Positions 1 through 64,000 of a DNA stretch of 64,000 nt are shown here, one piece after another. This DNA is from Halalkalibacter suaedae. GTDB lineage: Bacteria; Bacillota; Bacilli; Bacillales; Bacillaceae_D. Position 1 is the first letter of the stretch. The number at the start of each line of letters is the position of its first letter. Both the position numbers and the translations under genes were made by a program. The notes beneath the pieces were generated by a model that was not told the DNA's origin, made no database searches, and worked only from the letters and a program-made list of their open reading frames with translations. Location: positions 186,001-250,000 of the forward strand of contig NZ_JAGKSQ010000004.1 of assembly GCF_017939705.1 (NCBI RefSeq), in the 5' to 3' direction.

Positions 1-525
1 GATCGTGAAATCTCACTAAAATTAGTTGAGCTAAACGATGCCGAACAACTATTTGAGCTAACAGATCAATCTAGGGAACATTTAAGAGAGTGGCTTCCTT
101 GGCTAGATACCAATACTAAGGTAGAGGATACACTGAATTTCATTAAGGCAAGCATGAAAAATTATGCAGAACACTGTGGCATAAACACAGTAATTTTATA
201 CAAAGGTAAGATCGTTGGGGTTGCTGGTTATAACGAGATCGATTGGATTAATAAAATTGCTTATATTGGTTATTGGCTTGGTAAGGAATATGAGGGTAAT
301 GGGATTATGACAAGAGTATCAAAAGCATTAACGAATTATGCCTTTAATGAGTTAAACTTAAATCGTGTTGAAATTACAGCTGCAGTTGAAAATATGAAAA
401 GCAGGGCCATTCCTGAACGATTAGGCTTTATAAATGAAGGGTGCAAAAGACAGGCAGAATGGCTATATGACCATTATGTCGACCATGTGATTTATGCGAT
501 GGTCGCTGCAGATTGGCCTAGCTGA
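1..525 (+). CDS. RimJ/RimL-type GNAT N-acetyltransferase, 5' partial
   Basis: The reading frame is open from base 1, so the start lies outside the window. The visible 174 residues begin DREISLKLVELNDAEQLFEL and contain REWLPWLD, typical of RimJ/RimL-like ribosomal-protein serine acetyltransferases. The acetyl-CoA-binding region follows: IGYWLGKEYEGNGIMTRVSK, then RVEITAAVENMKSRAIPERLGF. Family members acetylate protein N-termini or small amines in the cytosol. An internal ATG at 154 would drop the N-terminal strand and helix and is unlikely to be the start. The family call is secure; the substrate cannot be told from sequence. Confidence 0.9.
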   Translation, partial: DREISLKLVELNDAEQLFELTDQSREHLREWLPWLDTNTKVEDTLNFIKASMKNYAEHCGINTVILYKGKIVGVAGYNEIDWINKIAYIGYWLGKEYEGNGIMTRVSKALTNYAFNELNLNRVEITAAVENMKSRAIPERLGFINEGCKRQAEWLYDHYVDHVIYAMVAADWPS

Positions 526-600
526 CAAAGCGTGTGTGAGTGCTCTATAACGAAATCAAAAAAATAATTGATTCCCATTCCGAAGCAAGGAGGAACTGTT

Positions 601-1464
601 ATGGGCACAACGATATTAGTAACAGGAGCGACTGGAAATATAGGCTATTATGTTGTTTGTGAACTGATTGCAAAGAAAGAAAAGGTTAGAGTTGCACTTA
701 GAAATGTAGAAAAAGATAGGAATAAATTCACCGATTTAGATGTGGAGCTAGTTGAATTTGATTTCTTACATACGGAAACCTATGTTAAGGCTTTAGAAGG
801 TGTTCGTAAGGTTTTTTTAATGCGACCACCACAGCTAGCCAAACCTAAGAAAGAGATGAAACCGTTTATTGATAAAATGAAAGAAGTCGGGGTTGAGCAT
901 ATTGTATTTGTTTCGCTGATGGGAGTTGAGAAAAATCCAATTGTCCCACATCGAAAAATCGAAGATATGATTCAAGAGTCTGGAATTGGATTTACATTTT
1001 TAAGACCGGGATTTTTTATGCAAAATCTGAACACGAATCATTTAGAGGATATCGCACTACGTAACGAATTATTTATGCCTGTCGGTCAGGCAAAAACAAG
1101 TTTCATTGATACAAGAGATATTGCTTCCGTAGCGGCCGTCTGCCTCAAAGAAGAAGGACATTTGGGGAAGAAGTATACATTAACGGGTGCTGAAGCGATT
1201 GATTATTACGAAGTCGCCCAACTACTAACAGAAACCCTCGGGAGAAAAATTGAGTACAAAAATCCTGGCATTCTTGAATTCAGAAAAACTCTTATTAAGA
1301 GAGGCATAAAGAAGGAATTCGCAAACGTTATGACGATGTTATATGTTTTAACTAGGTTAGGGACTGCCGAGAAAGTAACAACAGGGGTGAGTGATCTCCT
1401 AAAACGAGCTCCTATTTCATTTAAGCAGTATGCAATCGATCATCAAGAGGAATGGAATAGATAA
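601..1464 (+). CDS. NmrA-like / atypical SDR NAD(P)-binding protein
   Basis: 287 residues. The N-terminus TILVTGATGNIGYYVV is a Rossmann nucleotide-binding motif (GxxGxxG), and FLRPGFFMQN and FIDTRDIASVA are typical of NmrA-like atypical short-chain dehydrogenases such as azoreductase-like and quinone-reductase-like proteins. These proteins sense or reduce using NAD(P)H in the cytosol. The start is the ATG at 601, preceded by AAGGAGG at a normal distance; an in-frame start at 568 has no ribosome site. It stands alone between an acetyltransferase and an AraC regulator. No specific substrate can be inferred. Confidence 0.85.
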   Translation: MGTTILVTGATGNIGYYVVCELIAKKEKVRVALRNVEKDRNKFTDLDVELVEFDFLHTETYVKALEGVRKVFLMRPPQLAKPKKEMKPFIDKMKEVGVEHIVFVSLMGVEKNPIVPHRKIEDMIQESGIGFTFLRPGFFMQNLNTNHLEDIALRNELFMPVGQAKTSFIDTRDIASVAAVCLKEEGHLGKKYTLTGAEAIDYYEVAQLLTETLGRKIEYKNPGILEFRKTLIKRGIKKEFANVMTMLYVLTRLGTAEKVTTGVSDLLKRAPISFKQYAIDHQEEWNR

Positions 1465-1540
1465 GGCAAGGTTTAACCATAGAAAATAAAGTTCCTTTAA
1501 GGAAGAGGGGGTGTCTTGATAGAACCGGACATTGCAAATA

Positions 1541-1571
1541 ATGTCACATTAATTAATATCGTAAGTGACAT
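1541..1571. promoter_or_regulatory. Inverted repeat upstream of araC-type gene
   Basis: ATGTCAC (1541-1547) and GTGACAT (1565-1571) are perfect 7-base inverted arms 17 bases apart, ending about 30 bases before the AraC-type gene. They could be an operator or part of a promoter. No regulator can be assigned from sequence. Confidence 0.3.
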
Positions 1572-1600
1572 AGATTTCTTGAAAAAGAGGAGGTGGAGGG

Positions 1601-2455
1601 ATGAATCAGCTATTACAATACAAAAGTGAAGCATTTGTAGTCGACCATACCGTCATTGATTCACCTTTCGATATTCTGACTCATATTCATGATTGCTACG
1701 AACTTTTCTTCTTTATATCGGGTGACCTCACTTATTACATAGAAGGTCAGGCATATAAGCTGTCTCCATATGACTTAATCATTACGAATTCTAGAGAGCT
1801 TCATCGGATTGTCTTTGATTCCGATGCGTTATACGAAAGAAAATATATTCATTTCAAACCTGAATATATATCATCCTTTCAAACAGAAGACTATAATATG
1901 CTGACCTGTATTGAAAATAGAAAGTTAGGTCATTTTAATAGAATCTCAGCAACAGACGTCCGAAACAGAAAGATTGATCTCCTATGGGAGAAGATTGAAG
2001 AAAACGCCGCCAGCCCCTCTCCTGAAAATCACATTCTAATGAAATCCTATTTTGTCCAAATGCTGATCCAAATCAATCAGGTTTTTGACATGTACAACCA
2101 TCCTCTTGTGGAGCACCATAAATATGATGAAAAAGTTGTCAGAATCCTAGATTTTATTAACAAAAACTTGGACAAAAAAATCACTCTTGATTTGTTGCAA
2201 CGCACTTTTTTTGTAAATAAATATTACCTATGTCATAGCTTCAAAAGAAGTACAGGATTTACTGTTATTGAATACGTCACGTACAAACGAGTGATGTGGT
2301 CAATGGATTTACTGCTGACTGGTATGAGTGCACTCGATGTCGCCCATACGGTTGGATTTGGAGATTACTCAACATTCTATAAGGCATTTAAGAGTATAAC
2401 TGGTTCCTCACCAAGACAGTATTGTAACCAGTATAATATGAATGCTAATAAATAG
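1601..2455 (+). CDS. AraC-family transcriptional regulator with cupin sensor
   Basis: 284 residues. The N-terminal half carries a cupin-like sensor: HIHDCYELFFFISG, then SPYDLIITNSRELHRI. The C-terminal 100 residues are a double helix-turn-helix AraC domain (ITLDLLQRTFFVNKYYLCHSF, then VAHTVGFGDYSTFYKAFK and SPRQY). Such proteins bind a sugar or metabolite and activate nearby catabolic genes. ATG 1601 follows AGGAGGTGGAGGG. The two oxidoreductase genes downstream (2852, 4040), separated by a repeat element and a cre site, are the likely targets; that link is inferred from position. Confidence 0.9.
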   Translation: MNQLLQYKSEAFVVDHTVIDSPFDILTHIHDCYELFFFISGDLTYYIEGQAYKLSPYDLIITNSRELHRIVFDSDALYERKYIHFKPEYISSFQTEDYNMLTCIENRKLGHFNRISATDVRNRKIDLLWEKIEENAASPSPENHILMKSYFVQMLIQINQVFDMYNHPLVEHHKYDEKVVRILDFINKNLDKKITLDLLQRTFFVNKYYLCHSFKRSTGFTVIEYVTYKRVMWSMDLLLTGMSALDVAHTVGFGDYSTFYKAFKSITGSSPRQYCNQYNMNANK

Positions 2456-2524
2456 ATTTTTTGACATAACAAAAGTGTCTGAACCGTTCTAAAACCCAAA
2501 TAAAGATAGATAGTGTGTGGACAC

Positions 2525-2700
2525 CGCTCCTGAAATATACTTCGCTTTCCGCGGGAAGCCGGTGAGCCTCCTCGGCTATGCCTGTGGGGTCTCACCTTTG
2601 GCTTTATTTCCCGCAGGAGTCTACGTATATTTCATCCGCTACGTGATTGCGTTGTTCGAAAAACTCAGTAGACACTTCAGTTATATCGCAATCTTTTTTA
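2525..2700 (+). repeat. MITE-like palindromic dispersed repeat, copy 1
   Basis: The element runs from CGCTCCTGAAATATACTTCG to GTATATTTCATCCGC and continues about 55 bases further. Its ends form an imperfect inverted repeat around TGAAATATAC, and inner arms such as GGTGAGCC and GGTCTCACC give a fold-back. Copies occur at 5165-5325 (inverted) and 61274-61455, a mosaic copy at 9600-9880, and fragments near 17340 and 26231. Short reading frames through it are by-products. No transposase is present, so mobility in trans is only an inference. Confidence 0.85.
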
Positions 2701-2702
2701 CG

Positions 2703-2717
2703 ATGTAAACGTTTCCA
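2703..2717 (+). promoter_or_regulatory. Catabolite response element (cre) candidate
   Basis: ATGTAAACGTTTCCA matches the cre consensus WTGNAANCGNWNNCW at every defined position. It lies 135 bases before the first Gfo/Idh oxidoreductase gene. CcpA-HPr(Ser-P) binding here would place the sugar locus under glucose repression, which fits a catabolic operon. Binding is inferred. Confidence 0.6.
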
Positions 2718-2851
2718 TATGAGCAATATTTGCAATGTTTAAAGCAATAATGACAATGTTTTTCATGTGGAAGTAAAATAGAATACTAATTGTAAGCGAA
2801 TTCAATGGATGACAAATCCAAATAACCGTTCAAACAAGGAGTGATTCTAGA

Positions 2852-4006
2852 TTGATTAATGTTGCGATTATAGGTTCCGGAGCTATTGCAAGTGCTCATA
2901 TTAATAGCTATTTAGAATTAAACAAGGATTGTACGATTGTCGCCCTATGTGACATTTACCCTGAGAAAGCAAAAGCGATCGCCCATGAGCTTAATCTAGA
3001 TGTGGATATTTCTAATGACTTCAAAAGCCTAATAGCTCGTAGTGATATAGACCTAGTGTCAGTTTGTACGCCTCCATACACTCATGCTGAAATTGCGGTA
3101 GATTTCTTAAATCATGGAAAGCATGTGTTAGTAGAAAAGCCAATGGCATCATCTCTAGCAGAATGCGATGCCATGAATGCTGCTGCTGAGCGTAATAAGA
3201 AAATTCTATCTGTGATTTCACAGAACCGTTTTTCAGACCCAATGATGAAATTGAAGAGTGTTCTTGATACAAAACTAATGGGACCGATCGTTCATACTCA
3301 GATCGATTCCTACTGGTGGAGAGGACATAGCTACTATGACCTGTGGTGGAGAGGAACCTGGGAAAAAGAAGGTGGTGGTTGTACGCTGAATCACGCGGTT
3401 CACCATATTGATATTTTTAGATGGATGAATGGCATGCCATCTGAAGTTACTGCTATTACCACCAATACAGCTCACGATAATGCTGAGGTAGAAGATTTGT
3501 CTATTGCTATTTGTCAGTATGATGATGGTTCTATAGCACAAATTACAAGCTCTGTTGTTCATCACGGGGAAGAGCAGCAGCTTATTTTTCAGGGGAAGGA
3601 CGCACGGGTCTCCGTTCCATGGAAAGTTAAAGCCTCCAAGTCATTAGAAAACGGTTTTCCAGTAGACAACCCCAAACTCGAACTAGACATACAACAGGTG
3701 TATGATTCACAAGAATCGATTCAATATGAAGGCCATACTGGGCAAATCTATGATGTGCTGCAAGCCATTAACGGGGAAAAAGAAGTTCTCGTCGATGGAA
3801 TTCAAGGTCGCCAAACGCTCGAATTAATTACAGCAATCTATAAATCTTCTAGTCTAGGAGAGAAGGTTTCGCTCCCGCTAGAGAAAGATGATCCCTTCTA
3901 TACAAGAGACGGTATGTTGAGCAATGTTAAGTATTTCTATGAAAAAACAAAAGTAATAGAAAACTTTGGAATGAATGAGATTACGACAGGTGGAAATTAC
4001 AAATAA
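2852..4006 (+). CDS. Gfo/Idh/MocA-family NAD(P)-dependent oxidoreductase
   Basis: 384 residues. The N-terminal Rossmann fold shows VAIIGSGAIASAHINSY (GxGxxA). The active-site region has VLVEKPMASSLAECDAM, with the family's EKP lysine, and the C-terminal sheet domain carries GGGCTLNHAVHHIDIFRWM, with the histidines expected near the substrate. Members oxidise or reduce sugars, inositols or sugar acids. The start is TTG 2852 after AAGGAGTG; no in-frame ATG lies nearer. The next gene follows 33 bases later and encodes a second member, so the two probably act in one pathway. The sugar is unknown. Confidence 0.9.
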   Translation: MINVAIIGSGAIASAHINSYLELNKDCTIVALCDIYPEKAKAIAHELNLDVDISNDFKSLIARSDIDLVSVCTPPYTHAEIAVDFLNHGKHVLVEKPMASSLAECDAMNAAAERNKKILSVISQNRFSDPMMKLKSVLDTKLMGPIVHTQIDSYWWRGHSYYDLWWRGTWEKEGGGCTLNHAVHHIDIFRWMNGMPSEVTAITTNTAHDNAEVEDLSIAICQYDDGSIAQITSSVVHHGEEQQLIFQGKDARVSVPWKVKASKSLENGFPVDNPKLELDIQQVYDSQESIQYEGHTGQIYDVLQAINGEKEVLVDGIQGRQTLELITAIYKSSSLGEKVSLPLEKDDPFYTRDGMLSNVKYFYEKTKVIENFGMNEITTGGNYK

Positions 4007-4039
4007 AAGTCTTGGGATCGTTTAGGGAGGAGCATGTAC

Positions 4040-5119
4040 ATGAATAAACAGGATGGAATGAATTACGCACCTGAAGGAAAAGTAGATAGAGTGGTAGGAG
4101 AAGGTGAATTTCGATTCGCTGCTATTGGCCTAGACCATGGTCATATTTATGGAATGTGCAATGGTTTGATTGAAGCTGGAGCAGAGTTAGTTGCTGTCTA
4201 TGATCCCGATTTTGAGAAGATGCATGCATTTTGTGAGAAATTCCCGGGGATTGTCCCAGCAAACTCAGAAGAGGAGCTTCTAAACGATCCATCTATTGAA
4301 TTAATTGCAAGTGCCAACATCCCTGTTCATCGTCAAGAGCTCGGATTAAGAGCTCTTGACCATGGCAAGCATTACTTCACAGATAAACCGGCATTTACTA
4401 AAAAGGAACAGGTTGAGCTTGCCCGAAAGAAAGTGGAAGAAACAGGTCTGAAGTGGGGAATATATTATAGCGAGAGACTTCATGTTGAAAGTGCCATTTT
4501 TGCAGGCCAGTTAATTGATCAGGGAGCGATCGGCCGAGTCATCCAAGTAATGGGTACCGGTCCACACCGGGCTAGTGTTAATAGTCGACCGGATTGGTTT
4601 TTTGATCCAGAATCGTATGGAGGCATTCTCTGCGATATTGGCAGTCACCAAATAGAACAATTTTTGCATTATACAGGGGCAAAGGATGCCAAAGTGCTTC
4701 ACAGTAAGGTCGCTAACTATAACCACAAACACTATCCCCAATTTGAAGATTATGGTGATGCAACTTTAGTAGCTGATAACGGGGCAACCTTCTATTTCCG
4801 CGTGGATTGGTTCACACCAGATGGACTTAGCACATGGGGAGATGGGCGCGTACTCATTCTCGGAACGGAGGGCTATATTGAAGTAAGAAAATACGTAGAT
4901 ATAGCCCGAAGTAACTCAGGAGATCACCTCTACTTAGTTAACAAAGAAGGTGAAAAGCACTTTGAGCTCTCAGGCCAAGTAGGTTTTCCATTCTTCGGTC
5001 AATTTATATTAGATTGTCTGAACGGAACCGAACACGCAATGACTCAAGAACATACTTTCAAAGCTGCAGAGCTATGTATCGATGCACAGGAGAAAGCAAT
5101 TAATGTTGAATCAGCGTAA
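4040..5119 (+). CDS. Gfo/Idh/MocA-family oxidoreductase (second of pair)
   Basis: 359 residues from ATG 4040, nine bases after the GGAGG at 4026-4030; an in-frame ATG at 4034 sits too close. The Rossmann part is less canonical (RFAAIGLDHGHIYGMCNGLI), with HGH where many members have a glycine turn. HYFTDKPAFTKKEQ supplies the family lysine as DKP, and GGILCDIGSHQIEQFLHYTG is the substrate-side motif. It shares a transcript with the gene at 2852. It resembles members found in polysaccharide and inositol catabolic operons, but the substrate cannot be read from sequence. Confidence 0.87.
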   Translation: MNKQDGMNYAPEGKVDRVVGEGEFRFAAIGLDHGHIYGMCNGLIEAGAELVAVYDPDFEKMHAFCEKFPGIVPANSEEELLNDPSIELIASANIPVHRQELGLRALDHGKHYFTDKPAFTKKEQVELARKKVEETGLKWGIYYSERLHVESAIFAGQLIDQGAIGRVIQVMGTGPHRASVNSRPDWFFDPESYGGILCDIGSHQIEQFLHYTGAKDAKVLHSKVANYNHKHYPQFEDYGDATLVADNGATFYFRVDWFTPDGLSTWGDGRVLILGTEGYIEVRKYVDIARSNSGDHLYLVNKEGEKHFELSGQVGFPFFGQFILDCLNGTEHAMTQEHTFKAAELCIDAQEKAINVESA

Positions 5120-5164
5120 TTCTCTATGTAAGTAATCTATATTATTTAGATAGGGCTTGGTGCA

Positions 5165-5325
5165 GAACTTGAATGTTTAACACAACTTGTGAACAACGTT
5201 AACAATTTAGCGGATGAAATATACGTAGACTCCTGCGGGACGTAAAAGCCAAAGGTGAGACCCCACAGGCGTAGCCGAGGAGGCTCACCGGCTTCCCGCG
5301 GAAAGCGTAGTATATTTCAGGAGCG
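5165..5325 (-). repeat. MITE-like palindromic repeat, copy 2 (inverted)
   Basis: Reverse orientation of the element at 2525-2700. GATGAAATATACGTAGACTC (5215 onward) and TATATTTCAGGAGCG (ending 5325) are the two ends, and GTGAGACCCCACAGGCG and GAGGCTCACCGGCTTCCCGC are the inner arms. Homology with copy 1 continues into the flank down to about 5165. The element separates the Gfo/Idh operon from the TetR promoter. Confidence 0.85.
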
Positions 5326-5420
5326 GCGTGTTAGCTCCTACCATTGTTTGTGTCTGGTCAGTAAAATATTTAGGACAACTATTGAACAACTGGGTTATAA
5401 TAGTCAAAGATATTTTTAAT

Positions 5421-5469
5421 TTGACATTGGAAAAATTATCAAATATACTCAAAATTGAACAATGGTCAA
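5421..5469 (+). promoter_or_regulatory. tetR promoter with overlapping operator dyad
   Basis: TTGACA at 5421-5426, a 17-base spacer and TATACT at 5444-5449 make a near-perfect sigma-A promoter. TTGAACAATGGTCAA at 5455-5469 is a 15-base dyad (TTGAMC-NNN-GGTYAA) covering the expected transcription start, which is the classic layout for autorepression by the TetR protein encoded just downstream. Confidence 0.75.
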
Positions 5470-5483
5470 TAAGGAGAGAAATC

Positions 5484-6053
5484 ATGACGCCAAGAAAAGC
5501 CGTACAACAGGAACTAACAAGAGAAATGATCATGAATGCAGCAAGAGAGCTCTTTGTGAAAAAGGGCTATCAATATGTATCAATGAGACAAATAGCTAAA
5601 GAATTAGGCTACAGTCATGGTGCTCTTTACTACCATTTTAAGAATAAAGCTGAGTTATTTTATGCATTAGTTGAAGATCATTTTACTATGCTTGATCATA
5701 TACTGGATCAAGTGATGCAGCTAGAGATTGAAAACAAGATGAAGATGAAGAAGATCTTACTTAGTTATATTGAATTTGGTCTAACACATCAAAGTCATTA
5801 TGAGATCATGTTCTTAGTAAAAGATGAAGAGGTACGAAATTTTATTAATGAAGGTCCAAACAAAACGTATGAGAAGTTTGCACAATGCTTATTCTCTCTA
5901 TCTGACAAAACCATTTCTCTTCGTGAAATATACAGCATTTTCTTATCGCTACATGGATTTGTTACTCATTATTGTCGCCATGTTGTTAACTATGATGAAG
6001 TAAAGGATCTGGCTGATGCACATGTGAAATTTTTACTAAGAGTGCTTGATTAA
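5484..6053 (+). CDS. TetR/AcrR-family transcriptional repressor
   Basis: 189 residues. The N-terminal DNA-binding domain is clear: LTREMIMNAARELFVKKGYQ, SMRQIAKELGYSHGALYYHF, KNKAELF. The rest is an all-helical ligand-binding and dimerisation domain. The start is ATG 5484, five bases past AAGGAGAG; a longer reading frame exists upstream but lacks a ribosome site and would overrun the promoter. Matching dyads overlie its own promoter and lie before the next gene, so it likely represses itself and the NAD-binding protein at 6102. The inducer is unknown. Confidence 0.92.
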   Translation: MTPRKAVQQELTREMIMNAARELFVKKGYQYVSMRQIAKELGYSHGALYYHFKNKAELFYALVEDHFTMLDHILDQVMQLEIENKMKMKKILLSYIEFGLTHQSHYEIMFLVKDEEVRNFINEGPNKTYEKFAQCLFSLSDKTISLREIYSIFLSLHGFVTHYCRHVVNYDEVKDLADAHVKFLLRVLD

Positions 6054-6069
6054 TTTTTTTTAACATAAA

Positions 6070-6084
6070 TTGACCGGTGGTTAA
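6070..6084 (+). promoter_or_regulatory. Second TetR operator candidate
   Basis: TTGACCGGTGGTTAA repeats the 15-base dyad found over the tetR promoter (TTGAMC-NNN-GGTYAA). It lies in the 48-base gap between tetR and the epimerase-like gene, just before AAAGGAGG. This supports common control of both genes. No strong separate promoter is visible in the gap, so a roadblock or an internal weak promoter are both possible. Confidence 0.55.
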
Positions 6085-6101
6085 TAAAAGGAGGAAGAAC
6101 A

Positions 6102-7034
6102 ATGAAAAAGGCATTAGTATTAGGAGCTTCAGGGGGGATGGGCTATGCTATCACAAAGGAATTATCGAAAAGAGGTATCATGGTGACCGCTTTCGCACGT
6201 AATCTTGGCAAATTAGAGAGGCTATTTGCGGATGATAGCAATGTCACAATCTATTCAGGAGATCTCTTTCATATTGAGGATTTAGACGGAGCGGCGAATG
6301 GTGTGGACATTATCTTTCAATCCGCAAACCTGCCTTATAGCGATTGGGAGGAGAAACTACCGGTTATGATGACTAACATCTTAACAACAGCAAAAAAGCA
6401 TTCTACCAAACTAGCAATCGTCGATAATATTTATGCCTATGGACGGAGTGGAAAGAATACGGTTGAAACAGCCGAAAAAAAACCACATACGAAAAAAGGA
6501 AGAATTCGACTTGAAGTTGAAAAGCTAGTTAAGGAATCTGAAGTTCCTGCTCTTATTGCTCATTTTCCAGATTTTTATGGCCCAAATGCAGAAAGCACCA
6601 TTTTGCATTTTACCTTATCATCAATCGTGAAGAATAAGAAGTCTGCGTTTGTCGGAAACCAAAGAATCGCTAGGGAATATATTTTTACACCAGACGGAGC
6701 AAAGGCGATTGTTACTCTGTCTCTTGAAGAAAAGGCATATGGACAAAACTGGAATATACCTGGATATGATATTATTTCAGGGGACGAGATAATCAATACA
6801 ATCCGTGAGATAACTGGATACAAAAAAGGAGTTTCAACTATTACGAAAAATATGATTGGATGTCTAGGTCTATTTAATCAACAGATGCGGGAAGCTGTCG
6901 AGATGTTTTATTTAAATGAAGAACCAGTCGTATTAAATGGGGAGAAATACGAACAATTAATTGGACCCGTTCCTCGGACATCATATCGTGAAGGACTAAA
7001 GGAAACGATTGAGCATATGAGACTAGTACAATAA
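6102..7034 (+). CDS. NAD-dependent epimerase/dehydratase-like SDR
   Basis: 310 residues. KKALVLGASGGMGYAITKEL is a Rossmann motif of the extended or atypical SDR class, and YAYGRSGKNTVE supplies the tyrosine region. IAHFPDFYGPNAESTILHF matches NAD-dependent epimerase/dehydratase-like proteins. AAAGGAGG precedes ATG 6102. It follows tetR by 48 bases with a shared dyad between them, the arrangement seen for repressors that control a nearby detoxifying oxidoreductase. The actual substrate is unknown. Confidence 0.87.
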   Translation: MKKALVLGASGGMGYAITKELSKRGIMVTAFARNLGKLERLFADDSNVTIYSGDLFHIEDLDGAANGVDIIFQSANLPYSDWEEKLPVMMTNILTTAKKHSTKLAIVDNIYAYGRSGKNTVETAEKKPHTKKGRIRLEVEKLVKESEVPALIAHFPDFYGPNAESTILHFTLSSIVKNKKSAFVGNQRIAREYIFTPDGAKAIVTLSLEEKAYGQNWNIPGYDIISGDEIINTIREITGYKKGVSTITKNMIGCLGLFNQQMREAVEMFYLNEEPVVLNGEKYEQLIGPVPRTSYREGLKETIEHMRLVQ

Positions 7035-7163
7035 GAGACCAGGGCCAAAGTATTGAAGTTAAATAATTTGAGTAAGGAGACATGCGTTTATGGAGAAAGT
7101 TATCGTATTTAAGAGGTAGTACCCTAAATATCAAATAAATTAATTGTGAGAGAGGGGAAACCA

Positions 7164-7793
7164 ATGGATTTAGCAAAAATAATCCCGTTTTACGGGGGAG
7201 TCAATCCTGAGTTATTTGAGATAGAACGAAGATGTATGGACAGAGAAAATAAAGTGATTAGTTATTTGGACAAAGCTCTACCTAATGGAAAGATCCTAGA
7301 CGTAGGAGCGGGGAATGGATATACTGCGGAAAAATTAATCTTCGAAAAGCGAACAGTTATTGCTATGGAACCAGATGAGAAAATGGTTGATACGAAGAAA
7401 AAATTAGTCTGGTCTCGTGGTGTAGCACAAAAGATTCCGTTTCATTCTAATACGTTTGATGCTATGTATTCAACTTGGGCATTCTTTTTCGATGGAATTG
7501 CTGATATTGATGAAGGATTAAATGAAGTTGAGAGAGTAGTAAAGGATGATGGGAAAATAATCATTGTCGATAATTACGGAAATGATGAATTTACATCATA
7601 CTCTCCACATGACATCACAAGCTCTGTTTCAGATTGGGTTCGTAGAGGATATGATTATGAAATCATCGATACAGAGTTTATATTTGATTCAATCGAAGAA
7701 GCTAGACGATTACTCACTTTTTATTTTGGGGAACCAGGCAATCAAGTTAATAAAAAGAGGATTGAGTATAAGGTTGTTGCATATACAAAATGA
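7164..7793 (+). CDS. Class I SAM-dependent methyltransferase
   Basis: 209 residues. Motif I is KILDVGAGNGYTAEKLI, then VIAMEPDEKMVDTKKK (SAM ribose contact), PFHSNTFDAMYSTWAFFFDG and NEVERVVKDDGKIIIVDNYG, all standard for methyltransferase domains of the UbiE/COQ5-like type. The start is ATG 7164 behind GAGAGGGG; an in-frame GTG at 7146 lacks a site. The region to 8242 is about 450 bases with no recognisable gene. The acceptor is unknown. Confidence 0.88.
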   Translation: MDLAKIIPFYGGVNPELFEIERRCMDRENKVISYLDKALPNGKILDVGAGNGYTAEKLIFEKRTVIAMEPDEKMVDTKKKLVWSRGVAQKIPFHSNTFDAMYSTWAFFFDGIADIDEGLNEVERVVKDDGKIIIVDNYGNDEFTSYSPHDITSSVSDWVRRGYDYEIIDTEFIFDSIEEARRLLTFYFGEPGNQVNKKRIEYKVVAYTK

Positions 7794-8099
7794 TGTTTAC
7801 AGAAATTGTAAACACCTATATAATGAATTAATTATCAATGCGATGAAGAGAAGAGTAGATACACCTGTATTCTTCAAAGAGAGCTCGTATTGCTGAGAAG
7901 GAGTAAGAAGCGGTTATTGAATATTATATGTTATAATAAGGGAAAGAATTGAACCCAAAAAGGCCATTAAAGGGTAGAAATAAGCATCTGAGATTAAGGG
8001 TTGGGAGTTATAGAATCATATCGAAGTTGATCATAGTGAACAAATTATATATAAACCATTTATAACCGTGGAGATGTGTACAAATCCTAAGTTAGTTTT
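7794..8099. other. Intergenic stretch without a recognised gene
   Basis: Contains the inverted repeat GTTTAC/GTAAAC (7796-7814) just after the methyltransferase stop and an AT-rich segment with TATAAT near 7930. A terminator follows at 8100. An untranslated transcript from about 7935 to the terminator is conceivable but nothing more supports it. Confidence 0.35.
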
Positions 8100-8138
8100 G
8101 ACCATTTTACAAATGATTTTGTAGTGGTCTTTTTTTTA
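8100..8138 (+). terminator. Rho-independent terminator
   Basis: GACCATTTTACAAA pairs with TTTTGTAGTGGTC around a short loop and is followed by eight T. It isolates the following DinB gene from upstream transcription. Confidence 0.85.
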
Positions 8139-8242
8139 ATAGAAGCTGATTAATGGAAAGTAGGAGTATGCAAGAGGATCAGAATAAACTGAAATATTTG
8201 GTAGACTCAATTTGAATATCAAGCTAGGGAGGAGAGATGGCA

Positions 8243-8763
8243 ATGTTTTACGATTTACAAGGTGAAGAAAAGATGGAACCTATTGTGGGAATGCTGTATT
8301 CAGCTGTCAAGGAAAATAATAAAAGGCTACAATTTATTACAAATGGTATGTCCCAAATAGAAATCGATTACAAAGGGCCTACAAATGATTTTAATAGTGC
8401 AGCTCAGTTAATAAGGCATATTATCTATGTTGATCTTAATTGGGTTTATCGAATAAAGGATCAGCCTCTTCCCCATTCATTGAAAGAGCAATACGGTCCG
8501 ATGATCGATCAAGATAATAGACTTCCAATGATTAAAGGAAAATCGCGAAATACGCTCATATCCGAACATGGAAGTGTATTAGACATGTTAAAAGAGACCT
8601 GTATTCAATTAACCGATGCTGATTTGGAGCGTCATGTTGGTTTTGGACATGATAACGAAAAGCAACGATTCGATGGGGGATATGGCATATGGCTGACCAT
8701 AACCGCTATCACCAGGCTCATATTAATCAACTTAGAAAGTGGTTTAATGAATCTTCACATTAA
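8243..8763 (+). pseudogene. DinB-family protein, frameshifted
   Basis: The N-terminal part is a DinB/YfiT four-helix protein (SAAQLIRHIIYVDLNWVYR). The reading frame that starts at ATG 8243 (or 8237) loses the family C-terminus near 8660 and continues as unrelated sequence to 8782. The other frame (codons in phase with 8662) instead encodes ATIRWGIWHMADHNRYHQAH, then INQLRKWFNESSH and a stop at 8761-8763. That is the expected DinB end with its metal-binding histidines. One missing base in GAAAAGCAACG (about 8660-8663; GAAAAGGCAACG would restore the frame) explains it. It may be a true mutation or a sequencing error. DinB proteins include thiol-dependent metalloenzymes. Confidence 0.85.
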
Positions 8764-8854
8764 GAACAGTTTAAGGTTTTAACTACGATTAATAGATTTT
8801 TCAGAACAGGTAAATGAAGGTAAATAAAATGATAGTTAACGAGGTGAAGGATGT

Positions 8855-9562
8855 ATGAAAGATAGAGTGAAGAACATCTTTAATCAACTTGCGAGCGTTT
8901 ATGAGAATACGGTCGATACAGCGAGCTTGTATAATAGTGAATATGAAAGACCTTCCATGTTAGACCAGATACCACAAGACTTGCAGAATATGAATGTTCT
9001 TGATGCGGGCTGTGCGGCTGGATGGTATACTCATCAATTAGTTATGCGAGGAGCTAATGTCGTTGCAACCGATCTTAGTCCCGAAATGGTTAGTTCCTCT
9101 AAAAGGCGAGTGGGTGAAAAGGCTACTATCCTCTGTTTAGATTTAGAAGAGAAACTACCATTTGAAGATAACTCATTTGATTACATTATAAGTTCATTAA
9201 CCCTCCATTACATACAGGACTGGAGCAATACCTTCAGTGAATTTAAAAGGATTTTAAAGCCAAACGGAATCTTACTGTTCTCAATCCACCACCCATTTTC
9301 AGATATAAAACTACTTCAGGATTACAACTATTTTATGACTGAATTAATTATTGATAAATGGAATAAAGAAGGGAGATCTTATGAAGTCCCCTTTTACAGA
9401 AGACCTCTTCACTCAATACTAAACGAAACATTAAAATGGTTCTCTCTCGAAAAAGTAATCGAACCACAACCCACAGCAAAATTTAAAACACAAGCACCAG
9501 AAAAATACGAAATACTTATGAACAGTCCTCAGTTTCTTATTATCAAAGCAGTTGTGAAGTAA
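8855..9562 (+). CDS. Class I SAM-dependent methyltransferase
   Basis: 235 residues. NVLDAGCAAGWYTHQLVMRG is motif I, VVATDLSPEMVSSSKRRV the ribose-binding acidic loop, and LPFEDNSFDYIISSLTLHYI motif II. KRILKPNGILLFSIHHP completes the fold. It is close to UbiE/Tam-like small-molecule methyltransferases. ATG 8855 follows GAGGTGAAGG. It is unrelated in detail to the methyltransferase at 7164. The substrate is unknown. Confidence 0.9.
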   Translation: MKDRVKNIFNQLASVYENTVDTASLYNSEYERPSMLDQIPQDLQNMNVLDAGCAAGWYTHQLVMRGANVVATDLSPEMVSSSKRRVGEKATILCLDLEEKLPFEDNSFDYIISSLTLHYIQDWSNTFSEFKRILKPNGILLFSIHHPFSDIKLLQDYNYFMTELIIDKWNKEGRSYEVPFYRRPLHSILNETLKWFSLEKVIEPQPTAKFKTQAPEKYEILMNSPQFLIIKAVVK

Positions 9563-9599
9563 TATCTAAAAAGGTTTTTTAAATCAGTTCAATTCGAAT

Positions 9600-9880
9600 G
9601 GGCTCAGTTATATCAAAAGTGGTTAACTAAAATTCTTTGAACATAACTTAGCAGATGAAATATACGAAGACTCCTGTGAAGGACACACTAGCCAAAGGTG
9701 ACGACAGTACTGGTAGAGCAGAGAAATCCTATCCACTCTCAACAAAGCGGACGGGATGGGCGGGCCGACTCCTGCAGGATGAAAGGGCAGGTTGAAATCC
9801 ACCGGCGTAGCCGGTTAGTTCAACGCCCGCCTGCGGAAAGCGTGCCCCCATCCCGGTAGCGTATTCGAAGCGACTTTTCC
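9600..9880 (-). repeat. Nested/mosaic dispersed repeat
   Basis: Left part (9600-9710) is the flank and one end of the MITE-like element in reverse (GCAGATGAAATATACGAAGA, CTAGCCAAAGGTGACGA). A GC-rich segment at about 9750-9870 is a different fold-back repeat (GACTCCTGCAGGATGAAAGG, CCACCGGCGTAGCCGG, CCTGCGGAAAGCGTGCCCCC). The second appears to have replaced the other half of the first. G+C is clearly above that of the neighbours. Confidence 0.7.
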
Positions 9881-9922
9881 GGCCACTTTCTTTAAATACA
9901 AATACACCATCCTAAGTTTCCA

Positions 9923-11167
9923 TCATCCCTCAATCAAATGATGCTGTTCTCGATACTGCTTTGGAGTGACCCCTACATACTTTTTAAAGACTTTAGTAAA
10001 ATGACTTTGGTCCGAGAAATTTAATAATGACCATATTTCCGAAATTGGAGTTTCGCTGTAGGACAGTAGCCGTTTTGATTCGTCTACTCTAGCCTGTTGG
10101 ATGTATTCGCTTATTGTCGTACCTACCTCTTTTTTAAATAGAGTAGAGAGGTACTTTGGACTTACACCAATAAGTTCTGCTAATTGATCAAGAGTAATTT
10201 CTTCATAAAGATGTTGATAAATATAATTGATACAGACCGTAATTCTTTTTGTATACTTCTCATTTTTTATTTGCTTTACTTTATTAGTAAATGTGAACAA
10301 TACTTCTCCTGCCAGACTTCTTACTTCATCAATCGTATTCAGGTCCTCTAGTCGTTGGATGAAAGTATCACTTAAAGTAAATGCAATCTCAGGGTGTAAT
10401 CCTCCTTCTAAGGCTGCTCTGGTCACCAACGTGGTCATAATGATAATTTGATTTTTTCTTGAACGGATAAAACTCGACTTCGATAACAATCCTGCTTGTT
10501 CTTCCTCTGCTATTTTGAAAAAGTTCTTTAGGTCTTCTACTCTACCTTCCCTAACAATATCTAATTGTAATTTTTCAGTATGTGGATCATGATGCTGGAC
10601 TCCATTTTGTAAGTTTTTGGAAACGGCAAGATTTGGTTTTTCCTTCTTTTCGAGTGCTTGAAAAAATGGCTTATTATTGTTTTTCACTGTTTCGAGAGAG
10701 AGTAATTCTTGATTTAAAATGTAGTATGCTGTCACTGATATCGTTAATAACCTATCACGTTTTAAGATAGGTAGACTTCTATAATAATGAAGCATTTGAT
10801 CACGTAATTTAAAACTTCGATAATCAATTAGCAAACTATAAATTTTCTCATCAGACAAATGAAAGGGAACAGCTGGACCAATTAAAGCTGTCCCTATGAA
10901 GGATTTGTCGGAGAAAACACTAATACATAGATAATTCTCGAATAGAGCGGTTTTTCTCAATACAGGATAACGGTGTGCTTCTCCTGGGACGAACTTAAGC
11001 TCATTGAATAAATTTTGTTTCTCATTTTCATATAAAGGGTTTATTCCATGTCCATTTAAATATTCAAATAAGACATCCCCAGTCGGACTAACAAAAAAGG
11101 TCAATAGGTCAAAACTTTCAGAAATTAGATTGCATAACTCTTGAATTGAATGCTTCTTAAGTTCCAC
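9923..11167 (-). CDS. AraC-family regulator of the GH3 locus
   Basis: 414 residues read leftward from GTG 11167 with AGAGGTG upstream. The long N-terminal sensor half is unlike the cupin of the 1601 regulator. The last 100 residues are a canonical AraC domain: ITLDQLAELIGVSPKYLSTL, then SDQSHFTKVFKKYVGVTPKQ. Its gene diverges from the GH3 glycosidase genes across a 207-base gap with operator-like sequences, so it most likely activates them in response to a beta-glucoside or other plant glycan breakdown product. That role is inferred from position. Confidence 0.88.
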   Translation of the reverse strand: MELKKHSIQELCNLISESFDLLTFFVSPTGDVLFEYLNGHGINPLYENEKQNLFNELKFVPGEAHRYPVLRKTALFENYLCISVFSDKSFIGTALIGPAVPFHLSDEKIYSLLIDYRSFKLRDQMLHYYRSLPILKRDRLLTISVTAYYILNQELLSLETVKNNNKPFFQALEKKEKPNLAVSKNLQNGVQHHDPHTEKLQLDIVREGRVEDLKNFFKIAEEEQAGLLSKSSFIRSRKNQIIIMTTLVTRAALEGGLHPEIAFTLSDTFIQRLEDLNTIDEVRSLAGEVLFTFTNKVKQIKNEKYTKRITVCINYIYQHLYEEITLDQLAELIGVSPKYLSTLFKKEVGTTISEYIQQARVDESKRLLSYSETPISEIWSLLNFSDQSHFTKVFKKYVGVTPKQYREQHHLIEG

Positions 11168-11220
11168 TAATTACAACACCTCTAAGTCTAATAATAAACA
11201 TGGTAATTTAATACATGTAC

Positions 11221-11318
11221 CTAGGTTCTAAAAATAATACCTAGATACCATATCTGATCTAGATGTAGTGATAGTATAAATGACGAAGTACGATAATTCA
11301 AATTGCAAACGCTTTACA
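11221..11318. promoter_or_regulatory. Divergent control region with dyad and cre-like site
   Basis: CTAGGT (11221-11226) and ACCTAG (11239-11244) are inverted arms, a candidate AraC-protein site. TTGCAAACGCTTTACA (11303-11318) resembles a cre but needs one extra base to fit the consensus. Both lie between the divergent regulator and glycosidase genes. Confidence 0.4.
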
Positions 11319-11374
11319 ATATTCTGATCTGACTGAGTTATCGACTTTGTAGTGAATATTGAGGGGGAAAGATA

Positions 11375-14086
11375 ATGGAAACGAACGGGAAAGCAAGAAT
11401 GAGTAAGAAGAAAAAAATAACACTCATTTCTCTTAGTTCAATCGCAGTTTTATTTATAGGTGTGTTGATTTACGGATTTGTCATCACGTCTTCAGGTTAT
11501 TGGTTATTAGCCAAATTCCAACCAGATACAGAGGAACAGCAATTATCCTATACATCTGCCGTTGAGACAATCGAGAAGATAACGGATGAGGCCTTTGTTT
11601 TGATGCAAAATACAGATGATTTTCTACCAATAGAAACATCAGCAGAAGAGAAAGCAAAAATCAACGTATTTGGTACTAGATCTGTTGTTACTTTATTTAA
11701 CTCGGGTGGTTCTACAGCAACTGATGTTACTAACGCAGTTAAATTGGAAGATGCACTTCAAAGCGAAGTTGGGAATTTTGAATTAAATCAAGATCTGTTA
11801 CATCTTCATTACAACTTCTATAAAACTGGTAAAGTGTCCATTGATGAAACAGCTGCACCTAAGAATAGAAGTGATTCTGAAATCTTAGGTGAGGAAACTA
11901 ATCTTATTCTTCCTGAAGTACCTACGAGCGCATATGAAGATAACTCGTTATATAGTGATGGGAAAACGATCTTAGAACATGCACAAGATTTTTCGGATAC
12001 TGCTCTAGTTGTTGTCGGTCGTGGTGGCGGAGAAATGGTTGACTTAAGTGCCACTGATCTTCAATTAACTGAAGAAGAAGCTGAAATGATTGATGTAGTT
12101 AGTACAAATTTTGAAAACGTTATTTTAGTTGTAAACTCAGTTAATGTGATGCAACTTGATTTCTTAGATGATTATCCTGCAATTAAAAGTGTTGTATGGA
12201 TGGGATTCCCTGGAGAATCTGGTACAAAGTCATTAGCTAGAATATTAAACGGAACGGTAAATCCTTCTGGACGTTTAGTAGATACTTGGGTGTCAGATAT
12301 GATGAGTATCCCAGCTGCTAATAATTACAAAGAAATTGACTCAGAGGGTAACTGGACAGGGTCTAACCACTACGAGAATGCACCAGAAGAACAAGGATAC
12401 TTTGTTCAATATAATGAGGGGATCTACGTAGGGTACAAGTATTTCGAAACACGTCATGCAACTGATGAAGCATACAATTATGAGGAAGAAGTATTGTTCC
12501 CATTTGGTCATGGTCTAAGTTACACTACGTTTGAAAAAGAGATAGTGGAAATGAATATTGAAGAAGACGAGGTAAATCTTCGTGTAGCTGTTAAGAATAA
12601 TGGTGACGTTCCAGGTAAGGAAGTCATTCAAATCTATTACAATCCACCATATACAGGTGCAATTGAAAAATCAGCTGTCAACCTAGTTAATTTCGATAAA
12701 ACGAACGAAATTCAACCTGGAGATACCGAAATATATACGGTTTCTTTTGATATAGAGGATATGGCTTCGTATGATTATGAAACCAACAAAGCGTATGTTC
12801 TTGAAAAAGGTGATTATGAGTTAATGCTGATGGATGATTCTCATACAGAACTTGATTCAGAAATATACACGTTAAATGAAGACATTATATTCAATGAAGA
12901 AAATGATGGTAGTCGTTCAACTGATGTTCAAGTTGCAACAAATCAATTTGAGGATGCACATCATATTGATGATTATCTGACTAGAGAGTGGGATGAAACA
13001 AGTCGAGCATTTACGGGTCCCGAAGAGGCTGATTTCACAGCAACGGAGGAAATCCTTGATGCACTAACGTACGAAGTGCCCACTGATGAGCAATTAGGGC
13101 TCAATGCTGATGATATGCCGGCACATAGTCAAGAACTTGAGAAGTCAATTATGCTTTCAGAGATGGCAGATGTCCCTTATGATGATCCGAAATGGGATGA
13201 GTTTGTTTCCCAATTAACACTTGAAGAACTAACAAATGTGAGTGGAACTGGTGCATATCAATTACTTGAGATTGAAAGACTTGGTGTTCCTAAAACATTA
13301 CAGCCTGATGGAACGATGGCAATCGCATCTAATATCTACTCAGGTCCAATCATGGGAACTGAAGGTGTCGGTGTAACATACCCTGCACCAGCAATGATCG
13401 CAGCTACGTGGAATCCTGATGCTGGTTACTTAATGGGTGAAAGTGTTGGAAACGAGGCACAGGCATTCGGCTACAGTGGTTGGTTTGCGCCTGCTATGAA
13501 TATTCATCGTACACCTTTTAATGGACGTAACTTTGAGTATTACAGTGAAGATGGAGTATTATCCGGAAAAATTGCTGCACAAGTCGTAAAAGGAGCGAGA
13601 GATAAAGGTGTCATTACCTACATGAAACACTTTGCTCTAAACGAACGTGAAGATGGTACTCGCTCGTCACTATTTACTTGGTCTAATGAACAAGCCATTC
13701 GTGAGATCTATCTAAAACCATTTGAATTGGCAGTAAAAGAAGGTGGGACTCTTGGTGCTATGTCTTCCTTCAACTATATTGGATTAACTTGGGCTGGTGG
13801 CCATGATGGTCTTCTTAATCAAGTGCTTAGAAATGAGTGGGGCTTTGAAGGGCTAGTAATCACAGATGCTCACATGTACCCACACATGGATCCAATGCAA
13901 ATGCTATATAACGGTGGAGATGTTTCTCTAGATGTAATGGCAATATGGAGTGGTGGAGATGGTAACAACAAAGTTTGGTTGGCTGCGGCACAAGACCCGG
14001 CTACTCAAGTAAATACAGTTACTAATCTACAAAGAGCAAGCAAAAACGTTCTCTATGCCGTTTCTCGTACTTGGAAAACGGAGTAG
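11375..14086 (+). CDS. Membrane-anchored GH3 glycosidase with permuted domain order
   Basis: 903 residues. One membrane segment (about residues 14-38, LISLSSIAVLFIGVLIYGFV) points to a surface-anchored enzyme. The order is reversed relative to most GH3: the C-terminal alpha/beta sandwich domain comes first (VILVVNSVNVMQLDF, GFPGESGTKSLARILNGTVN, LFPFGHGLSYTTF), then a fibronectin-III-like domain (about 385-490), then the TIM-barrel domain (from about 590). That barrel carries GRNFEYYSEDGVLSGK, the KH motif in YMKHFALNERE, and nucleophile Asp831 in GLVITDAHMYP. Permuted GH3 enzymes are known in ruminal clostridia, so the layout is not a misassembly. It probably cleaves beta-glucosides outside the membrane. 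A terminator hairpin follows. Confidence 0.9.
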   Translation: METNGKARMSKKKKITLISLSSIAVLFIGVLIYGFVITSSGYWLLAKFQPDTEEQQLSYTSAVETIEKITDEAFVLMQNTDDFLPIETSAEEKAKINVFGTRSVVTLFNSGGSTATDVTNAVKLEDALQSEVGNFELNQDLLHLHYNFYKTGKVSIDETAAPKNRSDSEILGEETNLILPEVPTSAYEDNSLYSDGKTILEHAQDFSDTALVVVGRGGGEMVDLSATDLQLTEEEAEMIDVVSTNFENVILVVNSVNVMQLDFLDDYPAIKSVVWMGFPGESGTKSLARILNGTVNPSGRLVDTWVSDMMSIPAANNYKEIDSEGNWTGSNHYENAPEEQGYFVQYNEGIYVGYKYFETRHATDEAYNYEEEVLFPFGHGLSYTTFEKEIVEMNIEEDEVNLRVAVKNNGDVPGKEVIQIYYNPPYTGAIEKSAVNLVNFDKTNEIQPGDTEIYTVSFDIEDMASYDYETNKAYVLEKGDYELMLMDDSHTELDSEIYTLNEDIIFNEENDGSRSTDVQVATNQFEDAHHIDDYLTREWDETSRAFTGPEEADFTATEEILDALTYEVPTDEQLGLNADDMPAHSQELEKSIMLSEMADVPYDDPKWDEFVSQLTLEELTNVSGTGAYQLLEIERLGVPKTLQPDGTMAIASNIYSGPIMGTEGVGVTYPAPAMIAATWNPDAGYLMGESVGNEAQAFGYSGWFAPAMNIHRTPFNGRNFEYYSEDGVLSGKIAAQVVKGARDKGVITYMKHFALNEREDGTRSSLFTWSNEQAIREIYLKPFELAVKEGGTLGAMSSFNYIGLTWAGGHDGLLNQVLRNEWGFEGLVITDAHMYPHMDPMQMLYNGGDVSLDVMAIWSGGDGNNKVWLAAAQDPATQVNTVTNLQRASKNVLYAVSRTWKTE

Positions 14087-14106
14087 AGCTTATAACGAAA
14101 AGAGGT

Positions 14107-14135
14107 TCGGCGGTGCTTTTTGTACCGCCGAGTTT
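14107..14135 (+). terminator. Hairpin after first GH3 gene
   Basis: TCGGCGGT pairs with ACCGCCGA around a nine-base loop (14107-14131), followed by GTTTCATTT. The T tract is weak, so partial read-through into the second GH3 gene is likely, giving unequal expression within one operon. Confidence 0.65.
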
Positions 14136-14197
14136 CATTTAATTAGGAACCATTCATATATTGGCTTTTAGATAATGGAACTCAGTAGGGGTGAAGA

Positions 14198-16636
14198 ATG
14201 ATGAAGTATAGAGACTTAATAGAGAAAATGACGTTAGAAGAGAAGGCATCGTTAATGTCAGGGAAAGACTTCTGGCAAACGATGGACATCGAACGGCTTG
14301 GAATTAACAGCATGTTTTTAGCAGATGGACCACATGGTATAAGAAAGCAGGCTGAAGCGGCTGACCATCTAGGTTTGAATGAAAGTCTTCCTGCTACATG
14401 CTTTCCGACTGCTGCAACGATAGCAAATAGTTGGAATGAACAATTAGGACAAACAATTGGAGATTACCTTGGTCAAGAGGCTGTTTCACAGCAAGTGAAT
14501 GTTTTACTAGGACCTGGTATCAACATGAAACGAAACCCGTTGTGTGGGCGGAATTTTGAGTATTTTAGTGAAGATCCATATCTAGCAGGAAAGATGGCAG
14601 CTAGTTATATTAAAGGCATCCAATCACATGGCATTTCCGCTTGTGTGAAGCATTTTGCTGTAAATAATCAAGAAGAGCGCAGAATGTCAATTGATACGAT
14701 TGTTGACGAAAGAACGCTTCGAGAAATCTATTTAACTGCATTTGAAATTGCCATTAAAGAAGGTAAAACGAAGACAGTTATGTCTGCTTATAATATGCTG
14801 AATGGCGCCTATACAAATGAAAACATCCATTTGATGAGAGAGATACTACGAGATGAATGGGGATATGAAGGGGTAGTCGTTACTGACTGGGGTGGAAGCA
14901 ATGATCGCGTAGCGGGTCTAATTGCAGGTAATGAACTAGAAATGCCGACAACTTCAGGAGAGACGAATCAAGAAATTATCCAAGCAATTAAGGCTGGGAA
15001 AATTGAAGAAGAGCTTCTAGATGAAAATGTTGATAGATTACTAGATCTTATTTTTACAACAGAAGTGGTTTTCAAGGAGCCTTCTATCGACTTTGACTTT
15101 GATTTAGAAAAACATCATATGCTAGCACAAAAGGCTGCCGAGGAATCGATTGTACTACTGAAAAACGAGGACAACATCCTACCTCTTAAGAAAGGTGTAA
15201 AAGTTGCTACTATCGGAGACTTTGCACAAAAAGCTCGTTACCAAGGGGCTGGGTCCTCAATCGTAAATCCTACGAAACTAGATAATACATTGGATGAACT
15301 AGAAAGATCTGAATTTGTTAACATCGGCTTTGAACCTGGATTTGAACGGTATGGTAAGAAGAATCAAAGTAAAGTAGATCAGGCATGTGTATTAGCAAAG
15401 AAGGCTGATGTTGTTCTTTTGTATATTGGTCTTGATGAAGTAACAGAAGCAGAAGGTTTAGATCGTTCAAGTATGAGTATTCCTGAAAACCAAGTGGAGT
15501 TATTACATGCACTGTATGAGGTAAACGAAAATATTGTTGTCGTTCTTTCTTGCGGTTCTGTCGTTGAAATGCCATGGATTAATAAAGTAAAAGGATTAGT
15601 ACATGGTTACTTGTCTGGTCAGGCTGGTGCCAAAGCTATTTTAAGAGTTCTTTCTGGAGAGGTGAACCCTTCTGGAAAGCTGGCAGAAACGTACCCAATC
15701 CATTACGCGGATACACCATCCTACCATCAGTTTCCAGGTAAGGAAGTAAGTGTGGAATATCGAGAAGGTATTTTTATTGGCTACCGTTATTACGATACAG
15801 CAAATAAAGAAGTGTTATTTCCATTCGGTTACGGACTAAGCTACACCACCTTTAAGTACGATACGATCAATATCAACAAGGATGGTGTAACCTTCACGAT
15901 TACAAATACTGGTCATGTAGTGGGGATGGAGGCTGCTCAGCTCTACATTGGCTGCAAATCCGATAAAATATGGCGAGCGAAAAAAGAACTAAAAGGATTT
16001 ACAAAAGTCTTTCTGAAACCAGGTGAGACAAAGACAGTAACCATTCCTTTTGATGATAAAGCATTCCGTTACTTTAATGTAAAGACAAATAAATGGGAAA
16101 TAGAAGAAGCTGATTACTCAATCATGATTGGTGCATCAAGTTCTGATATCCGATTAGAGAGTAGCCTCTTTGTCGAAGGTACAAATGCTCCAATTCCTTA
16201 CGAAAACAATAAGCTACCATCCTATTATTCTGGTCAAGCTCACCAAATAAGTGTAGAAGAATTTGAAAATCTACTTGGCTATAGAGTTCCTGTTTCTACT
16301 TGGGATCGTACAAAGCCACTTGGGTATAATGATACGATTGCCCAGTGTCAGTATGCAAAAGGAGCTCTTGCTAGATTTGCTTTTAAACTAATGACCTTCT
16401 CTCATTGGTTCCTGAGAAAAATAGGAAAGAGAGAAACAGCGAACCTAATTATGATGTCTGTCTACCATATGCCATTCCGTGGCATTGCACGAATGACAGG
16501 AGGCATTATCAATATGCCAATGCTAGACGGTATTTTAATGATTGTGAATGGCAAGTTCTTTAAAGGCTTAAATCATGTGATTAAAGAACGAAAAAAGCTT
16601 AGAAAGGTCGCTAAGAGAAAGGTGGCATTAGATTAA
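14198..16636 (+). CDS. GH3 beta-glucosidase-type glycosidase
   Basis: 812 residues, no signal peptide, conventional order: TIM barrel first (FLADGPHGIRKQ, GRNFEYFSEDPYLAGKMAAS, CVKHFAVNNQE; nucleophile Asp230 in GVVVTDWGGSNDR), then the sandwich domain (EESIVLLKNEDNILPL, FGYGLSYTTF) and a fibronectin-III-like domain. About 90 extra C-terminal residues form basic, hydrophobic helices (LIMMSVYHMPFRGIARM) not needed for GH3 catalysis and perhaps membrane-associated. ATG 14198 (or 14201) follows AGGGGTGA. With the anchored paralogue upstream it suggests staged breakdown of one glycan, part outside and part inside the cell. Exact linkage specificity is uncertain. Confidence 0.92.
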   Translation: MMKYRDLIEKMTLEEKASLMSGKDFWQTMDIERLGINSMFLADGPHGIRKQAEAADHLGLNESLPATCFPTAATIANSWNEQLGQTIGDYLGQEAVSQQVNVLLGPGINMKRNPLCGRNFEYFSEDPYLAGKMAASYIKGIQSHGISACVKHFAVNNQEERRMSIDTIVDERTLREIYLTAFEIAIKEGKTKTVMSAYNMLNGAYTNENIHLMREILRDEWGYEGVVVTDWGGSNDRVAGLIAGNELEMPTTSGETNQEIIQAIKAGKIEEELLDENVDRLLDLIFTTEVVFKEPSIDFDFDLEKHHMLAQKAAEESIVLLKNEDNILPLKKGVKVATIGDFAQKARYQGAGSSIVNPTKLDNTLDELERSEFVNIGFEPGFERYGKKNQSKVDQACVLAKKADVVLLYIGLDEVTEAEGLDRSSMSIPENQVELLHALYEVNENIVVVLSCGSVVEMPWINKVKGLVHGYLSGQAGAKAILRVLSGEVNPSGKLAETYPIHYADTPSYHQFPGKEVSVEYREGIFIGYRYYDTANKEVLFPFGYGLSYTTFKYDTININKDGVTFTITNTGHVVGMEAAQLYIGCKSDKIWRAKKELKGFTKVFLKPGETKTVTIPFDDKAFRYFNVKTNKWEIEEADYSIMIGASSSDIRLESSLFVEGTNAPIPYENNKLPSYYSGQAHQISVEEFENLLGYRVPVSTWDRTKPLGYNDTIAQCQYAKGALARFAFKLMTFSHWFLRKIGKRETANLIMMSVYHMPFRGIARMTGGIINMPMLDGILMIVNGKFFKGLNHVIKERKKLRKVAKRKVALD

Positions 16637-16656
16637 GCACACAGAGGTGAATAAAA

Positions 16657-17283
16657 ATGGAAAATCAAAAGGAAAAGTCGATTGCTTCCGGACCTATAGG
16701 GTATTGGAAGAGATATAAGGAAAAGCATCCAAATACTGCTCAATTCTTAGTGTTCTTCATGCTAAGTAATGGAATAACGGTTTTACAGCTTGTGTTAATG
16801 CCGGTGTTTAAGGGGATATTCGCACAAACATCTTTAGTGACGACAAGCTTTCAAGTCTTACAGTTTGGTCAGAATTTCGATGGGAGTCCTTACTACGTTT
16901 TTGATTATGCAGCAGGGGCACTTTCTGCTGGTGGTGGTGGAGGATTAGCTTATTTTCTGGCAGTTCAAATTACGATAGCTATTGCTCAAACTGTTAATTT
17001 CTTTGCACAACGAAGCATCACATTCAAATCAAACAGCAACATCTGGAAGGCAGCTTTCTGGTATGTTATAGCCTATATTATTATCACTATAGGTGCAGCG
17101 GCGGCTCAAGGATTCTACAAAACCCCAATCTATGATCTACTTATGAACACATGGGGAATGGGTGCTGTAGGTGAAACAACAGCAGATATCATTACAATGA
17201 TCATTAATAGTGCAATTTCATTCTGGGTATTCTATCCGATATTTAAGATTATTTTCAAACAGGAGAATACACAGGAAACGTAA
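16657..17283 (+). CDS. GtrA-like polytopic membrane protein
   Basis: 208 residues with four or so membrane segments (FLVFFMLSNGITVLQLVLMP; the AYFLAVQITIAIAQTVNFFA region; FWYVIAYIIITIGAAAAQGF; ITMIINSAISFWVFYPIF). VNFFAQRSITFKSN resembles the GtrA family, whose members flip or help transfer lipid-linked sugars. It starts 20 bases after the GH3 gene with AGAGGTGA, so it belongs to the same operon. A role linked to sugar handling is inferred from family and position; it may instead partner the unusual GH3 C-terminal tail. Confidence 0.7.
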   Translation: MENQKEKSIASGPIGYWKRYKEKHPNTAQFLVFFMLSNGITVLQLVLMPVFKGIFAQTSLVTTSFQVLQFGQNFDGSPYYVFDYAAGALSAGGGGGLAYFLAVQITIAIAQTVNFFAQRSITFKSNSNIWKAAFWYVIAYIIITIGAAAAQGFYKTPIYDLLMNTWGMGAVGETTADIITMIINSAISFWVFYPIFKIIFKQENTQET

Positions 17284-17339
17284 TGATTTATTATAAGACT
17301 AGGATATAAGCCGAAACGTGGTCAGACCGTTACTGAAAT

Positions 17340-17470
17340 TTGGAATAGTTGATCCACATTACGCTATGCCTGTGGGGTCTCAGCTTTGGCTTTTGCAAAG
17401 GGTCACTGAAAAAGGTGTGTCGTTTTCACCTTTCTTCAGTGGCCTTTAAGTAATGAGTGAAACCGTTACA
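17340..17470 (+). repeat. Repeat fragment plus long hairpin repeat
   Basis: CGCTATGCCTGTGGGGTCTC is an inner fragment of the MITE-like element (17363 onward). It joins CACTGAAAAAGGTG and CACCTTTCTTCAGTG, a long hairpin that can serve as terminator for the GH3 operon. The hairpin and the following GCCTTTAAGTAATGAGTG recur at 46385-46440. Confidence 0.65.
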
Positions 17471-17559
17471 TTATTCTAAGCCTGCTCATAGTAGGCTTGC
17501 AATGTGCGGAGCCATTGTTGCTTCTTTGAATCACGAGGTTTAGATCCCTAAAGGTTGCT

Positions 17560-17765
17560 TACGGACATTTGTTCCGCTAATCATAGGAAAAAACGAAAAA
17601 TCGTATAGTAACGGACATTTAATCCGTTATTCAGTGTTATGAGTGTCATTTCTTTAAGATTTATATGAAATAACGGATCAAATGTCCGTAAACAAGAAAA
17701 GAAAGCAAATTATTGCGATTTAAGGGATTATATGTCCGTATAGAATTCTATAGCATCAAATCTGC
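17560..17765. repeat. Four-motif TTCCGYTAA-class intergenic repeat, variant A
   Basis: Two copies reading GGACATTTGTTCCGCTAAT and GGACATTTAATCCGTTAT are followed by two inverted copies, ATAACGGATCAAATGTCCGT and GATTATATGTCCGTA. The arrangement is palindromic overall with AT-rich spacers. Related loci are 21295-21480 and 57418-57600, which use GGATC in place of GGACATTT. The rest of the 17284-18167 gap has no recognised gene. Confidence 0.7.
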
Positions 17766-18076
17766 TAAAATTAGCTTATTCAGAAATTAACCACTATAAT
17801 TATGTACACCCTCAAAACGTTTAAAACAATACGAATCGATATGAACTTCTAACCAAAATATAAAATAGTCTTTATTAGTTTGGTGATAATTGGTAATATG
17901 ATATCAGAGATGTTTAGGAAAGGGGAATCTAGACTACATATGTGGATTACTTGGTAATGATTTGTTAATTAGATAGAGAGACGACAGCGATTCCTTATGG
18001 TTAAGGATACGTTTATTTTGTCTATCTTAAATCATTCAAGGGATTCATGGTGTGGACAATTCTATTCCCATTACCA

Positions 18077-18105
18077 AGCAGATACCTTTGTCTATCTGCT
18101 TTTTA
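18077..18105 (+). terminator. Rho-independent terminator
   Basis: AGCAGATA and TATCTGCT form an 8-bp stem followed by TTTT. It lies 60 bases before the phosphotransferase gene. No coding sequence ends just upstream, so either a short RNA or distant read-through is stopped here. Confidence 0.7.
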
Positions 18106-18167
18106 TTATGGGAAAATATCATCTCTATTGACACAGTCATAGTGTCCCTAATTATGGGGGGATTTTA

Positions 18168-18962
18168 ATGACCAAGCACGATCATGAAGAAATGCTTGCA
18201 GGTGGAAATGTCTCAAACGTATATCGCTCAGGTGATACTGTACGAAGAGATTTAAAGGAAAATAGTAGCAAAGTTCATAAGTTATTAAAGCATTTGGAGA
18301 ACAAGGGATTTAATAATGCACCAACGTTTTTAGGTATTGATGAAAAAGGAAGAGAGATCCTATCATTTATAGAGGGGGAAGCTGGTAATTATCCCTTAAA
18401 GAAATATATGTGGTCAAATGATGTGTTGAAAGAGATCGCTATTATGCTTCGTATGTATCATGATGCTGTGAGTGACTTTCCGCTATCTGATGAATGGACG
18501 CCTATGGATAATACTCCAGACAAAATGGAGGTTATTTGTCATAATGATTTTGCCATTTACAACATTATTTTTAATCACTACAAACCAGTAGGTATTATCG
18601 ATTTTGATGTTGCTGCTCCTGGTCCTAGACTTTGGGATATCGCCTATACTCTCTACACATGCATTCCGTTAAGTAGGTTATATCACACGGAAGCAGGCGA
18701 GGCCGTTTATTATCATGCCTCAACGGACGCCGACCGTATCAAACAAAGAGTTACATTGTTTTTTGAGGCGTACGGTATTGAGGGAATGAAAGAGAATTAT
18801 TTAGAGATGGTATTGCTTCGTTTAGATGGATTATGCAAATACATGATTAGAAGAGCAAGTGAAGGTGACATGGCTTTTCAAAAGATGATAGACGAAGGAC
18901 ATCATGAACACTACCAAAGGGACATTGACTTTATTCGTAAGCACGGAAAAGAGTGGGGTTAG
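18168..18962 (+). CDS. Aminoglycoside phosphotransferase-fold kinase
   Basis: 264 residues of the APH/choline-kinase-like fold. The catalytic loop is CHNDFAIYNIIF (HxDxxxxN, with HND for the usual HGD), followed by the metal-binding GIIDFDVAAPGPRLWDIAYT. GNVSNVYRSGDTVRR is the degenerate nucleotide-binding strand pair. ATG 18168 follows a G-rich site. GACAC/GTGTC inverted arms (18129-18145) overlie a possible promoter. Such genes in bacilli phosphorylate diverse small molecules; antibiotic resistance should not be assumed. Confidence 0.88.
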   Translation: MTKHDHEEMLAGGNVSNVYRSGDTVRRDLKENSSKVHKLLKHLENKGFNNAPTFLGIDEKGREILSFIEGEAGNYPLKKYMWSNDVLKEIAIMLRMYHDAVSDFPLSDEWTPMDNTPDKMEVICHNDFAIYNIIFNHYKPVGIIDFDVAAPGPRLWDIAYTLYTCIPLSRLYHTEAGEAVYYHASTDADRIKQRVTLFFEAYGIEGMKENYLEMVLLRLDGLCKYMIRRASEGDMAFQKMIDEGHHEHYQRDIDFIRKHGKEWG

Positions 18963-18993
18963 AGAAACGAGCAGGACATGATTCAATAGTAAT

Positions 18994-19026
18994 AGCGTTA
19001 AGCCATGTAGGTTTGGCGCTTTTTTC
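18994..19026 (+). terminator. Rho-independent terminator
   Basis: AGCGTTAAGCC pairs with GGTTTGGCGCT (wobble pairs included) around ATGTA, followed by six T. It ends the phosphotransferase transcript. Confidence 0.85.
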
Positions 19027-19094
19027 TTGTTAAATGATAGTGTCGTTTTAACCTGAAAAGATAATACATCGACTAGTAAAGGAGCTATGACGTT

Positions 19095-20111
19095 TTGAAT
19101 CTCAACTATAAACCTAATAATACATTTACGCTTGTCTTAGAACACATTAACAATACGTTCAATCAAGTCGCTTGCTCAGGCTCCGCTCTCGTAATCATTC
19201 ACAATGATTCGATTGTGTTAGAAGAATATATCGGTAAACAATCGAAAGAACCTGATGCAAGAACTGTTCAGCAGGATACTCAATTCCACGTCGCATCAGT
19301 AAGAAAAAGCTATATCGGATTCGCTGTGGCTTTTGCTGTACATAATCGTTACATACAAAGCATAGACGACCTTGTACTAAACTATTTACCAGAACTGGAC
19401 GGAGCTATCTGGAAGGGTACGACAATAAGACATTTGTTAACACACACTCACGGTTTAAATGGAAAAGGTGATGGGACTTACCGGGAGTATCCAGTTGGAC
19501 AAAACTGGACATATAGACAGGTAGGAGTTGAAGCATTAACCAAAATTGTGAAAAGGGTCACCGAAAAAACAATATCCGAAATTATTCATGAGCAAGTATT
19601 TACCCCCTTAGGCTTTCATCAATCAGATTGGTATGCTCAAAAGAATAATAAACTAGTTGATCTTATCCATCGGGAAGAAGAGGTCCATGCATTGGAGACG
19701 AGTGAAAGTGTAGATGGTACTAAGATGAATATGTATGTGTCAGCTCGTGAATTGGCCTTTTGGGGGTATTTCCATCTGAAGCAAGGGAATCTGAACGGTA
19801 AACAGATTGTTCCTATAGAAATAATACAGTTGGCAACTTCACTCCAAAGCCCTCATACATTAGCTGGCGATCTGCCGAGAAACGGTTTTTTGTGGTTTGT
19901 ACAAGGGATACCAGCAAAGAAATCAGAGATAGGTCAAACAGTTCCGCTTGGATCGTATCAAATACTAGGCTACACAACTGTAACATTATTAGTCATTCCA
20001 CAAGAAAATATCGTTGCGGTTCGTATGTTTAATAGTGTAGGTTCACCTGAAGGGTATGATTATTTGGCCGATGTTCGCTCTTTTGGGGATAGAGTAATGG
20101 AATGTGTGTAA
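19095..20111 (+). CDS. Beta-lactamase-fold serine hydrolase
   Basis: 338 residues. FHVASVRKSYIGFAVAFAVH supplies SxxK (SVRK) and IRHLLTHTHGLNGKG is the typical loop after it. In place of the family YxN the protein has TYRQVGVEALTKI, and near the C-terminus GSYQILGYTT stands where HxG/KTG is expected. Class C-like hydrolases of this kind act on esters, peptides or D-amino acid bonds. No signal peptide is seen, so it is probably cytosolic. The start is TTG 19095 after GGAG. The altered second motif makes the exact activity uncertain. Confidence 0.85.
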   Translation: MNLNYKPNNTFTLVLEHINNTFNQVACSGSALVIIHNDSIVLEEYIGKQSKEPDARTVQQDTQFHVASVRKSYIGFAVAFAVHNRYIQSIDDLVLNYLPELDGAIWKGTTIRHLLTHTHGLNGKGDGTYREYPVGQNWTYRQVGVEALTKIVKRVTEKTISEIIHEQVFTPLGFHQSDWYAQKNNKLVDLIHREEEVHALETSESVDGTKMNMYVSARELAFWGYFHLKQGNLNGKQIVPIEIIQLATSLQSPHTLAGDLPRNGFLWFVQGIPAKKSEIGQTVPLGSYQILGYTTVTLLVIPQENIVAVRMFNSVGSPEGYDYLADVRSFGDRVMECV

Positions 20112-20160
20112 TGAAGAAGGACTAATGTGGGTATATAAAGAAAAACAAATAATAGTAGTT

Positions 20161-20195
20161 AAGAGGATCGCTGTTCCAGTGATCCTCTTTATTTA
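20161..20195 (+). terminator. Rho-independent terminator
   Basis: AAGAGGATCGC pairs with GTGATCCTCTT around a short loop, followed by TATTTAT. It ends the serine hydrolase transcript. Confidence 0.85.
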
Positions 20196-20287
20196 TGGAA
20201 GCCTTGTTGGTTTGTGATCCTATCATTAGCAGTATAAAAAGGAATTATTTAACTTTATAATCATAAGGATATAACAAAAAACCTTAT

Positions 20288-20309
20288 AAAAGGAAATTGG
20301 TGTTAAACT
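20288..20309 (+). promoter_or_regulatory. Shared extended -10 promoter element, copy a
   Basis: AAAAGGAAATTGGTGTTAAACT: GG, seven bases, TG, one base, TAAACT. It lies about 40 bases before the DUF5412 gene. Ten such copies occur in the window. Confidence 0.6.
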
Positions 20310-20349
20310 AAATGGAGTTGTACTTTAGACTTAGGAAAGGTGGATAATT

Positions 20350-20904
20350 ATTTTAATTTTATTTGGTTTATTCATTTCTCTCTTTACGATTATCTTATTC
20401 TTAATTCTATGTGCCTACATACTACTGTCCTTCATTAAGAAAAAGCCACTTCCTAAGAAACTGATGATTGCGACGGTATCGGGAGTGTTTTTAGTGTCTT
20501 CCATTTATCTATATGAGATGTACTTTTTTACATTTAGTGAAATTGATAGAGAGTTTCTTCAAGAGGGCCCTGGATCTGTGCTATCCCCAACTGAAACATA
20601 TACAGCTAATGCTTACTATGAACTATATGGTGGGGCAGCAGGAGGCGTAAACGTATGGGTTGAAATCATCGATAATACTAAGAAAGACAACGCCAAAATT
20701 GTGTATTATAGTGATGCAAAAAGCGATTTCTCGATGGAATGGATCGACGGAAATAACCTCTATATCCTAAATGAAGAACGTGATGATCCCGCTTCGAAAA
20801 GAAGTATCAAGCTTGAAGTTGGTAAAGAAATTTACCACGAAAATGGATTGGCTTGTCAGAGTTTATTAATGAAGGATGACTATAAGACTTGCTATCAAAA
20901 CTAG
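20350..20904 (+). CDS. DUF5412-family membrane protein, probable AUU start
   Basis: The frame is open from an ATT at 20350, six bases after AGGAAAGGTGG. It encodes two membrane segments (LFISLFTIILFLILCAYILL; VSGVFLVSSIYLYEMYFF) before the DUF5412 domain (GGAAGGVNVWVEII, KIVYYSDAKSDFSMEWIDGN). The first ATG (20464) would delete the first membrane segment and has no ribosome site. No ATG, GTG or TTG exists in frame between the upstream stop and 20464, hence the AUU proposal. A paralogue lies at 42632. Function unknown. Confidence 0.65.
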   Translation: MLILFGLFISLFTIILFLILCAYILLSFIKKKPLPKKLMIATVSGVFLVSSIYLYEMYFFTFSEIDREFLQEGPGSVLSPTETYTANAYYELYGGAAGGVNVWVEIIDNTKKDNAKIVYYSDAKSDFSMEWIDGNNLYILNEERDDPASKRSIKLEVGKEIYHENGLACQSLLMKDDYKTCYQN

Positions 20905-20945
20905 CAGCGGATGAAGAAAGATCATAATCAATGATCGGAGGTTCA

Positions 20946-21173
20946 ATGATGGAAAATGAAACAGAAAAACAAATTTTAAAAGAACTAAAAAGTATGAATA
21001 AATCGTTACAGGAAATGAATAAAAAAATTGATAATATTGACAGTGACGGCAAGCCGTCGTCTCTCTTATGGGATATAAGTAAGTCTTTATTAATAGGTGT
21101 TTTCATTTTAGGTCCTGCAATAGTCGTTGTAATGTCATTGTTTCAGCTAATAGGCAGTTGGTTATTTAACTAG
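20946..21173 (+). CDS. Small coiled-coil single-pass membrane protein
   Basis: 75 residues. A charged N-terminal helix (KQILKELKSMNKSLQEMNKK) of coiled-coil character is followed by one membrane segment (LLIGVFILGPAIVVVMSLFQ) at the C-terminus. ATG 20946 follows CGGAGG. It lies 41 bases after the DUF5412 gene and probably shares its transcript. Function unknown. Confidence 0.65.
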   Translation: MMENETEKQILKELKSMNKSLQEMNKKIDNIDSDGKPSSLLWDISKSLLIGVFILGPAIVVVMSLFQLIGSWLFN

Positions 21174-21294
21174 AGGTTAAGAGCGTAGAGAGTTAAGGGA
21201 TCAATTGGAAGATATCCATGCAATCAATGATGAATGTACGATTCAATTTTCGTACTATGAGTTGTAATCGATTTAAGGGTGAAATGGACTTCAA

Positions 21295-21480
21295 AAAGGA
21301 TAAGTGGATCGTGGTTCCGTTAACGAGCTAATAATGTTGGAATATAAGACTGGAAATGGCTAATAACGGAATGAGGATCATAAACCGAGTTCTAAATTGG
21401 GAAATTAGGTGAAATAGAGGAATGAGGATCCGACAAATTAGCAAACTGGATTCTCATTCCTCTATTTATTAGCTTAATTT
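21295..21480. repeat. Four-motif TTCCGYTAA-class repeat, variant B
   Basis: GGATCGTGGTTCCGTTAAC, TAACGGAATGAGGATC, AGAGGAATGAGGATCC and GGATTCTCATTCCTC lie in a 185-base AT-rich stretch. The same GGATC-to-TTCCG spacing recurs at 57418-57600. Apart from this, the 395-base gap before the lipoprotein gene holds nothing recognised. Confidence 0.6.
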
Positions 21481-21568
21481 GAAGTAAAAGGATATATTGA
21501 AACTTTTATCGCACTAATTCGTATGTACTACTAGAAAAATAGGATGCAGCAAGGGGAAAGGGGTTCAT

Positions 21569-22006
21569 ATGATGAATAAGTGGTTGTTTTTTACTTTATT
21601 TTTTTCTGTGCTATTAATCTCGGCTTGTAGCAATAGCGACGAATTATCAGGGCACACATTTAATGTTTCGCACACTCCACCATTTCAAGAGGATATTGAT
21701 GATCCTGATAAGTATCATTCGATCATGACTTTAGAATTTTCAGATGGCAAGGTATCAAGTGCAAATAGTGGAGAGGGAACATATGAGTTGAAAGATGATG
21801 TACTCCTCTTGAATTTTGAAAATGAAAATGAACAGTTAGAAATAGAATTTACTGAGTTTAAAGAAAGTGATAAAGATTTCAGCGAATATTCTACGCTAAT
21901 AAGTCGGTCAGAGTTGAACATCACGGATCCTGATAAAGTAAGCCACTTTGGTAGTTTACATAGTAGTTTAACTAACGATATGCTAGTTGAATTTCTTCAA
22001 AAATAG
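21569..22006 (+). CDS. Small lipoprotein, unknown function
   Basis: 145 residues. MMNKWLFFTLFFSVLLISAC is a lipoprotein signal ending in the lipobox LISAC, so the mature protein is tethered to the outer face of the membrane. The remainder is acidic with beta-rich segments (GTYELKDDVLLLNFENENEQ). ATG 21569 (or 21572) follows AAGGGG. Not recognised beyond this. Confidence 0.75.
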   Translation: MMNKWLFFTLFFSVLLISACSNSDELSGHTFNVSHTPPFQEDIDDPDKYHSIMTLEFSDGKVSSANSGEGTYELKDDVLLLNFENENEQLEIEFTEFKESDKDFSEYSTLISRSELNITDPDKVSHFGSLHSSLTNDMLVEFLQK

Positions 22007-22177
22007 AAGGAAGACATCTTGTCGGATAGCTTTTCTCTTTAGAAAAAGGGGTCCATCAAAGTAAGAGGAACGAATTTCCATAAACCTCCACCCGGAGAGT
22101 GAAGCAAGTGAAGAGTTAATGTTGGTATTGAACAAGTTACTTAAGGTATCTTGTTATTTGAATGTAAAAGGTAAAGT

Positions 22178-22209
22178 AAAAAAGAAGCTGCAATAGCAGC
22201 TTCTTTTTT
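22178..22209. terminator. Bidirectional terminator
   Basis: AAGAAGCTGC and GCAGCTTCTT form a perfect stem around AATA, with A-run and T-run flanks. It can end rightward transcription from the lipoprotein and leftward transcription of the gene at 22212-22424. Confidence 0.9.
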
Positions 22210-22211
22210 GA

Positions 22212-22424
22212 TCATGTACAGCCTTCACATTCATAATAGGTGTCTTTCAAATCCAGCGTTTTGATCAAGCCCTCGACTTGAATATCCTCGAGTTCAGTAA
22301 ATTCGATATCCGCGATTCTCTCCTGAATCACCTGCCTTGCAAGCTCTTCGCTTTTTTCGGCGATGCTAAAGGTTCGCTTTGCTCCGGTCGAAAGTATCGT
22401 GTACTCAAACAAAAATCGTTTCAT
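22212..22424 (-). CDS. Small protein with C-terminal CxxC
   Basis: 70 residues read leftward from ATG 22424, six bases after GGAGT; a start at 22442 lacks a site. The N-terminus KRFLFEYTILSTGAKRTFSI and the acidic helix EELARQVIQERI resemble no family I can name. The protein ends YYECEGCT, a possible metal or redox CxxC. It reads into the shared terminator and is isolated from its neighbours. Confidence 0.6.
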   Translation of the reverse strand: MKRFLFEYTILSTGAKRTFSIAEKSEELARQVIQERIADIEFTELEDIQVEGLIKTLDLKDTYYECEGCT

Positions 22425-22533
22425 GCGGTGACTCCTTTCCATTTCTAATTGCTCCTATGATAACATACCGAAGTCTTGTCCTCTAAAATAAAGACTTTTA
22501 TTTCCTGATATGAAGTGATGAATCTTTCGATAA

Positions 22534-23415
22534 TTGATGAATGAAAAGCCAGCCAAAGTGGGTGAGGCTCATAAAAGTATGACTTCCGCTCATAAGTTAC
22601 TAGATTCCGCTCATAACATAGCGAGTTCCGCTCATAAAGTTTTGAATCCCGCTCATAACCAACAGCTGTCGTCTCTCAAACCAGCTAGATTCAAAAGGCA
22701 GGAGGTCTGCTTCTTAGCAGGAAGCTGATTAAATGGCTGGATTTTAGATAAAATTAATCATTTCTTTTAAGGACAGAGTGAATGAAAAGCCAGCCAGAGT
22801 GGGTGAGGCTCATAAAAGTATGAATTCCGCTCATAAGTTACTAGATTCGGCTCATAACATAGCGAGTTCGGCTCATGAAGTTCTGAATCTCGCTCATAAC
22901 CGAAGCTGTCGTCTCTCAAACCAGCTAGATTCAAAAGGCAGGAAGCTGATTAAATGGCTGGATTTTAGATAAAATTAATCATTTCTTTTTAAGGACAGAG
23001 TGAATGAAAAGCCAGCCAGAGTGGGTGAGGCTCATAAAAGTGTGCATTCCGCTCATAAGTTACTAGATTCGGCTCATAACATAGCGAGTTCCGCTCATAA
23101 AGTTTTGAATCCCGCTCATAACCAACAGCTGTCGTCTCTCAAACCAGCTAGATTCAAAAGGCAGGAGGTCTGCTTCTTAGCAGGAAGCTGATTAAATGGC
23201 TGGATTTTAGATAAAATTAATCATTTCTTTTAAGGACAGAGTGAATGAAAAGCCAGCCAGAGTGGGTGAGGCTCATAAAAGTGTAACTTCCGCTCATAAG
23301 TTACCAGATTCGGCTCATAACATAGCGAGTTCCGCTCATAAAGTTCAGAATCTCGCTCATAACCGAAGCTCTCGTCTCTCAAATCAGCTAGATTCAAAAG
23401 GAAGGAATCTCCGGT
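22534..23415 (+). repeat. Tandem 241/222-bp units containing 21-bp repeats
   Basis: Four units start at 22540, 22781, 23003 and 23244 (GAATGAAAAGCCAGCC). Units 1 and 3 are 241 bases and share an extra GAGGTCTGCTTCTTAGCAG; unit 2 is 222 bases and, like truncated unit 4, lacks it. The period of unit pairs is exactly 463 bases, so a dimer was duplicated. Each unit holds five GCTCATAA motifs exactly 21 bases apart (22567, 22588, 22609, 22630, 22651 in unit 1), most preceded by TTCC or TTCG. Both strands stay open, giving heptads such as SAHKLLD or YERNSLC. Expression of any peptide is unproven. Confidence 0.85.
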
Positions 23416-23663
23416 GGGTCTGTTGAAGTGTACTACTAACCCAAAAGGAGTGTAATTTAAATAAAACGATCTAAGGTGCATTTGTTGATGCATCTTTTCT
23501 TATTAAAGTGAGGAAGTAATGCATATTCATGGTAGTCAGTGCGGTGTTGAATTTTGAATAAGTACGAAAATGAAAATCAGATATCATTAGAACTTATAAT
23601 ACTTAACTCTACTCTTCAAGTGTTAATGAGAAAAATTAATCGAATTCCTTTAGGAGGTGAATC

Positions 23664-24113
23664 ATGGAGAGTACATGGAAGCGCCTCGGTCGTTATATCT
23701 GCTTTTTAGTCTTATTTTTAGGATTCATTTATCTGGGATTGAAGTTTCAAATGACCTTACGTGAAAATGAAAGCTTATCTTATCGTCATCTTGCAGCACT
23801 TGAGTCATTTTTTCCAATAATCATAGGGGTGGTTCTAGCAATGCCTAATGTGATTAAGTCTCTAACGAAGAAAGGACATTGGAAAGTTGATTGGATAAAA
23901 TTAATTGTAATAGGACTCCCGTTCTTATATTTGTCGATTGTCCCTATTATGTACATAATAGGTGTATTAAAAATTGATTTGCCGTTTTCCGCGTATGCGA
24001 TGGGCAGTTATATTGGTGGAGACCTATTATTAACGTTTGTTACGATCAACGGTATAGTTGCTGGTTATATGCTCTGTACGAGTTTTTATAAGAGAAATAG
24101 CAAGGGATTTTGA
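23664..24113 (+). CDS. Four-helix membrane protein, unknown
   Basis: 149 residues with four hydrophobic segments (YICFLVLFLGFIYLGLKF, FFPIIIGVVLAMPN, LIVIGLPFLYLSIVPIMYII, LLTFVTINGIVAGYML). ATG 23664 follows TAGGAGGTGAATC. No family is recognised. It sits between the tandem repeat block and an alpha/beta hydrolase. Confidence 0.7.
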   Translation: MESTWKRLGRYICFLVLFLGFIYLGLKFQMTLRENESLSYRHLAALESFFPIIIGVVLAMPNVIKSLTKKGHWKVDWIKLIVIGLPFLYLSIVPIMYIIGVLKIDLPFSAYAMGSYIGGDLLLTFVTINGIVAGYMLCTSFYKRNSKGF

Positions 24114-24236
24114 GGTTACCTATGAGAATGAATAAGTTTTTCAAATATGAGAATTTTGAATTCACATCAAGTCCCAATAGGAAAAATCGTTTCAATAAGC
24201 CATATAAACTTTTACTGAAAATTAAGGTGATGTTAA

Positions 24237-24968
24237 GTGACTAAAGAAATGTTTGTTCAAATAAATGATTGTAGACTGTATGCTAAATTAGTCGGAGAAA
24301 ATACCGGGAAACCAACCATTGTAATGGATGCTGGATATGGAGATTCTTCTAAGGCTTGGGATTCAGTAATTGAAGATATTTCATTGCTCTCTAATGTTTT
24401 CATTTACGATAGAGCAGGACTTGGAAGGAGTGAAGGCAATCCTAATCCTAGAACCAGCCGTTTTATGGTAAAAGAACTGAGAGAACTTCTTTATGAAGCG
24501 AAAATTGGACCACCATATCTACTAGTAGGTCATTCATTTGGTGGCGTTAATATGCGGATATTTGCAAGTGAATACGAGGATGAAGTTTGTGGACTTGTTT
24601 TGATTGACTCCACTCCTGAGGATTATAGAGAAAGATTTCTCCCGATAATGTCACGTGATTTTCAACAAGCATACAATAGGCAATTCATATACGAAGGAAA
24701 TTATGATGAATTCATGGAAAGCTTGAAGCAACTAAAAGAAACTCGACGTAAACTAAATATTCCAGTAATTGTTCTCTCAGCTGGTAAGAAAGCTCATTAT
24801 TGCAAGCCAGCACAAGAGTTATGGGATGAAATGCAGAGAGAACTTCTTGAAATATCCTCTGATAGTCAATTAGTGGTTGCTGAAAAGAGTGGTCATTATA
24901 TACAAGATGATGAACCAAGAATTGTTGTTACTGCTTTGAGAAAGTTAATTAAGGGGATCAGAAATTAG
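24237..24968 (+). CDS. Alpha/beta hydrolase
   Basis: 243 residues. FIYDRAGLGRSEGNP and the nucleophile elbow LLVGHSFGGVNMRIF (GHSFG) mark an alpha/beta hydrolase of the haloperoxidase/esterase-like branch. VLIDSTPED is the strand after it and EKSGHYIQDDEP supplies the catalytic histidine. GTG 24237 follows AAGGTGAT. No signal peptide. The substrate is unknown. A strong terminator follows. Confidence 0.9.
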   Translation: MTKEMFVQINDCRLYAKLVGENTGKPTIVMDAGYGDSSKAWDSVIEDISLLSNVFIYDRAGLGRSEGNPNPRTSRFMVKELRELLYEAKIGPPYLLVGHSFGGVNMRIFASEYEDEVCGLVLIDSTPEDYRERFLPIMSRDFQQAYNRQFIYEGNYDEFMESLKQLKETRRKLNIPVIVLSAGKKAHYCKPAQELWDEMQRELLEISSDSQLVVAEKSGHYIQDDEPRIVVTALRKLIKGIRN

Positions 24969-24992
24969 ATATATCACTTTTAAAATAAAACA

Positions 24993-25046
24993 AATAGGAA
25001 CGCATCCGGAGCCAAATACTTAGGCGTTGAATGCGTTCCTATTTTT
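24993..25046. terminator. Bidirectional terminator
   Basis: AATAGGAACGCAT pairs with ATGCGTTCCTATT (13 bp), with T and A runs outside. It lies between the convergent hydrolase and antiporter genes and serves both. Confidence 0.9.
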
Positions 25047-25124
25047 ATAAAAATGTAAATTCTGATTTTTTTTGATAACAATACGTTCTTTACTTTCTAG
25101 CAATATCCACCCGCATTTCGAGAT

Positions 25125-26081
25125 TTAATTTCGAAGGATAATAAAAATCAGGTAGATGACGTAGATCATAGCTAAACCGGCACCTTCGATTTTCGAAATC
25201 CGATATTGGGTCCGTGAAAGGATTAGTAGTAAAGCTGTCACGAAAATCATGAGCCAAACATCTAGGAATATTTTTTGATCAACAGCTAATGGGTGGATTG
25301 TTGCGGAAGCTCCTAGAATGAAAAATACATTAAAAATATTACTACCAATAATATTCCCTAATGCAATCTCAGTTTGTCTCTTTAAGGCTGCGGTGATAGA
25401 AGTAACTAATTCAGGAAGTGAAGTCCCGACAGCTACGATGGTCAAGCCAACAAGAGTTTCACTCATTCCGAGTGCGAGAGCGATTTCAATACTGTTTTCG
25501 ACTACAAGATTACCACCAAAAACAATTCCAACAAGTCCCCCAATTGTGAATGCGAGGTTTTTGCCCCAAGACGTACTCACTGTGTCAGTAGGAGTGTTTT
25601 CGATTTGATCTCGGTTATTTCTTGCCATTTCAAAAACATAATAAAGAAAAATGGCAAAGAAAAGGAGCAGCAGGATACCTTCTGTTCTCGTAATGATATT
25701 GACTTCTGAATATTGTAGCTGAATATCACTAATCAAGATTAATACAGTAATGGCTGCAAGCAAAGCAAATGGGATTTCTTTTCTGAGTGTGTCACTTTGA
25801 ACGGCTAAAGGAAAGACAATTGCTGTAACTCCTAAAATGAATGTAGCATTAAAAATGTTGCTTCCTACGATATTACCAATCGCTACATCGCTCGTTCCTT
25901 CGAAGGCAGCAATAAAACTGACCGATGCCTCGGGAGCACTTGTACCAAAGGCTACGATTGTCAAACCGATTAACATTGGTGAAACCCTCAAGCCTGTCGC
26001 TATTTTCGAGGCACCGTCAACAAAATAGTCAGCACCCTTAACTAAAAGGGCAAATCCTATTAATAATAAAACATAAGTCAT
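25125..26081 (-). CDS. Ca2+/Na+ antiporter, CaCA family (YrbG-like)
   Basis: 318 residues. Two homologous halves each carry the alpha-repeat signature: MLIGLTIVAFGTSAPEASVS with GNIVGSNIFNATFILG, and LVGLTIVAVGTSLPELVTSI with GNIIGSNIFNVFFILG. These form the ion-binding sites of the calcium/cation antiporter superfamily in the cytoplasmic membrane. ATG 26081 is preceded on its strand by GAGGTGAA; a start at 26150 would add a tail without a site. It is the only minus-strand gene for several kilobases and is bounded by a bidirectional terminator. Confidence 0.95.
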   Translation of the reverse strand: MTYVLLLIGFALLVKGADYFVDGASKIATGLRVSPMLIGLTIVAFGTSAPEASVSFIAAFEGTSDVAIGNIVGSNIFNATFILGVTAIVFPLAVQSDTLRKEIPFALLAAITVLILISDIQLQYSEVNIITRTEGILLLLFFAIFLYYVFEMARNNRDQIENTPTDTVSTSWGKNLAFTIGGLVGIVFGGNLVVENSIEIALALGMSETLVGLTIVAVGTSLPELVTSITAALKRQTEIALGNIIGSNIFNVFFILGASATIHPLAVDQKIFLDVWLMIFVTALLLILSRTQYRISKIEGAGLAMIYVIYLIFIILRN

Positions 26082-26230
26082 AACTTCACCTCTCATAATA
26101 AATTGATTAATTGTTTCTATAATTATTTCCGCATACACAAGTTTACCCAACTAGGTTAGTAAGTAAACCGTTTTGAGTGAAGCTAGGGACATAACGCAAG
26201 TCTCTAACTGGAATAATGAACAAACAACTA

Positions 26231-26255
26231 AGTAGCGAAGTACATTTCAGGAGTG
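26231..26255 (-). repeat. MITE-like element end fragment
   Basis: AGTAGCGAAGTACATTTCAG followed by GAGTG matches one end of the palindromic dispersed repeat in reverse. The rest of the element is absent, so this is a decayed remnant. Confidence 0.5.
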
Positions 26256-26330
26256 GATTACATCAGCCATCTTGTTCGGTTCTTTTGTTAGCTAAATCAC
26301 TTCTGTCCCTGACTCTTTTTTGTGCTCACG

Positions 26331-26353
26331 AAAAAGGGAATTAATGTTAGTAT
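26331..26353 (+). promoter_or_regulatory. Shared extended -10 promoter element, copy b
   Basis: AAAAAGGGAATTAATGTTAG then TAT: GG, seven bases, TG, one base, TAGTAT. It lies just after CTCTTTTTT and 72 bases before the membrane protein gene at 26425. Confidence 0.65.
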
Positions 26354-26424
26354 TAAAGAAGCTATTGTCAATGAATTCTATATAGAAAATAGGACAATTA
26401 AAGTTCGATAGAGTAAGGGGTTGA

Positions 26425-27153
26425 TTGTTATTGTGGAATATTAATTTCAATATAATCGTTTTTTTAACTGAATTAATTGCTTGGGCAATAATTGGATTCA
26501 TAGCATTTCGCATTTATAGAAAATTATCGATTAAGCCGAGAATATGGAAGGTTGGACTTGTCATTTTGTTTGGGCTTTTTTCTTTTTCGATTAATTGGAC
26601 TATGTTTGATACGTTAATTCGAATTTCTATCTTACCTTTAGGTGTATGGATTTTGTATGCTGTCTTGAAAGGGAAAGAAGGAAGGTGGCAAACCTATCGC
26701 GGGTTTGCTTGGTTGGGGTTCTGGGCTAACTATATCTTTTTGGCTGCTACTTTGATAGCCTTACCTATTCATCAAGCCATCTATCCCGAAGAGAAGCCAT
26801 CAACATATATTTCAGACATTTCGAATGCTTCTATTATTAAGACCCATCCAACAGGAAATAAAATGCTATTAAACAAGGATCTTTTAATTAGTCAGCTAGA
26901 TACATTCGATCAAGATCGTATCATGAGTGACGTGTGGTATGAGGAAACCTACATGAATACAGATGATTCAAATAAGATAAATGAACGGTTTCCGTATCTA
27001 CTCACCGAAGTTAAGTCGAAATGGGGAAGTGGAATTAATAGCACAATTTATATTGAGGAGGACGGAGCAGGAATATTAATCTCTACAGCTGATAGGCAAT
27101 ATTATTTTCGTTCCGACAGCTCTGTTTTAAAGGAGGGACGTCAAAGTGAATAA
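26425..27153 (+). CDS. Membrane protein with C-terminal extracytoplasmic domain
   Basis: 242 residues, TTG 26425 (or 26431) after AAGGGG. Three or four membrane segments lead (NIIVFLTELIAWAIIGFIAF; VGLVILFGLFSFSINW; ANYIFLAATLIALPIHQAIY), then about 110 residues outside the membrane. The gene overlaps the next by eight bases, so both are translated together. No family recognised. Confidence 0.65.
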   Translation: MLLWNINFNIIVFLTELIAWAIIGFIAFRIYRKLSIKPRIWKVGLVILFGLFSFSINWTMFDTLIRISILPLGVWILYAVLKGKEGRWQTYRGFAWLGFWANYIFLAATLIALPIHQAIYPEEKPSTYISDISNASIIKTHPTGNKMLLNKDLLISQLDTFDQDRIMSDVWYEETYMNTDDSNKINERFPYLLTEVKSKWGSGINSTIYIEEDGAGILISTADRQYYFRSDSSVLKEGRQSE

Positions 27154-27907
27154 GAAAACGCTCGTCTATACTTCGATTGGAATTATGATCTTGATCATTT
27201 CCACCTTTATCTACCTTATTTATTTTTCTCTTCCAGCTTCTTTCCCATCGGAGAAACAATTAATCGAGGAGATCAATAGCACCTTTCCAGAAGCTGAAGC
27301 AACTGAGATACAAGATGTGTTCGATGTTGCTGACAGACAAAGGTATGTTCCTTTTAAATCGAACGAAACAAGCTATGGTAAAAGTTTTTGGGTGTGGGAT
27401 AAATACAGGTGGCGAGTAGCCTATATTGATTCGGTTGGTGAGCCTCTGCTTTGGAGGATTAATAAAAATGACCCTTCTTCTTACCATATTGTTTGGAACA
27501 TTCATCCCGATGATCAATTGAAGGAAATACAGTTTTATTTGACTCGTGACAGAGGATATAGCATTAGAGAAAACACAAAAGAAACGTATTATCCCAAAGT
27601 TCAAATGCGTCAAAAGATTTCTTTTGAAGAAGAAGGATATGGGGCTTTGAAAATCCCGAAAGACTGGGCAAGTTTTGTGACAACTATAAATGATACACAA
27701 GCGGTTAAACAATCGAATCTTGATGCTTTATTTACTGGAACTTCGTTGGAACAGCAGGTTTTTTATGGATGGCTTCCATATGACAGAGCAAACAAAGTAG
27801 CGTTTCCGAGCAATTCTGTAAATGGCAATGGCTATTCAAATGGTGATATAGAATTAGATTTTGTGATGATATTAAATGAAATTGAAGTGGATGTTCAATT
27901 ATATTAA
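27146..27907 (+). CDS. Membrane-anchored extracytoplasmic protein, unknown
   Basis: 253 residues. One N-terminal membrane segment (YTSIGIMILIISTFIYLIYF) and a long soluble outer domain rich in aromatic residues (GKSFWVWDKYRWRVAYIDSV). GTG 27146 follows AAGGAGGG inside the end of the preceding gene. The pair probably works as one membrane complex. Function unknown. Confidence 0.65.
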   Translation: MNKKTLVYTSIGIMILIISTFIYLIYFSLPASFPSEKQLIEEINSTFPEAEATEIQDVFDVADRQRYVPFKSNETSYGKSFWVWDKYRWRVAYIDSVGEPLLWRINKNDPSSYHIVWNIHPDDQLKEIQFYLTRDRGYSIRENTKETYYPKVQMRQKISFEEEGYGALKIPKDWASFVTTINDTQAVKQSNLDALFTGTSLEQQVFYGWLPYDRANKVAFPSNSVNGNGYSNGDIELDFVMILNEIEVDVQLY

Positions 27908-28004
27908 TAGAAATTTAAAAAATATAAGGGAATGTCCACGCCAGAATTCTATAAATAAAATAGTCAATCATGATAACTATGCATAACAACTAACGAGGAG
28001 TAAT

Positions 28005-28178
28005 TTGATTATTGGTTTTTTCATTTTGTTTCTTCTGATAGGTATTGCAAGACTTTTCGGATATAGTGGGTTTTGGGAAAGAGGTCTCGGTGATAATCGA
28101 AATGTCTTTATATATGCAGTGTCTTTAGTGATTTTTTGGACCGTTCAGATATGGATAAAAGCCAAAAAGACAAAGTAA
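28005..28178 (+). CDS. Small two-segment membrane protein (57 aa)
   Basis: TTG 28005 follows CGAGGAG. The product has a hydrophobic start (GFFILFLLIGIARLFGYSGF), a short polar middle and a second segment (VFIYAVSLVIFWTVQIWI) before a lysine-rich end (KAKKTK). It follows the operon of 26425-27907 by 97 bases. Too short for most gene finders; the ribosome site and positive-inside tail support it. Confidence 0.55.
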   Translation: MIIGFFILFLLIGIARLFGYSGFWERGLGDNRNVFIYAVSLVIFWTVQIWIKAKKTK

Positions 28179-28349
28179 TTATTACGAAGAGAGAAAGACA
28201 AGTACCAGGGGTCAACTATTTTCATTTGAAGACATTGATTTAGGGAATCCAACGACATTTAATATTTACAAATAATTCTCAGTGGTATTATAACCTTTGT
28301 AGATGAGGAGATTACCCTAAAACTTGACGAAGAGTAATATATAAATCGT

Positions 28350-28384
28350 GTGCTGATTAAAGGAAGGTATCAGCACATTTTTTC
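28350..28384 (+). terminator. Rho-independent terminator
   Basis: GTGCTGAT pairs with ATCAGCAC around an eleven-base loop, followed by ATTTTTT. It closes the unit that starts at promoter copy b. Confidence 0.85.
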
Positions 28385-28392
28385 AGTCATTA

Positions 28393-28414
28393 AATAGGAA
28401 ATTAATGTTAAGTT
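28393..28414 (+). promoter_or_regulatory. Shared extended -10 promoter element, copy c
   Basis: AATAGGAAATTAATGTTAAG then TT: GG, seven bases, TG, one base, TAAGTT. Nine bases after the T run of the preceding terminator, and upstream of the GrpB-like gene. Confidence 0.65.
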
Positions 28415-28487
28415 ATAAGTATAGATTATTTTGGAATTTAACTTGATTTTAATTATGTTTCTAGGGAGTTAAAAAGGGGGACATTTA

Positions 28488-29012
28488 ATGCTAGGTGTCA
28501 ACAGAGGTGAGGTTGTTTTAGTCAGACATTCTGACAATTGGAAAGAGTTATTCCATAAAGAGAAGGATTTATTAGAGGTGATTATAGGGGATGAAATTAA
28601 GAGTATTCAGCATTTTGGTAGCACAGCAGTCAATGGTATTGAGGCAAAGCCTATTATTGATATCTTGATCGGTGTTGAGTCCTTAGAAGATGTTGAGGAA
28701 TTCAATAAGGAAAAATTAAGAGCGGCTGGATACTATCATTTGTCCAGAGTTCAGATAAATGGAAAAGTGGTTTTTGCTAAGTTTAGCGACCTAGTAAGCT
28801 TAACAAAGACTCATATTCTTCACGTAGTTGAGTACGAAGGTGATTGGTGGAAGAAACATATCTTGTTTAGAGATTACCTTAATGAACATCCATCGGTTGC
28901 GAAGGAATACGAAATTCTTAAGAAAAGTCTGGCAGTTAAATATCCTAATGATGAACGCTCCTATACAGATCAGAAGAAAGTATTTGTTGATAATATTTTG
29001 AGTCAAATATAA
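28488..29012 (+). CDS. GrpB-like (UPF0157) protein 1
   Basis: 174 residues. VRHSDNWKELFHKEKDLL, then IQHFGSTAVNGIEAKPIIDI and LIGVESLEDV are the hallmarks of the GrpB/UPF0157 family, a branch of the nucleotidyltransferase superfamily with GS and DxD-like residues. Biochemical activity is not settled for most members. ATG 28488 follows AAAAAGGGGG. It heads a transcription unit that runs to the terminator at 32061. A second GrpB-like gene is at 51389. Confidence 0.9.
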   Translation: MLGVNRGEVVLVRHSDNWKELFHKEKDLLEVIIGDEIKSIQHFGSTAVNGIEAKPIIDILIGVESLEDVEEFNKEKLRAAGYYHLSRVQINGKVVFAKFSDLVSLTKTHILHVVEYEGDWWKKHILFRDYLNEHPSVAKEYEILKKSLAVKYPNDERSYTDQKKVFVDNILSQI

Positions 29013-29025
29013 CGGAGGGGGAGCT

Positions 29026-29328
29026 ATGGAAATTATTCGAATTATATTACCTCTTGTCATAGTTGGAGGAATTGTAACATTTGTCATTTTGAGGCTAAAA
29101 CATAAATATGAAAAAGGCACCCTTGGAAAGAAGAAAACAAAAAGTGCTCAACATGTATTGGATAGCTTAATACCATTTGGGATGCTTTTTGGTTGTAGTA
29201 TCGGTGTCATCCTTAGTATGTTTTTCAGAATTTCTTCATCATCTGCAATTAGTGTAGGGGCGGGTGGAGGCTTCTTATTGGGGTATATTGCTTATGAATT
29301 ATATAGCAAAATGGATACTGAACATTAA
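29026..29328 (+). CDS. Small two-helix membrane protein
   Basis: 100 residues. Two or three hydrophobic stretches (IIRIILPLVIVGGIVTFVIL; LIPFGMLFGCSIGVILSMFF; glycine-rich VGAGGGFLLGYIAYELY) flank a lysine-rich loop. ATG 29026 lies 13 bases after the GrpB stop with CGGAGGGGG. Unknown function. Confidence 0.65.
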   Translation: MEIIRIILPLVIVGGIVTFVILRLKHKYEKGTLGKKKTKSAQHVLDSLIPFGMLFGCSIGVILSMFFRISSSSAISVGAGGGFLLGYIAYELYSKMDTEH

Positions 29329-29418
29329 ATAATAGCAATCTCTCATTAGAGTGAACATATTGATCCATTTCTTTATTGAACTTATATAAAAGCTAAGTGG
29401 AAGAGGAGAGAAGATAAA

Positions 29419-30036
29419 TTGGATAGTATTATTTTCGATTTAGATGGAACCATCTGGGATCCAATCGACACAGTACTCGGTGCTTGGAACAGTGTCATAA
29501 GAAAAAATAGTCAAATAAAAAGTGAATTAACTAGAAAAGATTTTGAAGGGACAATGGGATTACAAATGGAGGAAATAGGTAGGAAGCTCTTTCCTTCCTT
29601 GAGTTATGAGGAACGTCAGCAAATCGTAAATGATTGTGGAGAGGTAGAACATTCTTTTATAGAAAAACAAGGCGGTATGCTCTATCCAAATGTTGAGAAT
29701 GTCCTAAGAGAACTTTCTCAGAAATATAAATTATACATTGTTAGCAATTGCCAAGCGGGCTATATAGAATCCTTTTACAAGTATCATAAACTTGAACAAT
29801 ATTTTCTGGATTTTGAAAACCCAGGGAGAACGTGCCTGTCGAAAGGGGAAAATATTAAATTAGTTATTGACCGAAATAACTTGTCAGATCCAGTTTATGT
29901 AGGAGATACGAAGGGTGATTTAGAAGCAGCTAGATTCGCTGGCATTCCTTTTATCTATGCGACATATGGGTTTGGTCAAGTGAATCAATATGATAAGGCA
30001 ATTGGAAGCTTTGAAGAACTTTTAAATGTTTTCTAG
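29419..30036 (+). CDS. HAD-superfamily hydrolase
   Basis: 205 residues. DSIIFDLDGTIWDP is motif I (DxDGT), YIVSNCQAGYI motif II, KGENIKLVIDRNN the lysine region and YVGDTKGDLEAARFAGIPFI motif IV. The cap inserted after motif I is helical, as in phosphoglycolate phosphatase-like members. TTG 29419 follows GAGGAG. The phosphate ester it hydrolyses is unknown. Confidence 0.92.
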   Translation: MDSIIFDLDGTIWDPIDTVLGAWNSVIRKNSQIKSELTRKDFEGTMGLQMEEIGRKLFPSLSYEERQQIVNDCGEVEHSFIEKQGGMLYPNVENVLRELSQKYKLYIVSNCQAGYIESFYKYHKLEQYFLDFENPGRTCLSKGENIKLVIDRNNLSDPVYVGDTKGDLEAARFAGIPFIYATYGFGQVNQYDKAIGSFEELLNVF

Positions 30037-30060
30037 GACTTGCTGACCAGGGGGGGGAAA

Positions 30061-30966
30061 ATGGCATCGATTGTTTACACAGCTATCTTAATTGTTAGTT
30101 TTTTATTCTTGTTGGGGAAAAGGAACGATGAAGAGTCTTTCTTTTCTTTAAGAATACTAGGGTATTTTATACTAGGTTCATTTGCGTTTAACTTCAATCA
30201 AATCTCACTTCCTTTAGGGTTTATTGTGTACTTGTTGTTTTTTCGACCTAAGTTAAATGTGGATGTCAAACGATTGGCTTCAGTCATTGGTTTCCTTGCA
30301 TTTATATTGGTCCACTGGATTTTTCCATTTGCTGTTCACGCTTGGGAAGGCAGAGAAATATATATTGAACAAGAACTAGGTTCAATTTATATGACGAACT
30401 TTCTAGATGAATATGACCAGATTATACAAGGGTTGAAAATAGAGAGTAACGATCTAAAGCTAGAAGATTTTTCAGTGAACTATCTTAAAGATGGTAGTAT
30501 TACAAATTTAAGCTTGCAGCTAATCGATCAAAATGACAATAGCTTTACACATTATCAAATTGGATATGAAATCGACAAGAGTAGGTATCGAGTTACGACC
30601 AGTCAGCCTGATTCATGGATTCAATACAATCGATTAGTTGAAGCTAAGCGTTTCTTTGAAAATTTTGATGTACTTACTATTAAAGATATTACTAATGAAA
30701 AGGGTGAGTTTTCTTTTTATAGAATCAGCTCTACAGGGGAACGAATCAGTAACCTAGTAGGAGATCGAACTCATTATCTAATATCTAATGAAGGAGTACA
30801 TTTATTAGAAGATGAACATCCTCCGGTGGAAGGCTTTTATATATCAACATCTGCAATGATGAAAATTGGAGAAGAACGAGATGATAAAGGCAACATCACA
30901 CAAGAGAGTTTCGAAGGTGTCGAAACATCTGATTATCTATTCGACGTCAATTTTAGTGAGGAATAA
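30061..30966 (+). CDS. Membrane protein with soluble C-terminal domain
   Basis: 301 residues from ATG 30061 directly behind a GGGGGGG site; an earlier TTG at 30040 is less likely. Three or four N-terminal membrane segments (IVYTAILIVSFLFLLG; LGYFILGSFAFNFNQI; GFIVYLLFF; VIGFLAFILVHWIFPFAVHA) precede about 200 residues outside the membrane. No family recognised. Confidence 0.65.
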   Translation: MASIVYTAILIVSFLFLLGKRNDEESFFSLRILGYFILGSFAFNFNQISLPLGFIVYLLFFRPKLNVDVKRLASVIGFLAFILVHWIFPFAVHAWEGREIYIEQELGSIYMTNFLDEYDQIIQGLKIESNDLKLEDFSVNYLKDGSITNLSLQLIDQNDNSFTHYQIGYEIDKSRYRVTTSQPDSWIQYNRLVEAKRFFENFDVLTIKDITNEKGEFSFYRISSTGERISNLVGDRTHYLISNEGVHLLEDEHPPVEGFYISTSAMMKIGEERDDKGNITQESFEGVETSDYLFDVNFSEE

Positions 30967-31041
30967 AAACAAAGCCGCATATTAATTCGAGTAGCGTTAT
31001 AACTTTAATATTCTAAGTCAGTAAAGAACGGGGGCTGATTC

Positions 31042-31461
31042 TTGGTAATTAAATATAGGGTAAGAGCCGTGTGGATGTTTTCTGGTGTAATGTGGTTAGT
31101 GGTTGCTGTTTTGAATATAGTTGTTTTATTTATGAGTAGAGATGTTGATCTTCCTTCATTTCTTTTAACTTTAATCACTTTAACAATAATAGTTAATCTA
31201 TTTTTGTCACTAGCCTTTTTAAGCATTCATACCATTGACTACCTTCGAATCGAAAAGGGATTTCTTTCTGTCCATCGTGGATTTCCAATACGAAGGAAGA
31301 AGATCAAATTATCAAATGTAGAAAAAGGCAGAATGACAGATGGGAATTTAATCTTATATGTAAAAGACCAAAGAAAAGTAGAACTAAAGTCAAAGTCTAT
31401 AAGTGTTAAGGAATTTATGAAATTAAAATGTGAATTAAGTCAGTATTTTAGCATTGAATAA
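31042..31461 (+). CDS. Bacterial PH-like domain membrane protein
   Basis: 139 residues. Two membrane segments (VWMFSGVMWLVVAVLNIVVL; LLTLITLTIIVNLFLSLAFL) precede a small beta domain (YLRIEKGFLSVHRGFPIRRK, IKLSNVEKGRM) with the look of bacterial PH domains. TTG 31042 follows a GGGGG site. In the middle of the unit 28488-32051. Function unknown. Confidence 0.6.
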   Translation: MVIKYRVRAVWMFSGVMWLVVAVLNIVVLFMSRDVDLPSFLLTLITLTIIVNLFLSLAFLSIHTIDYLRIEKGFLSVHRGFPIRRKKIKLSNVEKGRMTDGNLILYVKDQRKVELKSKSISVKEFMKLKCELSQYFSIE

Positions 31462-31481
31462 GTATAAAGGGGGAGTGCACT

Positions 31482-32051
31482 TTGGGAAAATGGAAACTAT
31501 TAAGCTCAGATTACCTCTATAAAACGCCATTTGGAAATTTGAGAATGGATAAATGTCAACTACCGAATGGAATTGTTATAAATGAGTACTATGTGAATGA
31601 ATATTCAGATTGGGTAAATGCAATTGTTATAACCAAAGAAAACAAAGTTGTCCTTGTTGAACAATATCGCCATGCTGGGGAGGATTTCTTTTTAGAAATA
31701 CCTGCTGGGAAAATAGAGGAGAACGAGACATATGAGGAAGGAATTGTCAGAGAATTAAGAGAGGAAACGGGCTATACTTCAAATATGAAACCTATAAAAC
31801 TGGGTGAATTTATGGTCAACCCGGCTACGCAAACAAATAAAGTTATCACTTATCTGATTGTTGATGCGTTTAAAGAATTTGAACAGGAGTTAGATGATAC
31901 TGAGGATATAGAAGTTCATTTGTATGATTTTGATGAGTTGGGTAGGCTCTTAAGAGAAAACCAAATAAAAACCCAGTTATTTACCGCATCTGCTTATTAT
32001 ATGGCTAAGGATTTTTTAGCTAACAAACATCTTCAGTCTACAACTCCCTAA
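31482..32051 (+). CDS. Nudix hydrolase, ADP-ribose pyrophosphatase-like
   Basis: 189 residues. The Nudix box GKIEENETYEEGIVRELREE followed by TGY fits GX5EX7REUXEEXGU. VLVEQYRHAGEDFFLEIPAG just before it is typical of ADP-ribose pyrophosphatases. Members hydrolyse nucleoside diphosphate derivatives with Mg2+ in the cytosol. TTG 31482 follows AAGGGGGAG. A terminator follows at 32061. Confidence 0.93.
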   Translation: MGKWKLLSSDYLYKTPFGNLRMDKCQLPNGIVINEYYVNEYSDWVNAIVITKENKVVLVEQYRHAGEDFFLEIPAGKIEENETYEEGIVRELREETGYTSNMKPIKLGEFMVNPATQTNKVITYLIVDAFKEFEQELDDTEDIEVHLYDFDELGRLLRENQIKTQLFTASAYYMAKDFLANKHLQSTTP

Positions 32052-32060
32052 TATGAACAG

Positions 32061-32096
32061 AGCGTTCCTGCAATAAGTCAGGTACGCTTCTTTTTT
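32061..32096 (+). terminator. Rho-independent terminator
   Basis: AGCGTTCCTG pairs with CAGGTACGCT (one mismatch) and is followed by TCTTTTTT. It ends the unit 28488-32051. Confidence 0.85.
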
Positions 32097-32112
32097 GTGA
32101 ACAAACACAAAT

Positions 32113-32132
32113 AAGGTAAAAAATGTTAATAT
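32113..32132 (+). promoter_or_regulatory. Shared extended -10 promoter element, copy d
   Basis: AAGGTAAAAAATGTTAATAT: GG, seven bases, TG, one base, TAATAT. The middle is more diverged than in other copies, but the spacing is identical. Upstream of the NIPSNAP-Nudix gene. Confidence 0.55.
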
Positions 32133-32204
32133 TGAAGAAGATTATATTCCTTCTATCTGCTTAATGGAGGTAGCGGAAATTTAAAGGAAAGAAGCTGTTG
32201 AAAA

Positions 32205-32993
32205 ATGATATATAGAAGAAAAACTTATAAAATCAACCCTGAAAAACTTAATGATTTTAATAATTTCTTTCATACATACTTATATCCAAACCAGATTAAT
32301 CACGGTGCAAAGTTAATAGGTCGCTGGGTTAATGAAGAACAGAACGAGATTTTGGCAATCTGGGAATATACAAGTTTAGAACGGTATGAAAGCATAGAAA
32401 CTCAAATCAGGCTTAGTGAGCTACACAAAAAAGCACAGGAAATAAGAAAAGAGTTAGGCGACCTATACATTGAAAGCAACCAAGACTTCTTATCTTCAAC
32501 AGCGTACCCCGCTTCATATCATCCTCCTAAACAGATTGTGTCTGTTAGTGGATATATAACAAATGATGAGGGAAAGGTGCTCTTGGTTCGTAATGTCCAT
32601 CGAGCAAACACGATGGAAATGCCAGGAGGTCAAGTAGAAGAAGGTGAAACATTAGAAGAAGCAATTCATCGAGAAGTGTTAGAGGAAACAGGAGTAGTAG
32701 TTCAGTTATCTGGAATAACTGGTATTTACCAAAATGTCACGAGCGGTGTAATATGTGTTGTATTTCGTGGGCAATTTGAATCTGGTGAGATAAGATCGGC
32801 TGAAGGCGAAACGTCAGAAGTCATCTTTATAGAATTGACGAAGGAACGGATAGACCAACTAATTACGAGACCTCATTTTAGAAATAGAACACTTGATGCG
32901 ATGGTTCCAAATTATTTACCGTATGAAGCATTCAAAGTAAGGCCATACGAACTTATTACAAGGTTTGAAGTGAAAGAAGAGTTTAGTAGTTAG
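32205..32993 (+). CDS. NIPSNAP-Nudix fusion hydrolase
   Basis: 262 residues with two domains. Residues 1-95 form a NIPSNAP-type ferredoxin-like fold (MIYRRKTYKINPEKLNDFNN, GRWVNEEQNEILAIWEYTSL). Residues about 108-240 are a Nudix domain with the box GGQVEEGETLEEAIHREVLE followed by ETGV. NIPSNAP domains are usually dimerising small-molecule binders; joined to a pyrophosphohydrolase the module may present or sense the substrate. ATG 32205 follows GAAAGAAG. It heads the unit ending at the 33723 terminator. Confidence 0.85.
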   Translation: MIYRRKTYKINPEKLNDFNNFFHTYLYPNQINHGAKLIGRWVNEEQNEILAIWEYTSLERYESIETQIRLSELHKKAQEIRKELGDLYIESNQDFLSSTAYPASYHPPKQIVSVSGYITNDEGKVLLVRNVHRANTMEMPGGQVEEGETLEEAIHREVLEETGVVVQLSGITGIYQNVTSGVICVVFRGQFESGEIRSAEGETSEVIFIELTKERIDQLITRPHFRNRTLDAMVPNYLPYEAFKVRPYELITRFEVKEEFSS

Positions 32994-33033
32994 CCGAATC
33001 AAGCACTAAATAAATGTTGGAGGGTGTAAAGGA

Positions 33034-33375
33034 ATGCAATGCTTCTGTGAACAAAAGGAAACCTATCATTTGAAAGTTGAAGGGGATGTAGGAGCAGACC
33101 CTATTTGGTGTCAACATTGCCAGTGTAATCTTGACATAGATGAGATTCCAATTTCACTCGATTTAAAATCAGAGTTAATTGAATGGGTCGAGAAGTATGG
33201 AACATGGATCGACTGGGATAATGATAAAATCGTTTCTAACGGGGTTAAACTTGAAGAAAAACATAATGAGCAAGGAGCAAGCCTTACAATACAACTACAG
33301 AAAGAACTTCAGGGACAATACAAGGTTACCTTTTCGCCATCTTCATTAGCAAGAAATTATTCTAAAAAAAGGTAG
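33034..33375 (+). CDS. Small zinc-ribbon-like protein
   Basis: 113 residues. CFCEQKETYHL and IWCQHCQCNLD give a four-cysteine metal site in the first 35 residues, followed by an acidic segment (VEKYGTWIDWDNDKIVSNGV) and a basic end. ATG 33034 follows TGGAGGGTG. Not recognised beyond a zinc-ribbon-like N-terminus. Confidence 0.65.
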   Translation: MQCFCEQKETYHLKVEGDVGADPIWCQHCQCNLDIDEIPISLDLKSELIEWVEKYGTWIDWDNDKIVSNGVKLEEKHNEQGASLTIQLQKELQGQYKVTFSPSSLARNYSKKR

Positions 33376-33500
33376 CAAGGAATTATGGCGTAACATTACA
33401 TTTGGTAGAAGAAATTATTTAATTAGCAGGCATGATAAGAAACTATGGTTGAACACTTTTAAAAGTTGACCCTAACTGATTTAGTTTAAGGAGTGTTGTC

Positions 33501-33689
33501 GTGAGAAAGCATAACAAGACAGGTAAGATCCTATACTTTATAGGTATTTGGATCAATGCTATTGGTTTGGCATTACTATGGGTAGAAGGTATTCCAGAGC
33601 CTTACCCAAGCTTTTCCATACCATTAATAGTGCTTGGAGTGATTCTATTGATTTCAACGAACTTCTTTAAGAAGGGTAAAGATGATTAA
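33501..33689 (+). CDS. Small two-helix membrane protein (62 aa)
   Basis: GTG 33501 follows AAGGAG. Two hydrophobic helices (ILYFIGIWINAIGLALLWV; FSIPLIVLGVILLISTNFF) are bracketed by basic residues (MRKHNKTGK, KKGKDD). Unknown function; the last gene before the 33723 terminator. Confidence 0.65.
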   Translation: MRKHNKTGKILYFIGIWINAIGLALLWVEGIPEPYPSFSIPLIVLGVILLISTNFFKKGKDD

Positions 33690-33722
33690 ACAATAGTAGA
33701 AATGTTTGTTTCTATTCATAAA

Positions 33723-33770
33723 GGCAGCGTTTAGAAAGTGAGACTTCGTATATCTAAACGCTGTCTTTGT
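33723..33770 (+). terminator. Rho-independent terminator
   Basis: GGCAGCGTTTAGA pairs with TCTAAACGCTGTC across a seventeen-base loop, followed by TTTGTTT. It ends the unit that starts at promoter copy d. Confidence 0.8.
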
Positions 33771-33824
33771 TTATCAATTGAAATGATAGCATCGCTCGGT
33801 CCTGAACCTTGATTAAAAACTAGA

Positions 33825-33992
33825 TTATATAAAATTCTTTAAAAAGGTTCCTAAGCTATGGCCGGCTGAATACATACTAGTACAAAGAAGAACAGTCATG
33901 TCTATTAAATCAGCCATAAGCCGTGGGATCAGATTCAACGCTAGTATAAATACTATTATCGATACTGGATGAAACTTACGAATTCGACTCAT
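33825..33992 (-). CDS. Putative small membrane protein (55 aa), minus strand
   Basis: Read leftward from ATG 33992, with GGGGG seven bases before it. The product starts MSRIRKFHPVSIIVFILALN and has one clear hydrophobic helix, then a mildly hydrophobic tail ending LGTFLKNFI. It lies in an otherwise empty 567-base gap between plus-strand genes. The ribosome site and basic N-terminus favour a real gene, but no relative is recognised. The remainder of the gap (33993-34256) shows nothing. Confidence 0.4.
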   Translation of the reverse strand: MSRIRKFHPVSIIVFILALNLIPRLMADLIDMTVLLCTSMYSAGHSLGTFLKNFI

Positions 33993-34256
33993 GTAAAAAC
34001 CCCCATGGAAATATATAGTACTTATAATAGAATACTAAATTATCCCAAAAATGCAATATCATAAATTCATTTGGGTTTTAGTACATAATGAGAGTTAGCA
34101 TCTTAAGTTAACCGTATAAGGAGATGTTTGGATGGTAAGGGATTAGAAAGGTGAATAACACTTTGTTTAGGAAAAGGTGAAACCTAAAAAATCAGGTAAA
34201 CGTAGTAAACTAAAGGATAATCGGATATGAAGTAAATCCGACTTGGGGGAACTAAT

Positions 34257-34721
34257 GTGGATAATCAAAGAATAGATCGACTTAACAATATCATCGAAGA
34301 ACTCCAAATAACTGTCGATAAAAAAACAGCCAGAAAACTTGAATTAGATAAGTGTAAGTCACTTATTCAAAGGTTGAATTCATTCTCAGCAGGTTGTGAG
34401 GAGTGTGACAACTATTTAATTGATTTTGAAAAATGGATGATAGAACTTAGCGAGAAGGAAAATCTACTTGATGGAGAGGCTTTTAAGCATCATAAACAAA
34501 TAGTTAGTGAGAGTAGCTCACATCTCCAGAAGAATCACAAGTTAGTGCCAGAAGGGTATTACCTCAGTATCTATATGTCTATTGGCACAAGTATTGGTTT
34601 AGTGTTAGGGTTACTAATATTTAATAATATAGGCCTAGGATTACCAATCGGGATAGGGATTGGTGTTGCAATTGGGGCTGGTTTAGATGCAGATGCTAAG
34701 AAAAAAGGATTAACCTTTTAG
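34257..34721 (+). CDS. Coiled-coil protein with glycine-zipper membrane tail
   Basis: 154 residues. The first 100 form a charged helical region with coiled-coil tendency (DRLNNIIEELQITVDKKTAR) and a CEECDNY motif. The C-terminus has two glycine-rich hydrophobic helices (YMSIGTSIGLVLGLLIFNNI; LGLPIGIGIGVAIGAGLDAD) like glycine-zipper membrane segments. GTG 34257 follows TGGGGGA. Unknown function. Confidence 0.65.
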   Translation: MDNQRIDRLNNIIEELQITVDKKTARKLELDKCKSLIQRLNSFSAGCEECDNYLIDFEKWMIELSEKENLLDGEAFKHHKQIVSESSSHLQKNHKLVPEGYYLSIYMSIGTSIGLVLGLLIFNNIGLGLPIGIGIGVAIGAGLDADAKKKGLTF

Positions 34722-34734
34722 ACAAAAAAAGGAC

Positions 34735-34763
34735 TTGATTTCAAAAGAAGATTTGTTTATGAT
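34735..34763 (+). promoter_or_regulatory. Sigma-A promoter of argS
   Basis: TTGATT (34735-34740), 17-base spacer, TATGAT (34758-34763). It begins 14 bases after the preceding stop codon and feeds the T-box leader. Confidence 0.75.
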
Positions 34764-34775
34764 AGGAAAAATATA

Positions 34776-35003
34776 CAAATTTTATGATGAAGAGAGTAGT
34801 TATGAAAATGTCTTAAGCGAGTTAGGGATGGTGTGAGCCTAATAGTCATATCATAATGAAGCGCACTTCTGAGAAGCAGCCTGAACATAAGTAGGGCTTA
34901 GCCGGTCTAAGACCGTTATCATGAGAGTAAGAAGGTTCTTGATGAACAAAAAGAGTGGTACCGCGGGTAATCTCGTCTCTATTATAGAGACGGGATTTTT
35001 TTA
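34776..35003 (+). promoter_or_regulatory. T-box riboswitch (arginine)
   Basis: The stem I region (GATGAAGAGAGTAGT, AGCGAGTTAGGGATGGTGTG) is followed by the T-box sequence AAGAGTGGTACCGCGGGTAA (34951-34970) and the terminator stem TCTCGTCTCT/AGAGACGGGA with T run (34971-35003). Uncharged tRNA binding to the T-box would open the antiterminator and allow argS transcription. CGC at 34862-34864, in GAAGCGCAC, is a plausible arginine specifier codon; its exact place in the loop needs folding. Confidence 0.93.
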
Positions 35004-35032
35004 TTTTTATAAGGAAAAGGAAGGTGTCTTAA

Positions 35033-36721
35033 TTGAATTTCAAAACGATGTATGCAAAGGAAATTATAAAGTACTTACCTTCATTATCACAAAGTGAAGT
35101 TGAACAGTTAATTGAGAAGCCAAGATTGGAAGAGCAAGGTGATCTGGCATTTCCTTGCTTTTCACTTGCTAAGATCTTAAAGAAATCTCCACAAGAGATT
35201 GCACAGGAACTGGCGAGAGCCATTCAGCATCCTCTTTTAGAAACAGTTGTCGCAAATGGTCCTTATGTTAACGTTTTTCTAAGTAAGAAAACGGTAAGCA
35301 AAGAAATTCTAGAAACAATTTTAACGGAGGGTGAAAATTTTGGTTTCGTTTCGATCGGAGCAAGTAAAAACATTGTTGTTGATTTTTCTTCTCCCAATAT
35401 TGCCAAACCCTTCTCGATGGGACATTTACGTTCAACAGTCATCGGTAATGCCTTATCAACTATTGCAGAGAAATGTGGCTATAACGTTACGAAAATCAAT
35501 CATCTAGGAGATTGGGGAACACAGTTTGGAAAACTAATTGTCGCATATAAAAAGTGGGGAAATGAGAATAGTGTAAAAGAAAACCCAATTGAAGAGTTGT
35601 TATCACTGTATGTAAAGTTTCATACAGAAGCAGAGTTGAATCCTCTCTTAGATGAGGAAGCGAGATCTTGGTTTTTAAAATTAGAGGAAGGAAATGAAGA
35701 GGCCGAAGCACTATGGAAATGGTTCAGAGATGAGTCACTAAAGGAATTCACTAAAATATATAGACTGCTCGATGTCACGTTTGATTCGTATCAAGGTGAA
35801 GCATTTTATAATGACAAGATGGACCGAACGGTGGAAGAACTTAAGAAACTAGAGCTTCTTACGAAATCTGAAGGGGCGGAAGTTGTTAATTTAGAGGACG
35901 TTCAGTTGCCGCCATGTTTGATAAAAAAATCAGACGGTGCAACATTGTACGCAACTCGAGATTTAACAGCTGCTGTGTACAGATATGAGAACTACAACTT
36001 CGAGCAAGCGATTTATGTAGTAGGTCAAGAACAGGGCTTACACTTTAAGCAAGTCTTTATAGTATTAGAAAAAATGGGATATTCATGGGCAAAAGGGTTA
36101 AAGCATGTTCCGTTTGGCTTTATTTTGAAAGATGGCAAGAAAATGTCTACTCGAAAGGGCAAAATCGTCCTTCTAGAAGAGGTTATTACAGAAGCGATTG
36201 ATTTAGCGAAACAGAGTATTGCAGCTAAAAATCCTAATCTCGAAAATAAAGAGGCAGTAGCTAGGATGGTTGGTGTGGGTGCAATCATCTTTCATGATTT
36301 AAAAAATGAAAGACAGAACAATGTGGAGTTTTCGCTTAACGATATGCTGAGATTCGAGGGTACTACAGGACCTTACGTACAATATACTCATGCAAGAGCA
36401 TGTTCGATATTACGAAAAGCAACGTATAATGAAAGCAAATTAAATATCGATGGATTAACAGATAGTCTTAGCTGGTCTGTTATTAAAAGATTAATGGAGT
36501 TTTCATCTATTATTGAAAAGAGCTTTTCTCAGTATGAGCCTTCACAAATCGCAAAATATCTAATCGATGTTTCTCAGGACTTTAACAAATATTATGCTCA
36601 TGTCAAAGTTCTTAGTGATGATCATTTATTAGAGAGCAGACTAGCATTAGTAAAGGCTGTTACAATCGTTTTAAAAGAAGGTCTGAGATTACTAGGAATA
36701 AAGGCACCAGATAAAATGTAG
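35033..36721 (+). CDS. argS: Arginyl-tRNA synthetase, streptococcal/Listeria type
   Basis: 562 residues. SSPNIAKPFSMGHLRSTVIG is the HIGH-class signature in the form typical of streptococcal and Listeria enzymes; KKMSTRKGKIVLLEE is the KMSKS-equivalent region. TTGPYVQYTHARACSILRKA and the C-terminal helical DALR-type domain bind the tRNA anticodon. The enzyme charges tRNA-Arg using ATP. TTG 35033 follows AAGGAAAAGGAAGG, after the T-box leader. Bacilli usually carry another argS, so this could be a second, amino-acid-responsive copy; that cannot be checked within the window. Confidence 0.95.
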   Translation: MNFKTMYAKEIIKYLPSLSQSEVEQLIEKPRLEEQGDLAFPCFSLAKILKKSPQEIAQELARAIQHPLLETVVANGPYVNVFLSKKTVSKEILETILTEGENFGFVSIGASKNIVVDFSSPNIAKPFSMGHLRSTVIGNALSTIAEKCGYNVTKINHLGDWGTQFGKLIVAYKKWGNENSVKENPIEELLSLYVKFHTEAELNPLLDEEARSWFLKLEEGNEEAEALWKWFRDESLKEFTKIYRLLDVTFDSYQGEAFYNDKMDRTVEELKKLELLTKSEGAEVVNLEDVQLPPCLIKKSDGATLYATRDLTAAVYRYENYNFEQAIYVVGQEQGLHFKQVFIVLEKMGYSWAKGLKHVPFGFILKDGKKMSTRKGKIVLLEEVITEAIDLAKQSIAAKNPNLENKEAVARMVGVGAIIFHDLKNERQNNVEFSLNDMLRFEGTTGPYVQYTHARACSILRKATYNESKLNIDGLTDSLSWSVIKRLMEFSSIIEKSFSQYEPSQIAKYLIDVSQDFNKYYAHVKVLSDDHLLESRLALVKAVTIVLKEGLRLLGIKAPDKM

Positions 36722-36750
36722 AGTTTTCCACCTTATTTCACGATCAAACG

Positions 36751-36790
36751 AAAGGAGCGTTTCTTTAATAAGAAGAAGTGCTTCTTTTCG
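36751..36790 (+). terminator. Rho-independent terminator of argS
   Basis: AAAGGAGC pairs with GCTTCTTT (one wobble), ending in TTTTCG. Promoter copy e starts ten bases downstream. Confidence 0.65.
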
Positions 36791-36799
36791 CATTCAATT

Positions 36800-36821
36800 A
36801 AAAGGAAAATAATGCTAAAAT
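36800..36821 (+). promoter_or_regulatory. Shared extended -10 promoter element, copy e
   Basis: AAAAGGAAAATAATGCTAAA then AT: GG, seven bases, TG, one base, TAAAAT. It lies 31 bases before the histidine phosphatase gene. Confidence 0.65.
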
Positions 36822-36852
36822 ATTGTTATTATTATTAGGAGTTGGTATCTCT

Positions 36853-37398
36853 TTGACTAATTTATATTTTGTGCGACATGCACACTCTACATATTCACCG
36901 GATGAATTAAACAGACCCTTATCAGAGAAAGGAATAACTGATGCAATTACAGTTACTAACTTATTAAAAACAAAGGGAATTGATATAGTCGTTTCAAGTC
37001 CGTATAAAAGAGCGATTCAAACAGTCGAAGGCTTAGCGAGATACATAGACAAAGAAGTTGAAATGATCGATGGTTTTAAAGAAAGAACTCTAACCATAGC
37101 TCCTGCCGAAGATTTTACACTTGCAATAAAAAGAGTATGGGAGGATTCTGATTTTTCGTGGGAAGGGGGAGAGTCGAATACTGTCGCTCAAAAAAGAGGT
37201 GTAGATACTACTTATAATCTATTAGATAAGTATAAAGGTAAAAATATAGTTATCGGTACACATGGCAATATAATGGTTCTAATTATGAATTTCTTTGACA
37301 AGCAATATGATTTTTCATTTTGGCAAAAGTTAGCTATGCCAGACATCTATAGGCTAACTTTTGAAGGTGAAATATTAACAAATGTAGAAAGAATATAG
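36853..37398 (+). CDS. Histidine phosphatase (phosphoglycerate mutase-like)
   Basis: 181 residues. LYFVRHAHSTYS is the RHG-type catalytic motif with His nucleophile, VVSSPYKRAIQT is the second signature, and GTHGNIMVLIM holds the second catalytic histidine. Family members remove phosphate from sugars, nucleotides or proteins. TTG 36853 follows AGGAG; an in-frame TTG at 36823 would place ten residues before the core and lacks a site. First gene of the unit ending at 38860. Confidence 0.9.
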   Translation: MTNLYFVRHAHSTYSPDELNRPLSEKGITDAITVTNLLKTKGIDIVVSSPYKRAIQTVEGLARYIDKEVEMIDGFKERTLTIAPAEDFTLAIKRVWEDSDFSWEGGESNTVAQKRGVDTTYNLLDKYKGKNIVIGTHGNIMVLIMNFFDKQYDFSFWQKLAMPDIYRLTFEGEILTNVERI

Positions 37399-37520
37399 GA
37401 CAGGTCATGAAGAAGATTATACTAAGGTTTAGTACAAACATGAATTAAGTTTATTACAATAAATAATAGGTGAAATTCATTCACTGTGTAGGGTTTACAT
37501 TCGAAAGATAGGAGGTAGTT

Positions 37521-38000
37521 ATGAGCAATTATGGCAGTCTTATTGTAAAAGAAGGAAGACAAGTATTGGTCTTTGAACGTAAATATTTATTTAGTCCAGA
37601 AAAAGTATTTCATATCATAACGGAACCAGATTCTTTCATTCAATGGTATCCATTTGCTACTGGAGAAATGGACCTGAGGGTTGGAGGGAAGATAGAGTTC
37701 GATGACGGTGAAGGCTCAGCTTACGAGGCAGTTATTACCGAATTAGCCCCTCCGCATTCTTTTTGTTTTCAGGAAGTTGATGATTTGATAGATATCAGAC
37801 TACATATATCAAGTCAAGGTTGTACCTTGACCTTTAGCCATACCTTTGATGATCGAGAAATGGCTATTTATACAGCTGCAGGATGGCATAGATGTTTAGA
37901 TGTACTAGATCAGATAGTTAATGGGAAACCAGTTGAGTGGAAAGATAACTCTGTTGAATTAAGAGAATTTTATCGGAGAAACTTTCTTCAAAATGATTGA
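37521..38000 (+). CDS. SRPBCC (AHSA1/START-like) protein
   Basis: 159 residues. VFERKYLFSPEKVFHIITEP, FIQWYPFATGEMDLRVGGKI and TFSHTFDDREM follow the pattern of the AHSA1 branch of the SRPBCC helix-grip fold, which makes a deep hydrophobic pocket for a small ligand. ATG 37521 follows AGGAGG. No catalytic assignment is possible. Confidence 0.85.
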   Translation: MSNYGSLIVKEGRQVLVFERKYLFSPEKVFHIITEPDSFIQWYPFATGEMDLRVGGKIEFDDGEGSAYEAVITELAPPHSFCFQEVDDLIDIRLHISSQGCTLTFSHTFDDREMAIYTAAGWHRCLDVLDQIVNGKPVEWKDNSVELREFYRRNFLQND

Positions 38001-38084
38001 GGAAGATCAACTGATACAAAAACATATTGACTAAATGATGCTAATCAAAATTGTAATTGAAATATAAAACATGGGGGAATAAAA

Positions 38085-38840
38085 ATGAGCAGCTATCAAA
38101 AAGAAATTGTAAAGATTAAGCATCAAGGGAGGGAAATTCATAGCGTTTCATACATGCCTAATAGTAATGAGAAGTGCCCTGTCGTAATCTTTAGCCATGG
38201 TTTTAATGGCACAAATGTAGATTTTGCTATGAATAGTGAGCTTTTAGCGGAAAATAATGTAGGTGCGATTTGCTTCGATTTTTGTGGTGGTTCTGTTCAT
38301 TCAAAGAGTGACCTTAAGACTAGTGAGATGACTATTTTTACCGAAAAAGAAGACTTGTCTGCTGTTGTAGAGACCATAAAGACTTGGGAAAATGTTGATC
38401 CTGATAATATCTTTTTATTTGGCGGAAGTATGGGTGGACTCGTATCAGCATTAGTAGCCGATGAAAAGGTAGAGGGAATCAAAGGTCTTTTATTGCTGTT
38501 TCCAGCATTAGGTATAGCAGAGGAGTGGAATAGAAGATATCCAACACTTGAGACGATCCCTGATATACATGAATTATGGGGAGTTCGTTTGGGTAGAGTG
38601 TTTTTTGAATCGATTCATGGATACAATGTGTTCGACCATATCGGGAAATTCAATAAAAACGTATTGATTTTTCATGGAGATCAGGATGAAATTGTAGCAC
38701 TTGATTATGGAAATAAGGCAGAAAAGGTATATCCTCATGCTAAAATTGAAGTATTTCCAGGAGAGGGTCACGGTTTTTCGGAGACTGGCAATAGAAGAGT
38801 CGCTGAGATGACATATGAATTTGTAAAAGCAAATAGTTAA
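38085..38840 (+). CDS. Alpha/beta hydrolase, dipeptidyl-peptidase-like
   Basis: 251 residues. VVIFSHGFNGTNVDFAMNSE (oxyanion-hole region), LFGGSMGGLVSALVA (GxSMGG nucleophile), LIFHGDQDEIVALDYGNKAE (acid) and EGHGFSETGNRR (histidine) form a complete catalytic triad in the order seen in acyl-peptide-hydrolase-like and feruloyl-esterase-like proteins. ATG 38085 follows GGGGG. No signal peptide. Substrate unknown. Confidence 0.9.
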   Translation: MSSYQKEIVKIKHQGREIHSVSYMPNSNEKCPVVIFSHGFNGTNVDFAMNSELLAENNVGAICFDFCGGSVHSKSDLKTSEMTIFTEKEDLSAVVETIKTWENVDPDNIFLFGGSMGGLVSALVADEKVEGIKGLLLLFPALGIAEEWNRRYPTLETIPDIHELWGVRLGRVFFESIHGYNVFDHIGKFNKNVLIFHGDQDEIVALDYGNKAEKVYPHAKIEVFPGEGHGFSETGNRRVAEMTYEFVKANS

Positions 38841-38859
38841 CAATACAGTAAGCGAAGGG

Positions 38860-38886
38860 GAGCATTCTTTAGTAAAGGGTGCTCTT
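38860..38886 (+). terminator. Rho-independent terminator
   Basis: GAGCATTCTTT pairs with AAAGGGTGCTC (two wobbles) around AGT, followed by TTT. It closes the unit 36853-38840. Confidence 0.75.
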
Positions 38887-38900
38887 TAACACATTATTGC

Positions 38901-38920
38901 CAGGAAAATAATGTTAAACT
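38901..38920 (+). promoter_or_regulatory. Shared extended -10 promoter element, copy f
   Basis: CAGGAAAATAATGTTAAACT: GG, seven bases, TG, one base, TAAACT. Fifteen bases after the preceding terminator. Confidence 0.65.
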
Positions 38921-38996
38921 TAGAATTGAAAATTATTGGGGGAATTCTACTAGTCTCAGGGGAATTTACAGTAAAATGACATAGAGGAGAATGGGA

Positions 38997-39356
38997 ATGC
39001 AAAAAAAGGGACAATTAGAGGTTCTCAACCTCATTGAATTAGTAAACGATCAAAAGGACTATACTAATTTCATTGTAAGTGAAGTAAATGACCATGCACT
39101 TAGAATAGCTGTAATAGATGGAGAATTTCACTGGCATAAACACGAGGACTGCGATGAGATGTTTTTTGTATTAGAAGGTGAACTTTTCATAGACTTAGAA
39201 AACAATGAAACCGTTTCATTAAAGCCAGGTGAAATATTTACAGTGCCTAATAACACAATGCATCGAACTCGCTCAAACGAACGGACAGTTAATTTATGTT
39301 TTGAGAAAGTAAGTAATGATATAAACGGTAGCGATGAAAAAAACTTGGACAACTAA
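38997..39356 (+). CDS. Cupin-domain protein
   Basis: 119 residues from ATG 38997, eight bases past GAGGAG; an ATG at 38991 is too close. GEFHWHKHEDCDEMFFVLEG is cupin motif 1 (two His and a Glu as metal ligands), and PGEIFTVPNNTMHRTRSNER is motif 2 with the last histidine. The single-domain fold suits a small sugar-phosphate isomerase, dioxygenase or ligand sensor. It forms a one-gene unit with its own promoter and terminator. Confidence 0.9.
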   Translation: MQKKGQLEVLNLIELVNDQKDYTNFIVSEVNDHALRIAVIDGEFHWHKHEDCDEMFFVLEGELFIDLENNETVSLKPGEIFTVPNNTMHRTRSNERTVNLCFEKVSNDINGSDEKNLDN

Positions 39357-39388
39357 AGTGAGAGTCAATGCTTTTCAGCTATCAGCTA

Positions 39389-39421
39389 ATGTTCCTAAAT
39401 TAGATAGGAATGCTTTTTCTA
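39389..39421 (+). terminator. Rho-independent terminator
   Basis: TTCCTA and TAGGAA (extended by ATG/GCT pairs) form a stem followed by TTTTTCTATTT. The degenerate promoter-like GGAAAATTTAATAATAT follows at 39434. Confidence 0.65.
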
Positions 39422-39465
39422 TTTAGGTTTAACTGGAAAATTTAATAATATGGGGAGAACAATAT

Positions 39466-39804
39466 ATGGGATGTGTTTTTTGTCAGGTTGTTAATAGAGA
39501 AGAACCAGCTGAAATAATATATGAAGATGAGGATGTTATAGCCTTTTACGGATTGCACTTTAGTGCCCCAGTACATGCGTTAGTGATTCCTAAAAAACAC
39601 ATTGAAAACATTATGGATATAAAAGAGGGTGACGAAAAAATCATATATAAGATTCACCTAGGGCTACAGGAAGTTGCAAAGATATTGGGTGTTGAGGAAG
39701 ATGGTTTCAGAGTAATCACCAATACTGGAAAACATGGTCAACAAGAGGTATACCATATGCATTATCATATTATTGGTGGTCGACAATTGAAATGGGAAAT
39801 GTAA
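39466..39804 (+). CDS. HIT-family (histidine triad) protein
   Basis: 112 residues. CVFCQVVNREEPAEIIYEDE is the HIT N-terminus with a CxxC-like start, HALVIPKKHIENI the middle, and VYHMHYHIIGGR the histidine triad (HxHxHxx). HINT-like members hydrolyse nucleoside phosphoramidates and dinucleotide derivatives. ATG 39466 follows GGGGAG. It forms a single-gene unit. The function in this host is not known. Confidence 0.95.
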   Translation: MGCVFCQVVNREEPAEIIYEDEDVIAFYGLHFSAPVHALVIPKKHIENIMDIKEGDEKIIYKIHLGLQEVAKILGVEEDGFRVITNTGKHGQQEVYHMHYHIIGGRQLKWEM

Positions 39805-39978
39805 TGTAAAATCCTAAACATGGAATTGTGACATAAAAGCCTGCTCGAATTAATAGTTCATTTGACTATTTCAAGCGATGTAGAAAACAAAGAAAATGAG
39901 AAGTTATGGGTATTGAGTTTATAATAATGAGAAAAGTGTTTTTCATGCGTTTTTGGAAGAAGATTAAACAGTTCAATA

Positions 39979-40004
39979 ACCCTCACAACTTGGTTGCGAG
40001 GGTC
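39979..40004. terminator. Hairpin between convergent genes
   Basis: ACCCTC and GAGGGT form the stem across AACTTGGTTGC. It lies between the HIT gene and the minus-strand GH127 gene and may stop both. The T tracts are weak on each side. Confidence 0.5.
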
Positions 40005-40017
40005 ATTTAAGTTTTCT

Positions 40018-41940
40018 TTAAATTTCATTCATCCAAACAAGCATTTCTTCTCTAGGACTGCGATTCCCCCACATGTGGTAAGCTACGGCCTTCACCTTTA
40101 CCGGCTTTCTGACTGGCTCATGCGAGGAATATAGATTGCCTTCCCACTGATCTTCTTCATAACGTACTCCTTTAATCTCAAGGCTAGTAATGTTGTCTAT
40201 TGAGTTTAGTATTGGAGTTTCATCTCGAGGGATGAAGATGTTCTTTAAGTGAGGACCATTATCCTCTTGTTCCAGACAGTAGACGACTGGTCCTCGTTTT
40301 AGAGCGATTTTACCGATGTTTTCTCGGACGCGTGGGTTTGCCCGAATCTTTTCAACTAACAATGGCAGTTCAAGCTCGATTGTATCCTTCTCCGTCCATT
40401 CTTTTGATAAGGTAATATACCCGTCATCATTTATTGGCGAGTGGATGACTTGATTATTGATTTTTACTGTAAATTCTTCGCACCATGCCGGAATCCTTAA
40501 GGAAATTTCGTGTGTTGTTGGTTTCTCCGGGTGTATATCAAACAAAATCTTTCCGTCAGTTGGATAATTGGTTTTTTGGATGATTTCAAACTTCTTACCA
40601 TTTACATTAAACTCTGTTTGACTACCGATATACAAATGGACATTGATTTTATTTTCGCTCGTTGTATACATGTACTGTCCTATCGAGGTGATAAGTCTTG
40701 CGATGTTTGGTGGACAACAAGCACAACCAAACCATGGCACCCGTTCTGGCTCAACATGCTTATGGTCAAATCTCTCTTCAACTGCACTAGGAAAGACCTC
40801 AAGTGGATTAACGTAAAAATACTTTGTTCCTTCTAAGGAGATGCCACTTAACACGCCATTATAGAGGGCGGTCTCCATTACATCAGCATACTGGCGATCA
40901 TTTTCAAGCTCCAGCATTCTCATTGCCCAAAACATTAATCCAATTGAAGCGCATGTTTCAGCATAGGCAACATCGTTCGGTAAATCATATTCTGTGGTGA
41001 ACCGTTCACCATGTCCCTGAGAGCCAATGCCACCGGTAAGATACATTTTTTGATTTGTGACATTGTTCCAGAGTCGTTTTAGCACTTTTTTTAGTTCTTT
41101 GTCACCTGTTTCCTTGGCAATATCGGCCATCCCAGTGTACAAATACATTGCACGAACAGCATGCCCATGAGCAGTTGTTTGCTCTCGCACAGGTGCATGT
41201 GCCTGATGATAATCTAGCCCAAACCATCGGTCTCTTTCTCCTATTAACGTGTTTTCCTCTAAAAGGAAAGACGGCTGAGTGCCTCTCTCATTAATAAAGT
41301 AAATACATAGGTTTAAATGCATTTTGTTGCCTGTTACTTTATATAGTCGCATTAACGCAAGCTCAATCTCTTCATGTCCTGGATAGATCTTTCGTTTGCC
41401 ATCCTCAATACCGAACATGCTATCAATGTAGTCAACGAACGTATTAGCAATGGCTAGTAACGTATCTTTGTTTGTGACTTCATAGTAGGCAACAGCTGCC
41501 TCTATCAAATGACCTGCACAATATAACTCATGACCATGAGAAAAATCAGTCCATCTTTCATTTGGTTTCGCAACGGTATAATATGTGTTGATATATCCGT
41601 CATCTTGTTGAGCTTGTCTAATTAACTCTATTAATTCTTCAATCTTAGCTTCAAGTTCTTGATCGGGGTAATGTATGAGGCTATAACTTGCTGCTTCAAT
41701 CCACTTATATACATCACTATCTTGAAAAGGCATCCCATGGAAAGTACCACTTGATTGTCCAGAAGCAATTCGGAAATTTTCTACGGAATGACTTGGTGGT
41801 GCACCTTCTATCTCATCATTTAATGCCTTCCATTGATAGGGTATCGTTTTCGTTGAAATGATATCTATCCACTGACTCCAGAAATCATCCTTTATTTTGG
41901 TTTGATTTATAGTTGAACGTTGAGATGTTACTTTTAACAT
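40018..41940 (-). CDS. GH127 beta-L-arabinofuranosidase
   Basis: 640 residues read leftward, the size of HypBA1-type enzymes. DVYKWIEAASY, AHAPVREQTTAHGHAVRAMY and FTTEYDLPNDVAYAETCASI are characteristic. YAETC (about residue 326) and GCACCPPN (about 404) supply the Glu and three Cys that bind zinc, one Cys acting as nucleophile in this family. It releases beta-L-arabinofuranose from plant glycoprotein oligosaccharides. No signal peptide, so the substrate is probably imported. AAAGGACGG precedes ATG 41940 on its strand. It runs against all neighbours and may be an independent insertion. Confidence 0.95.
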   Translation of the reverse strand: MLKVTSQRSTINQTKIKDDFWSQWIDIISTKTIPYQWKALNDEIEGAPPSHSVENFRIASGQSSGTFHGMPFQDSDVYKWIEAASYSLIHYPDQELEAKIEELIELIRQAQQDDGYINTYYTVAKPNERWTDFSHGHELYCAGHLIEAAVAYYEVTNKDTLLAIANTFVDYIDSMFGIEDGKRKIYPGHEEIELALMRLYKVTGNKMHLNLCIYFINERGTQPSFLLEENTLIGERDRWFGLDYHQAHAPVREQTTAHGHAVRAMYLYTGMADIAKETGDKELKKVLKRLWNNVTNQKMYLTGGIGSQGHGERFTTEYDLPNDVAYAETCASIGLMFWAMRMLELENDRQYADVMETALYNGVLSGISLEGTKYFYVNPLEVFPSAVEERFDHKHVEPERVPWFGCACCPPNIARLITSIGQYMYTTSENKINVHLYIGSQTEFNVNGKKFEIIQKTNYPTDGKILFDIHPEKPTTHEISLRIPAWCEEFTVKINNQVIHSPINDDGYITLSKEWTEKDTIELELPLLVEKIRANPRVRENIGKIALKRGPVVYCLEQEDNGPHLKNIFIPRDETPILNSIDNITSLEIKGVRYEEDQWEGNLYSSHEPVRKPVKVKAVAYHMWGNRSPREEMLVWMNEI

Positions 41941-42088
41941 GAAAAATCCGTCCTTTACTGTTGTATTATTACTACTTAAGGCCAGTAATCACTTCTCTTA
42001 CTTAGTTCTATTCGATGCACTGTAAACCCTTCCATAGGTAAGTAGAATGTGTTCTATAATAAAACAAAGACACTTTTTTTCTCTCAAT

Positions 42089-42111
42089 AAAAAGGAAATT
42101 AATGTTAATAT
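42089..42111 (+). promoter_or_regulatory. Shared extended -10 promoter element, copy g
   Basis: AAAAAGGAAATTAATGTTAA then TAT: GG, seven bases, TG, one base, TAATAT. It follows CACTTTTTTTCTCTCAA and precedes the VOC remnant. Confidence 0.7.
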
Positions 42112-42157
42112 ATAAAAGAGTTAAATTAAACAGACTTGGATTAGGAGAAAAATTACT

Positions 42158-42307
42158 ATGACGAACAAATTAAAAGAAAAAAAGATTAAGATTCTTTACT
42201 TAGATAAACATCCATTTGCTGGGGGGAGCAACCATCATACTGTATATTTTGAAGATCCTGATAGAGTAAAAGTAGAACTTGTAGCACCTGAACAGGAGAG
42301 TGTTTAA
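42158..42307 (+). pseudogene. C-terminal remnant of a VOC (glyoxalase-fold) protein
   Basis: 49 residues starting MTNKLKEKKIKILYLDKHPF and ending AGGSNHHTVYFEDPDRVKVE plus LVAPEQESV. HHTVYFEDPDxxKVELVAP is the last strand and metal-ligand region of vicinal oxygen chelate proteins; the first two thirds of the domain are missing. It still has a start codon, a weak AGGAG site and the shared promoter 50 bases upstream. Its stop overlaps the next ATG (TAAATG), so translation may help express the CPCC gene. Confidence 0.65.
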
Positions 42308-42571
42308 ATGAAGAATACTTGTCCTTGCTGTGGCTATAAAACGTTAGATGAAGAACCTCCAGGAACATATGAAATATGTAGTATCTGTTTTTGGGAAGAT
42401 GACGGTGTTCAATATGAAGATCCGGATTATGAGGGTGGTGCAAACACCCCATCTTTAAGGCAAGCCCAGAAGAATTATCTCTTATTTGGGGCCTGTGAGG
42501 AAAGCTGTATTGAGTTTGTAAGAAAGTCAAATGAAAATGATGTAAAGGATTTAAATTGGAAACCATTATAG
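42308..42571 (+). CDS. CPCC-family cysteine-rich protein
   Basis: 87 residues. CPCCGYKTLDEEPPGTYEIC, then SICFWEDDGVQYEDPDYEGG, are diagnostic of the cysteine-rich CPCC family; the four cysteines likely bind zinc. The start ATG directly abuts the stop of the VOC remnant. CPCC genes are common in accessory regions and near toxin-immunity loci, but no toxin is seen here. Confidence 0.9.
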   Translation: MKNTCPCCGYKTLDEEPPGTYEICSICFWEDDGVQYEDPDYEGGANTPSLRQAQKNYLLFGACEESCIEFVRKSNENDVKDLNWKPL

Positions 42572-42631
42572 TTAATTCAACTACAGGAAAATTGTAAATT
42601 TCAACAGGATTTACTAACGGAGGAATAGTGA

Positions 42632-43033
42632 ATGGATTTTGATAGTGATTATAAAGTGGAAAAAAAGAAAACATATAAGAGAATAGTTAGAGTGTTACTG
42701 ATTTGGGTACTGCTTTTTATAGGGATTATAGCCTACGGAGTGTATTGGCTTTTATTTGATTGGAGCCGACTTAAAGATGAATTAATAACCCAATCGACTT
42801 CCCCAAATGGTACCTATATGATAAATGCTTATTTATCAAACGGTCATGCAACAGTTTCATATGCGGTGTTGGGGGAGTTAGTTTTTAATAATGATAATAA
42901 AAGAGCTAAGAAAATATACTGGCAACATAGAGAGGAAAATGCAAACATAGAATGGATCGATGATGATACAGTGATCATTAATAATGTGGAATTGGATTTA
43001 CCAAATGAAACGTATGATTATAGAAATGATTAA
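42632..43033 (+). CDS. DUF5412-family membrane protein
   Basis: 133 residues. One membrane segment (VLLIWVLLFIGIIAYGVYWL) and an outer domain with SPNGTYMINAYLSNGHATVS, KKIYWQHREENANIEWIDDD and TVIINNVELDLPNETYDYRN. It is a paralogue of the gene at 20350 (same YWQ/EWIDDDTV pattern) and starts at a normal ATG after GGAGGA. Function unknown. Confidence 0.8.
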   Translation: MDFDSDYKVEKKKTYKRIVRVLLIWVLLFIGIIAYGVYWLLFDWSRLKDELITQSTSPNGTYMINAYLSNGHATVSYAVLGELVFNNDNKRAKKIYWQHREENANIEWIDDDTVIINNVELDLPNETYDYRND

Positions 43034-43052
43034 ATGATTATTAATACTCGGT

Positions 43053-43086
43053 GAGCACTCCTGAAAGACAGAGGGTGCTATTTTTG
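43053..43086 (+). terminator. Rho-independent terminator
   Basis: AGCACTCCTG pairs with CAGAGGGTGCT (one bulge) around AAAGA, followed by ATTTTTG. Promoter copy h starts eight bases later. Confidence 0.75.
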
Positions 43087-43093
43087 TGTAAAT

Positions 43094-43116
43094 AAAAAGG
43101 GAATTAATGTTAAAAT
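43094..43116 (+). promoter_or_regulatory. Shared extended -10 promoter element, copy h
   Basis: AAAAAGGGAATTAATGTTAA then AAT: GG, seven bases, TG, one base, TAAAAT. One of the closest matches to the consensus. Confidence 0.7.
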
Positions 43117-43228
43117 AAAAATAGAGGATAGTGTAAGAAGAATTTACTGATTCAGTTATTTCAATTTATGATATGGGAAATTAAGGTTTTATGTAAAGGG
43201 ACAAGTATCTTGGAGGGAGGAAATTAAT

Positions 43229-43387
43229 GTGGACTTTTTTATTTTAATGGCACTTTTATTAATAGGGCTAGTTGTTTGGGGTATTTATGATTCTAAAAAG
43301 AAACATGAAGTAAAACTTGAAGAAATTAAATTAGAAAGAGAAAAAATAGTATTAGAACAAAGAAGGTTAGAAAATCTTGGTGAGTGA
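43229..43387 (+). CDS. Small single-pass membrane protein with coiled-coil tail (52 aa)
   Basis: GTG 43229 follows GGAGGGAGG. The product starts MDFFILMALLLIGLVVWGIY, one membrane helix, and continues as a charged helix (KKKHEVKLEEIKLEREKIVL) ending LGE. The overlapping ATG at 43227 is in another frame that stops at once. This layout resembles phage-shock or holin-associated small proteins, but no family is certain. Confidence 0.55.
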   Translation: MDFFILMALLLIGLVVWGIYDSKKKHEVKLEEIKLEREKIVLEQRRLENLGE

Positions 43388-43572
43388 TTTAGTAGAGAAA
43401 GAGGAAAATATGTCCAGATGTAGGTCAATTTTTCGACTGTGCTTTTATATTACTAATTATCGTATTACCTCAATTTTTTTATTGGCTTCTTAACAGTCAT
43501 GATGAGTGTGAAACCATTGCTCAGCTCATTCGTAAGTAGTGTAAAAAGACCTAAAGTTGGGAGGCATTATTT

Positions 43573-44070
43573 ATGAATCAACTCTATATAAAGCAGAAGG
43601 TATTCAGTCTTAGTGGGAAATTTACAGTCAAGGATCAACAGGAGAATGATAAGTATTACGTGGAGGGAAGCTTCATGCAAATCCCGAAGACTTTCTCCAT
43701 TATGAATACAGCCCGAGACGAAGTAGCTCTCATTACGAAAAAGGTGTTCAGCCTCTTACCGAAATTTTTCGTTGAGGTGAATGGGCAAGAGGTACTAACG
43801 ATAAAGAAAGAATTTTCCTTCTTCAAAGCTCGTTATACAATTGATGCGGCAGGTATTGAAGTACACGGGAATTGGTGGGATATGGACTTTCAGGTTTTAC
43901 AGCAGGGTCAAATTATAGGTGAAGTCAGTAAGGAATGGTTTAGCTGGGGAGATAGCTACAAGGTTCAAATTATAGATGAAGAGATGGAAACGATTGTAAT
44001 TGCACTTGTCGTTGCAATTGATTGTGTGAAGGCAGATGAAGCAGCAGTGTCTTCATCTGCGTCGACTTAA
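43573..44070 (+). CDS. LURP-one-related (YxjI-like) protein
   Basis: 165 residues. LYIKQKVFSLSGKFTVKDQQ, YYVEGSFMQIPKTFSIMNTA and ITKKVFSLLPKFFVEV match the LURP-one/Tubby C-terminal-like family, a closed beta barrel around a central helix; bacterial members are related to phospholipid scramblase-like folds. The last ten residues are serine-rich. ATG 43573 follows TGGGAGG. The cellular role is unknown. Confidence 0.88.
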   Translation: MNQLYIKQKVFSLSGKFTVKDQQENDKYYVEGSFMQIPKTFSIMNTARDEVALITKKVFSLLPKFFVEVNGQEVLTIKKEFSFFKARYTIDAAGIEVHGNWWDMDFQVLQQGQIIGEVSKEWFSWGDSYKVQIIDEEMETIVIALVVAIDCVKADEAAVSSSAST

Positions 44071-44116
44071 GAAGAGTCAAGGCTTCTTTTAGGTATTATA
44101 CTCATACAACAGGGAG

Positions 44117-44146
44117 CGAATGTTCAATAAGGGCATTCGTTTTTTT
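44117..44146 (+). terminator. Rho-independent terminator
   Basis: CGAATG pairs with CATTCG across an eleven-base loop, followed by seven T. A diverged promoter-like AAGGTGAATAGTATATATAA follows at 44152. Confidence 0.8.
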
Positions 44147-44268
44147 CTACTAAGGTGAATAGTATATATAAATATTAAATGTTATGAGGTTCATGTTTTT
44201 CTTAATGGGGGATAAGCAATATCTGACTAATAGTAGTATAACTAATTGTCATACGAGGGGATTGTAAA

Positions 44269-44769
44269 TTGGAAACTAAACGTTGTAGTATCAACATAAC
44301 TACACAAGCTGACTATAATGACTTAGTGAAATTATACCGTGATACTAAGGTATGGGATTACTTAGGTGGACAAAGAAGTTCTAAGCAAATTGAAGATAGA
44401 ATTATGGAGTGGATAAATCCACAAGAAAATTGCCTGTATTGGACAGTTAGAGAAAGAGTTTCAGATGTATTCTTAGGATGTATTTTATTAACACCTCACT
44501 ACGACGGAGAATATACTCAAATTTCATATATGTTTCTAGCAAGTAGCTGGGGTAAAGGTTTTGCGTTTGAGTCGATAGGTCAAGTTTTAAGGGATTTTCT
44601 CAATGATAACATCAATATCAAGCTAATTGCTGAAGCACAATCGAAAAATATTGCTTCTTGTAACTTATTAAAGCGACTTGGGTTTTATGAATTAAAGAAA
44701 GTCACTCGCTTTAATGCTGAACAGCTCATTTTTGCTATAGATTATTCAATTATTTCGAAACGAAAGTAA
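44269..44769 (+). CDS. GNAT N-acetyltransferase
   Basis: 166 residues from TTG 44269 after GAGGGG. YTQISYMFLASSWGKGFAFE is the acetyl-CoA pyrophosphate-binding region, with a diverged RxxGxG/A loop, and LIAEAQSKNIASCNLLKRLG the helix that follows, as in RimJ-like acetyltransferases. Cytosolic; acceptor unknown. It begins a unit of four genes that share short gaps down to 46392. Confidence 0.87.
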   Translation: METKRCSINITTQADYNDLVKLYRDTKVWDYLGGQRSSKQIEDRIMEWINPQENCLYWTVRERVSDVFLGCILLTPHYDGEYTQISYMFLASSWGKGFAFESIGQVLRDFLNDNINIKLIAEAQSKNIASCNLLKRLGFYELKKVTRFNAEQLIFAIDYSIISKRK

Positions 44770-44793
44770 TAATGCTCTCTAGGAGTGACTATT

Positions 44794-45336
44794 ATGTTAA
44801 AACGGAAATTTGGCGATCGTTCAGAATGGAAACGAATAATTGAAAGGAAATATTCGCAGTCCTATCTTGATACAAAAGAATTTAAAGGATATGTAACTTT
44901 ATTGAATACAATAAAAGTTGCTGAACCATTGTCAGTTAGGTACGGGGAGCAAAAGGTATGCATAGTGAATGATGGTTATATGTGGTTGCAGCAGTTTCCG
45001 TTGGATAAGTATCATTCGGTAACGACGATGTTTGATGCGAGTGGTGAAATTGTCCAAAGGTATATCGATATATGTCTTCGAAACGGAATAGAAAATGGAA
45101 CTCCTTGGATGGATGATTTATTTTTAGATGTTGTTGTATTGCCATCTGGAGAAGTAATTGAAAAAGATTCAGATGAGCTAGAGACGGCTTTAACAAAAGG
45201 GATTATCGATATATCCCTCTATGACTTAGCATGGAATGAAATGAGAAATATTAAGAATTTAATAAATGAAGACAGTTTCGACTTAATCAAACTTTCAAAC
45301 AGTCACAAGGAAATGTTATCTCGAATATTAGAATAG
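44794..45336 (+). CDS. DUF402 / YgaC-type nucleoside phosphatase-like protein
   Basis: 180 residues from ATG 44794, eight bases after AGGAG; a GTG at 44785 is part of that site. VRYGEQKVCIVNDGYMWLQQF, then WMDDLFLDVVVLPSGEVIEK and DSDELETALTKGIID, is the DUF402 pattern shared with SA1684/YgaC nucleoside tri- and diphosphatases, with acidic residues for metal binding. This activity is inferred from the family. Confidence 0.8.
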   Translation: MLKRKFGDRSEWKRIIERKYSQSYLDTKEFKGYVTLLNTIKVAEPLSVRYGEQKVCIVNDGYMWLQQFPLDKYHSVTTMFDASGEIVQRYIDICLRNGIENGTPWMDDLFLDVVVLPSGEVIEKDSDELETALTKGIIDISLYDLAWNEMRNIKNLINEDSFDLIKLSNSHKEMLSRILE

Positions 45337-45450
45337 TTGCTATGAGTCAGTTGTAATTAGTGGAAGACCGAAACTGTTATTATTTCTGGAACAATGGTTG
45401 AAGGTTCCAGAAGAGTCTAGAAAAAATGTTTCTGGATGGAGGAGAGTAGA

Positions 45451-46050
45451 ATTAATAAGGATTTTGGTGTTGGTTTGATAATAATACTATTACTTATGGT
45501 TGGATGTAATAATGATGATGTTCTCGTAGAGAATCAGAATGAATTGGAAGAGTTAAAGGAGCAAAAGAATGAGCTTGAGGAAATTATTGAGAATCAACGA
45601 CAAATAATTGAACAACATGAAACTAATGAATTTTCATATTTAGAGGATTTTACAGAAAGTGAACTAAAAGCATATGAAGATTTTTTTGAGGATAAGGATG
45701 TAAAGCACCTATTAGACTATTCTCCAACTAGTATAGTATTAGTGTATTTTCATTCAGTTGTCATTGGCGACACTGAGGCAATTTATTCACTAACTTATAA
45801 CGATGATAATTTACCTGACATATCTACATTTAAGGAAAAGTATTATAGTGGAAACATGCATAAACAATTGTTGGAAACCACACTCGATTTTAGATATTAT
45901 GATTCAATTGAAGTTAAAGAAGCTAATGATCCTGAAGATGAGATAGCTGTCGAAATAGGTGTAAGCTTTGGACTTTTTCAATCAAAGGAAGTACTAGGTT
46001 TGAAAAATGTAAATGGGATTTGGAAAATGGATATTTTACATTTATTTTAA
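45451..46050 (+). CDS. Lipoprotein with coiled coil, probable AUU start
   Basis: 199 residues if translation begins at ATT 45451, exactly six bases past GGAGGAG. The signal (FGVGLIIILLLMVGC) then has a standard short n-region; the lipobox is LMVGC. A start at ATG 45436 overlaps that ribosome site and has no site of its own. After the lipid Cys come a heptad-rich stretch (NELEELKEQKNELEEIIENQ) and a globular domain ending GIWKMDILHLF. Probably a surface lipoprotein; function unknown. Confidence 0.65.
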   Translation: MNKDFGVGLIIILLLMVGCNNDDVLVENQNELEELKEQKNELEEIIENQRQIIEQHETNEFSYLEDFTESELKAYEDFFEDKDVKHLLDYSPTSIVLVYFHSVVIGDTEAIYSLTYNDDNLPDISTFKEKYYSGNMHKQLLETTLDFRYYDSIEVKEANDPEDEIAVEIGVSFGLFQSKEVLGLKNVNGIWKMDILHLF

Positions 46051-46086
46051 TGCACTTTCTAGAAGTTTGATAGAAAGGAGTTGTTA

Positions 46087-46392
46087 ATGTTGAGTTTGGC
46101 TCTTAATATCGTTGGAGCGATAGCTATCATTTTTAGTGTGATAGCAGGTATTTTTACTGGGACATTATCAGGCTTTTTCATTTTTTCATTTGGTGGAGTT
46201 TGTATTGCTATGGTTTTATTTGCATTTGCTCAAATCATTGATAACCAGTTAAATATTTTACATCAGTTACAAGTTCAGAATGAGTTTGCGAAACAACATT
46301 ACAAAGCACTAATAGACTGTTCGAATTGTGACTATGAATATGATGACAGCTTATCATCATGTCCTCATTGTGGGCATAGAAGAGGCCACTGA
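46087..46392 (+). CDS. Two-helix membrane protein with zinc ribbon
   Basis: 101 residues from ATG 46087, six bases past AAAGGAG. Two long hydrophobic helices (LALNIVGAIAIIFSVIAGIF; FFIFSFGGVCIAMVLFAFAQ), a linker, and a C-terminal four-cysteine ribbon (CSNCDYEYDDSLSSCPHCGH). Zinc-ribbon membrane proteins of this layout are common in bacilli and mostly uncharacterised. Confidence 0.75.
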   Translation: MLSLALNIVGAIAIIFSVIAGIFTGTLSGFFIFSFGGVCIAMVLFAFAQIIDNQLNILHQLQVQNEFAKQHYKALIDCSNCDYEYDDSLSSCPHCGHRRGH

Positions 46393-46500
46393 AAAAGGTA
46401 TGATTTTCACCTTTTTTATTGCCTTTAAGCAACGAGTGGAGCCATTGCTTCTTCCTCGAATCTGCTAAAGGGACTTTTTCAGTCCCTCGGCATAGAAAGT
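46385..46500 (+). repeat. Hairpin terminator and repeat shared with 17396-17470
   Basis: CCACTGAAAAAGGTATGATT with TTCACCTTTTTTATTGCC forms a hairpin ending in T run (46386-46425); GCCTTTAAGCAACGAGTG follows, as at 17440. A second hairpin, AGGGACTTTTTCAGTCCCT (46474-46492), comes next. The first serves as terminator of the zinc-ribbon gene unit. Confidence 0.6.
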
Positions 46501-46547
46501 CATAGAGCTAATGTAAGTATTTGAATGGTACTCGAAAGGTGACGGAT

Positions 46548-46949
46548 GTGTTGAAATCAATTAAGAGAATAAACTTTAGAACGGCTGTACTTATGGCAAT
46601 AAGTTTTTACTCATTAACAATTCTAATCCATCTACTTATCATTATCGAAACAATCCCATTCGTATGGGTAAATGGTGGGCGGTCACCAACTTTAGAGGCA
46701 CAGTTGCCACTATCTTTTGGTAGCATTGTTATTTCTTTAATTGGGGCTATTTTTATTATTATTGTTGGTCTAAGGAAGAACCATACATTCAACAAAGGAA
46801 TATCTATTGTCTGTTGGTTTCTTGTATTCTTTTGGATTTTTGGATTAATACAGCAATTTTTTGGGACACCTTTTGAAAAAATGGTTTGTTCGTTCGTATT
46901 ACTTCTTGGAGTTCTCTCGCATTATCGGATTGCAATTGAAAACAGATGA
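46548..46949 (+). CDS. Four-helix membrane protein, unknown
   Basis: 133 residues from GTG 46548 or TTG 46551 after AAAGGTGA; an upstream in-frame TTG at 46521 lacks a site. Four hydrophobic segments (VLMAISFYSLTILIHLLIII; SFGSIVISLIGAIFIIIVGL; ISIVCWFLVFFWIFGLIQQF; MVCSFVLLLGVLSHY). No family recognised. A terminator follows at 47018. Confidence 0.65.
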   Translation: MLKSIKRINFRTAVLMAISFYSLTILIHLLIIIETIPFVWVNGGRSPTLEAQLPLSFGSIVISLIGAIFIIIVGLRKNHTFNKGISIVCWFLVFFWIFGLIQQFFGTPFEKMVCSFVLLLGVLSHYRIAIENR

Positions 46950-47017
46950 GTAGGTTAGCTTTGAAGAAAGTGTGTTTTACAGCAACTATGAAATGTATTC
47001 CTCTCATTTAGTATTGG

Positions 47018-47044
47018 CATTCCTTTTATGAGGAATGTTTTTTC
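47018..47044 (+). terminator. Rho-independent terminator
   Basis: CATTCCT pairs with AGGAATG around TTTATG, followed by TTTTTTC. Promoter copy i starts eleven bases later. Confidence 0.8.
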
Positions 47045-47054
47045 TTTGTTAGTT

Positions 47055-47076
47055 AAAAGGAAATTAATGTTAAAAT
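47055..47076 (+). promoter_or_regulatory. Shared extended -10 promoter element, copy i
   Basis: AAAAGGAAATTAATGTTAAA then AT: GG, seven bases, TG, one base, TAAAAT. It heads the longest unit in the region, ending at the 51937 terminator. Confidence 0.7.
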
Positions 47077-47132
47077 AGGTTGAGGTACGCTAATTTAATT
47101 ATTGATTTAAATAAAAGTACGAGGTGAAAATG

Positions 47133-47249
47133 ATGGATGGTTTAATAGTGGCAGTTTTTATGGCACCTGTTTTCTATATGATATTGAAAAGGCTGAGAGC
47201 AGTAGAAGACGAGTTGAGAGTTTTGAAGAAAAATCTGGAAGAATCTTAA
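47133..47249 (+). CDS. Small single-pass membrane protein (38 aa)
   Basis: ATG 47133 (or 47130) follows GAGGTG. The product starts MDGLIVAVFMAPVFYMILKR, one membrane helix, and continues as a charged helix (LRAVEDELRVLKKNLEES). The design copies the gene at 43229, which also directly follows a shared promoter. Function unknown. Confidence 0.5.
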   Translation: MDGLIVAVFMAPVFYMILKRLRAVEDELRVLKKNLEES

Positions 47250-47381
47250 ATTAGGATTTTAAACAACTGGTAAATCATATCTGGTCAAACTGAATGAAGG
47301 TTAGTGAAAAAAGTAAAAGGAATGGTTGGGTTGTTAGCACCGTCTAAGTACAAAAACAGTTAGTTAAGAGAGGTTCCATCT

Positions 47382-48017
47382 ATGAATAAAATGAATTTGA
47401 TCTTATTTCTATTCTTTCTATCAATTGGTTTATTTGGTTGTCAGCAAAATGATGAAATAAAAGATAAGAATCCACAAAGTGATATAACTATTAATCCAGT
47501 GGGGAGCAACGCTGAAAAAGTAGTGATTGAGAATGCAGCCACAATTGAAATGCTTAAAGAGATTATTGATCATGCAGAAAAACAACCAGGTGTTGTTAAT
47601 ATGGCAGACCCTGAATTTAGAATGGCAGTTGGGGAAGAAACATATTTTCTTTGGATTGATGAAAAGTCGGGTACTATTATGAATACAAAAGATACAAATA
47701 CGATTTATTTATTACCTGCTAGTTCAGTTAATCAAATCAATGAATTAATTTCATATAATTATATGAACATTAGAGAAATGGCATGGAACTTCCTAAAAGA
47801 AAAAGGATGGAATGACCGAGCTAAGAAAGAATGGAAAAGTGCAACAGTCACGAAGGTTATCGTTAATGAAGACTATGAGTTATTAGACGAAAGTTATGAC
47901 GGCAAAGAGGTGTTCTCTGTTTCTTTTAAAGATAAAGAGAACATTGTTGCAGGTACGCCAACAGTACTTGTTGATGCTACTAAGAATACATTAATAGGCT
48001 ATATGCCAGGGGGATGA
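47382..48017 (+). CDS. Lipoprotein, unknown function
   Basis: 211 residues. NLILFLFFLSIGLFGCQQND carries the lipobox LFGC. The mature protein has two parts: VVIENAATIEMLKEIIDHAE with a beta-rich middle (YFLWIDEKSGTIMNTKDTNT), and a C-terminal region (VFSVSFKDKENIVAGTPTVL, VDATKNTLIGYMPGG). ATG 47382 follows AGAGAGG. Tethered outside the membrane. Confidence 0.75.
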   Translation: MNKMNLILFLFFLSIGLFGCQQNDEIKDKNPQSDITINPVGSNAEKVVIENAATIEMLKEIIDHAEKQPGVVNMADPEFRMAVGEETYFLWIDEKSGTIMNTKDTNTIYLLPASSVNQINELISYNYMNIREMAWNFLKEKGWNDRAKKEWKSATVTKVIVNEDYELLDESYDGKEVFSVSFKDKENIVAGTPTVLVDATKNTLIGYMPGG

Positions 48018-48121
48018 GCATTTAATAAAGTTAATGCCATTTGGATCGAGCTTTAAATTCACCATCCAGTAAAACTGGCCGACTCACTTAAATGACAAAG
48101 TATTTTAAAGGATTGATCGAA

Positions 48122-48718
48122 GTGGCAAAAAGAACCGTATTAAAATTATGCTTTGGGATACTAGTACTATTTATTGTTTTCACAATTTATTTAGCCTACA
48201 GTATTTGGAGTTTCGCTGAGGAAAACCAATTAGTGGAAACTGATGTCGCGGTAGTACTTGGTGCTGCAGCTTGGGGAGACGAACCATCTCCAGTGTTACG
48301 AGAGAGAATAAATCATTCGATTTGGCTATACGAGAATGGCTATGTAGAGAAGATAATATTTACTGGTGGCAAGGGCGTTGATGATGAATTTGCAGAATCG
48401 GAAGTAGCAAGAGATTATGCTATAAAAAACAACGTCAATTCCGATGATATTTTGATTGAAACTAAGTCAAAGATCACTGAAGAGAATCTTACATATGCAA
48501 ATGACATTATCACAGAGAATGATTTCAAAACAGTTACTATTGTAAGTGATCCATTACATATGAAAAGGGCTATTCTAATGGCAGAGAACACTGGAATAGT
48601 GGCATATTCATCACCTACACAAACGTCTGTCTATCAAACATGGAAGAGTGAAATTCCTTTCCTTTTTCGTGAGTTATTTTTCTACAGTGGTTATATTGTC
48701 AGCTTGCCATTTAGGTAA
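48122..48718 (+). CDS. YdcF/ElyC-like DUF218 membrane protein
   Basis: 198 residues if GTG 48122, nine bases after AAAGGA, is the start; ATG 48092 in frame has no ribosome site but cannot be excluded. A membrane helix (LKLCFGILVLFIVFTIYLAY) leads into DUF218: DVAVVLGAAAWGDEPSPVLR, KIIFTGGKGVDDEFAESEVA, TVTIVSDPLHMKRAILMA. Members such as ElyC and SanA act in envelope or lipid-carrier homeostasis. Confidence 0.88.
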   Translation: MAKRTVLKLCFGILVLFIVFTIYLAYSIWSFAEENQLVETDVAVVLGAAAWGDEPSPVLRERINHSIWLYENGYVEKIIFTGGKGVDDEFAESEVARDYAIKNNVNSDDILIETKSKITEENLTYANDIITENDFKTVTIVSDPLHMKRAILMAENTGIVAYSSPTQTSVYQTWKSEIPFLFRELFFYSGYIVSLPFR

Positions 48719-48754
48719 TTTTAATTAAAAAGTCAACATGGAGTGAGGTTCATT

Positions 48755-49432
48755 ATGGTCGAAGTAAAGGAATATTTAAATACTTATTTTCCGGGGTTAT
48801 GTTTAGGGGCAAGTCTCTACAATCAATGGGATACAGGCATTCACTTTGAATTAGGAGAAGGGATATACCAGATTAAAGATGATGACACTCTTAATCTTGA
48901 TAGGTTTGAGAGAGTTTATAAGCAGTCATTGTCTATTTTTAATTTTCTCTTTTCTGAACAGGACGATATTTTCCTCGTGACAAATGTCTATCATCATAAA
49001 AGTAATAAAAAAAGGATGCGCCAAACAAAGGTTTATGACCGTTTTCTCAAAAATAAAAAATTGAAATTTAATGTAAGACAGGAAACTTTGCCGTTCATTT
49101 TTGCTGATGAAGAAGAAGCAGATGGATGCTATACTTCCCGATTTTTTCTGAAGTGTAAAAAGCGGGATTTAGATTATCTCTTACTAATTAAAGCAATTTG
49201 TAATGAAGATTTCCCATTGAAACCTAAATTAGGTGGGGAGAATGGTTCATATTATCCAGATGTATTTTTTATAAATGCTTCAAAGAATATCATCTTCTTC
49301 ATTTATGATGATAGAGGGTGTGAAGTGATTTCTGATCAAATAGAAGCGTTACGCCCATTATATAACGAATATAAGAATTGGATTGCTGAGTACAACCGAG
49401 AAGAGGTCGAACAAACCTTTAAGCAGTTTTAA
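48755..49432 (+). CDS. DUF3885-family protein
   Basis: 225 residues from ATG 48755 after GAGTGAGG. The N-terminus (MVEVKEYLNTYFPGLCLGAS, WDTGIHFELG) and C-terminus (VFFINASKNIIFFIYDDRGC, LRPLYNEYKNWIAEYNRE) match DUF3885, a cytosolic family common in Bacillus and without known activity. The family is often found beside small secreted or immunity-like proteins, as here. Confidence 0.8.
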   Translation: MVEVKEYLNTYFPGLCLGASLYNQWDTGIHFELGEGIYQIKDDDTLNLDRFERVYKQSLSIFNFLFSEQDDIFLVTNVYHHKSNKKRMRQTKVYDRFLKNKKLKFNVRQETLPFIFADEEEADGCYTSRFFLKCKKRDLDYLLLIKAICNEDFPLKPKLGGENGSYYPDVFFINASKNIIFFIYDDRGCEVISDQIEALRPLYNEYKNWIAEYNREEVEQTFKQF

Positions 49433-49485
49433 GGATCTTTTTAATAGAGTTTTATTATTTCTAGATAAAAAAGGGGGGAAGAAAA

Positions 49486-50079
49486 ATGAAAAACGTATAT
49501 ATGCTACTACTATTTGCCGCATTGGCATTTGTTATAGGGGCCTGTGGTAATCACGATTCTTCAATTTCTGTTGGTGAATTAACTGAGAGAGAAAAAGCGA
49601 TACTTTCGGTTACTTCGGACAAATCATTTGTATTTGATTTCAATATAGAGAGCGAATACAAAGAACTAACTGTCTGGATGGAAAAATATAAGTCAGGGAA
49701 ATTAGTCGATGATCAATTAGGTGATATAACGTCAATGGTTGAGGAAAATGGATCTATTATTTTTGCGTTATCGAAAAATGCTGATGAAGGACAAAAAACC
49801 TATAATATTGGAATTAGTAGTGAGGGTAGGATCGCTTCAGTAAGTGGTTTAGAGGAAGATCTTAATGACCTAGAAAAAATGGCGAGTTTATGGGGCGATT
49901 TTCAAGGAAAGAGAATCTTGGACGAAGGAGAAGTCGTTTTAGCACATATTAGTTATTCTGATGCTGAGAATGGTATGAGAACACTCTCGACAGATTTTGA
50001 TGAAGATGTTGAAGGTCATATGAATGAATTGGAACAATATGATGTTACTTATTTACTTAAAGCTAAATTTATTAAGTAA
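49486..50079 (+). CDS. Lipoprotein, unknown function
   Basis: 197 residues. MLLLFAALAFVIGACGNHDS contains the lipobox VIGAC. The mature domain is beta-rich and acidic (VFDFNIESEYKELTVWMEKY, GSIIFALSKNADEGQKTYNI). ATG 49486 follows AAAAGGGGGG. It shares a unit with the lipoprotein at 50138. Not recognised further. Confidence 0.75.
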   Translation: MKNVYMLLLFAALAFVIGACGNHDSSISVGELTEREKAILSVTSDKSFVFDFNIESEYKELTVWMEKYKSGKLVDDQLGDITSMVEENGSIIFALSKNADEGQKTYNIGISSEGRIASVSGLEEDLNDLEKMASLWGDFQGKRILDEGEVVLAHISYSDAENGMRTLSTDFDEDVEGHMNELEQYDVTYLLKAKFIK

Positions 50080-50137
50080 GTTAAATTTACAATATTGCTA
50101 GTGACTATGGTATTGAGAATTAAGGAGGTGCAGATAG

Positions 50138-50656
50138 TTGAGGAAAATATGGATGTTAGTTGTCTTGTCATTTTTATTTTTGACTGTTAATGCTTGTATT
50201 AATTCTCAAGACCCAAAAATCACGGTTGAAGCAGTCGTTTCACACTTAAGTGATGAAGAGTTTGACGAGGTGGGGTTACACGGGTTAGAAGATCCTTCAA
50301 AAGATGGTTCTCGTAAATTTACTATTGATTTTGAAGTCGAACACTCTTCAACAATTACGAGTAAGGTAGAATTCCCTAGAAATGGGAGTTGGCAAGAGGC
50401 TATTAATAGTATAGATAGTAATAGGGATAGATATTGGTTTGGTGAAGGTTATGAACAAAATAATGATGATGCAAACGTAGCAAGATATTATCGAGAATTT
50501 GTTTTTTACTCTAAAGGCTTGGATAAACAAGAAATTAGTGAGGCTTTTAATTCGATTATTATTGATCTTTATTTGGACAAAGAAGAAGGAGATAGTATCG
50601 AGAAAGAATATAAAGTTAGTGATCTAGTTGAATTTGATGAAAATAAAACTTCTTAA
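50138..50656 (+). CDS. Lipoprotein, unknown function
   Basis: 172 residues from TTG 50138 after TAAGGAGGTGC. MLVVLSFLFLTVNACINSQD holds a lipobox-like TVNAC. The mature protein is acidic (VSHLSDEEFDEVGLHGLEDP, YWFGEGYEQNNDDANVARYY). No family known. Confidence 0.7.
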   Translation: MRKIWMLVVLSFLFLTVNACINSQDPKITVEAVVSHLSDEEFDEVGLHGLEDPSKDGSRKFTIDFEVEHSSTITSKVEFPRNGSWQEAINSIDSNRDRYWFGEGYEQNNDDANVARYYREFVFYSKGLDKQEISEAFNSIIIDLYLDKEEGDSIEKEYKVSDLVEFDENKTS

Positions 50657-50718
50657 AGCAACGGATAGCAATCTAAAGAAGAGAGATTGTTTTTCTTATA
50701 TAGAAAGGAGAAATTATA

Positions 50719-51327
50719 TTGGGTTCAAGGATCATGCATTTAATTATTGCAAATAGAATTGCAGATGAATTAGCAATACAAGATAGAACATCCTTTCTTT
50801 TAGGCGGCATTGCAGCGGATGCGGTTTCATCTAAAGAAGTATCACATTTTTTCAAAGGCGACGTGAATGATTATTCTCGATATATTGACCACGATGATTT
50901 CATACATAAATATAGCTTCCATAAGAATTCTCACTATGTATTAGGATACTATACTCATTTGATTGCGGACGATATTTGGTTAAAAGGCTTTTACTTGCCT
51001 TGGTTAAAAAACCGAATCGATGCGGATAAAACCATGCTCAAACAATACCATAATGATTTTCGATTACTTAATGCAAAGATATTAGATTATTATGGCTTCA
51101 AAGAGCAATTAAGTAAAGGATTGCACAAAACTGGGTCAATTATTGAAACAGACGAGGTCAAGCCTAGCGAAGTGGAGGAATTTGTCTCATATGTAATTAG
51201 AGATATGGATTATGATAGGGAAGACCTTGAACAGCCACTAAATGTGTTCACACTTCAACAAATTATTGGATATATTGAGACTTCCGTTGATAAAGGCTTG
51301 ATCTGTATCAGTTCTTTAAAGGGGTGA
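50719..51327 (+). CDS. Zinc-dependent phospholipase C-like hydrolase
   Basis: 202 residues from TTG 50719 after GAAAGGAG. GSRIMHLIIANRIADELAI, LLGGIAADAVSSKEVSHFF and HYVLGYYTHLIADDIW display the His/Asp spacing of the zinc-dependent phospholipase C-like family. No signal peptide, so this is likely a cytosolic metallohydrolase. Substrate unknown. Confidence 0.78.
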   Translation: MGSRIMHLIIANRIADELAIQDRTSFLLGGIAADAVSSKEVSHFFKGDVNDYSRYIDHDDFIHKYSFHKNSHYVLGYYTHLIADDIWLKGFYLPWLKNRIDADKTMLKQYHNDFRLLNAKILDYYGFKEQLSKGLHKTGSIIETDEVKPSEVEEFVSYVIRDMDYDREDLEQPLNVFTLQQIIGYIETSVDKGLICISSLKG

Positions 51328-51388
51328 GATCTGATAGCTTTGTGCAGCACTAGTGCTTAAGTTAAAAACTTGTAAGTGAGGAAATGCT

Positions 51389-51904
51389 ATGAGAAAAACC
51401 AATATAGTTCCTTGGACTAAAGAGTGGGATATCGTATATAAGCAAGAAGAGACAATACTCAAAGAATTATTTAAAGATGAATTGATTTATATCTTTCATA
51501 TTGGGAGTACGTCCGTTCAAGCAATAGGTTATGCAAAACCAATAATAGATATATTAGTTGTCGTGAAAGAGATTGAAAACGTTGATTTGTATAATGAAGA
51601 ATTACGAAAAATAGGGTATGAACCAAAAGGGGAGTATGGAATACCTGGTAGAAGGTACTTTCCTAAAGGAAAAGAAAATCGAACCCATCATGTACATATC
51701 TTTCAAGTAGGCAATGAACATATTAACGCACATTTAGATTTCAAGGAATATCTAATTAAACACCCAGAGGATGCTAAAAGATACGGAGATTTAAAATTAA
51801 AATTAGCAAAACAGTTTCCAGATAATCATTATAAGTATCAAATGGAAAAACAGGGGTTTGTTAATGAGTTAGTGGAGAAGGCAAAAAGTTGGGCACTGCA
51901 ATAA
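51389..51904 (+). CDS. GrpB-like (UPF0157) protein 2
   Basis: 171 residues. VPWTKEWDIVYKQEETIL, FHIGSTSVQAIGYAKPIIDI and HVHIFQVGNEHINAHLDFKE are the family pattern; GST plus the acidic residues form the nucleotidyltransferase-like site. It is diverged from the copy at 28488, so this is not a recent duplication. ATG 51389 follows GAGGAAA. Last gene of the unit from promoter copy i. Confidence 0.9.
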   Translation: MRKTNIVPWTKEWDIVYKQEETILKELFKDELIYIFHIGSTSVQAIGYAKPIIDILVVVKEIENVDLYNEELRKIGYEPKGEYGIPGRRYFPKGKENRTHHVHIFQVGNEHINAHLDFKEYLIKHPEDAKRYGDLKLKLAKQFPDNHYKYQMEKQGFVNELVEKAKSWALQ

Positions 51905-51936
51905 AACTCGAACAGGTTAATAAAAAGCCGGTTTTT

Positions 51937-51977
51937 GGTACCTCTACCTTTCAATAGAGAGTACCTTTTTTTGTTTA
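51937..51977 (+). terminator. Rho-independent terminator
   Basis: GGTACCTCT pairs with AGAGAGTACC (one bulge), followed by seven T. Promoter copy j follows. Confidence 0.8.
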
Positions 51978-51983
51978 TAGTTA

Positions 51984-52007
51984 TAAAAAGGAAATTTGTG
52001 TTAAAAT
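51984..52007 (+). promoter_or_regulatory. Shared extended -10 promoter element, copy j
   Basis: TAAAAAGGAAATTTGTGTTA then AAAT: GG, seven bases, TG, one base, TAAAAT. Sixty bases before the serine hydrolase start. Confidence 0.65.
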
Positions 52008-52066
52008 TGGATGTGATATATTGCTCGGTTTAAGATAAGCAAAGAGAGAATTTTGGAGGAGTTAAA

Positions 52067-53092
52067 TTGAAAACCTTTTTAGAAAATCGTCTTGATATCA
52101 TTCGAAAATCTATTAATTTCTCTGGAAGTATACTTGTTAAAAAGGCGAATGAGACTATAAAAGAGTTAAGCTATGGCTATGCTAATCGGTCTGAACAAAT
52201 TGAGAACCATTCATATACAAGATACGGAATAGCATCAGGGTGCAAGCTTTTTACAGCAATCGCCATCTGTCAACTAGTGGAAGCAGGGAAGCTTTCTTTT
52301 GATAAGACATTAGAAGAATGTCTTATCATGAATTTCCCTCATTTCTCCAAAGGTATTACAGTTCATCATCTGTTAACACATACTGCTGGAATACCTGATT
52401 ATTTTGATGAAGACGTTATGGACGATTTTGAGGAATTATGGGTGGATAATCCTATGTATCTTATAAGAACATTAGAAGATTTTGTTCCGCTGTTTCAGGA
52501 CGAACCTATGAAATTAGAGGTTGGAGAAAGGTTTCATTATAACAACACTGGCTATATCTTACTTGGATTAATCGTAGAGAATATCAGTCAACGGACTTTC
52601 TCAGATTATGTTGAAGAACATATCTTTAAGAAAGCTGAAATGACCAATTCAGGTTATTTTGAATTTGATTGTCTTCCTAAACATACAGCACTTGGTTATA
52701 TTGACCTTCCGAATGGGAAGTGGAAATCGAATATTTACTCGCTGCCAGTCAAGGGTGGCTCAGATGGGGGAGCCTATATTACTATTAACGATATGTCCAA
52801 CCTATGGGATGCACTAATCAGCAATCGATTACTTAATGAAGAACATACGAGTAAACTATTAACACCACATGTTCATACTGGTGATTTTAATGAATTCTAT
52901 GGTTACGGAGTTTGGATTGATAAAAATGATGGTGAGATCTTTAAGTATCATGTTATGGGCTATGACCCAGGAGTTAGCTTTCATTCGGCCTATTATCCGA
53001 AACAATTAATTAATACTATGATTTGCTCTAACAAATCCAGTGGTGCGTATGAAATGATGAAAGAAATTGACCAAGAAATTAGGTGCTTATAA
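52067..53092 (+). CDS. Beta-lactamase-fold serine hydrolase (class C-like)
   Basis: 341 residues from TTG 52067 after TTGGAGGAG. YGIASGCKLFTAIAICQLVE gives SxxK (SGCK), ITVHHLLTHTAGIPDYF the following loop, FHYNNTGYILLGLIVENISQ the YxN (YNN), and YHVMGYDPGVSFHS the HxG-like third motif. All three class C motifs are present, unlike the gene at 19095. No signal peptide. Peptidase or esterase; substrate unknown. Confidence 0.92.
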   Translation: MKTFLENRLDIIRKSINFSGSILVKKANETIKELSYGYANRSEQIENHSYTRYGIASGCKLFTAIAICQLVEAGKLSFDKTLEECLIMNFPHFSKGITVHHLLTHTAGIPDYFDEDVMDDFEELWVDNPMYLIRTLEDFVPLFQDEPMKLEVGERFHYNNTGYILLGLIVENISQRTFSDYVEEHIFKKAEMTNSGYFEFDCLPKHTALGYIDLPNGKWKSNIYSLPVKGGSDGGAYITINDMSNLWDALISNRLLNEEHTSKLLTPHVHTGDFNEFYGYGVWIDKNDGEIFKYHVMGYDPGVSFHSAYYPKQLINTMICSNKSSGAYEMMKEIDQEIRCL

Positions 53093-53682
53093 TGATTATT
53101 TGGATTAATGGGGCGTTTGGATCAGGCAAGACTCAAACCGCACATGAATTACATAGAAGAATCCCTCATTCATTTGTATTTGACCCAGAAAATTTAGGCT
53201 TTTATATCCGGAAAAATATCCCTAAAGAAATTAAAAGAGCTGATTTTCAAGATTATCCTATCTGGCGTGATGGAAATTATGAAATGCTAAAACATATAGA
53301 TCATGAATACGATGGTGTGATCATTGTACCAATGACGATTGTTAATCGAGAGTATTTCCAAGAAATTGTAGGCAAATTGAGAGCAGATAATATCATGGTT
53401 AATCATTTCGTATTATCGGCTACAAAAGAGACATTGGAGAAAAGGTTACGCAGCAGAGGCGAGCGGAAAAATTCATGGCCAGCTCGACAAATTGATCGAT
53501 GTATAAAAGCATTTGAAGATGAGATCTTCCACCAACGAATTGATACTGATCATATGTCGATTGAAAGTGTGGTAGAAACAATTGCTTCTCTGTCAGATAT
53601 AAAACTATTACCTGATAACAGAAATAAATTTAAAAAGAGGTTGGACCGAGTCGGTGTGCAACTTAAACAATTAAGGATTTAG
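53092..53682 (+). CDS. TmrB-like P-loop ATPase/kinase
   Basis: 196 residues. IIWINGAFGSGKTQTAHELH carries the Walker A motif GAFGSGKT, and VFDPENLGFYIRKNIP, DYPIWRDGNYEMLKH and HFVLSATKETLEKRLRSRGE are those of TmrB, the ATP-binding membrane-associated tunicamycin resistance protein, and its kinase-like relatives. The ATG overlaps the preceding stop (TAATG), so both are translated in sequence. The call of resistance is by family resemblance only. Confidence 0.87.
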   Translation: MIIWINGAFGSGKTQTAHELHRRIPHSFVFDPENLGFYIRKNIPKEIKRADFQDYPIWRDGNYEMLKHIDHEYDGVIIVPMTIVNREYFQEIVGKLRADNIMVNHFVLSATKETLEKRLRSRGERKNSWPARQIDRCIKAFEDEIFHQRIDTDHMSIESVVETIASLSDIKLLPDNRNKFKKRLDRVGVQLKQLRI

Positions 53683-53775
53683 TTGACTGATGAAGAAATT
53701 ATAGGAACTTTTCATTCTTTCAATCGTAAAACCTTTTAAGGGAGAGATCAGAGAGAAATTGAAAGGGGTGCTAAC

Positions 53776-54183
53776 TTGGAAACAACAGAAAAGTATCAGA
53801 AAGAAACTAAAATTACATTGTGACTGACTAGTATTGTTGCAATCATTCTACTAATAGCTCTCATAACTGGGATAATATCTCCTGAATTTTGGGTTATATT
53901 TATTGTTATTTCAATGACTTTGCCTATTATTTTCAAAAATAGAAAATTGACGATAGAAGAAGTGAGAATGAAACAAGCACGAATGGTAAAGAAAGGGGCA
54001 TTGTACTTTGTATTTGTCTATGGCATTTGCTTCTTTGGTTTTCCATTTGGGTTATTTATGGCTTTAGAAGATTGGGGTAATACAGTTGAATTTATTTCGA
54101 GAATTTTAGCAGCTATGCTGATCGGTGGGACTATTTTTGGTTCACTGATGTACATCTCCCTTAATAAAGGTGTGAGGAAATAA
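53776..54183 (+). pseudogene. Membrane protein gene with in-frame TGA
   Basis: TTG 53776 follows AAAGGGGTG and encodes METTEKYQKETKITL before TGA at 53821-53823. The frame then continues open as LTSIVAIILLIALITGIISP, a membrane helix, and on through two more (YFVFVYGICFFGFPFGLFMA; AAMLIGGTIFGSLMYISLNK) to the stop at 54181. One base change (for example TGG or CGA) would restore a 135-residue three-helix protein. An internal ATG at 53914 could give only the C-terminal part. True nonsense mutation or sequencing error. Confidence 0.65.
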
Positions 54184-54339
54184 CATTCACTATCGATATG
54201 AATGATTATGATGGATGATTATAGTTAATGTTGAAGGTGCCATGAATCATGATGGGAATGTGTGGTAGAAGGGTTCTAAAGATGTGCAAAGTATTTAAGA
54301 CGGGAAATATTAGATAGGTGAAGATATTAAATTATGAAG

Positions 54340-54376
54340 GCGATTGCTTAATAATAAATGGTGATCGCTTTTTGAT
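54340..54376 (+). terminator. Rho-independent terminator
   Basis: GCGAT and ATCGC form the closing part of a hairpin (GGCGATTGC and GTGATCGC region), ending TTTTTG. It closes the unit from promoter copy j. Confidence 0.6.
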
Positions 54377-54477
54377 TTAAGTTATTATAGTGTTGTCATT
54401 CTAAAAGGGCAGTTATCTATTCCTGCTGAAGTGAAATTCCCGTAATATTTAGCGATAACCATTGGAGAGTGAGAGAT

Positions 54478-55035
54478 ATGATAGATCTAAGGCAGAAGCC
54501 AATTATCGAAGGTGAGAAAATAATTCTAAGACCTTTTAAAACTGCTGATTTTCCTTATATTGAGGAATGTTTAAAGGATGCCGAGGTAATAAAACTGACT
54601 GGAAGCACTTCGGATCGTGTTAGAGATACTGTTCTCGATTGGTACAATACAAGAAATGACCAAATGGATCGCTTAGATCTTGCTATTGTAGATAAATCTC
54701 AAGACATTCTAGTTGGAGAAGTTGTTCTCAATTTATATGATGCGGAAAGCAACAGTATGAACTATCGAATACTCATAGGACCAAGAGGAAGAAATCGGGG
54801 GTTAGGAACGGAAGCAACCGAGCAGATGATTGACTATGCCTTTCAAAACATGAAACTAGATCAAGTAACGTTGAGTGTCTATGAATTCAATCCAAGAGCT
54901 AGGAGTGTGTATGAAAAGGTTGGGTTTGTTTTAGAAAGTATAGATGAAAACGAGCTAGAGTTCGAGGGAGAAGGGATAGATTCTATTAATATGAAATTGA
55001 CTAGAGAAGTTTGGTCGAGTAAAAAAAGACGTTAA
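54478..55035 (+). CDS. GNAT N-acetyltransferase, RimJ-like
   Basis: 185 residues from ATG 54478, eight bases after GGAGAG; GTG 54469 is within that site. KIILRPFKTADFPYIEECLK is the N-terminus of RimJ-like members, IGPRGRNRGLGTEATEQMID the acetyl-CoA loop (RxxGxG), and VTLSVYEFNPRARSVYEKVG the C-terminal helix-strand. Acceptor unknown. Confidence 0.92.
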   Translation: MIDLRQKPIIEGEKIILRPFKTADFPYIEECLKDAEVIKLTGSTSDRVRDTVLDWYNTRNDQMDRLDLAIVDKSQDILVGEVVLNLYDAESNSMNYRILIGPRGRNRGLGTEATEQMIDYAFQNMKLDQVTLSVYEFNPRARSVYEKVGFVLESIDENELEFEGEGIDSINMKLTREVWSSKKRR

Positions 55036-55161
55036 TTTAATTAATATTGATAGAAATTATCGATAGTTAATAATATAGAGTGTTGCTCCAATAAATAGTG
55101 CCTTATCATTCGAGAATGCTATTCGGTAGAAGAAATTATCTCGAGGAAAGCAGGGGATAGT

Positions 55162-55344
55162 ATGGAAAAACAAAATATATTCACTTGGTGGTTAATTGTT
55201 TTATTTGTTGAAATTATATGGTTGTATGTAACAATTCAAAATGTTCATGATACCAGTGAACTTGTATTTATGGTTGCACTAATTGGAGTCACAATCGCAG
55301 TGGGGGCAGTTGGAATAACTATATTTGGAATATCCAAAAGGTGA
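55162..55344 (+). CDS. Small two-helix membrane protein (60 aa)
   Basis: ATG 55162 follows GCAGGGG. Two hydrophobic helices (TWWLIVLFVEIIWLYVTIQN; VFMVALIGVTIAVGAVGITI) flank a short loop and the end is basic (FGISKR). Unknown; stands alone between GNAT and ABC genes. Confidence 0.6.
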   Translation: MEKQNIFTWWLIVLFVEIIWLYVTIQNVHDTSELVFMVALIGVTIAVGAVGITIFGISKR

Positions 55345-55506
55345 GAATTAAGTAAAAAAATATAAAACAGTGCGGCAAGGTTCCTTTTAAACTAATTAGA
55401 AACCTATTACATAGTTATTCGTATTGTTAGATCAATCTTTCCAATATTCTATAATGAAAAATCTTGATTTCATTCTGGGTTTCAAGTGATCAAGTAGGAG
55501 GTAATC

Positions 55507-56214
55507 ATGCTCGATGTTAAAATTGATCAGTTTTCCTATAATAAAAACGAACCTATCTTAGAGAATATTCATTTCAACATAAAGCCAGGTGAAATTATTG
55601 GCTTGATCGGTCAAAATGGGGCTGGGAAAAGTACGACTATTAAAACGATTTTAGGATTAACGAAAGGTTCGGAGCATTTGGTTACGTTCAAACAAGAAGA
55701 AGTATTGAGCTACATTCCTGAACGTCCAATTATTTATGAAGAACTGACAGTCTGGGAGCATATTGAACTATGTGCGTCGGCCCACCAATTAACGGAATGG
55801 GAACCGGAAGCCAATCGATTGTTAAAGCTATTCCGTCTTTATGAAAAATCACAATCATACCCGAAAGATTTCTCAAAAGGGATGCAGCAAAAATTAATGT
55901 TCATTCTAGCTTATCTGCCAAGCCCAGATTATTACATCATCGACGAACCTCTTATGGGCTTAGATCCTCCTTCTATAAAAGTGATACTCGAATTCTTACA
56001 GGCTGAAAAGCAGCGTGGTGCAGGCATTTTGATGTGTACCCATGCACTTGATACAGCCGAAAAGCATTGTGACCGTTTAATTATATTAGCCGATAAAACG
56101 ACCATCTTCCAAGGGACTTTACAAGAATTAAAAGAAGTAACTGGCAATGCAGACGGAGACTTACTAGATTGTTTTACCGATTTAGTTCAGAGCAAGGATG
56201 TCATTTATGATTGA
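55507..56214 (+). CDS. ABC transporter ATP-binding protein, EcsA-type
   Basis: 235 residues. GLIGQNGAGKSTTIKTILGL is Walker A, FSKGMQQKLMFILAYLPSPD the ABC signature followed by YYIIDEPLMGLDPPSIKVIL (Walker B), and CTHALDTAEKHCDR the switch histidine region. It resembles EcsA. ATG 55507 follows AGGAGG. It overlaps the permease gene by eight bases. In B. subtilis Ecs affects secretion and competence; this pair may be a paralogue since no third gene (EcsC) follows. Confidence 0.92.
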   Translation: MLDVKIDQFSYNKNEPILENIHFNIKPGEIIGLIGQNGAGKSTTIKTILGLTKGSEHLVTFKQEEVLSYIPERPIIYEELTVWEHIELCASAHQLTEWEPEANRLLKLFRLYEKSQSYPKDFSKGMQQKLMFILAYLPSPDYYIIDEPLMGLDPPSIKVILEFLQAEKQRGAGILMCTHALDTAEKHCDRLIILADKTTIFQGTLQELKEVTGNADGDLLDCFTDLVQSKDVIYD

Positions 56215-57334
56215 CCTAAGAGAGTTGTATACAATTCGTAAAAAAGAGGATGAAAGACAGCAAAAAAAACTGCTAGCATTCTTTTTTGACTGGACAATCT
56301 TATTCTACATATTATTGGTTGGAGCCGTTTTAATTGGTATATATATTTACTCTTGGTTAACGTCTTCTGACTGGTTAAGTGAGGTTCCTTTTCGCTTGAT
56401 TCACTTAAGCATTTTTATAGTGGTCGCATCAACATCATTAAGAATTTATTTCAAAGAAGCAGATCAACTTTTTTTGATTCGAAATACGTCGTTGATGAAT
56501 CGAATGATCAAAATTGGCTATAACAGATTAATTGTATTTGGGTTAATTAAAGCGACAATCGCCATTATAATACTCTTGCCATTCTTCTTGTTGAATTTCA
56601 ATGTTTTACAGATGGTATTTTACATTATGATGGTGTTACTATTCACTGTTTTTTATTTGCTCTATCTCAACAGTAACTGGCGTAGAAGGTGGCTGACATT
56701 TTGCATCTTTGTCATATACCTTTATTCAGATATGCATGTTGGAATGTGGATTGTAATTAGTATTTTATCTCTAATTCTAGCAATGTATTTGGTTAGAAAG
56801 ATCGATTATCGTGCTAAGCTTTTTAACAAATGGTTGGAGATCGACATGATTAATGGGGCTAAATTGTTGAAGTGGCTTTTCAGGTTATCTTCATTAGTGA
56901 TGATGATGAATGGGATCAAAGGTGTTAAGGGTGAATCGGATATGACACGGTTTATCCAGAAACATTGGACGATGAAGGGACGAATATTTAAGGAGCGATC
57001 CCAAAGCAACGTGTTACTAGAAACATTTTTGAAATGGTTTCAACGCCAACCGACAGTTTGGGTTTACTTTCTCGATGTTTGTATCTTAACTACGGTGGCC
57101 TTTTGGCTGCTGCCTGCCATTTGGATGGTTATTATTGTTGCGTTAATCAGTTGTTTCATAATGAAGAGGACCTTAAATACTCTATGGACTTTGTTCTTAG
57201 AAAATCCTTTTATGAAGCTTTATCGATGGGATAAAGAGCATATCATTAATGCGAAACAAAAAGCTCGGATTCTGTTTTTAATGAGTTATGGGGTTGTTGT
57301 CATTGCTGGGTTGTTGGTTAAGTTGGTATTTTAG
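56207..57334 (+). CDS. ABC transporter permease, EcsB-like
   Basis: 375 residues. An amphipathic N-terminus (RELYTIRKKEDERQQKKLLA) leads into several membrane helices (FYILLVGAVLIGIYIYSWLT; VFGLIKATIAIIILLPFFLL; VFYIMMVLLFTVFYLLYLNS) with basic loops. The fold and order with the ATPase match EcsB. ATG 56207 inside the end of the ATPase gene has AAGGA eight bases upstream and beats ATG 56198. The transported substance is unknown. Confidence 0.87.
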   Translation: MIDLRELYTIRKKEDERQQKKLLAFFFDWTILFYILLVGAVLIGIYIYSWLTSSDWLSEVPFRLIHLSIFIVVASTSLRIYFKEADQLFLIRNTSLMNRMIKIGYNRLIVFGLIKATIAIIILLPFFLLNFNVLQMVFYIMMVLLFTVFYLLYLNSNWRRRWLTFCIFVIYLYSDMHVGMWIVISILSLILAMYLVRKIDYRAKLFNKWLEIDMINGAKLLKWLFRLSSLVMMMNGIKGVKGESDMTRFIQKHWTMKGRIFKERSQSNVLLETFLKWFQRQPTVWVYFLDVCILTTVAFWLLPAIWMVIIVALISCFIMKRTLNTLWTLFLENPFMKLYRWDKEHIINAKQKARILFLMSYGVVVIAGLLVKLVF

Positions 57335-57377
57335 TTCAACCTTATTGAGTTAAAAATGATATGGATTAAGGTTTATG

Positions 57378-57412
57378 TTGGGCTTTCCTTGGACAGGGAG
57401 TGCCCTTTTTTA
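57378..57412 (+). terminator. Terminator after ABC pair
   Basis: GGGC and GCCC close an imperfect hairpin containing CC/GG pairs, followed by TTTTTT. It ends the EcsA/EcsB-type transcript. Confidence 0.65.
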
Positions 57413-57417
57413 ATAAC

Positions 57418-57600
57418 GAGGATCCTCATTCCGCTAAATACTTGTATAGAACATTGAAAAGGGATGAAGTGGATCCAGGTTCCGCTAATCGTCTAAGATT
57501 GACGATGTTATGAGCTATAAACTACAAATAACGGAATCAGGATCCTAAACCATACTTAAAATGAAGTAGTTTAAGCAAATAGCGGAACTAGGATCACAAA
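57418..57600. repeat. Four-motif TTCCGYTAA-class repeat, variant B
   Basis: AGGATCCTCATTCCGCTAAA, GGATCCAGGTTCCGCTAAT, then the inverted ATAACGGAATCAGGATCC and ATAGCGGAACTAGGATC. The pattern (two forward, two inverted, AT-rich spacers) is that of 17560-17765 and, less exactly, 21295-21480. Nothing else is recognised between 57413 and the start of the helicase gene at 57881. Confidence 0.75.
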
Positions 57601-57880
57601 CAGAAAATAACTTCTCAATAAATCTAACTCCCGACTAAATAGTTTCGTTTTTACCGACAGTACGTGCATTAGTAGAACCTTATTTATCAACTGCTGTAGA
57701 GGAATGGTAGCCTAGTAACGAGTATTTTTAATCGCTGAAAATATTTAGAGTTTCAAAGACAATTTCTCATTATATTGCTATTATTATAATGAAGATTTAA
57801 TTAGATAATAGGTATTGATTTCCCCACACATAACGGCTTGTATAAGCCATCAACATCAAGAGAAGGGTGAAGAAGAGAAA

Positions 57881-60800
57881 ATGTTTCAAAAACTAATTTC
57901 CAAATACAAACGATTTTTTCATAGAAACAACCAGGACTCAGCACAAGTCCAAGCTGACAATGAGTCTATAGAAAAGCGTATTCAGCAGGAAGTTGATAAG
58001 AGAGTAGAGCAAGAAGTGGGTCTTCGGCTTCAGCAGGAATTAGAGAAACGGACTGTCAAAGAAAATGAAGTGCTAGATATCTTTAGAGAAAAAGTACAAA
58101 TACCAGAAAGCAAAACTAGTCATAACAATATCAGCTCCTTATTTCAGCAAGAAAAACAGCTGCAGCAAGAGGAAACTGTACGTATACAAAAGCCGGAGCA
58201 AGAAACCCAAACACGTGTCGAACGTCAAAGGAAATTACGAGAAGCACAGCAAGAAAGATATCTATTACAAATGAAAGAACGTTTAAGAGAGGAACTAGAA
58301 GAAAAAGAGAGACTAGAAGAGGAACAAAGAAAGAAAAGAATTGAAGAGGAACGTAAAAAAAAGCTTGAAGAAGAACAACAAAAGCAAAGACAAGAAGATG
58401 AGCGTAGAAGAAAGCTAGAAAAGGCGAACCGAGTACGAATTGAAAATGAGCGAAGAGAAAAAGAGGCATGGAAACAATTAGAAGAGAGAAAAGAACGTGA
58501 AAAAAAGCAACAGCTTTTAGAGCAACAGAGAATAGAGCTAGAAAAGCAAAGACAGGCTCAACTAGATTTGGAACGAAAAGAAAAGTTAGAGCGTGAGAAA
58601 GAAAGAATTGCGAAAGAACTAGAAGAAGAGAAAGAGAGAATTGAGAAATTAGCTAGAGATCAAGGATTAACTTACGTCGGACATATTACAGAACTCATGA
58701 GAGCTGCTGAAAATAATGATTTGGATCTTGTGAGGACTTTAATTGATGACGGAGCGAATGTTAATGAATGTAATCGACAGATTGAAACACCGCTCATTTA
58801 TGCGTTAAAAAGTATCCAAAAAGGTTCGTTTGCTCAGGTTGTTGAATTGCTGTTACTAAATGGGGCCAATCCTCATGTGAAAACAAGAAATGATGTTACC
58901 GCCTTCATGTATGCGGAATCAAGAAAAGATCAAGCCTCAATGGATATATTATTGCAATTTGGTGCTGAGCAAAAATCATACAACCGCGAACAATCTACAG
59001 ATAAACTAACGAATCAAACAGAAGCGAGTCAAAAAGCTCAACCAAAAGTAGTATCATTTGAAGAACGTTTAGCTCGTTCCAAAAAGTTCTTTCCTGAAGA
59101 TGACGCATTTGAGCGTCAGTTTTTAAAGCATACGATTCAAAAACTAGATGAAAAAATCAAGCACTATACTCGTCCTAAATACTTTCGTGGTAACCCAGCA
59201 AATGCAGGGAATTTAGATAGGTTCGACCCTGTAGAAAATGCCTATTATAACAAGATTGCTGACAGTCTTAAACCATTAAGATCGCGCCCTTATTTTGGGA
59301 GGATCGATGTTAAAGGAGAAACTAGAGAAACATTTTATATCGGGGAATCCAGTATTGGGGATCGTGTCATTAGTTGGACAGCACCTGCTGCTTCTATTTT
59401 TTATGAAAAAAGATTAGGAATGGTTCAACATTATACACTAGGAAACGTATTTGTCGGTAGGATTCGTCAGTATGATATTAAGGGCGGATCGATGATAAGT
59501 ATGAGTGACTATAATGGCCATGTTGATCCGATTCTCGAACAAGCGTTAAAAACAAACAAAGGACATGAAATGACAACGATTGTCGAGACGATACAGGGTG
59601 AACAAGATAGAATCATTCGTCTACCTAAGAATCAAAATGTTATCGTTCAAGGTTCGGCAGGAAGTGGAAAGACGGCAATTGCTCTTCATCGTATCGCCTA
59701 TTTGTTTTTTCGATATAACGATCTCAAAGCTTCGAATTTAGTAATATTCGGACCTAATGAAATTTTCTTACAGCATATTAAAAACGTAATACCTAGTTTG
59801 CAAGTCTGGGATGTTGTTCAAACCTCTTTTCATAAGTGGGCAGCGGATCAGCATTTAAAGTTAAGTAAGATACCTGATCCTCAAACTATTTTTAATCGAC
59901 TGGATAAGATAAAAGATAGTAATAAAAAGAGTGAGCTTTCCGTGATATTGTCTTTTAAAGGTTCATACTTATTTCGAGATGCGGTGGAGGAGTATTATAA
60001 GCAGTACGAAAAAACGTTTGCTCCTAGTGAACCATTTGAATTCAAAACCGATCAAGGGTCATTTGTACTTTCAGTTGAAGAGTTTAGCAAGAAGTTTAAA
60101 GCATTGGATTATTTACCGTTAGCGAAGAGAGTAAGCAATATAGAATCAATCGTAATGTTAGAGTTCCAAAAATGGCAGAATTCTAAAAACCAAGTAGAAA
60201 TTCGGGCGTGTCAAAAACAGTTTAAACGTTATCTTGGACAAATAAAAAGCTTGAAGCCTATAAATATATATACGGAGTTTCTTGGATCAACACAACTGAG
60301 TCCTTATTTTCCTGAAAGCTTTGAAAATAGACCCGTTGACTTGCTTTTGAAGATGGGGAAAGAAAACCATATTTTTAATCCAAATCAAATAGTGTCTGAG
60401 GACTTAGCTGCTCTCATGCATCTAAAAATGTTGCTACATGGACTAAGTGAGGATGAGAAATTTCAGTATACAGTAATCGATGAAGCCCAGGATTACAGCC
60501 CATATGATCTGTGGGTGATCAGTCAGTTTACCGCAAAGAACTCACTAATGCTGCTTGGTGACTTAGGTCAAGGCTTGTACTCATACCGCGGGCTACAAAA
60601 CTGGGAAAATGTAAATAATGTGATCAATTCACCTAGTTATATTGAACTAGAAATGACCTATCGTTCGACTAAACAAATTACAGAGTTAGGTAATGATATC
60701 ATTAGCAGTTTTAGTGAAGGCCGATATCGTCCATCTAAGCCTACATTTAGAAATGGACCGAGGCCTGAAGTATATATCTGTCATTCAACGGAACTTATGC

Positions 60801-61186
60801 ACGAAATGCTCTATCAGAAAATAGTTACTGCTGCAGAATCCTTTAAAACGATTGCTGTTATTACACGCAATGAATCAGAGGCTAGAAATGTTTATGGAAT
60901 ATTAAATCAGCAATTGAATTGTGTGTTAGTTACTGATGACAAACAGAATCAAGTAGAAAAGGTGACAATCATTCCAGTTCATTTAACAAAGGGTCTGGAG
61001 TATGATGCCGTTCTTATGTATCAACCAACTGAGGAGAATTACATGAATGAAAGTACGGATCAGAAATTGCTCTATGTTGCTTGTACTCGTGCGTTGCATG
61101 AGCTTTCACTCTTTTCTACTCTCCCATTATCGAGATATTTGATTCAATCAATAGATAATGACAATTTACAGGTCGTAACGGAATAA
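57881..61186 (+). CDS. Coiled coil-ankyrin-HelD-like SF1 helicase fusion
   Basis: 1101 residues from ATG 57881 (AAGGGTGA ten bases upstream); an upstream ATG at 57815 adds 22 residues without a site. Residues about 25-265 are Glu/Lys/Arg/Gln-rich coiled coil, 268-360 ankyrin repeats (LMRAAENNDLDLVRTLIDDG, VVELLLLNGANPHVKTRNDV), then a HelD-type linker (YFGRIDVKGETRETFYIGES at about 471). The helicase has Walker A GSAGSGKT (591-598), VIDEAQDYSPYDL, GDLGQGLYSYRG, MTYRSTKQITELG, VHLTKGLEYDAVLM and LLYVACTRALHELS, so all motifs are intact. HelD-like enzymes remove or recycle stalled RNA polymerase. Ankyrin repeats suggest a protein partner. Single gene without a visible partner. Confidence 0.88.
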   Translation: MFQKLISKYKRFFHRNNQDSAQVQADNESIEKRIQQEVDKRVEQEVGLRLQQELEKRTVKENEVLDIFREKVQIPESKTSHNNISSLFQQEKQLQQEETVRIQKPEQETQTRVERQRKLREAQQERYLLQMKERLREELEEKERLEEEQRKKRIEEERKKKLEEEQQKQRQEDERRRKLEKANRVRIENERREKEAWKQLEERKEREKKQQLLEQQRIELEKQRQAQLDLERKEKLEREKERIAKELEEEKERIEKLARDQGLTYVGHITELMRAAENNDLDLVRTLIDDGANVNECNRQIETPLIYALKSIQKGSFAQVVELLLLNGANPHVKTRNDVTAFMYAESRKDQASMDILLQFGAEQKSYNREQSTDKLTNQTEASQKAQPKVVSFEERLARSKKFFPEDDAFERQFLKHTIQKLDEKIKHYTRPKYFRGNPANAGNLDRFDPVENAYYNKIADSLKPLRSRPYFGRIDVKGETRETFYIGESSIGDRVISWTAPAASIFYEKRLGMVQHYTLGNVFVGRIRQYDIKGGSMISMSDYNGHVDPILEQALKTNKGHEMTTIVETIQGEQDRIIRLPKNQNVIVQGSAGSGKTAIALHRIAYLFFRYNDLKASNLVIFGPNEIFLQHIKNVIPSLQVWDVVQTSFHKWAADQHLKLSKIPDPQTIFNRLDKIKDSNKKSELSVILSFKGSYLFRDAVEEYYKQYEKTFAPSEPFEFKTDQGSFVLSVEEFSKKFKALDYLPLAKRVSNIESIVMLEFQKWQNSKNQVEIRACQKQFKRYLGQIKSLKPINIYTEFLGSTQLSPYFPESFENRPVDLLLKMGKENHIFNPNQIVSEDLAALMHLKMLLHGLSEDEKFQYTVIDEAQDYSPYDLWVISQFTAKNSLMLLGDLGQGLYSYRGLQNWENVNNVINSPSYIELEMTYRSTKQITELGNDIISSFSEGRYRPSKPTFRNGPRPEVYICHSTELMHEMLYQKIVTAAESFKTIAVITRNESEARNVYGILNQQLNCVLVTDDKQNQVEKVTIIPVHLTKGLEYDAVLMYQPTEENYMNESTDQKLLYVACTRALHELSLFSTLPLSRYLIQSIDNDNLQVVTE

Positions 61187-61273
61187 TAAGTTTTTACAAT
61201 ACGAGAAAGAGGCTTGGATAAAGGTGATTTAACTAATAGAAAATCCGAACAATGGTGGTTGGCGGGCGTAAAC

Positions 61274-61455
61274 CGCTCCTGAAATACACTTCGCTTTCCG
61301 CGAGAAGCCGGTGAGCCTCCTCGTTTACGCCTGCAGGGTCTCACCCTTGGCTTTACATCCCGCAGGAGTCTACTACGTATATTTCATTCGCTACGTGATT
61401 GCATTATTCGGTATTTTAGATAGGCACTTTAGTTATGTCACAGCCTCTTCTTTAC
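61274..61455 (+). repeat. MITE-like palindromic repeat, copy 3
   Basis: CGCTCCTGAAATACACTTCG to TATATTTCATTCGCTACGTG, same orientation as copy 1 and homologous to it into the flank (GATTGCATTATTCGG). It separates the helicase gene from the amylase promoter. Confidence 0.85.
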
Positions 61456-61544
61456 TTACAAGCAGTAACAAAGAACTAGCCATAATGTTATTTCTAAACA
61501 GAATAGATCTAGGTGGTTAAATTCTCCTATCTTGCTTTTATAAA

Positions 61545-61694
61545 AAGAAAACGTTTGCACGAATAATTTATATCGTGGTACGATAATCTTGAAAATTAAG
61601 AATATTTTCTTGTGCAACTAATTGCACAGTGAATGCACAAAGGAGGATAGTGAATTTTCTGATTGAATGATTGACATTTTGGTAAACGCTTTCA
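61545..61694 (+). promoter_or_regulatory. Amylase upstream control region
   Basis: Two cre-like sites, each with one mismatch: AAGAAAACGTTTGCA (61545-61559) and TGGTAAACGCTTTCA (61680-61694, just before the ribosome site). Inverted repeats ATCGT/ACGAT (61572-61584) and TGTGCAACTAATTGCACA (61611-61628) lie between. AAAGGAGG (61639-61646) precedes GTG AAT TTT CTG ATT GAA TGA, a possible six-residue leader peptide (61650-61670). The pattern implies glucose repression and a specific regulator; no trans factor is encoded nearby. Confidence 0.5.
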
Positions 61695-61700
61695 AATTAG

Positions 61701-63260
<1,560 letters not shown>

Positions 63261-63442
63261 AAGTAGTTTCTTGAAAGAAATAGATCATAGAGCTTGGCAG
63301 TTTCTCTAATTACTTCGACTTGAAAGGGAAGTCCTTTTCTCGGTCTAGGAAGAGGTAGTAGCTAGATTTGTTAATGGGTTTGTCCTACAAGGTTTGAATT
63401 TTCCCTTTAGGCAAGCCCTTTTCATTAGGAGGTTGCAGTGGG

Positions 63443-64000
63443 TTGTCGATTATTCAATTAGTACATGCTGAATTACTAGATTCCTCGTACCAAGAAGTGG
63501 AACTAAAAACCAAAGTAATGATCACACAATCTGGTTTAAGGAAATTAAGGCTGCACTATAACACTGGAGGGCATGATCAAAGCGTTACAGGGGTAATACA
63601 CTTTAAAAAAGAAGATAAGGAAATTTGGACATTTAGTGCACGAATAAGAAAGTACTCAGGTCTCTTTAACAATGGAGTCCGTTTTGAGATTCAGGCAGCC
63701 GAGCACCATTCATCAACATACAAAATAGGAGGTGAATTTGGGAGTGTGATTTTAGGTGAATCACTACTTCTTAAGCCCTATCATCTATACAAGCATAATA
63801 TGCTATATACTGGATCAATCATCTGCCAGCCTAACAAGAATATTAATAAAGTGGAAATTGTCATTGTTGATAAACAACATCATCCGCTTGTAAGGCAGAA
63901 GGCTCAATTCAAGGAATATACACCTTATAATTGTTTAGAGATATGGGAATATGCATTCAAGTCTATAGATGTGACTGATTGTCTTTTTTATCTAGAATAT
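63443..64000 (+). CDS. Unrecognised protein, 3' partial
   Basis: The frame from TTG 63443 (AGGAGG ten bases before) is open for 186 codons to the window end. The product begins MSIIQLVHAELLDSSYQEVE and is beta-rich with HFKKEDKEIWTFSARIRKYS, KIGGEFGSVILGESLLLKPY and LYTGSIICQPNKNINKVEIV. No signal peptide and no motif I recognise. It may be an accessory binding or regulatory protein; the C-terminus is outside the window. Confidence 0.6.
   Translation, partial: MSIIQLVHAELLDSSYQEVELKTKVMITQSGLRKLRLHYNTGGHDQSVTGVIHFKKEDKEIWTFSARIRKYSGLFNNGVRFEIQAAEHHSSTYKIGGEFGSVILGESLLLKPYHLYKHNMLYTGSIICQPNKNINKVEIVIVDKQHHPLVRQKAQFKEYTPYNCLEIWEYAFKSIDVTDCLFYLEY

Follow-up and report, generated by a model that had tools for sequence, protein, structure and literature searches.

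Ten terminator-promoter repeats in Halalkalibacter suaedae as probable relics of mini-cassettes from an integron-like system of the Bacillales

Integrons (IntI, attI, attC, Pc) are the textbook gene-capture system: their cassette content is rich in GNAT, NUDIX, glyoxalase and APH genes, and attC, with the core consensus RYYYAAC ... GTTRRRY, recombines as a folded single strand. The dif modules (pdif/dif) of Acinetobacter plasmids, in turn, use the host XerCD recombinases and alternate in site orientation. IntegronFinder 2.0 reports integrons as very rare in Firmicutes, with one complete integron and a few CALIN in the phylum of the Bacillales (PMC9024848), and dif modules are described as a feature of one genus, their movement by site-specific recombination being presumed (PMC6449649). 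Here we analyse ten repeats in a 64-kb stretch of the Halalkalibacter suaedae genome (hereafter the window), which, judged from sequence comparison, are very probably relics of regulatory mini-cassettes in an integron-like gene-cassette system of the Bacillales with a Xer-like recombinase. As in integrons, the system features long one-way arrays of mostly single accessory genes, a recombinase divergent to the array, an adjoining site with an outward promoter-like sequence, and a content rich in the same four families. Unlike in integrons, its Xer-like recombinase is without the IntI segment and scores far below the integron-integrase cut-off, its sites are near-palindromes with 14-bp arms, its integrase often lies between two sites inside the array, and separate terminator and terminator+promoter mini-cassettes are present. 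It shares with dif modules the bounding of accessory genes by short Xer-type sites, whereas here the sites point nearly all one way, number ~100 per stretch in two chromosomes, and in many genomes have a recombinase gene alongside.

All ten motif copies in the window are on the + strand, with AAGG-type starts (the first positions of the motif intervals given below) that fall 0-4 bp from the coordinates of the sequence-only reading in which they were first noticed; searched on the - strand of the same stretch, a loose version of the pattern finds nothing. An HMM built from 131 of 167 aligned copies, with all C25 and C1 rows of H. suaedae left out but with alignment columns picked while those rows were still included, recovers all ten at E 1.4e-12 to 2.6e-3, the next match standing at E 0.11. 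Unit 1 (20283..20318, motif 20290-20309, HMM E 2.6e-3) has no clear terminator and precedes a DUF5412 ORF (20464-20904; this and the following family names are Pfam matches). Units 2 (26312..26361, motif 26334-26353, E 1.1e-5) and 3 (28374..28419, TAGG variant, motif 28395-28414, E 2e-4) each comprise a T run and a promoter, upstream of an ORF with no Pfam match (26425-27153) and a GrpB ORF (28488-29012), respectively. Unit 4 (32059..32139, motif 32113-32132, E 3.3e-5) combines an eroded site half, with a weak att-like match at 32060 (E 0.26), a terminator and a promoter ahead of a NIPSNAP-NUDIX ORF (32205-32993), and unit 5 (36748..36824, motif 36802-36821, E 4.6e-9) holds the best preserved att-like half site (36748-36773, att HMM E 0.013, -54 from the motif) followed by terminator, promoter and a histidine phosphatase ORF (36823-37398). 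A terminator hairpin with a short T run and a CAGG-variant promoter make up unit 6 (38850..38925, motif 38901-38920, E 1.6e-7), which stands before a cupin ORF (38991-39356); unit 7 (42069..42118, motif 42092-42111, E 1.5e-7) is a T run plus promoter with a second DUF5412 ORF downstream (42632-43033), and unit 8 (43051..43125, motif 43097-43116, E 5.9e-10) a terminator hairpin plus promoter with a LURP-one/scramblase-like ORF (43573-44070). In unit 9 (47016..47078, motif 47057-47076, E 1.4e-12) a hairpin GGCATTCC..GGAATG and a T run precede a promoter of exact consensus and an ORF with no Pfam match (47382-48017), while the terminator and promoter of unit 10 (51948..52010, motif 51988-52007, E 4.6e-4) lie upstream of a beta-lactamase-fold serine hydrolase ORF (52067-53092). 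One extra loose-pattern match, at 26415, looks like chance.

The T run reported earlier ahead of most copies is clear by eye upstream of seven; the copies at 36802 and 38901 have a short one and that at 20290 has none. Each of the ten copies has an ORF downstream; for 42092 and 43097 the Pfam-matched one begins 540 and 476 bp downstream, respectively. The promoter sequence TGTTAAA[A/C]T fits a sigma-A extended -10 (TGn + TAnnnT), and the statement that no -35 box is present needs qualifying: a weakly conserved [AT]TGTCA, a poor -35-like hexamer at a spacing outside the usual, occurs 19 bp upstream of the -10 hexamer in the 167 related copies. No recombination site better than E 0.013 is found in the window with the att HMM, so that its membership in the system rests on the terminator-promoter unit and on the contig.

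It is in the long one-way arrays of relatives, made up partly of terminator+promoter mini-cassettes, that the anatomy of the repeat is seen. Full copies are units of ~61-107 bp in which a hairpin terminator is followed by one promoter, AAGGAAATTAATGTTAAA[A/C]T, and the recombination site is a near-palindrome, TTnTTnAACTAAC-GGGnGC-nTTnnTTnAAnAAG. The arrays contain three kinds of unit. Gene cassettes, most with a single gene, span ~0.3-1.5 kb; the terminator mini-cassettes are ~45-51 bp long, and the terminator+promoter mini-cassettes measure either ~61-71 bp or, with the arm apart from the -10, ~85-107 bp. In the 61-71 bp form the final bases of the promoter stretch also make up the left arm of the site; the site-anchored set holds 38 such units, 17 of them from arrays that were not fetched by the exact motif, and a recognised next start follows within 125 bp at only 90 of 415 site starts. 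Terminator and promoter units appear to shuffle separately. A short, multicopy repeat with a hairpin could also be a dispersed non-autonomous element, MITE- or REP-like, that carries a promoter by chance, but whole gene units have the same kind of ends and we regard this as exceedingly improbable. A likeness to the XerD arm of dif, or to the integron core GTTRRRY in GTTAAAC, was considered for the motif and dropped, the site consisting of arms around GGGnGC.

Copies of the motif are not limited to the window. The loose pattern gives 106 matches genome-wide against 64 for the pattern read backward, a weak difference taken alone, and the consensus with at most three mismatches gives 53 against 5; together with the recovery of all ten window copies by the HMM, the latter bears out the earlier judgement that the repeats are not chance. 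Of the 53 matches, contig C25 carries 33 (all +) and C1 carries 6 (all -), the other 14 lying elsewhere in the genome. Selection of a conserved operator or special promoter (AAGGAAATTAA) before unrelated accessory genes, that is, a regulon, would account for a promoter core more conserved than a sigma-A site requires, in a set partly fetched by that very core, and for those copies outside arrays that lack a terminator (10 of 15 checked, by HMM coverage), several of which stand before genes. Against it, array copies have an upstream terminator and run one way (38 vs 0 on C25), the units come in discrete sizes and end at recombination sites, and a single gene cassette is found both preceded by the promoter unit and lacking it. 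We therefore hold a regulon to be very unlikely, and the earlier suggestion of a single one gives way to the observation that 39 of the 53 copies lie on two contigs, all pointing in the array direction, and that array copies follow cassette sites rather than a common function. The other option then offered, a cassette-type promoter, was right, in a more literal sense than could be told at that stage: the promoter sits in a mobile mini-cassette and also adjoins the cassette integrase. Common descent of one cassette promoter best explains the conserved AAGG...TAA stretch; the invariance of the motif in the 167-copy set is inflated because loci L021-L124 (at least 104) were fetched by the exact motif; 32 of these 104, overlapping longer stretches, were left out of the 83-sequence site scan and of the boundary, residue-level and unit-size analyses.

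Repeat anatomy, sites, direction, cassette boundaries and integrase placement are all read from the sequence. Across eleven array stretches, which also served for its training, the site HMM gives 342 matches forward, 14 opposite and 0 in reversed sequence; over 83 sequences it gives 529 in the array direction and 12 opposite. Where similarity between arrays ends, it does so at sites more often than in shuffled controls: with 58 of 254 pairs left out for carrying IS110-like elements, 46 of 313 unique 5' ends fall within 20 bp of a site (shuffled-site mean 4.8, maximum 13), as do 65 of 315 unique 3' ends (mean 4.6, maximum 11), ~80-85% of alignment ends lying away from any detected site. At the 5' ends found at sites (27 pairs) the left arm shows only background identity, and values of 0.70-1.00 begin at +3. 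At the 3' ends (46 pairs) identity is 0.76-0.91 between -20 and -2 and has fallen close to background by +6; this second switch is less sharp, with values of 0.59-0.67 over +2 to +5 and a slight excess that persists as far as ~+10. Three variable positions of the left arm (-14, -11 and -8) have identities of 0.26, 0.22 and 0.26, at background level, in the 5' ends and of 0.76-0.80 in the 3' ends. A cassette found in two contexts accordingly shows its identity switch in or beside the 6-bp centre; this profile takes in only ends near sites and locates the switch, and is no independent proof of it. The same picture is obtained with the IS110-carrying pairs kept.

Short shared repeats could also recombine by homology, as after natural transformation, and change gene order in a similar way without a dedicated recombinase; junction repeats are indeed shared along the arrays. 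The partner switch in or beside the 6-bp centre, with the three variable left-arm positions behaving as above, a shared site of only ~35 bp and the presence of a tyrosine recombinase at such sites in several genera make that mechanism a highly improbable source of the pattern. An interpretation of the "A+B" junctions as a single composite attC was dropped, and independent mini-cassettes were adopted, because the same cassette ends are seen joined to different partners. One cassette end is followed by the start of a gene in Robertmurraya and by that of a terminator in A. marmarensis, and residue-level comparison of one gene cassette finds the promoter unit preceding it in one copy and absent in the other. 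The plasmids of two A. pseudofirmus strains (OF4 and DSM 8715) share a GrpB cassette at 98.5% between different neighbouring cassettes; their second shared block is an IS110 element, with gaps of 1411 and 715 bp. Among colinear loci 18 candidate events of cassette presence or absence were found, 2 of them with sites at the ends.

The candidate integrase is a Xer-like tyrosine recombinase of ~280 aa, divergent to the promoter in five genomes, with the residues R, K, HxxR, H and Y visible by eye; 65 of the 397 genomes surveyed in the order contain relatives. In these five loci (L166-L170) the distance from the integrase start codon to the start of the motif, which faces the array, is 77-82 bp, and in four of them a site lies upstream of the integrase at E <= 0.1. 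Of 42 integrase loci at the same threshold, 14 have a site upstream and 14 have one on the 3' side; 21 have at least one and 7 have both, as if the integrase were itself in a cassette, and the other 21 have no forward site at that threshold, whether upstream or on the 3' side. At L184, beside an integrase of 67% identity, the site centres may instead be TGATGC/GCATGC. Against PF00589 (cut-off 27.1) the copy at G016:C1:4095099-4095581 scores 140.8 bits and that of H. suaedae, which lies 19 kb right of the window and appears frameshifted (or misassembled), 104.4 bits. At E <= 1e-60 no integrase is found in G022, whose richest stretch carries more sites (109) than any other, nor in G001, G002, G006, G008, G010, G017 and G029, each with at least 3 motif copies.

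A true but divergent integron, with an integrase of the IntI clade and attC sites, would share the array, the divergent integrase, the adjoining site with outward promoter and the GNAT/NUDIX/APH content, as well as arms that end in AAC and begin with GTT like integron core boxes. The integrase, however, reaches 99.7 bits with the IntI model TIGR02249 against a cut-off of 265, and ~43 aa of IntI4 are without counterpart (query 172-196 stands opposite chain 170-237 of 2a3v); the palindromic site has 14-bp arms whose consensus, AACTAAC/GTTAGTT, does not fit the attC core consensus, and the cassette-like position of the integrase between two sites likewise speaks against an integron, which we consider unlikely. 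Among known recombinases, XerC, XerD and XerA come close and are of similar length: XerD (1a0p) is the best solved structure match at 112 bits, and the NCBIfam XerA score is 216.7 bits. The scores stay below the curated cut-offs (XerC 335, XerD 330, XerA 220), and G000, G016 and G022 each encode elsewhere two higher-scoring PF00589 proteins of 296-306 aa, presumably XerC and XerD. Nor do the sites correspond to the host dif: with at most three mismatches, a Bacillus dif pattern finds one dif-like sequence each in G012, G016 and G022 and none in G000, with arms that differ by eye from those of the cassette site.

In light of these results, we propose that the Xer-like recombinase recognises the near-palindromic site and swaps DNA in its 6-bp centre. 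The upstream cassette would thereby keep the left arm at its end, and the downstream cassette would carry the right arm at its start. The promoter motif between the integrase and the adjoining site faces the array, as Pc does in integrons. In H. suaedae the part of the array within the window would have lost its recognisable sites, terminators and promoters surviving there because they may still drive the captured genes. Exchange by this integrase, cassette travel, promoter activity and selective retention of the promoter are what we infer from the arrangement. With somewhat less assurance, we favour the broader view that the Bacillales possess a second gene-capture platform, evolved independently of integrons, with a cassette-borne Xer-derived integrase, palindromic sites and mobile terminator or terminator+promoter parts, in which recombination along the array would set the expression of captured genes and super-arrays (~100 sites) would lie near the replication terminus.

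Relatives of Bacillus thus seem to own a separate way of collecting genes, of which the literature searched, chiefly open-access journal papers, gave no description. If true, such a parallel system would help explain how bacilli gather accessory genes, given integrase relatives in the 65 genomes noted above, and would offer a natural case in which promoters and terminators are themselves shuffled as cassettes; it would also be testable with respect to the exchanged site bases, single-strand use, and the passage of cassettes across genera and plasmids. The cassette content is accessory, with 16 GNAT, 6 NUDIX, 3 APH and 3 glyoxalase members among 112 ORFs, and PADLOC assigns nine families, of 1-4 members each, on the same ORFs. 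IS110-like elements (35 pieces) in places have ends in common with the sites.

The sequence-only reading had placed ten copies of one promoter element, with an AAGG-type start and an extended -10 (TGnTAnnnT), in the window; all ten were confirmed, on the + strand in 10/10, with starts 0-4 bp from where that reading had them. In a genome scan the loose form of the pattern discriminates poorly (106 matches vs. 64 read backwards), and the claim that the element exceeds chance is borne out by AAGGAAATTAATGTTAAAAT, which at ≤3 mismatches gives 53 matches against 5: 33 on C25, the window's contig (all +), 6 on contig C1 (all -), and 14 elsewhere. An HMM built on 131 of 167 motif copies, with the rows from C25 and C1 of this genome left out, recovers all ten window copies (E 1.4e-12 to 2.6e-3; next match E 0.11). 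An eleventh loose-pattern match at 26415-26434 has no consensus core and resembles chance. The ORFs behind the ten copies encode two DUF5412 proteins (20464-20904 and 42632-43033), GrpB, NIPSNAP-NUDIX, histidine phosphatase, cupin, LURP-one-like and serine hydrolase proteins, with no family match for the remaining two, and are similar in kind to the cassette content of the arrays: among 112 ORFs sampled as the first after a candidate recombination site, the main GNAT family (16) and NUDIX (6) are commonest, followed by VanZ, APH, glyoxalase and sigma-70 region 2 (3 each) and GrpB and histidine phosphatase (2 each). The plasmid region of A. pseudofirmus DSM 8715 (L212) likewise carries an annotated DUF5412 gene.

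The promoter is the final portion of a longer repeat, approximated over 167 nonredundant aligned copies by TTAAACTAACGGGnGCATTCCTTCAACAAGGGATGCTTTTTCTATGTCAATAAAAGGAAATTAATGTTAAA[AC]TAAAGGGGCAG, which runs from half of the putative recombination site through a hairpin with T run to the promoter. The site (iterated HMM consensus TTnTtnTTnAAcTAAcGGGnGCntTncTtnAAnAAGgnn) is a near-palindrome of two ~14-bp arms around a 6(-7)-bp centre, and over the array stretches, on which its HMM was also trained, it gives 342 matches in array direction, 14 opposite, some of them the palindrome read back, and 0 in reversed sequence. A frequent longer left arm, starting with TTGTGA and ending with AAAGTAAC, has constant length in 51/53 matches and lies on the other strand in 4. 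With the upstream site rather than the motif as anchor, a recognised next start follows within 125 bp for 90/415 site starts, in units of 45-51 bp (n=32; motif in 0/32, hairpin only by eye), 61-71 bp (n=38; motif in 36/38, TTAAACTAA serving also as the next site's arm) and 85-107 bp (n=12; motif in 7/12, arm separate), with 8 of the 90 outside these classes. For 15 further motif copies from outside the fetched arrays, HMM coverage extends to the terminator in 5 and is limited to the promoter part in 10, one of which (L227) looks by eye like coding sequence.

Array sequences were compared all-vs-all, yielding 254 pairs at ≥88% identity, in which similarity ends near sites in 51/384 (5') and 67/373 (3') unique cases, where shuffled sites give 6.2 and 5.6. 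Because IS110-like elements too end near sites, the 58 pairs carrying them were removed, leaving 46/313 and 65/315 against expectations of 4.8 and 4.6; most similarity ends thus do not fall at detected sites. At 5' boundaries that do (n=27), identity stays at background throughout the left arm (0.26, 0.22 and 0.26 at variable positions -14, -11 and -8) and is 0.70-1.00 from +3 on, and at 3' boundaries (n=46) it is 0.76-0.91 over -20 to -2, 0.59-0.67 at +2 to +5 and near background from +6, with slight excess up to ~+10. Together, these profiles place the change of partner in or beside the 6-bp centre, so that each upstream unit would keep the left arm and each downstream unit the right arm. 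Several units recur: a cassette of ~1.04 kb lies at three places in B. solitudinis, on both replichores (99% identical), a 1.6-kb block is present twice in compared genome G022 (97.9%), and Robertmurraya and A. marmarensis have one cassette in common (89.5%) with different partners adjoining. In A. pseudofirmus, plasmids from strains OF4 and DSM 8715 have a GrpB cassette in common (98.5%) with sites at its bounds, separated from the next common block, an IS110 element, by 1411 bp in OF4 (GNAT, methyltransferase and hypothetical genes) and 715 bp in DSM 8715 (a transglutaminase-family gene). IS110-like pieces number 35, in 10/83 sequences (S16a, S16b, S22a, pBpOF4-01 and others); 12/35 have a cassette site within ~400 bp, and several alignments of IS110-like length begin 11-31 bp past a promoter copy. 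Certain IS1111-type elements target attC, and by analogy some of these elements may target the cassette site.

The exact motif occurs, among the matches listed, in Halalkalibacter, B. solitudinis, Alkalihalophilus (including plasmids pBpOF4-01 and -02), Jeotgalibacillus, Metabacillus, Robertmurraya and others. At ≤2 mismatches 32/60 genomes, this one counted, have at least one match and 19/60 three or more, single matches being at control level. Orientation is nearly uniform within a stretch, the repeat HMM (E < 0.1) giving +/- counts of 38/0 on C25, 1/45 in G022 and, for four stretches of B. solitudinis, 36/0, 1/13, 0/8 and 2/0. On the 4.62-Mb B. solitudinis scaffold, dnaA maps to 2.02 Mb, and a sequence resembling dif with 3 mismatches is found at 4.51 Mb; if the scaffold is circular, the main arrays lie ~0.2-0.6 Mb either side of the terminus and 59/60 repeats are oriented with replication. 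ORFs follow the array direction in 394/466 cases near sites vs. 521/689 away from them, and site direction is therefore stricter than gene direction.

PF00589 genes encoding a Xer-like tyrosine recombinase, the predicted integrase, sit within the arrays and against their direction, as at G016:C1:4095099-4095581 in a compared genome and at C25:269064-269545 here, 19 kb right of the window, where the gene is split over two frames by a frameshift or an assembly error. At five loci (L166-L170, from G016, G012, G026, G023 and this genome; 92.6-100% identity) the distance from the integrase start codon to the beginning of the promoter is 77-82 bp, and the promoter faces the array. Sites (E ≤ 0.1) lie upstream at 14/42 integrase loci, on the 3' side at 14/42, on at least one flank at 21/42 and on both at 7/42, which in some genomes places the integrase in its own cassette. 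Integrase matches reach E ≤ 1e-60 in 12/41 genomes of the family, 1e-100 in 65/397 genomes and 34/135 genera of the order, and 1e-50 in 8 plasmid records. Speaking against a simple link between integrase and array, no integrase match at 1e-60 is present in G022, where one stretch has 109 sites, or in several further genomes that bear the motif. Recombinase relatives at L178, L180 and L173 (52-56% identity) stand beside a similar small gene with no such sites found next to them; the recombinase group seems to have a further use there. Locus L184 (CP053689.1), whose record name, Arthrobacter citreus NEB 577, looks doubtful, has an array and an integrase of this type (67% identical), with arms alike and centres TGATGC/GCATGC instead.

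Against NCBIfam models the integrase scores 216.7 for XerA (cut-off 220), 201 for XerD (330), 200.5 for XerC (335) and 99.7 for integron integrase (265), and the IntI segment is absent from it. PMC9024848 sets IntI apart by an extra domain and gives Limnochorda pilosa as the sole complete Firmicutes integron found, and PMC8138268 includes an integron-like subgroup, its insertion not fully conserved, among simple tyrosine recombinases. The literature search, which also took in PMC8618304 and PMC6449649 (pdif/dif modules of Acinetobacter plasmids), found no account of this cassette system among the papers it listed. As judged from sequence, the system is integron-like in its predicted working but a non-member by the tests made, and stands a fair chance of deserving the name of a separate gene-capture system, recombination at the sites and promoter activity both being predictions.

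The window lies left of the integrase on C25, where 16 recognised sites lie to the right of that gene and 0 to the left; its best site-like match (E 0.013) is at 36748, directly upstream of the fifth promoter copy. It looks like an old array section in a genome with a possibly broken integrase, the site arms having presumably drifted and the terminators and promoters been kept. A weak, lone terminator/att-like element without promoter at 44102-44151 (repeat HMM E 0.26; att HMM E 0.14) is possibly a terminator-only relic, and 57380-57413 weakly matches the terminator half of the repeat HMM (E 0.11), again without promoter. Positions 22538-23406 hold an overlapping direct repeat of ~630 bp (89% identity, offset ~241 bp; copies at C25 208538-209166 and 208779-209406), and 14201-17265 resembles C25 116763-119831 (74% over 3 kb), possibly as paralogous genes. 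Another repeat in the fetched C25 stretches, 12-15-fold and strand-specific, lies around GAAGATCCAGGAACAGAA and may be coding.
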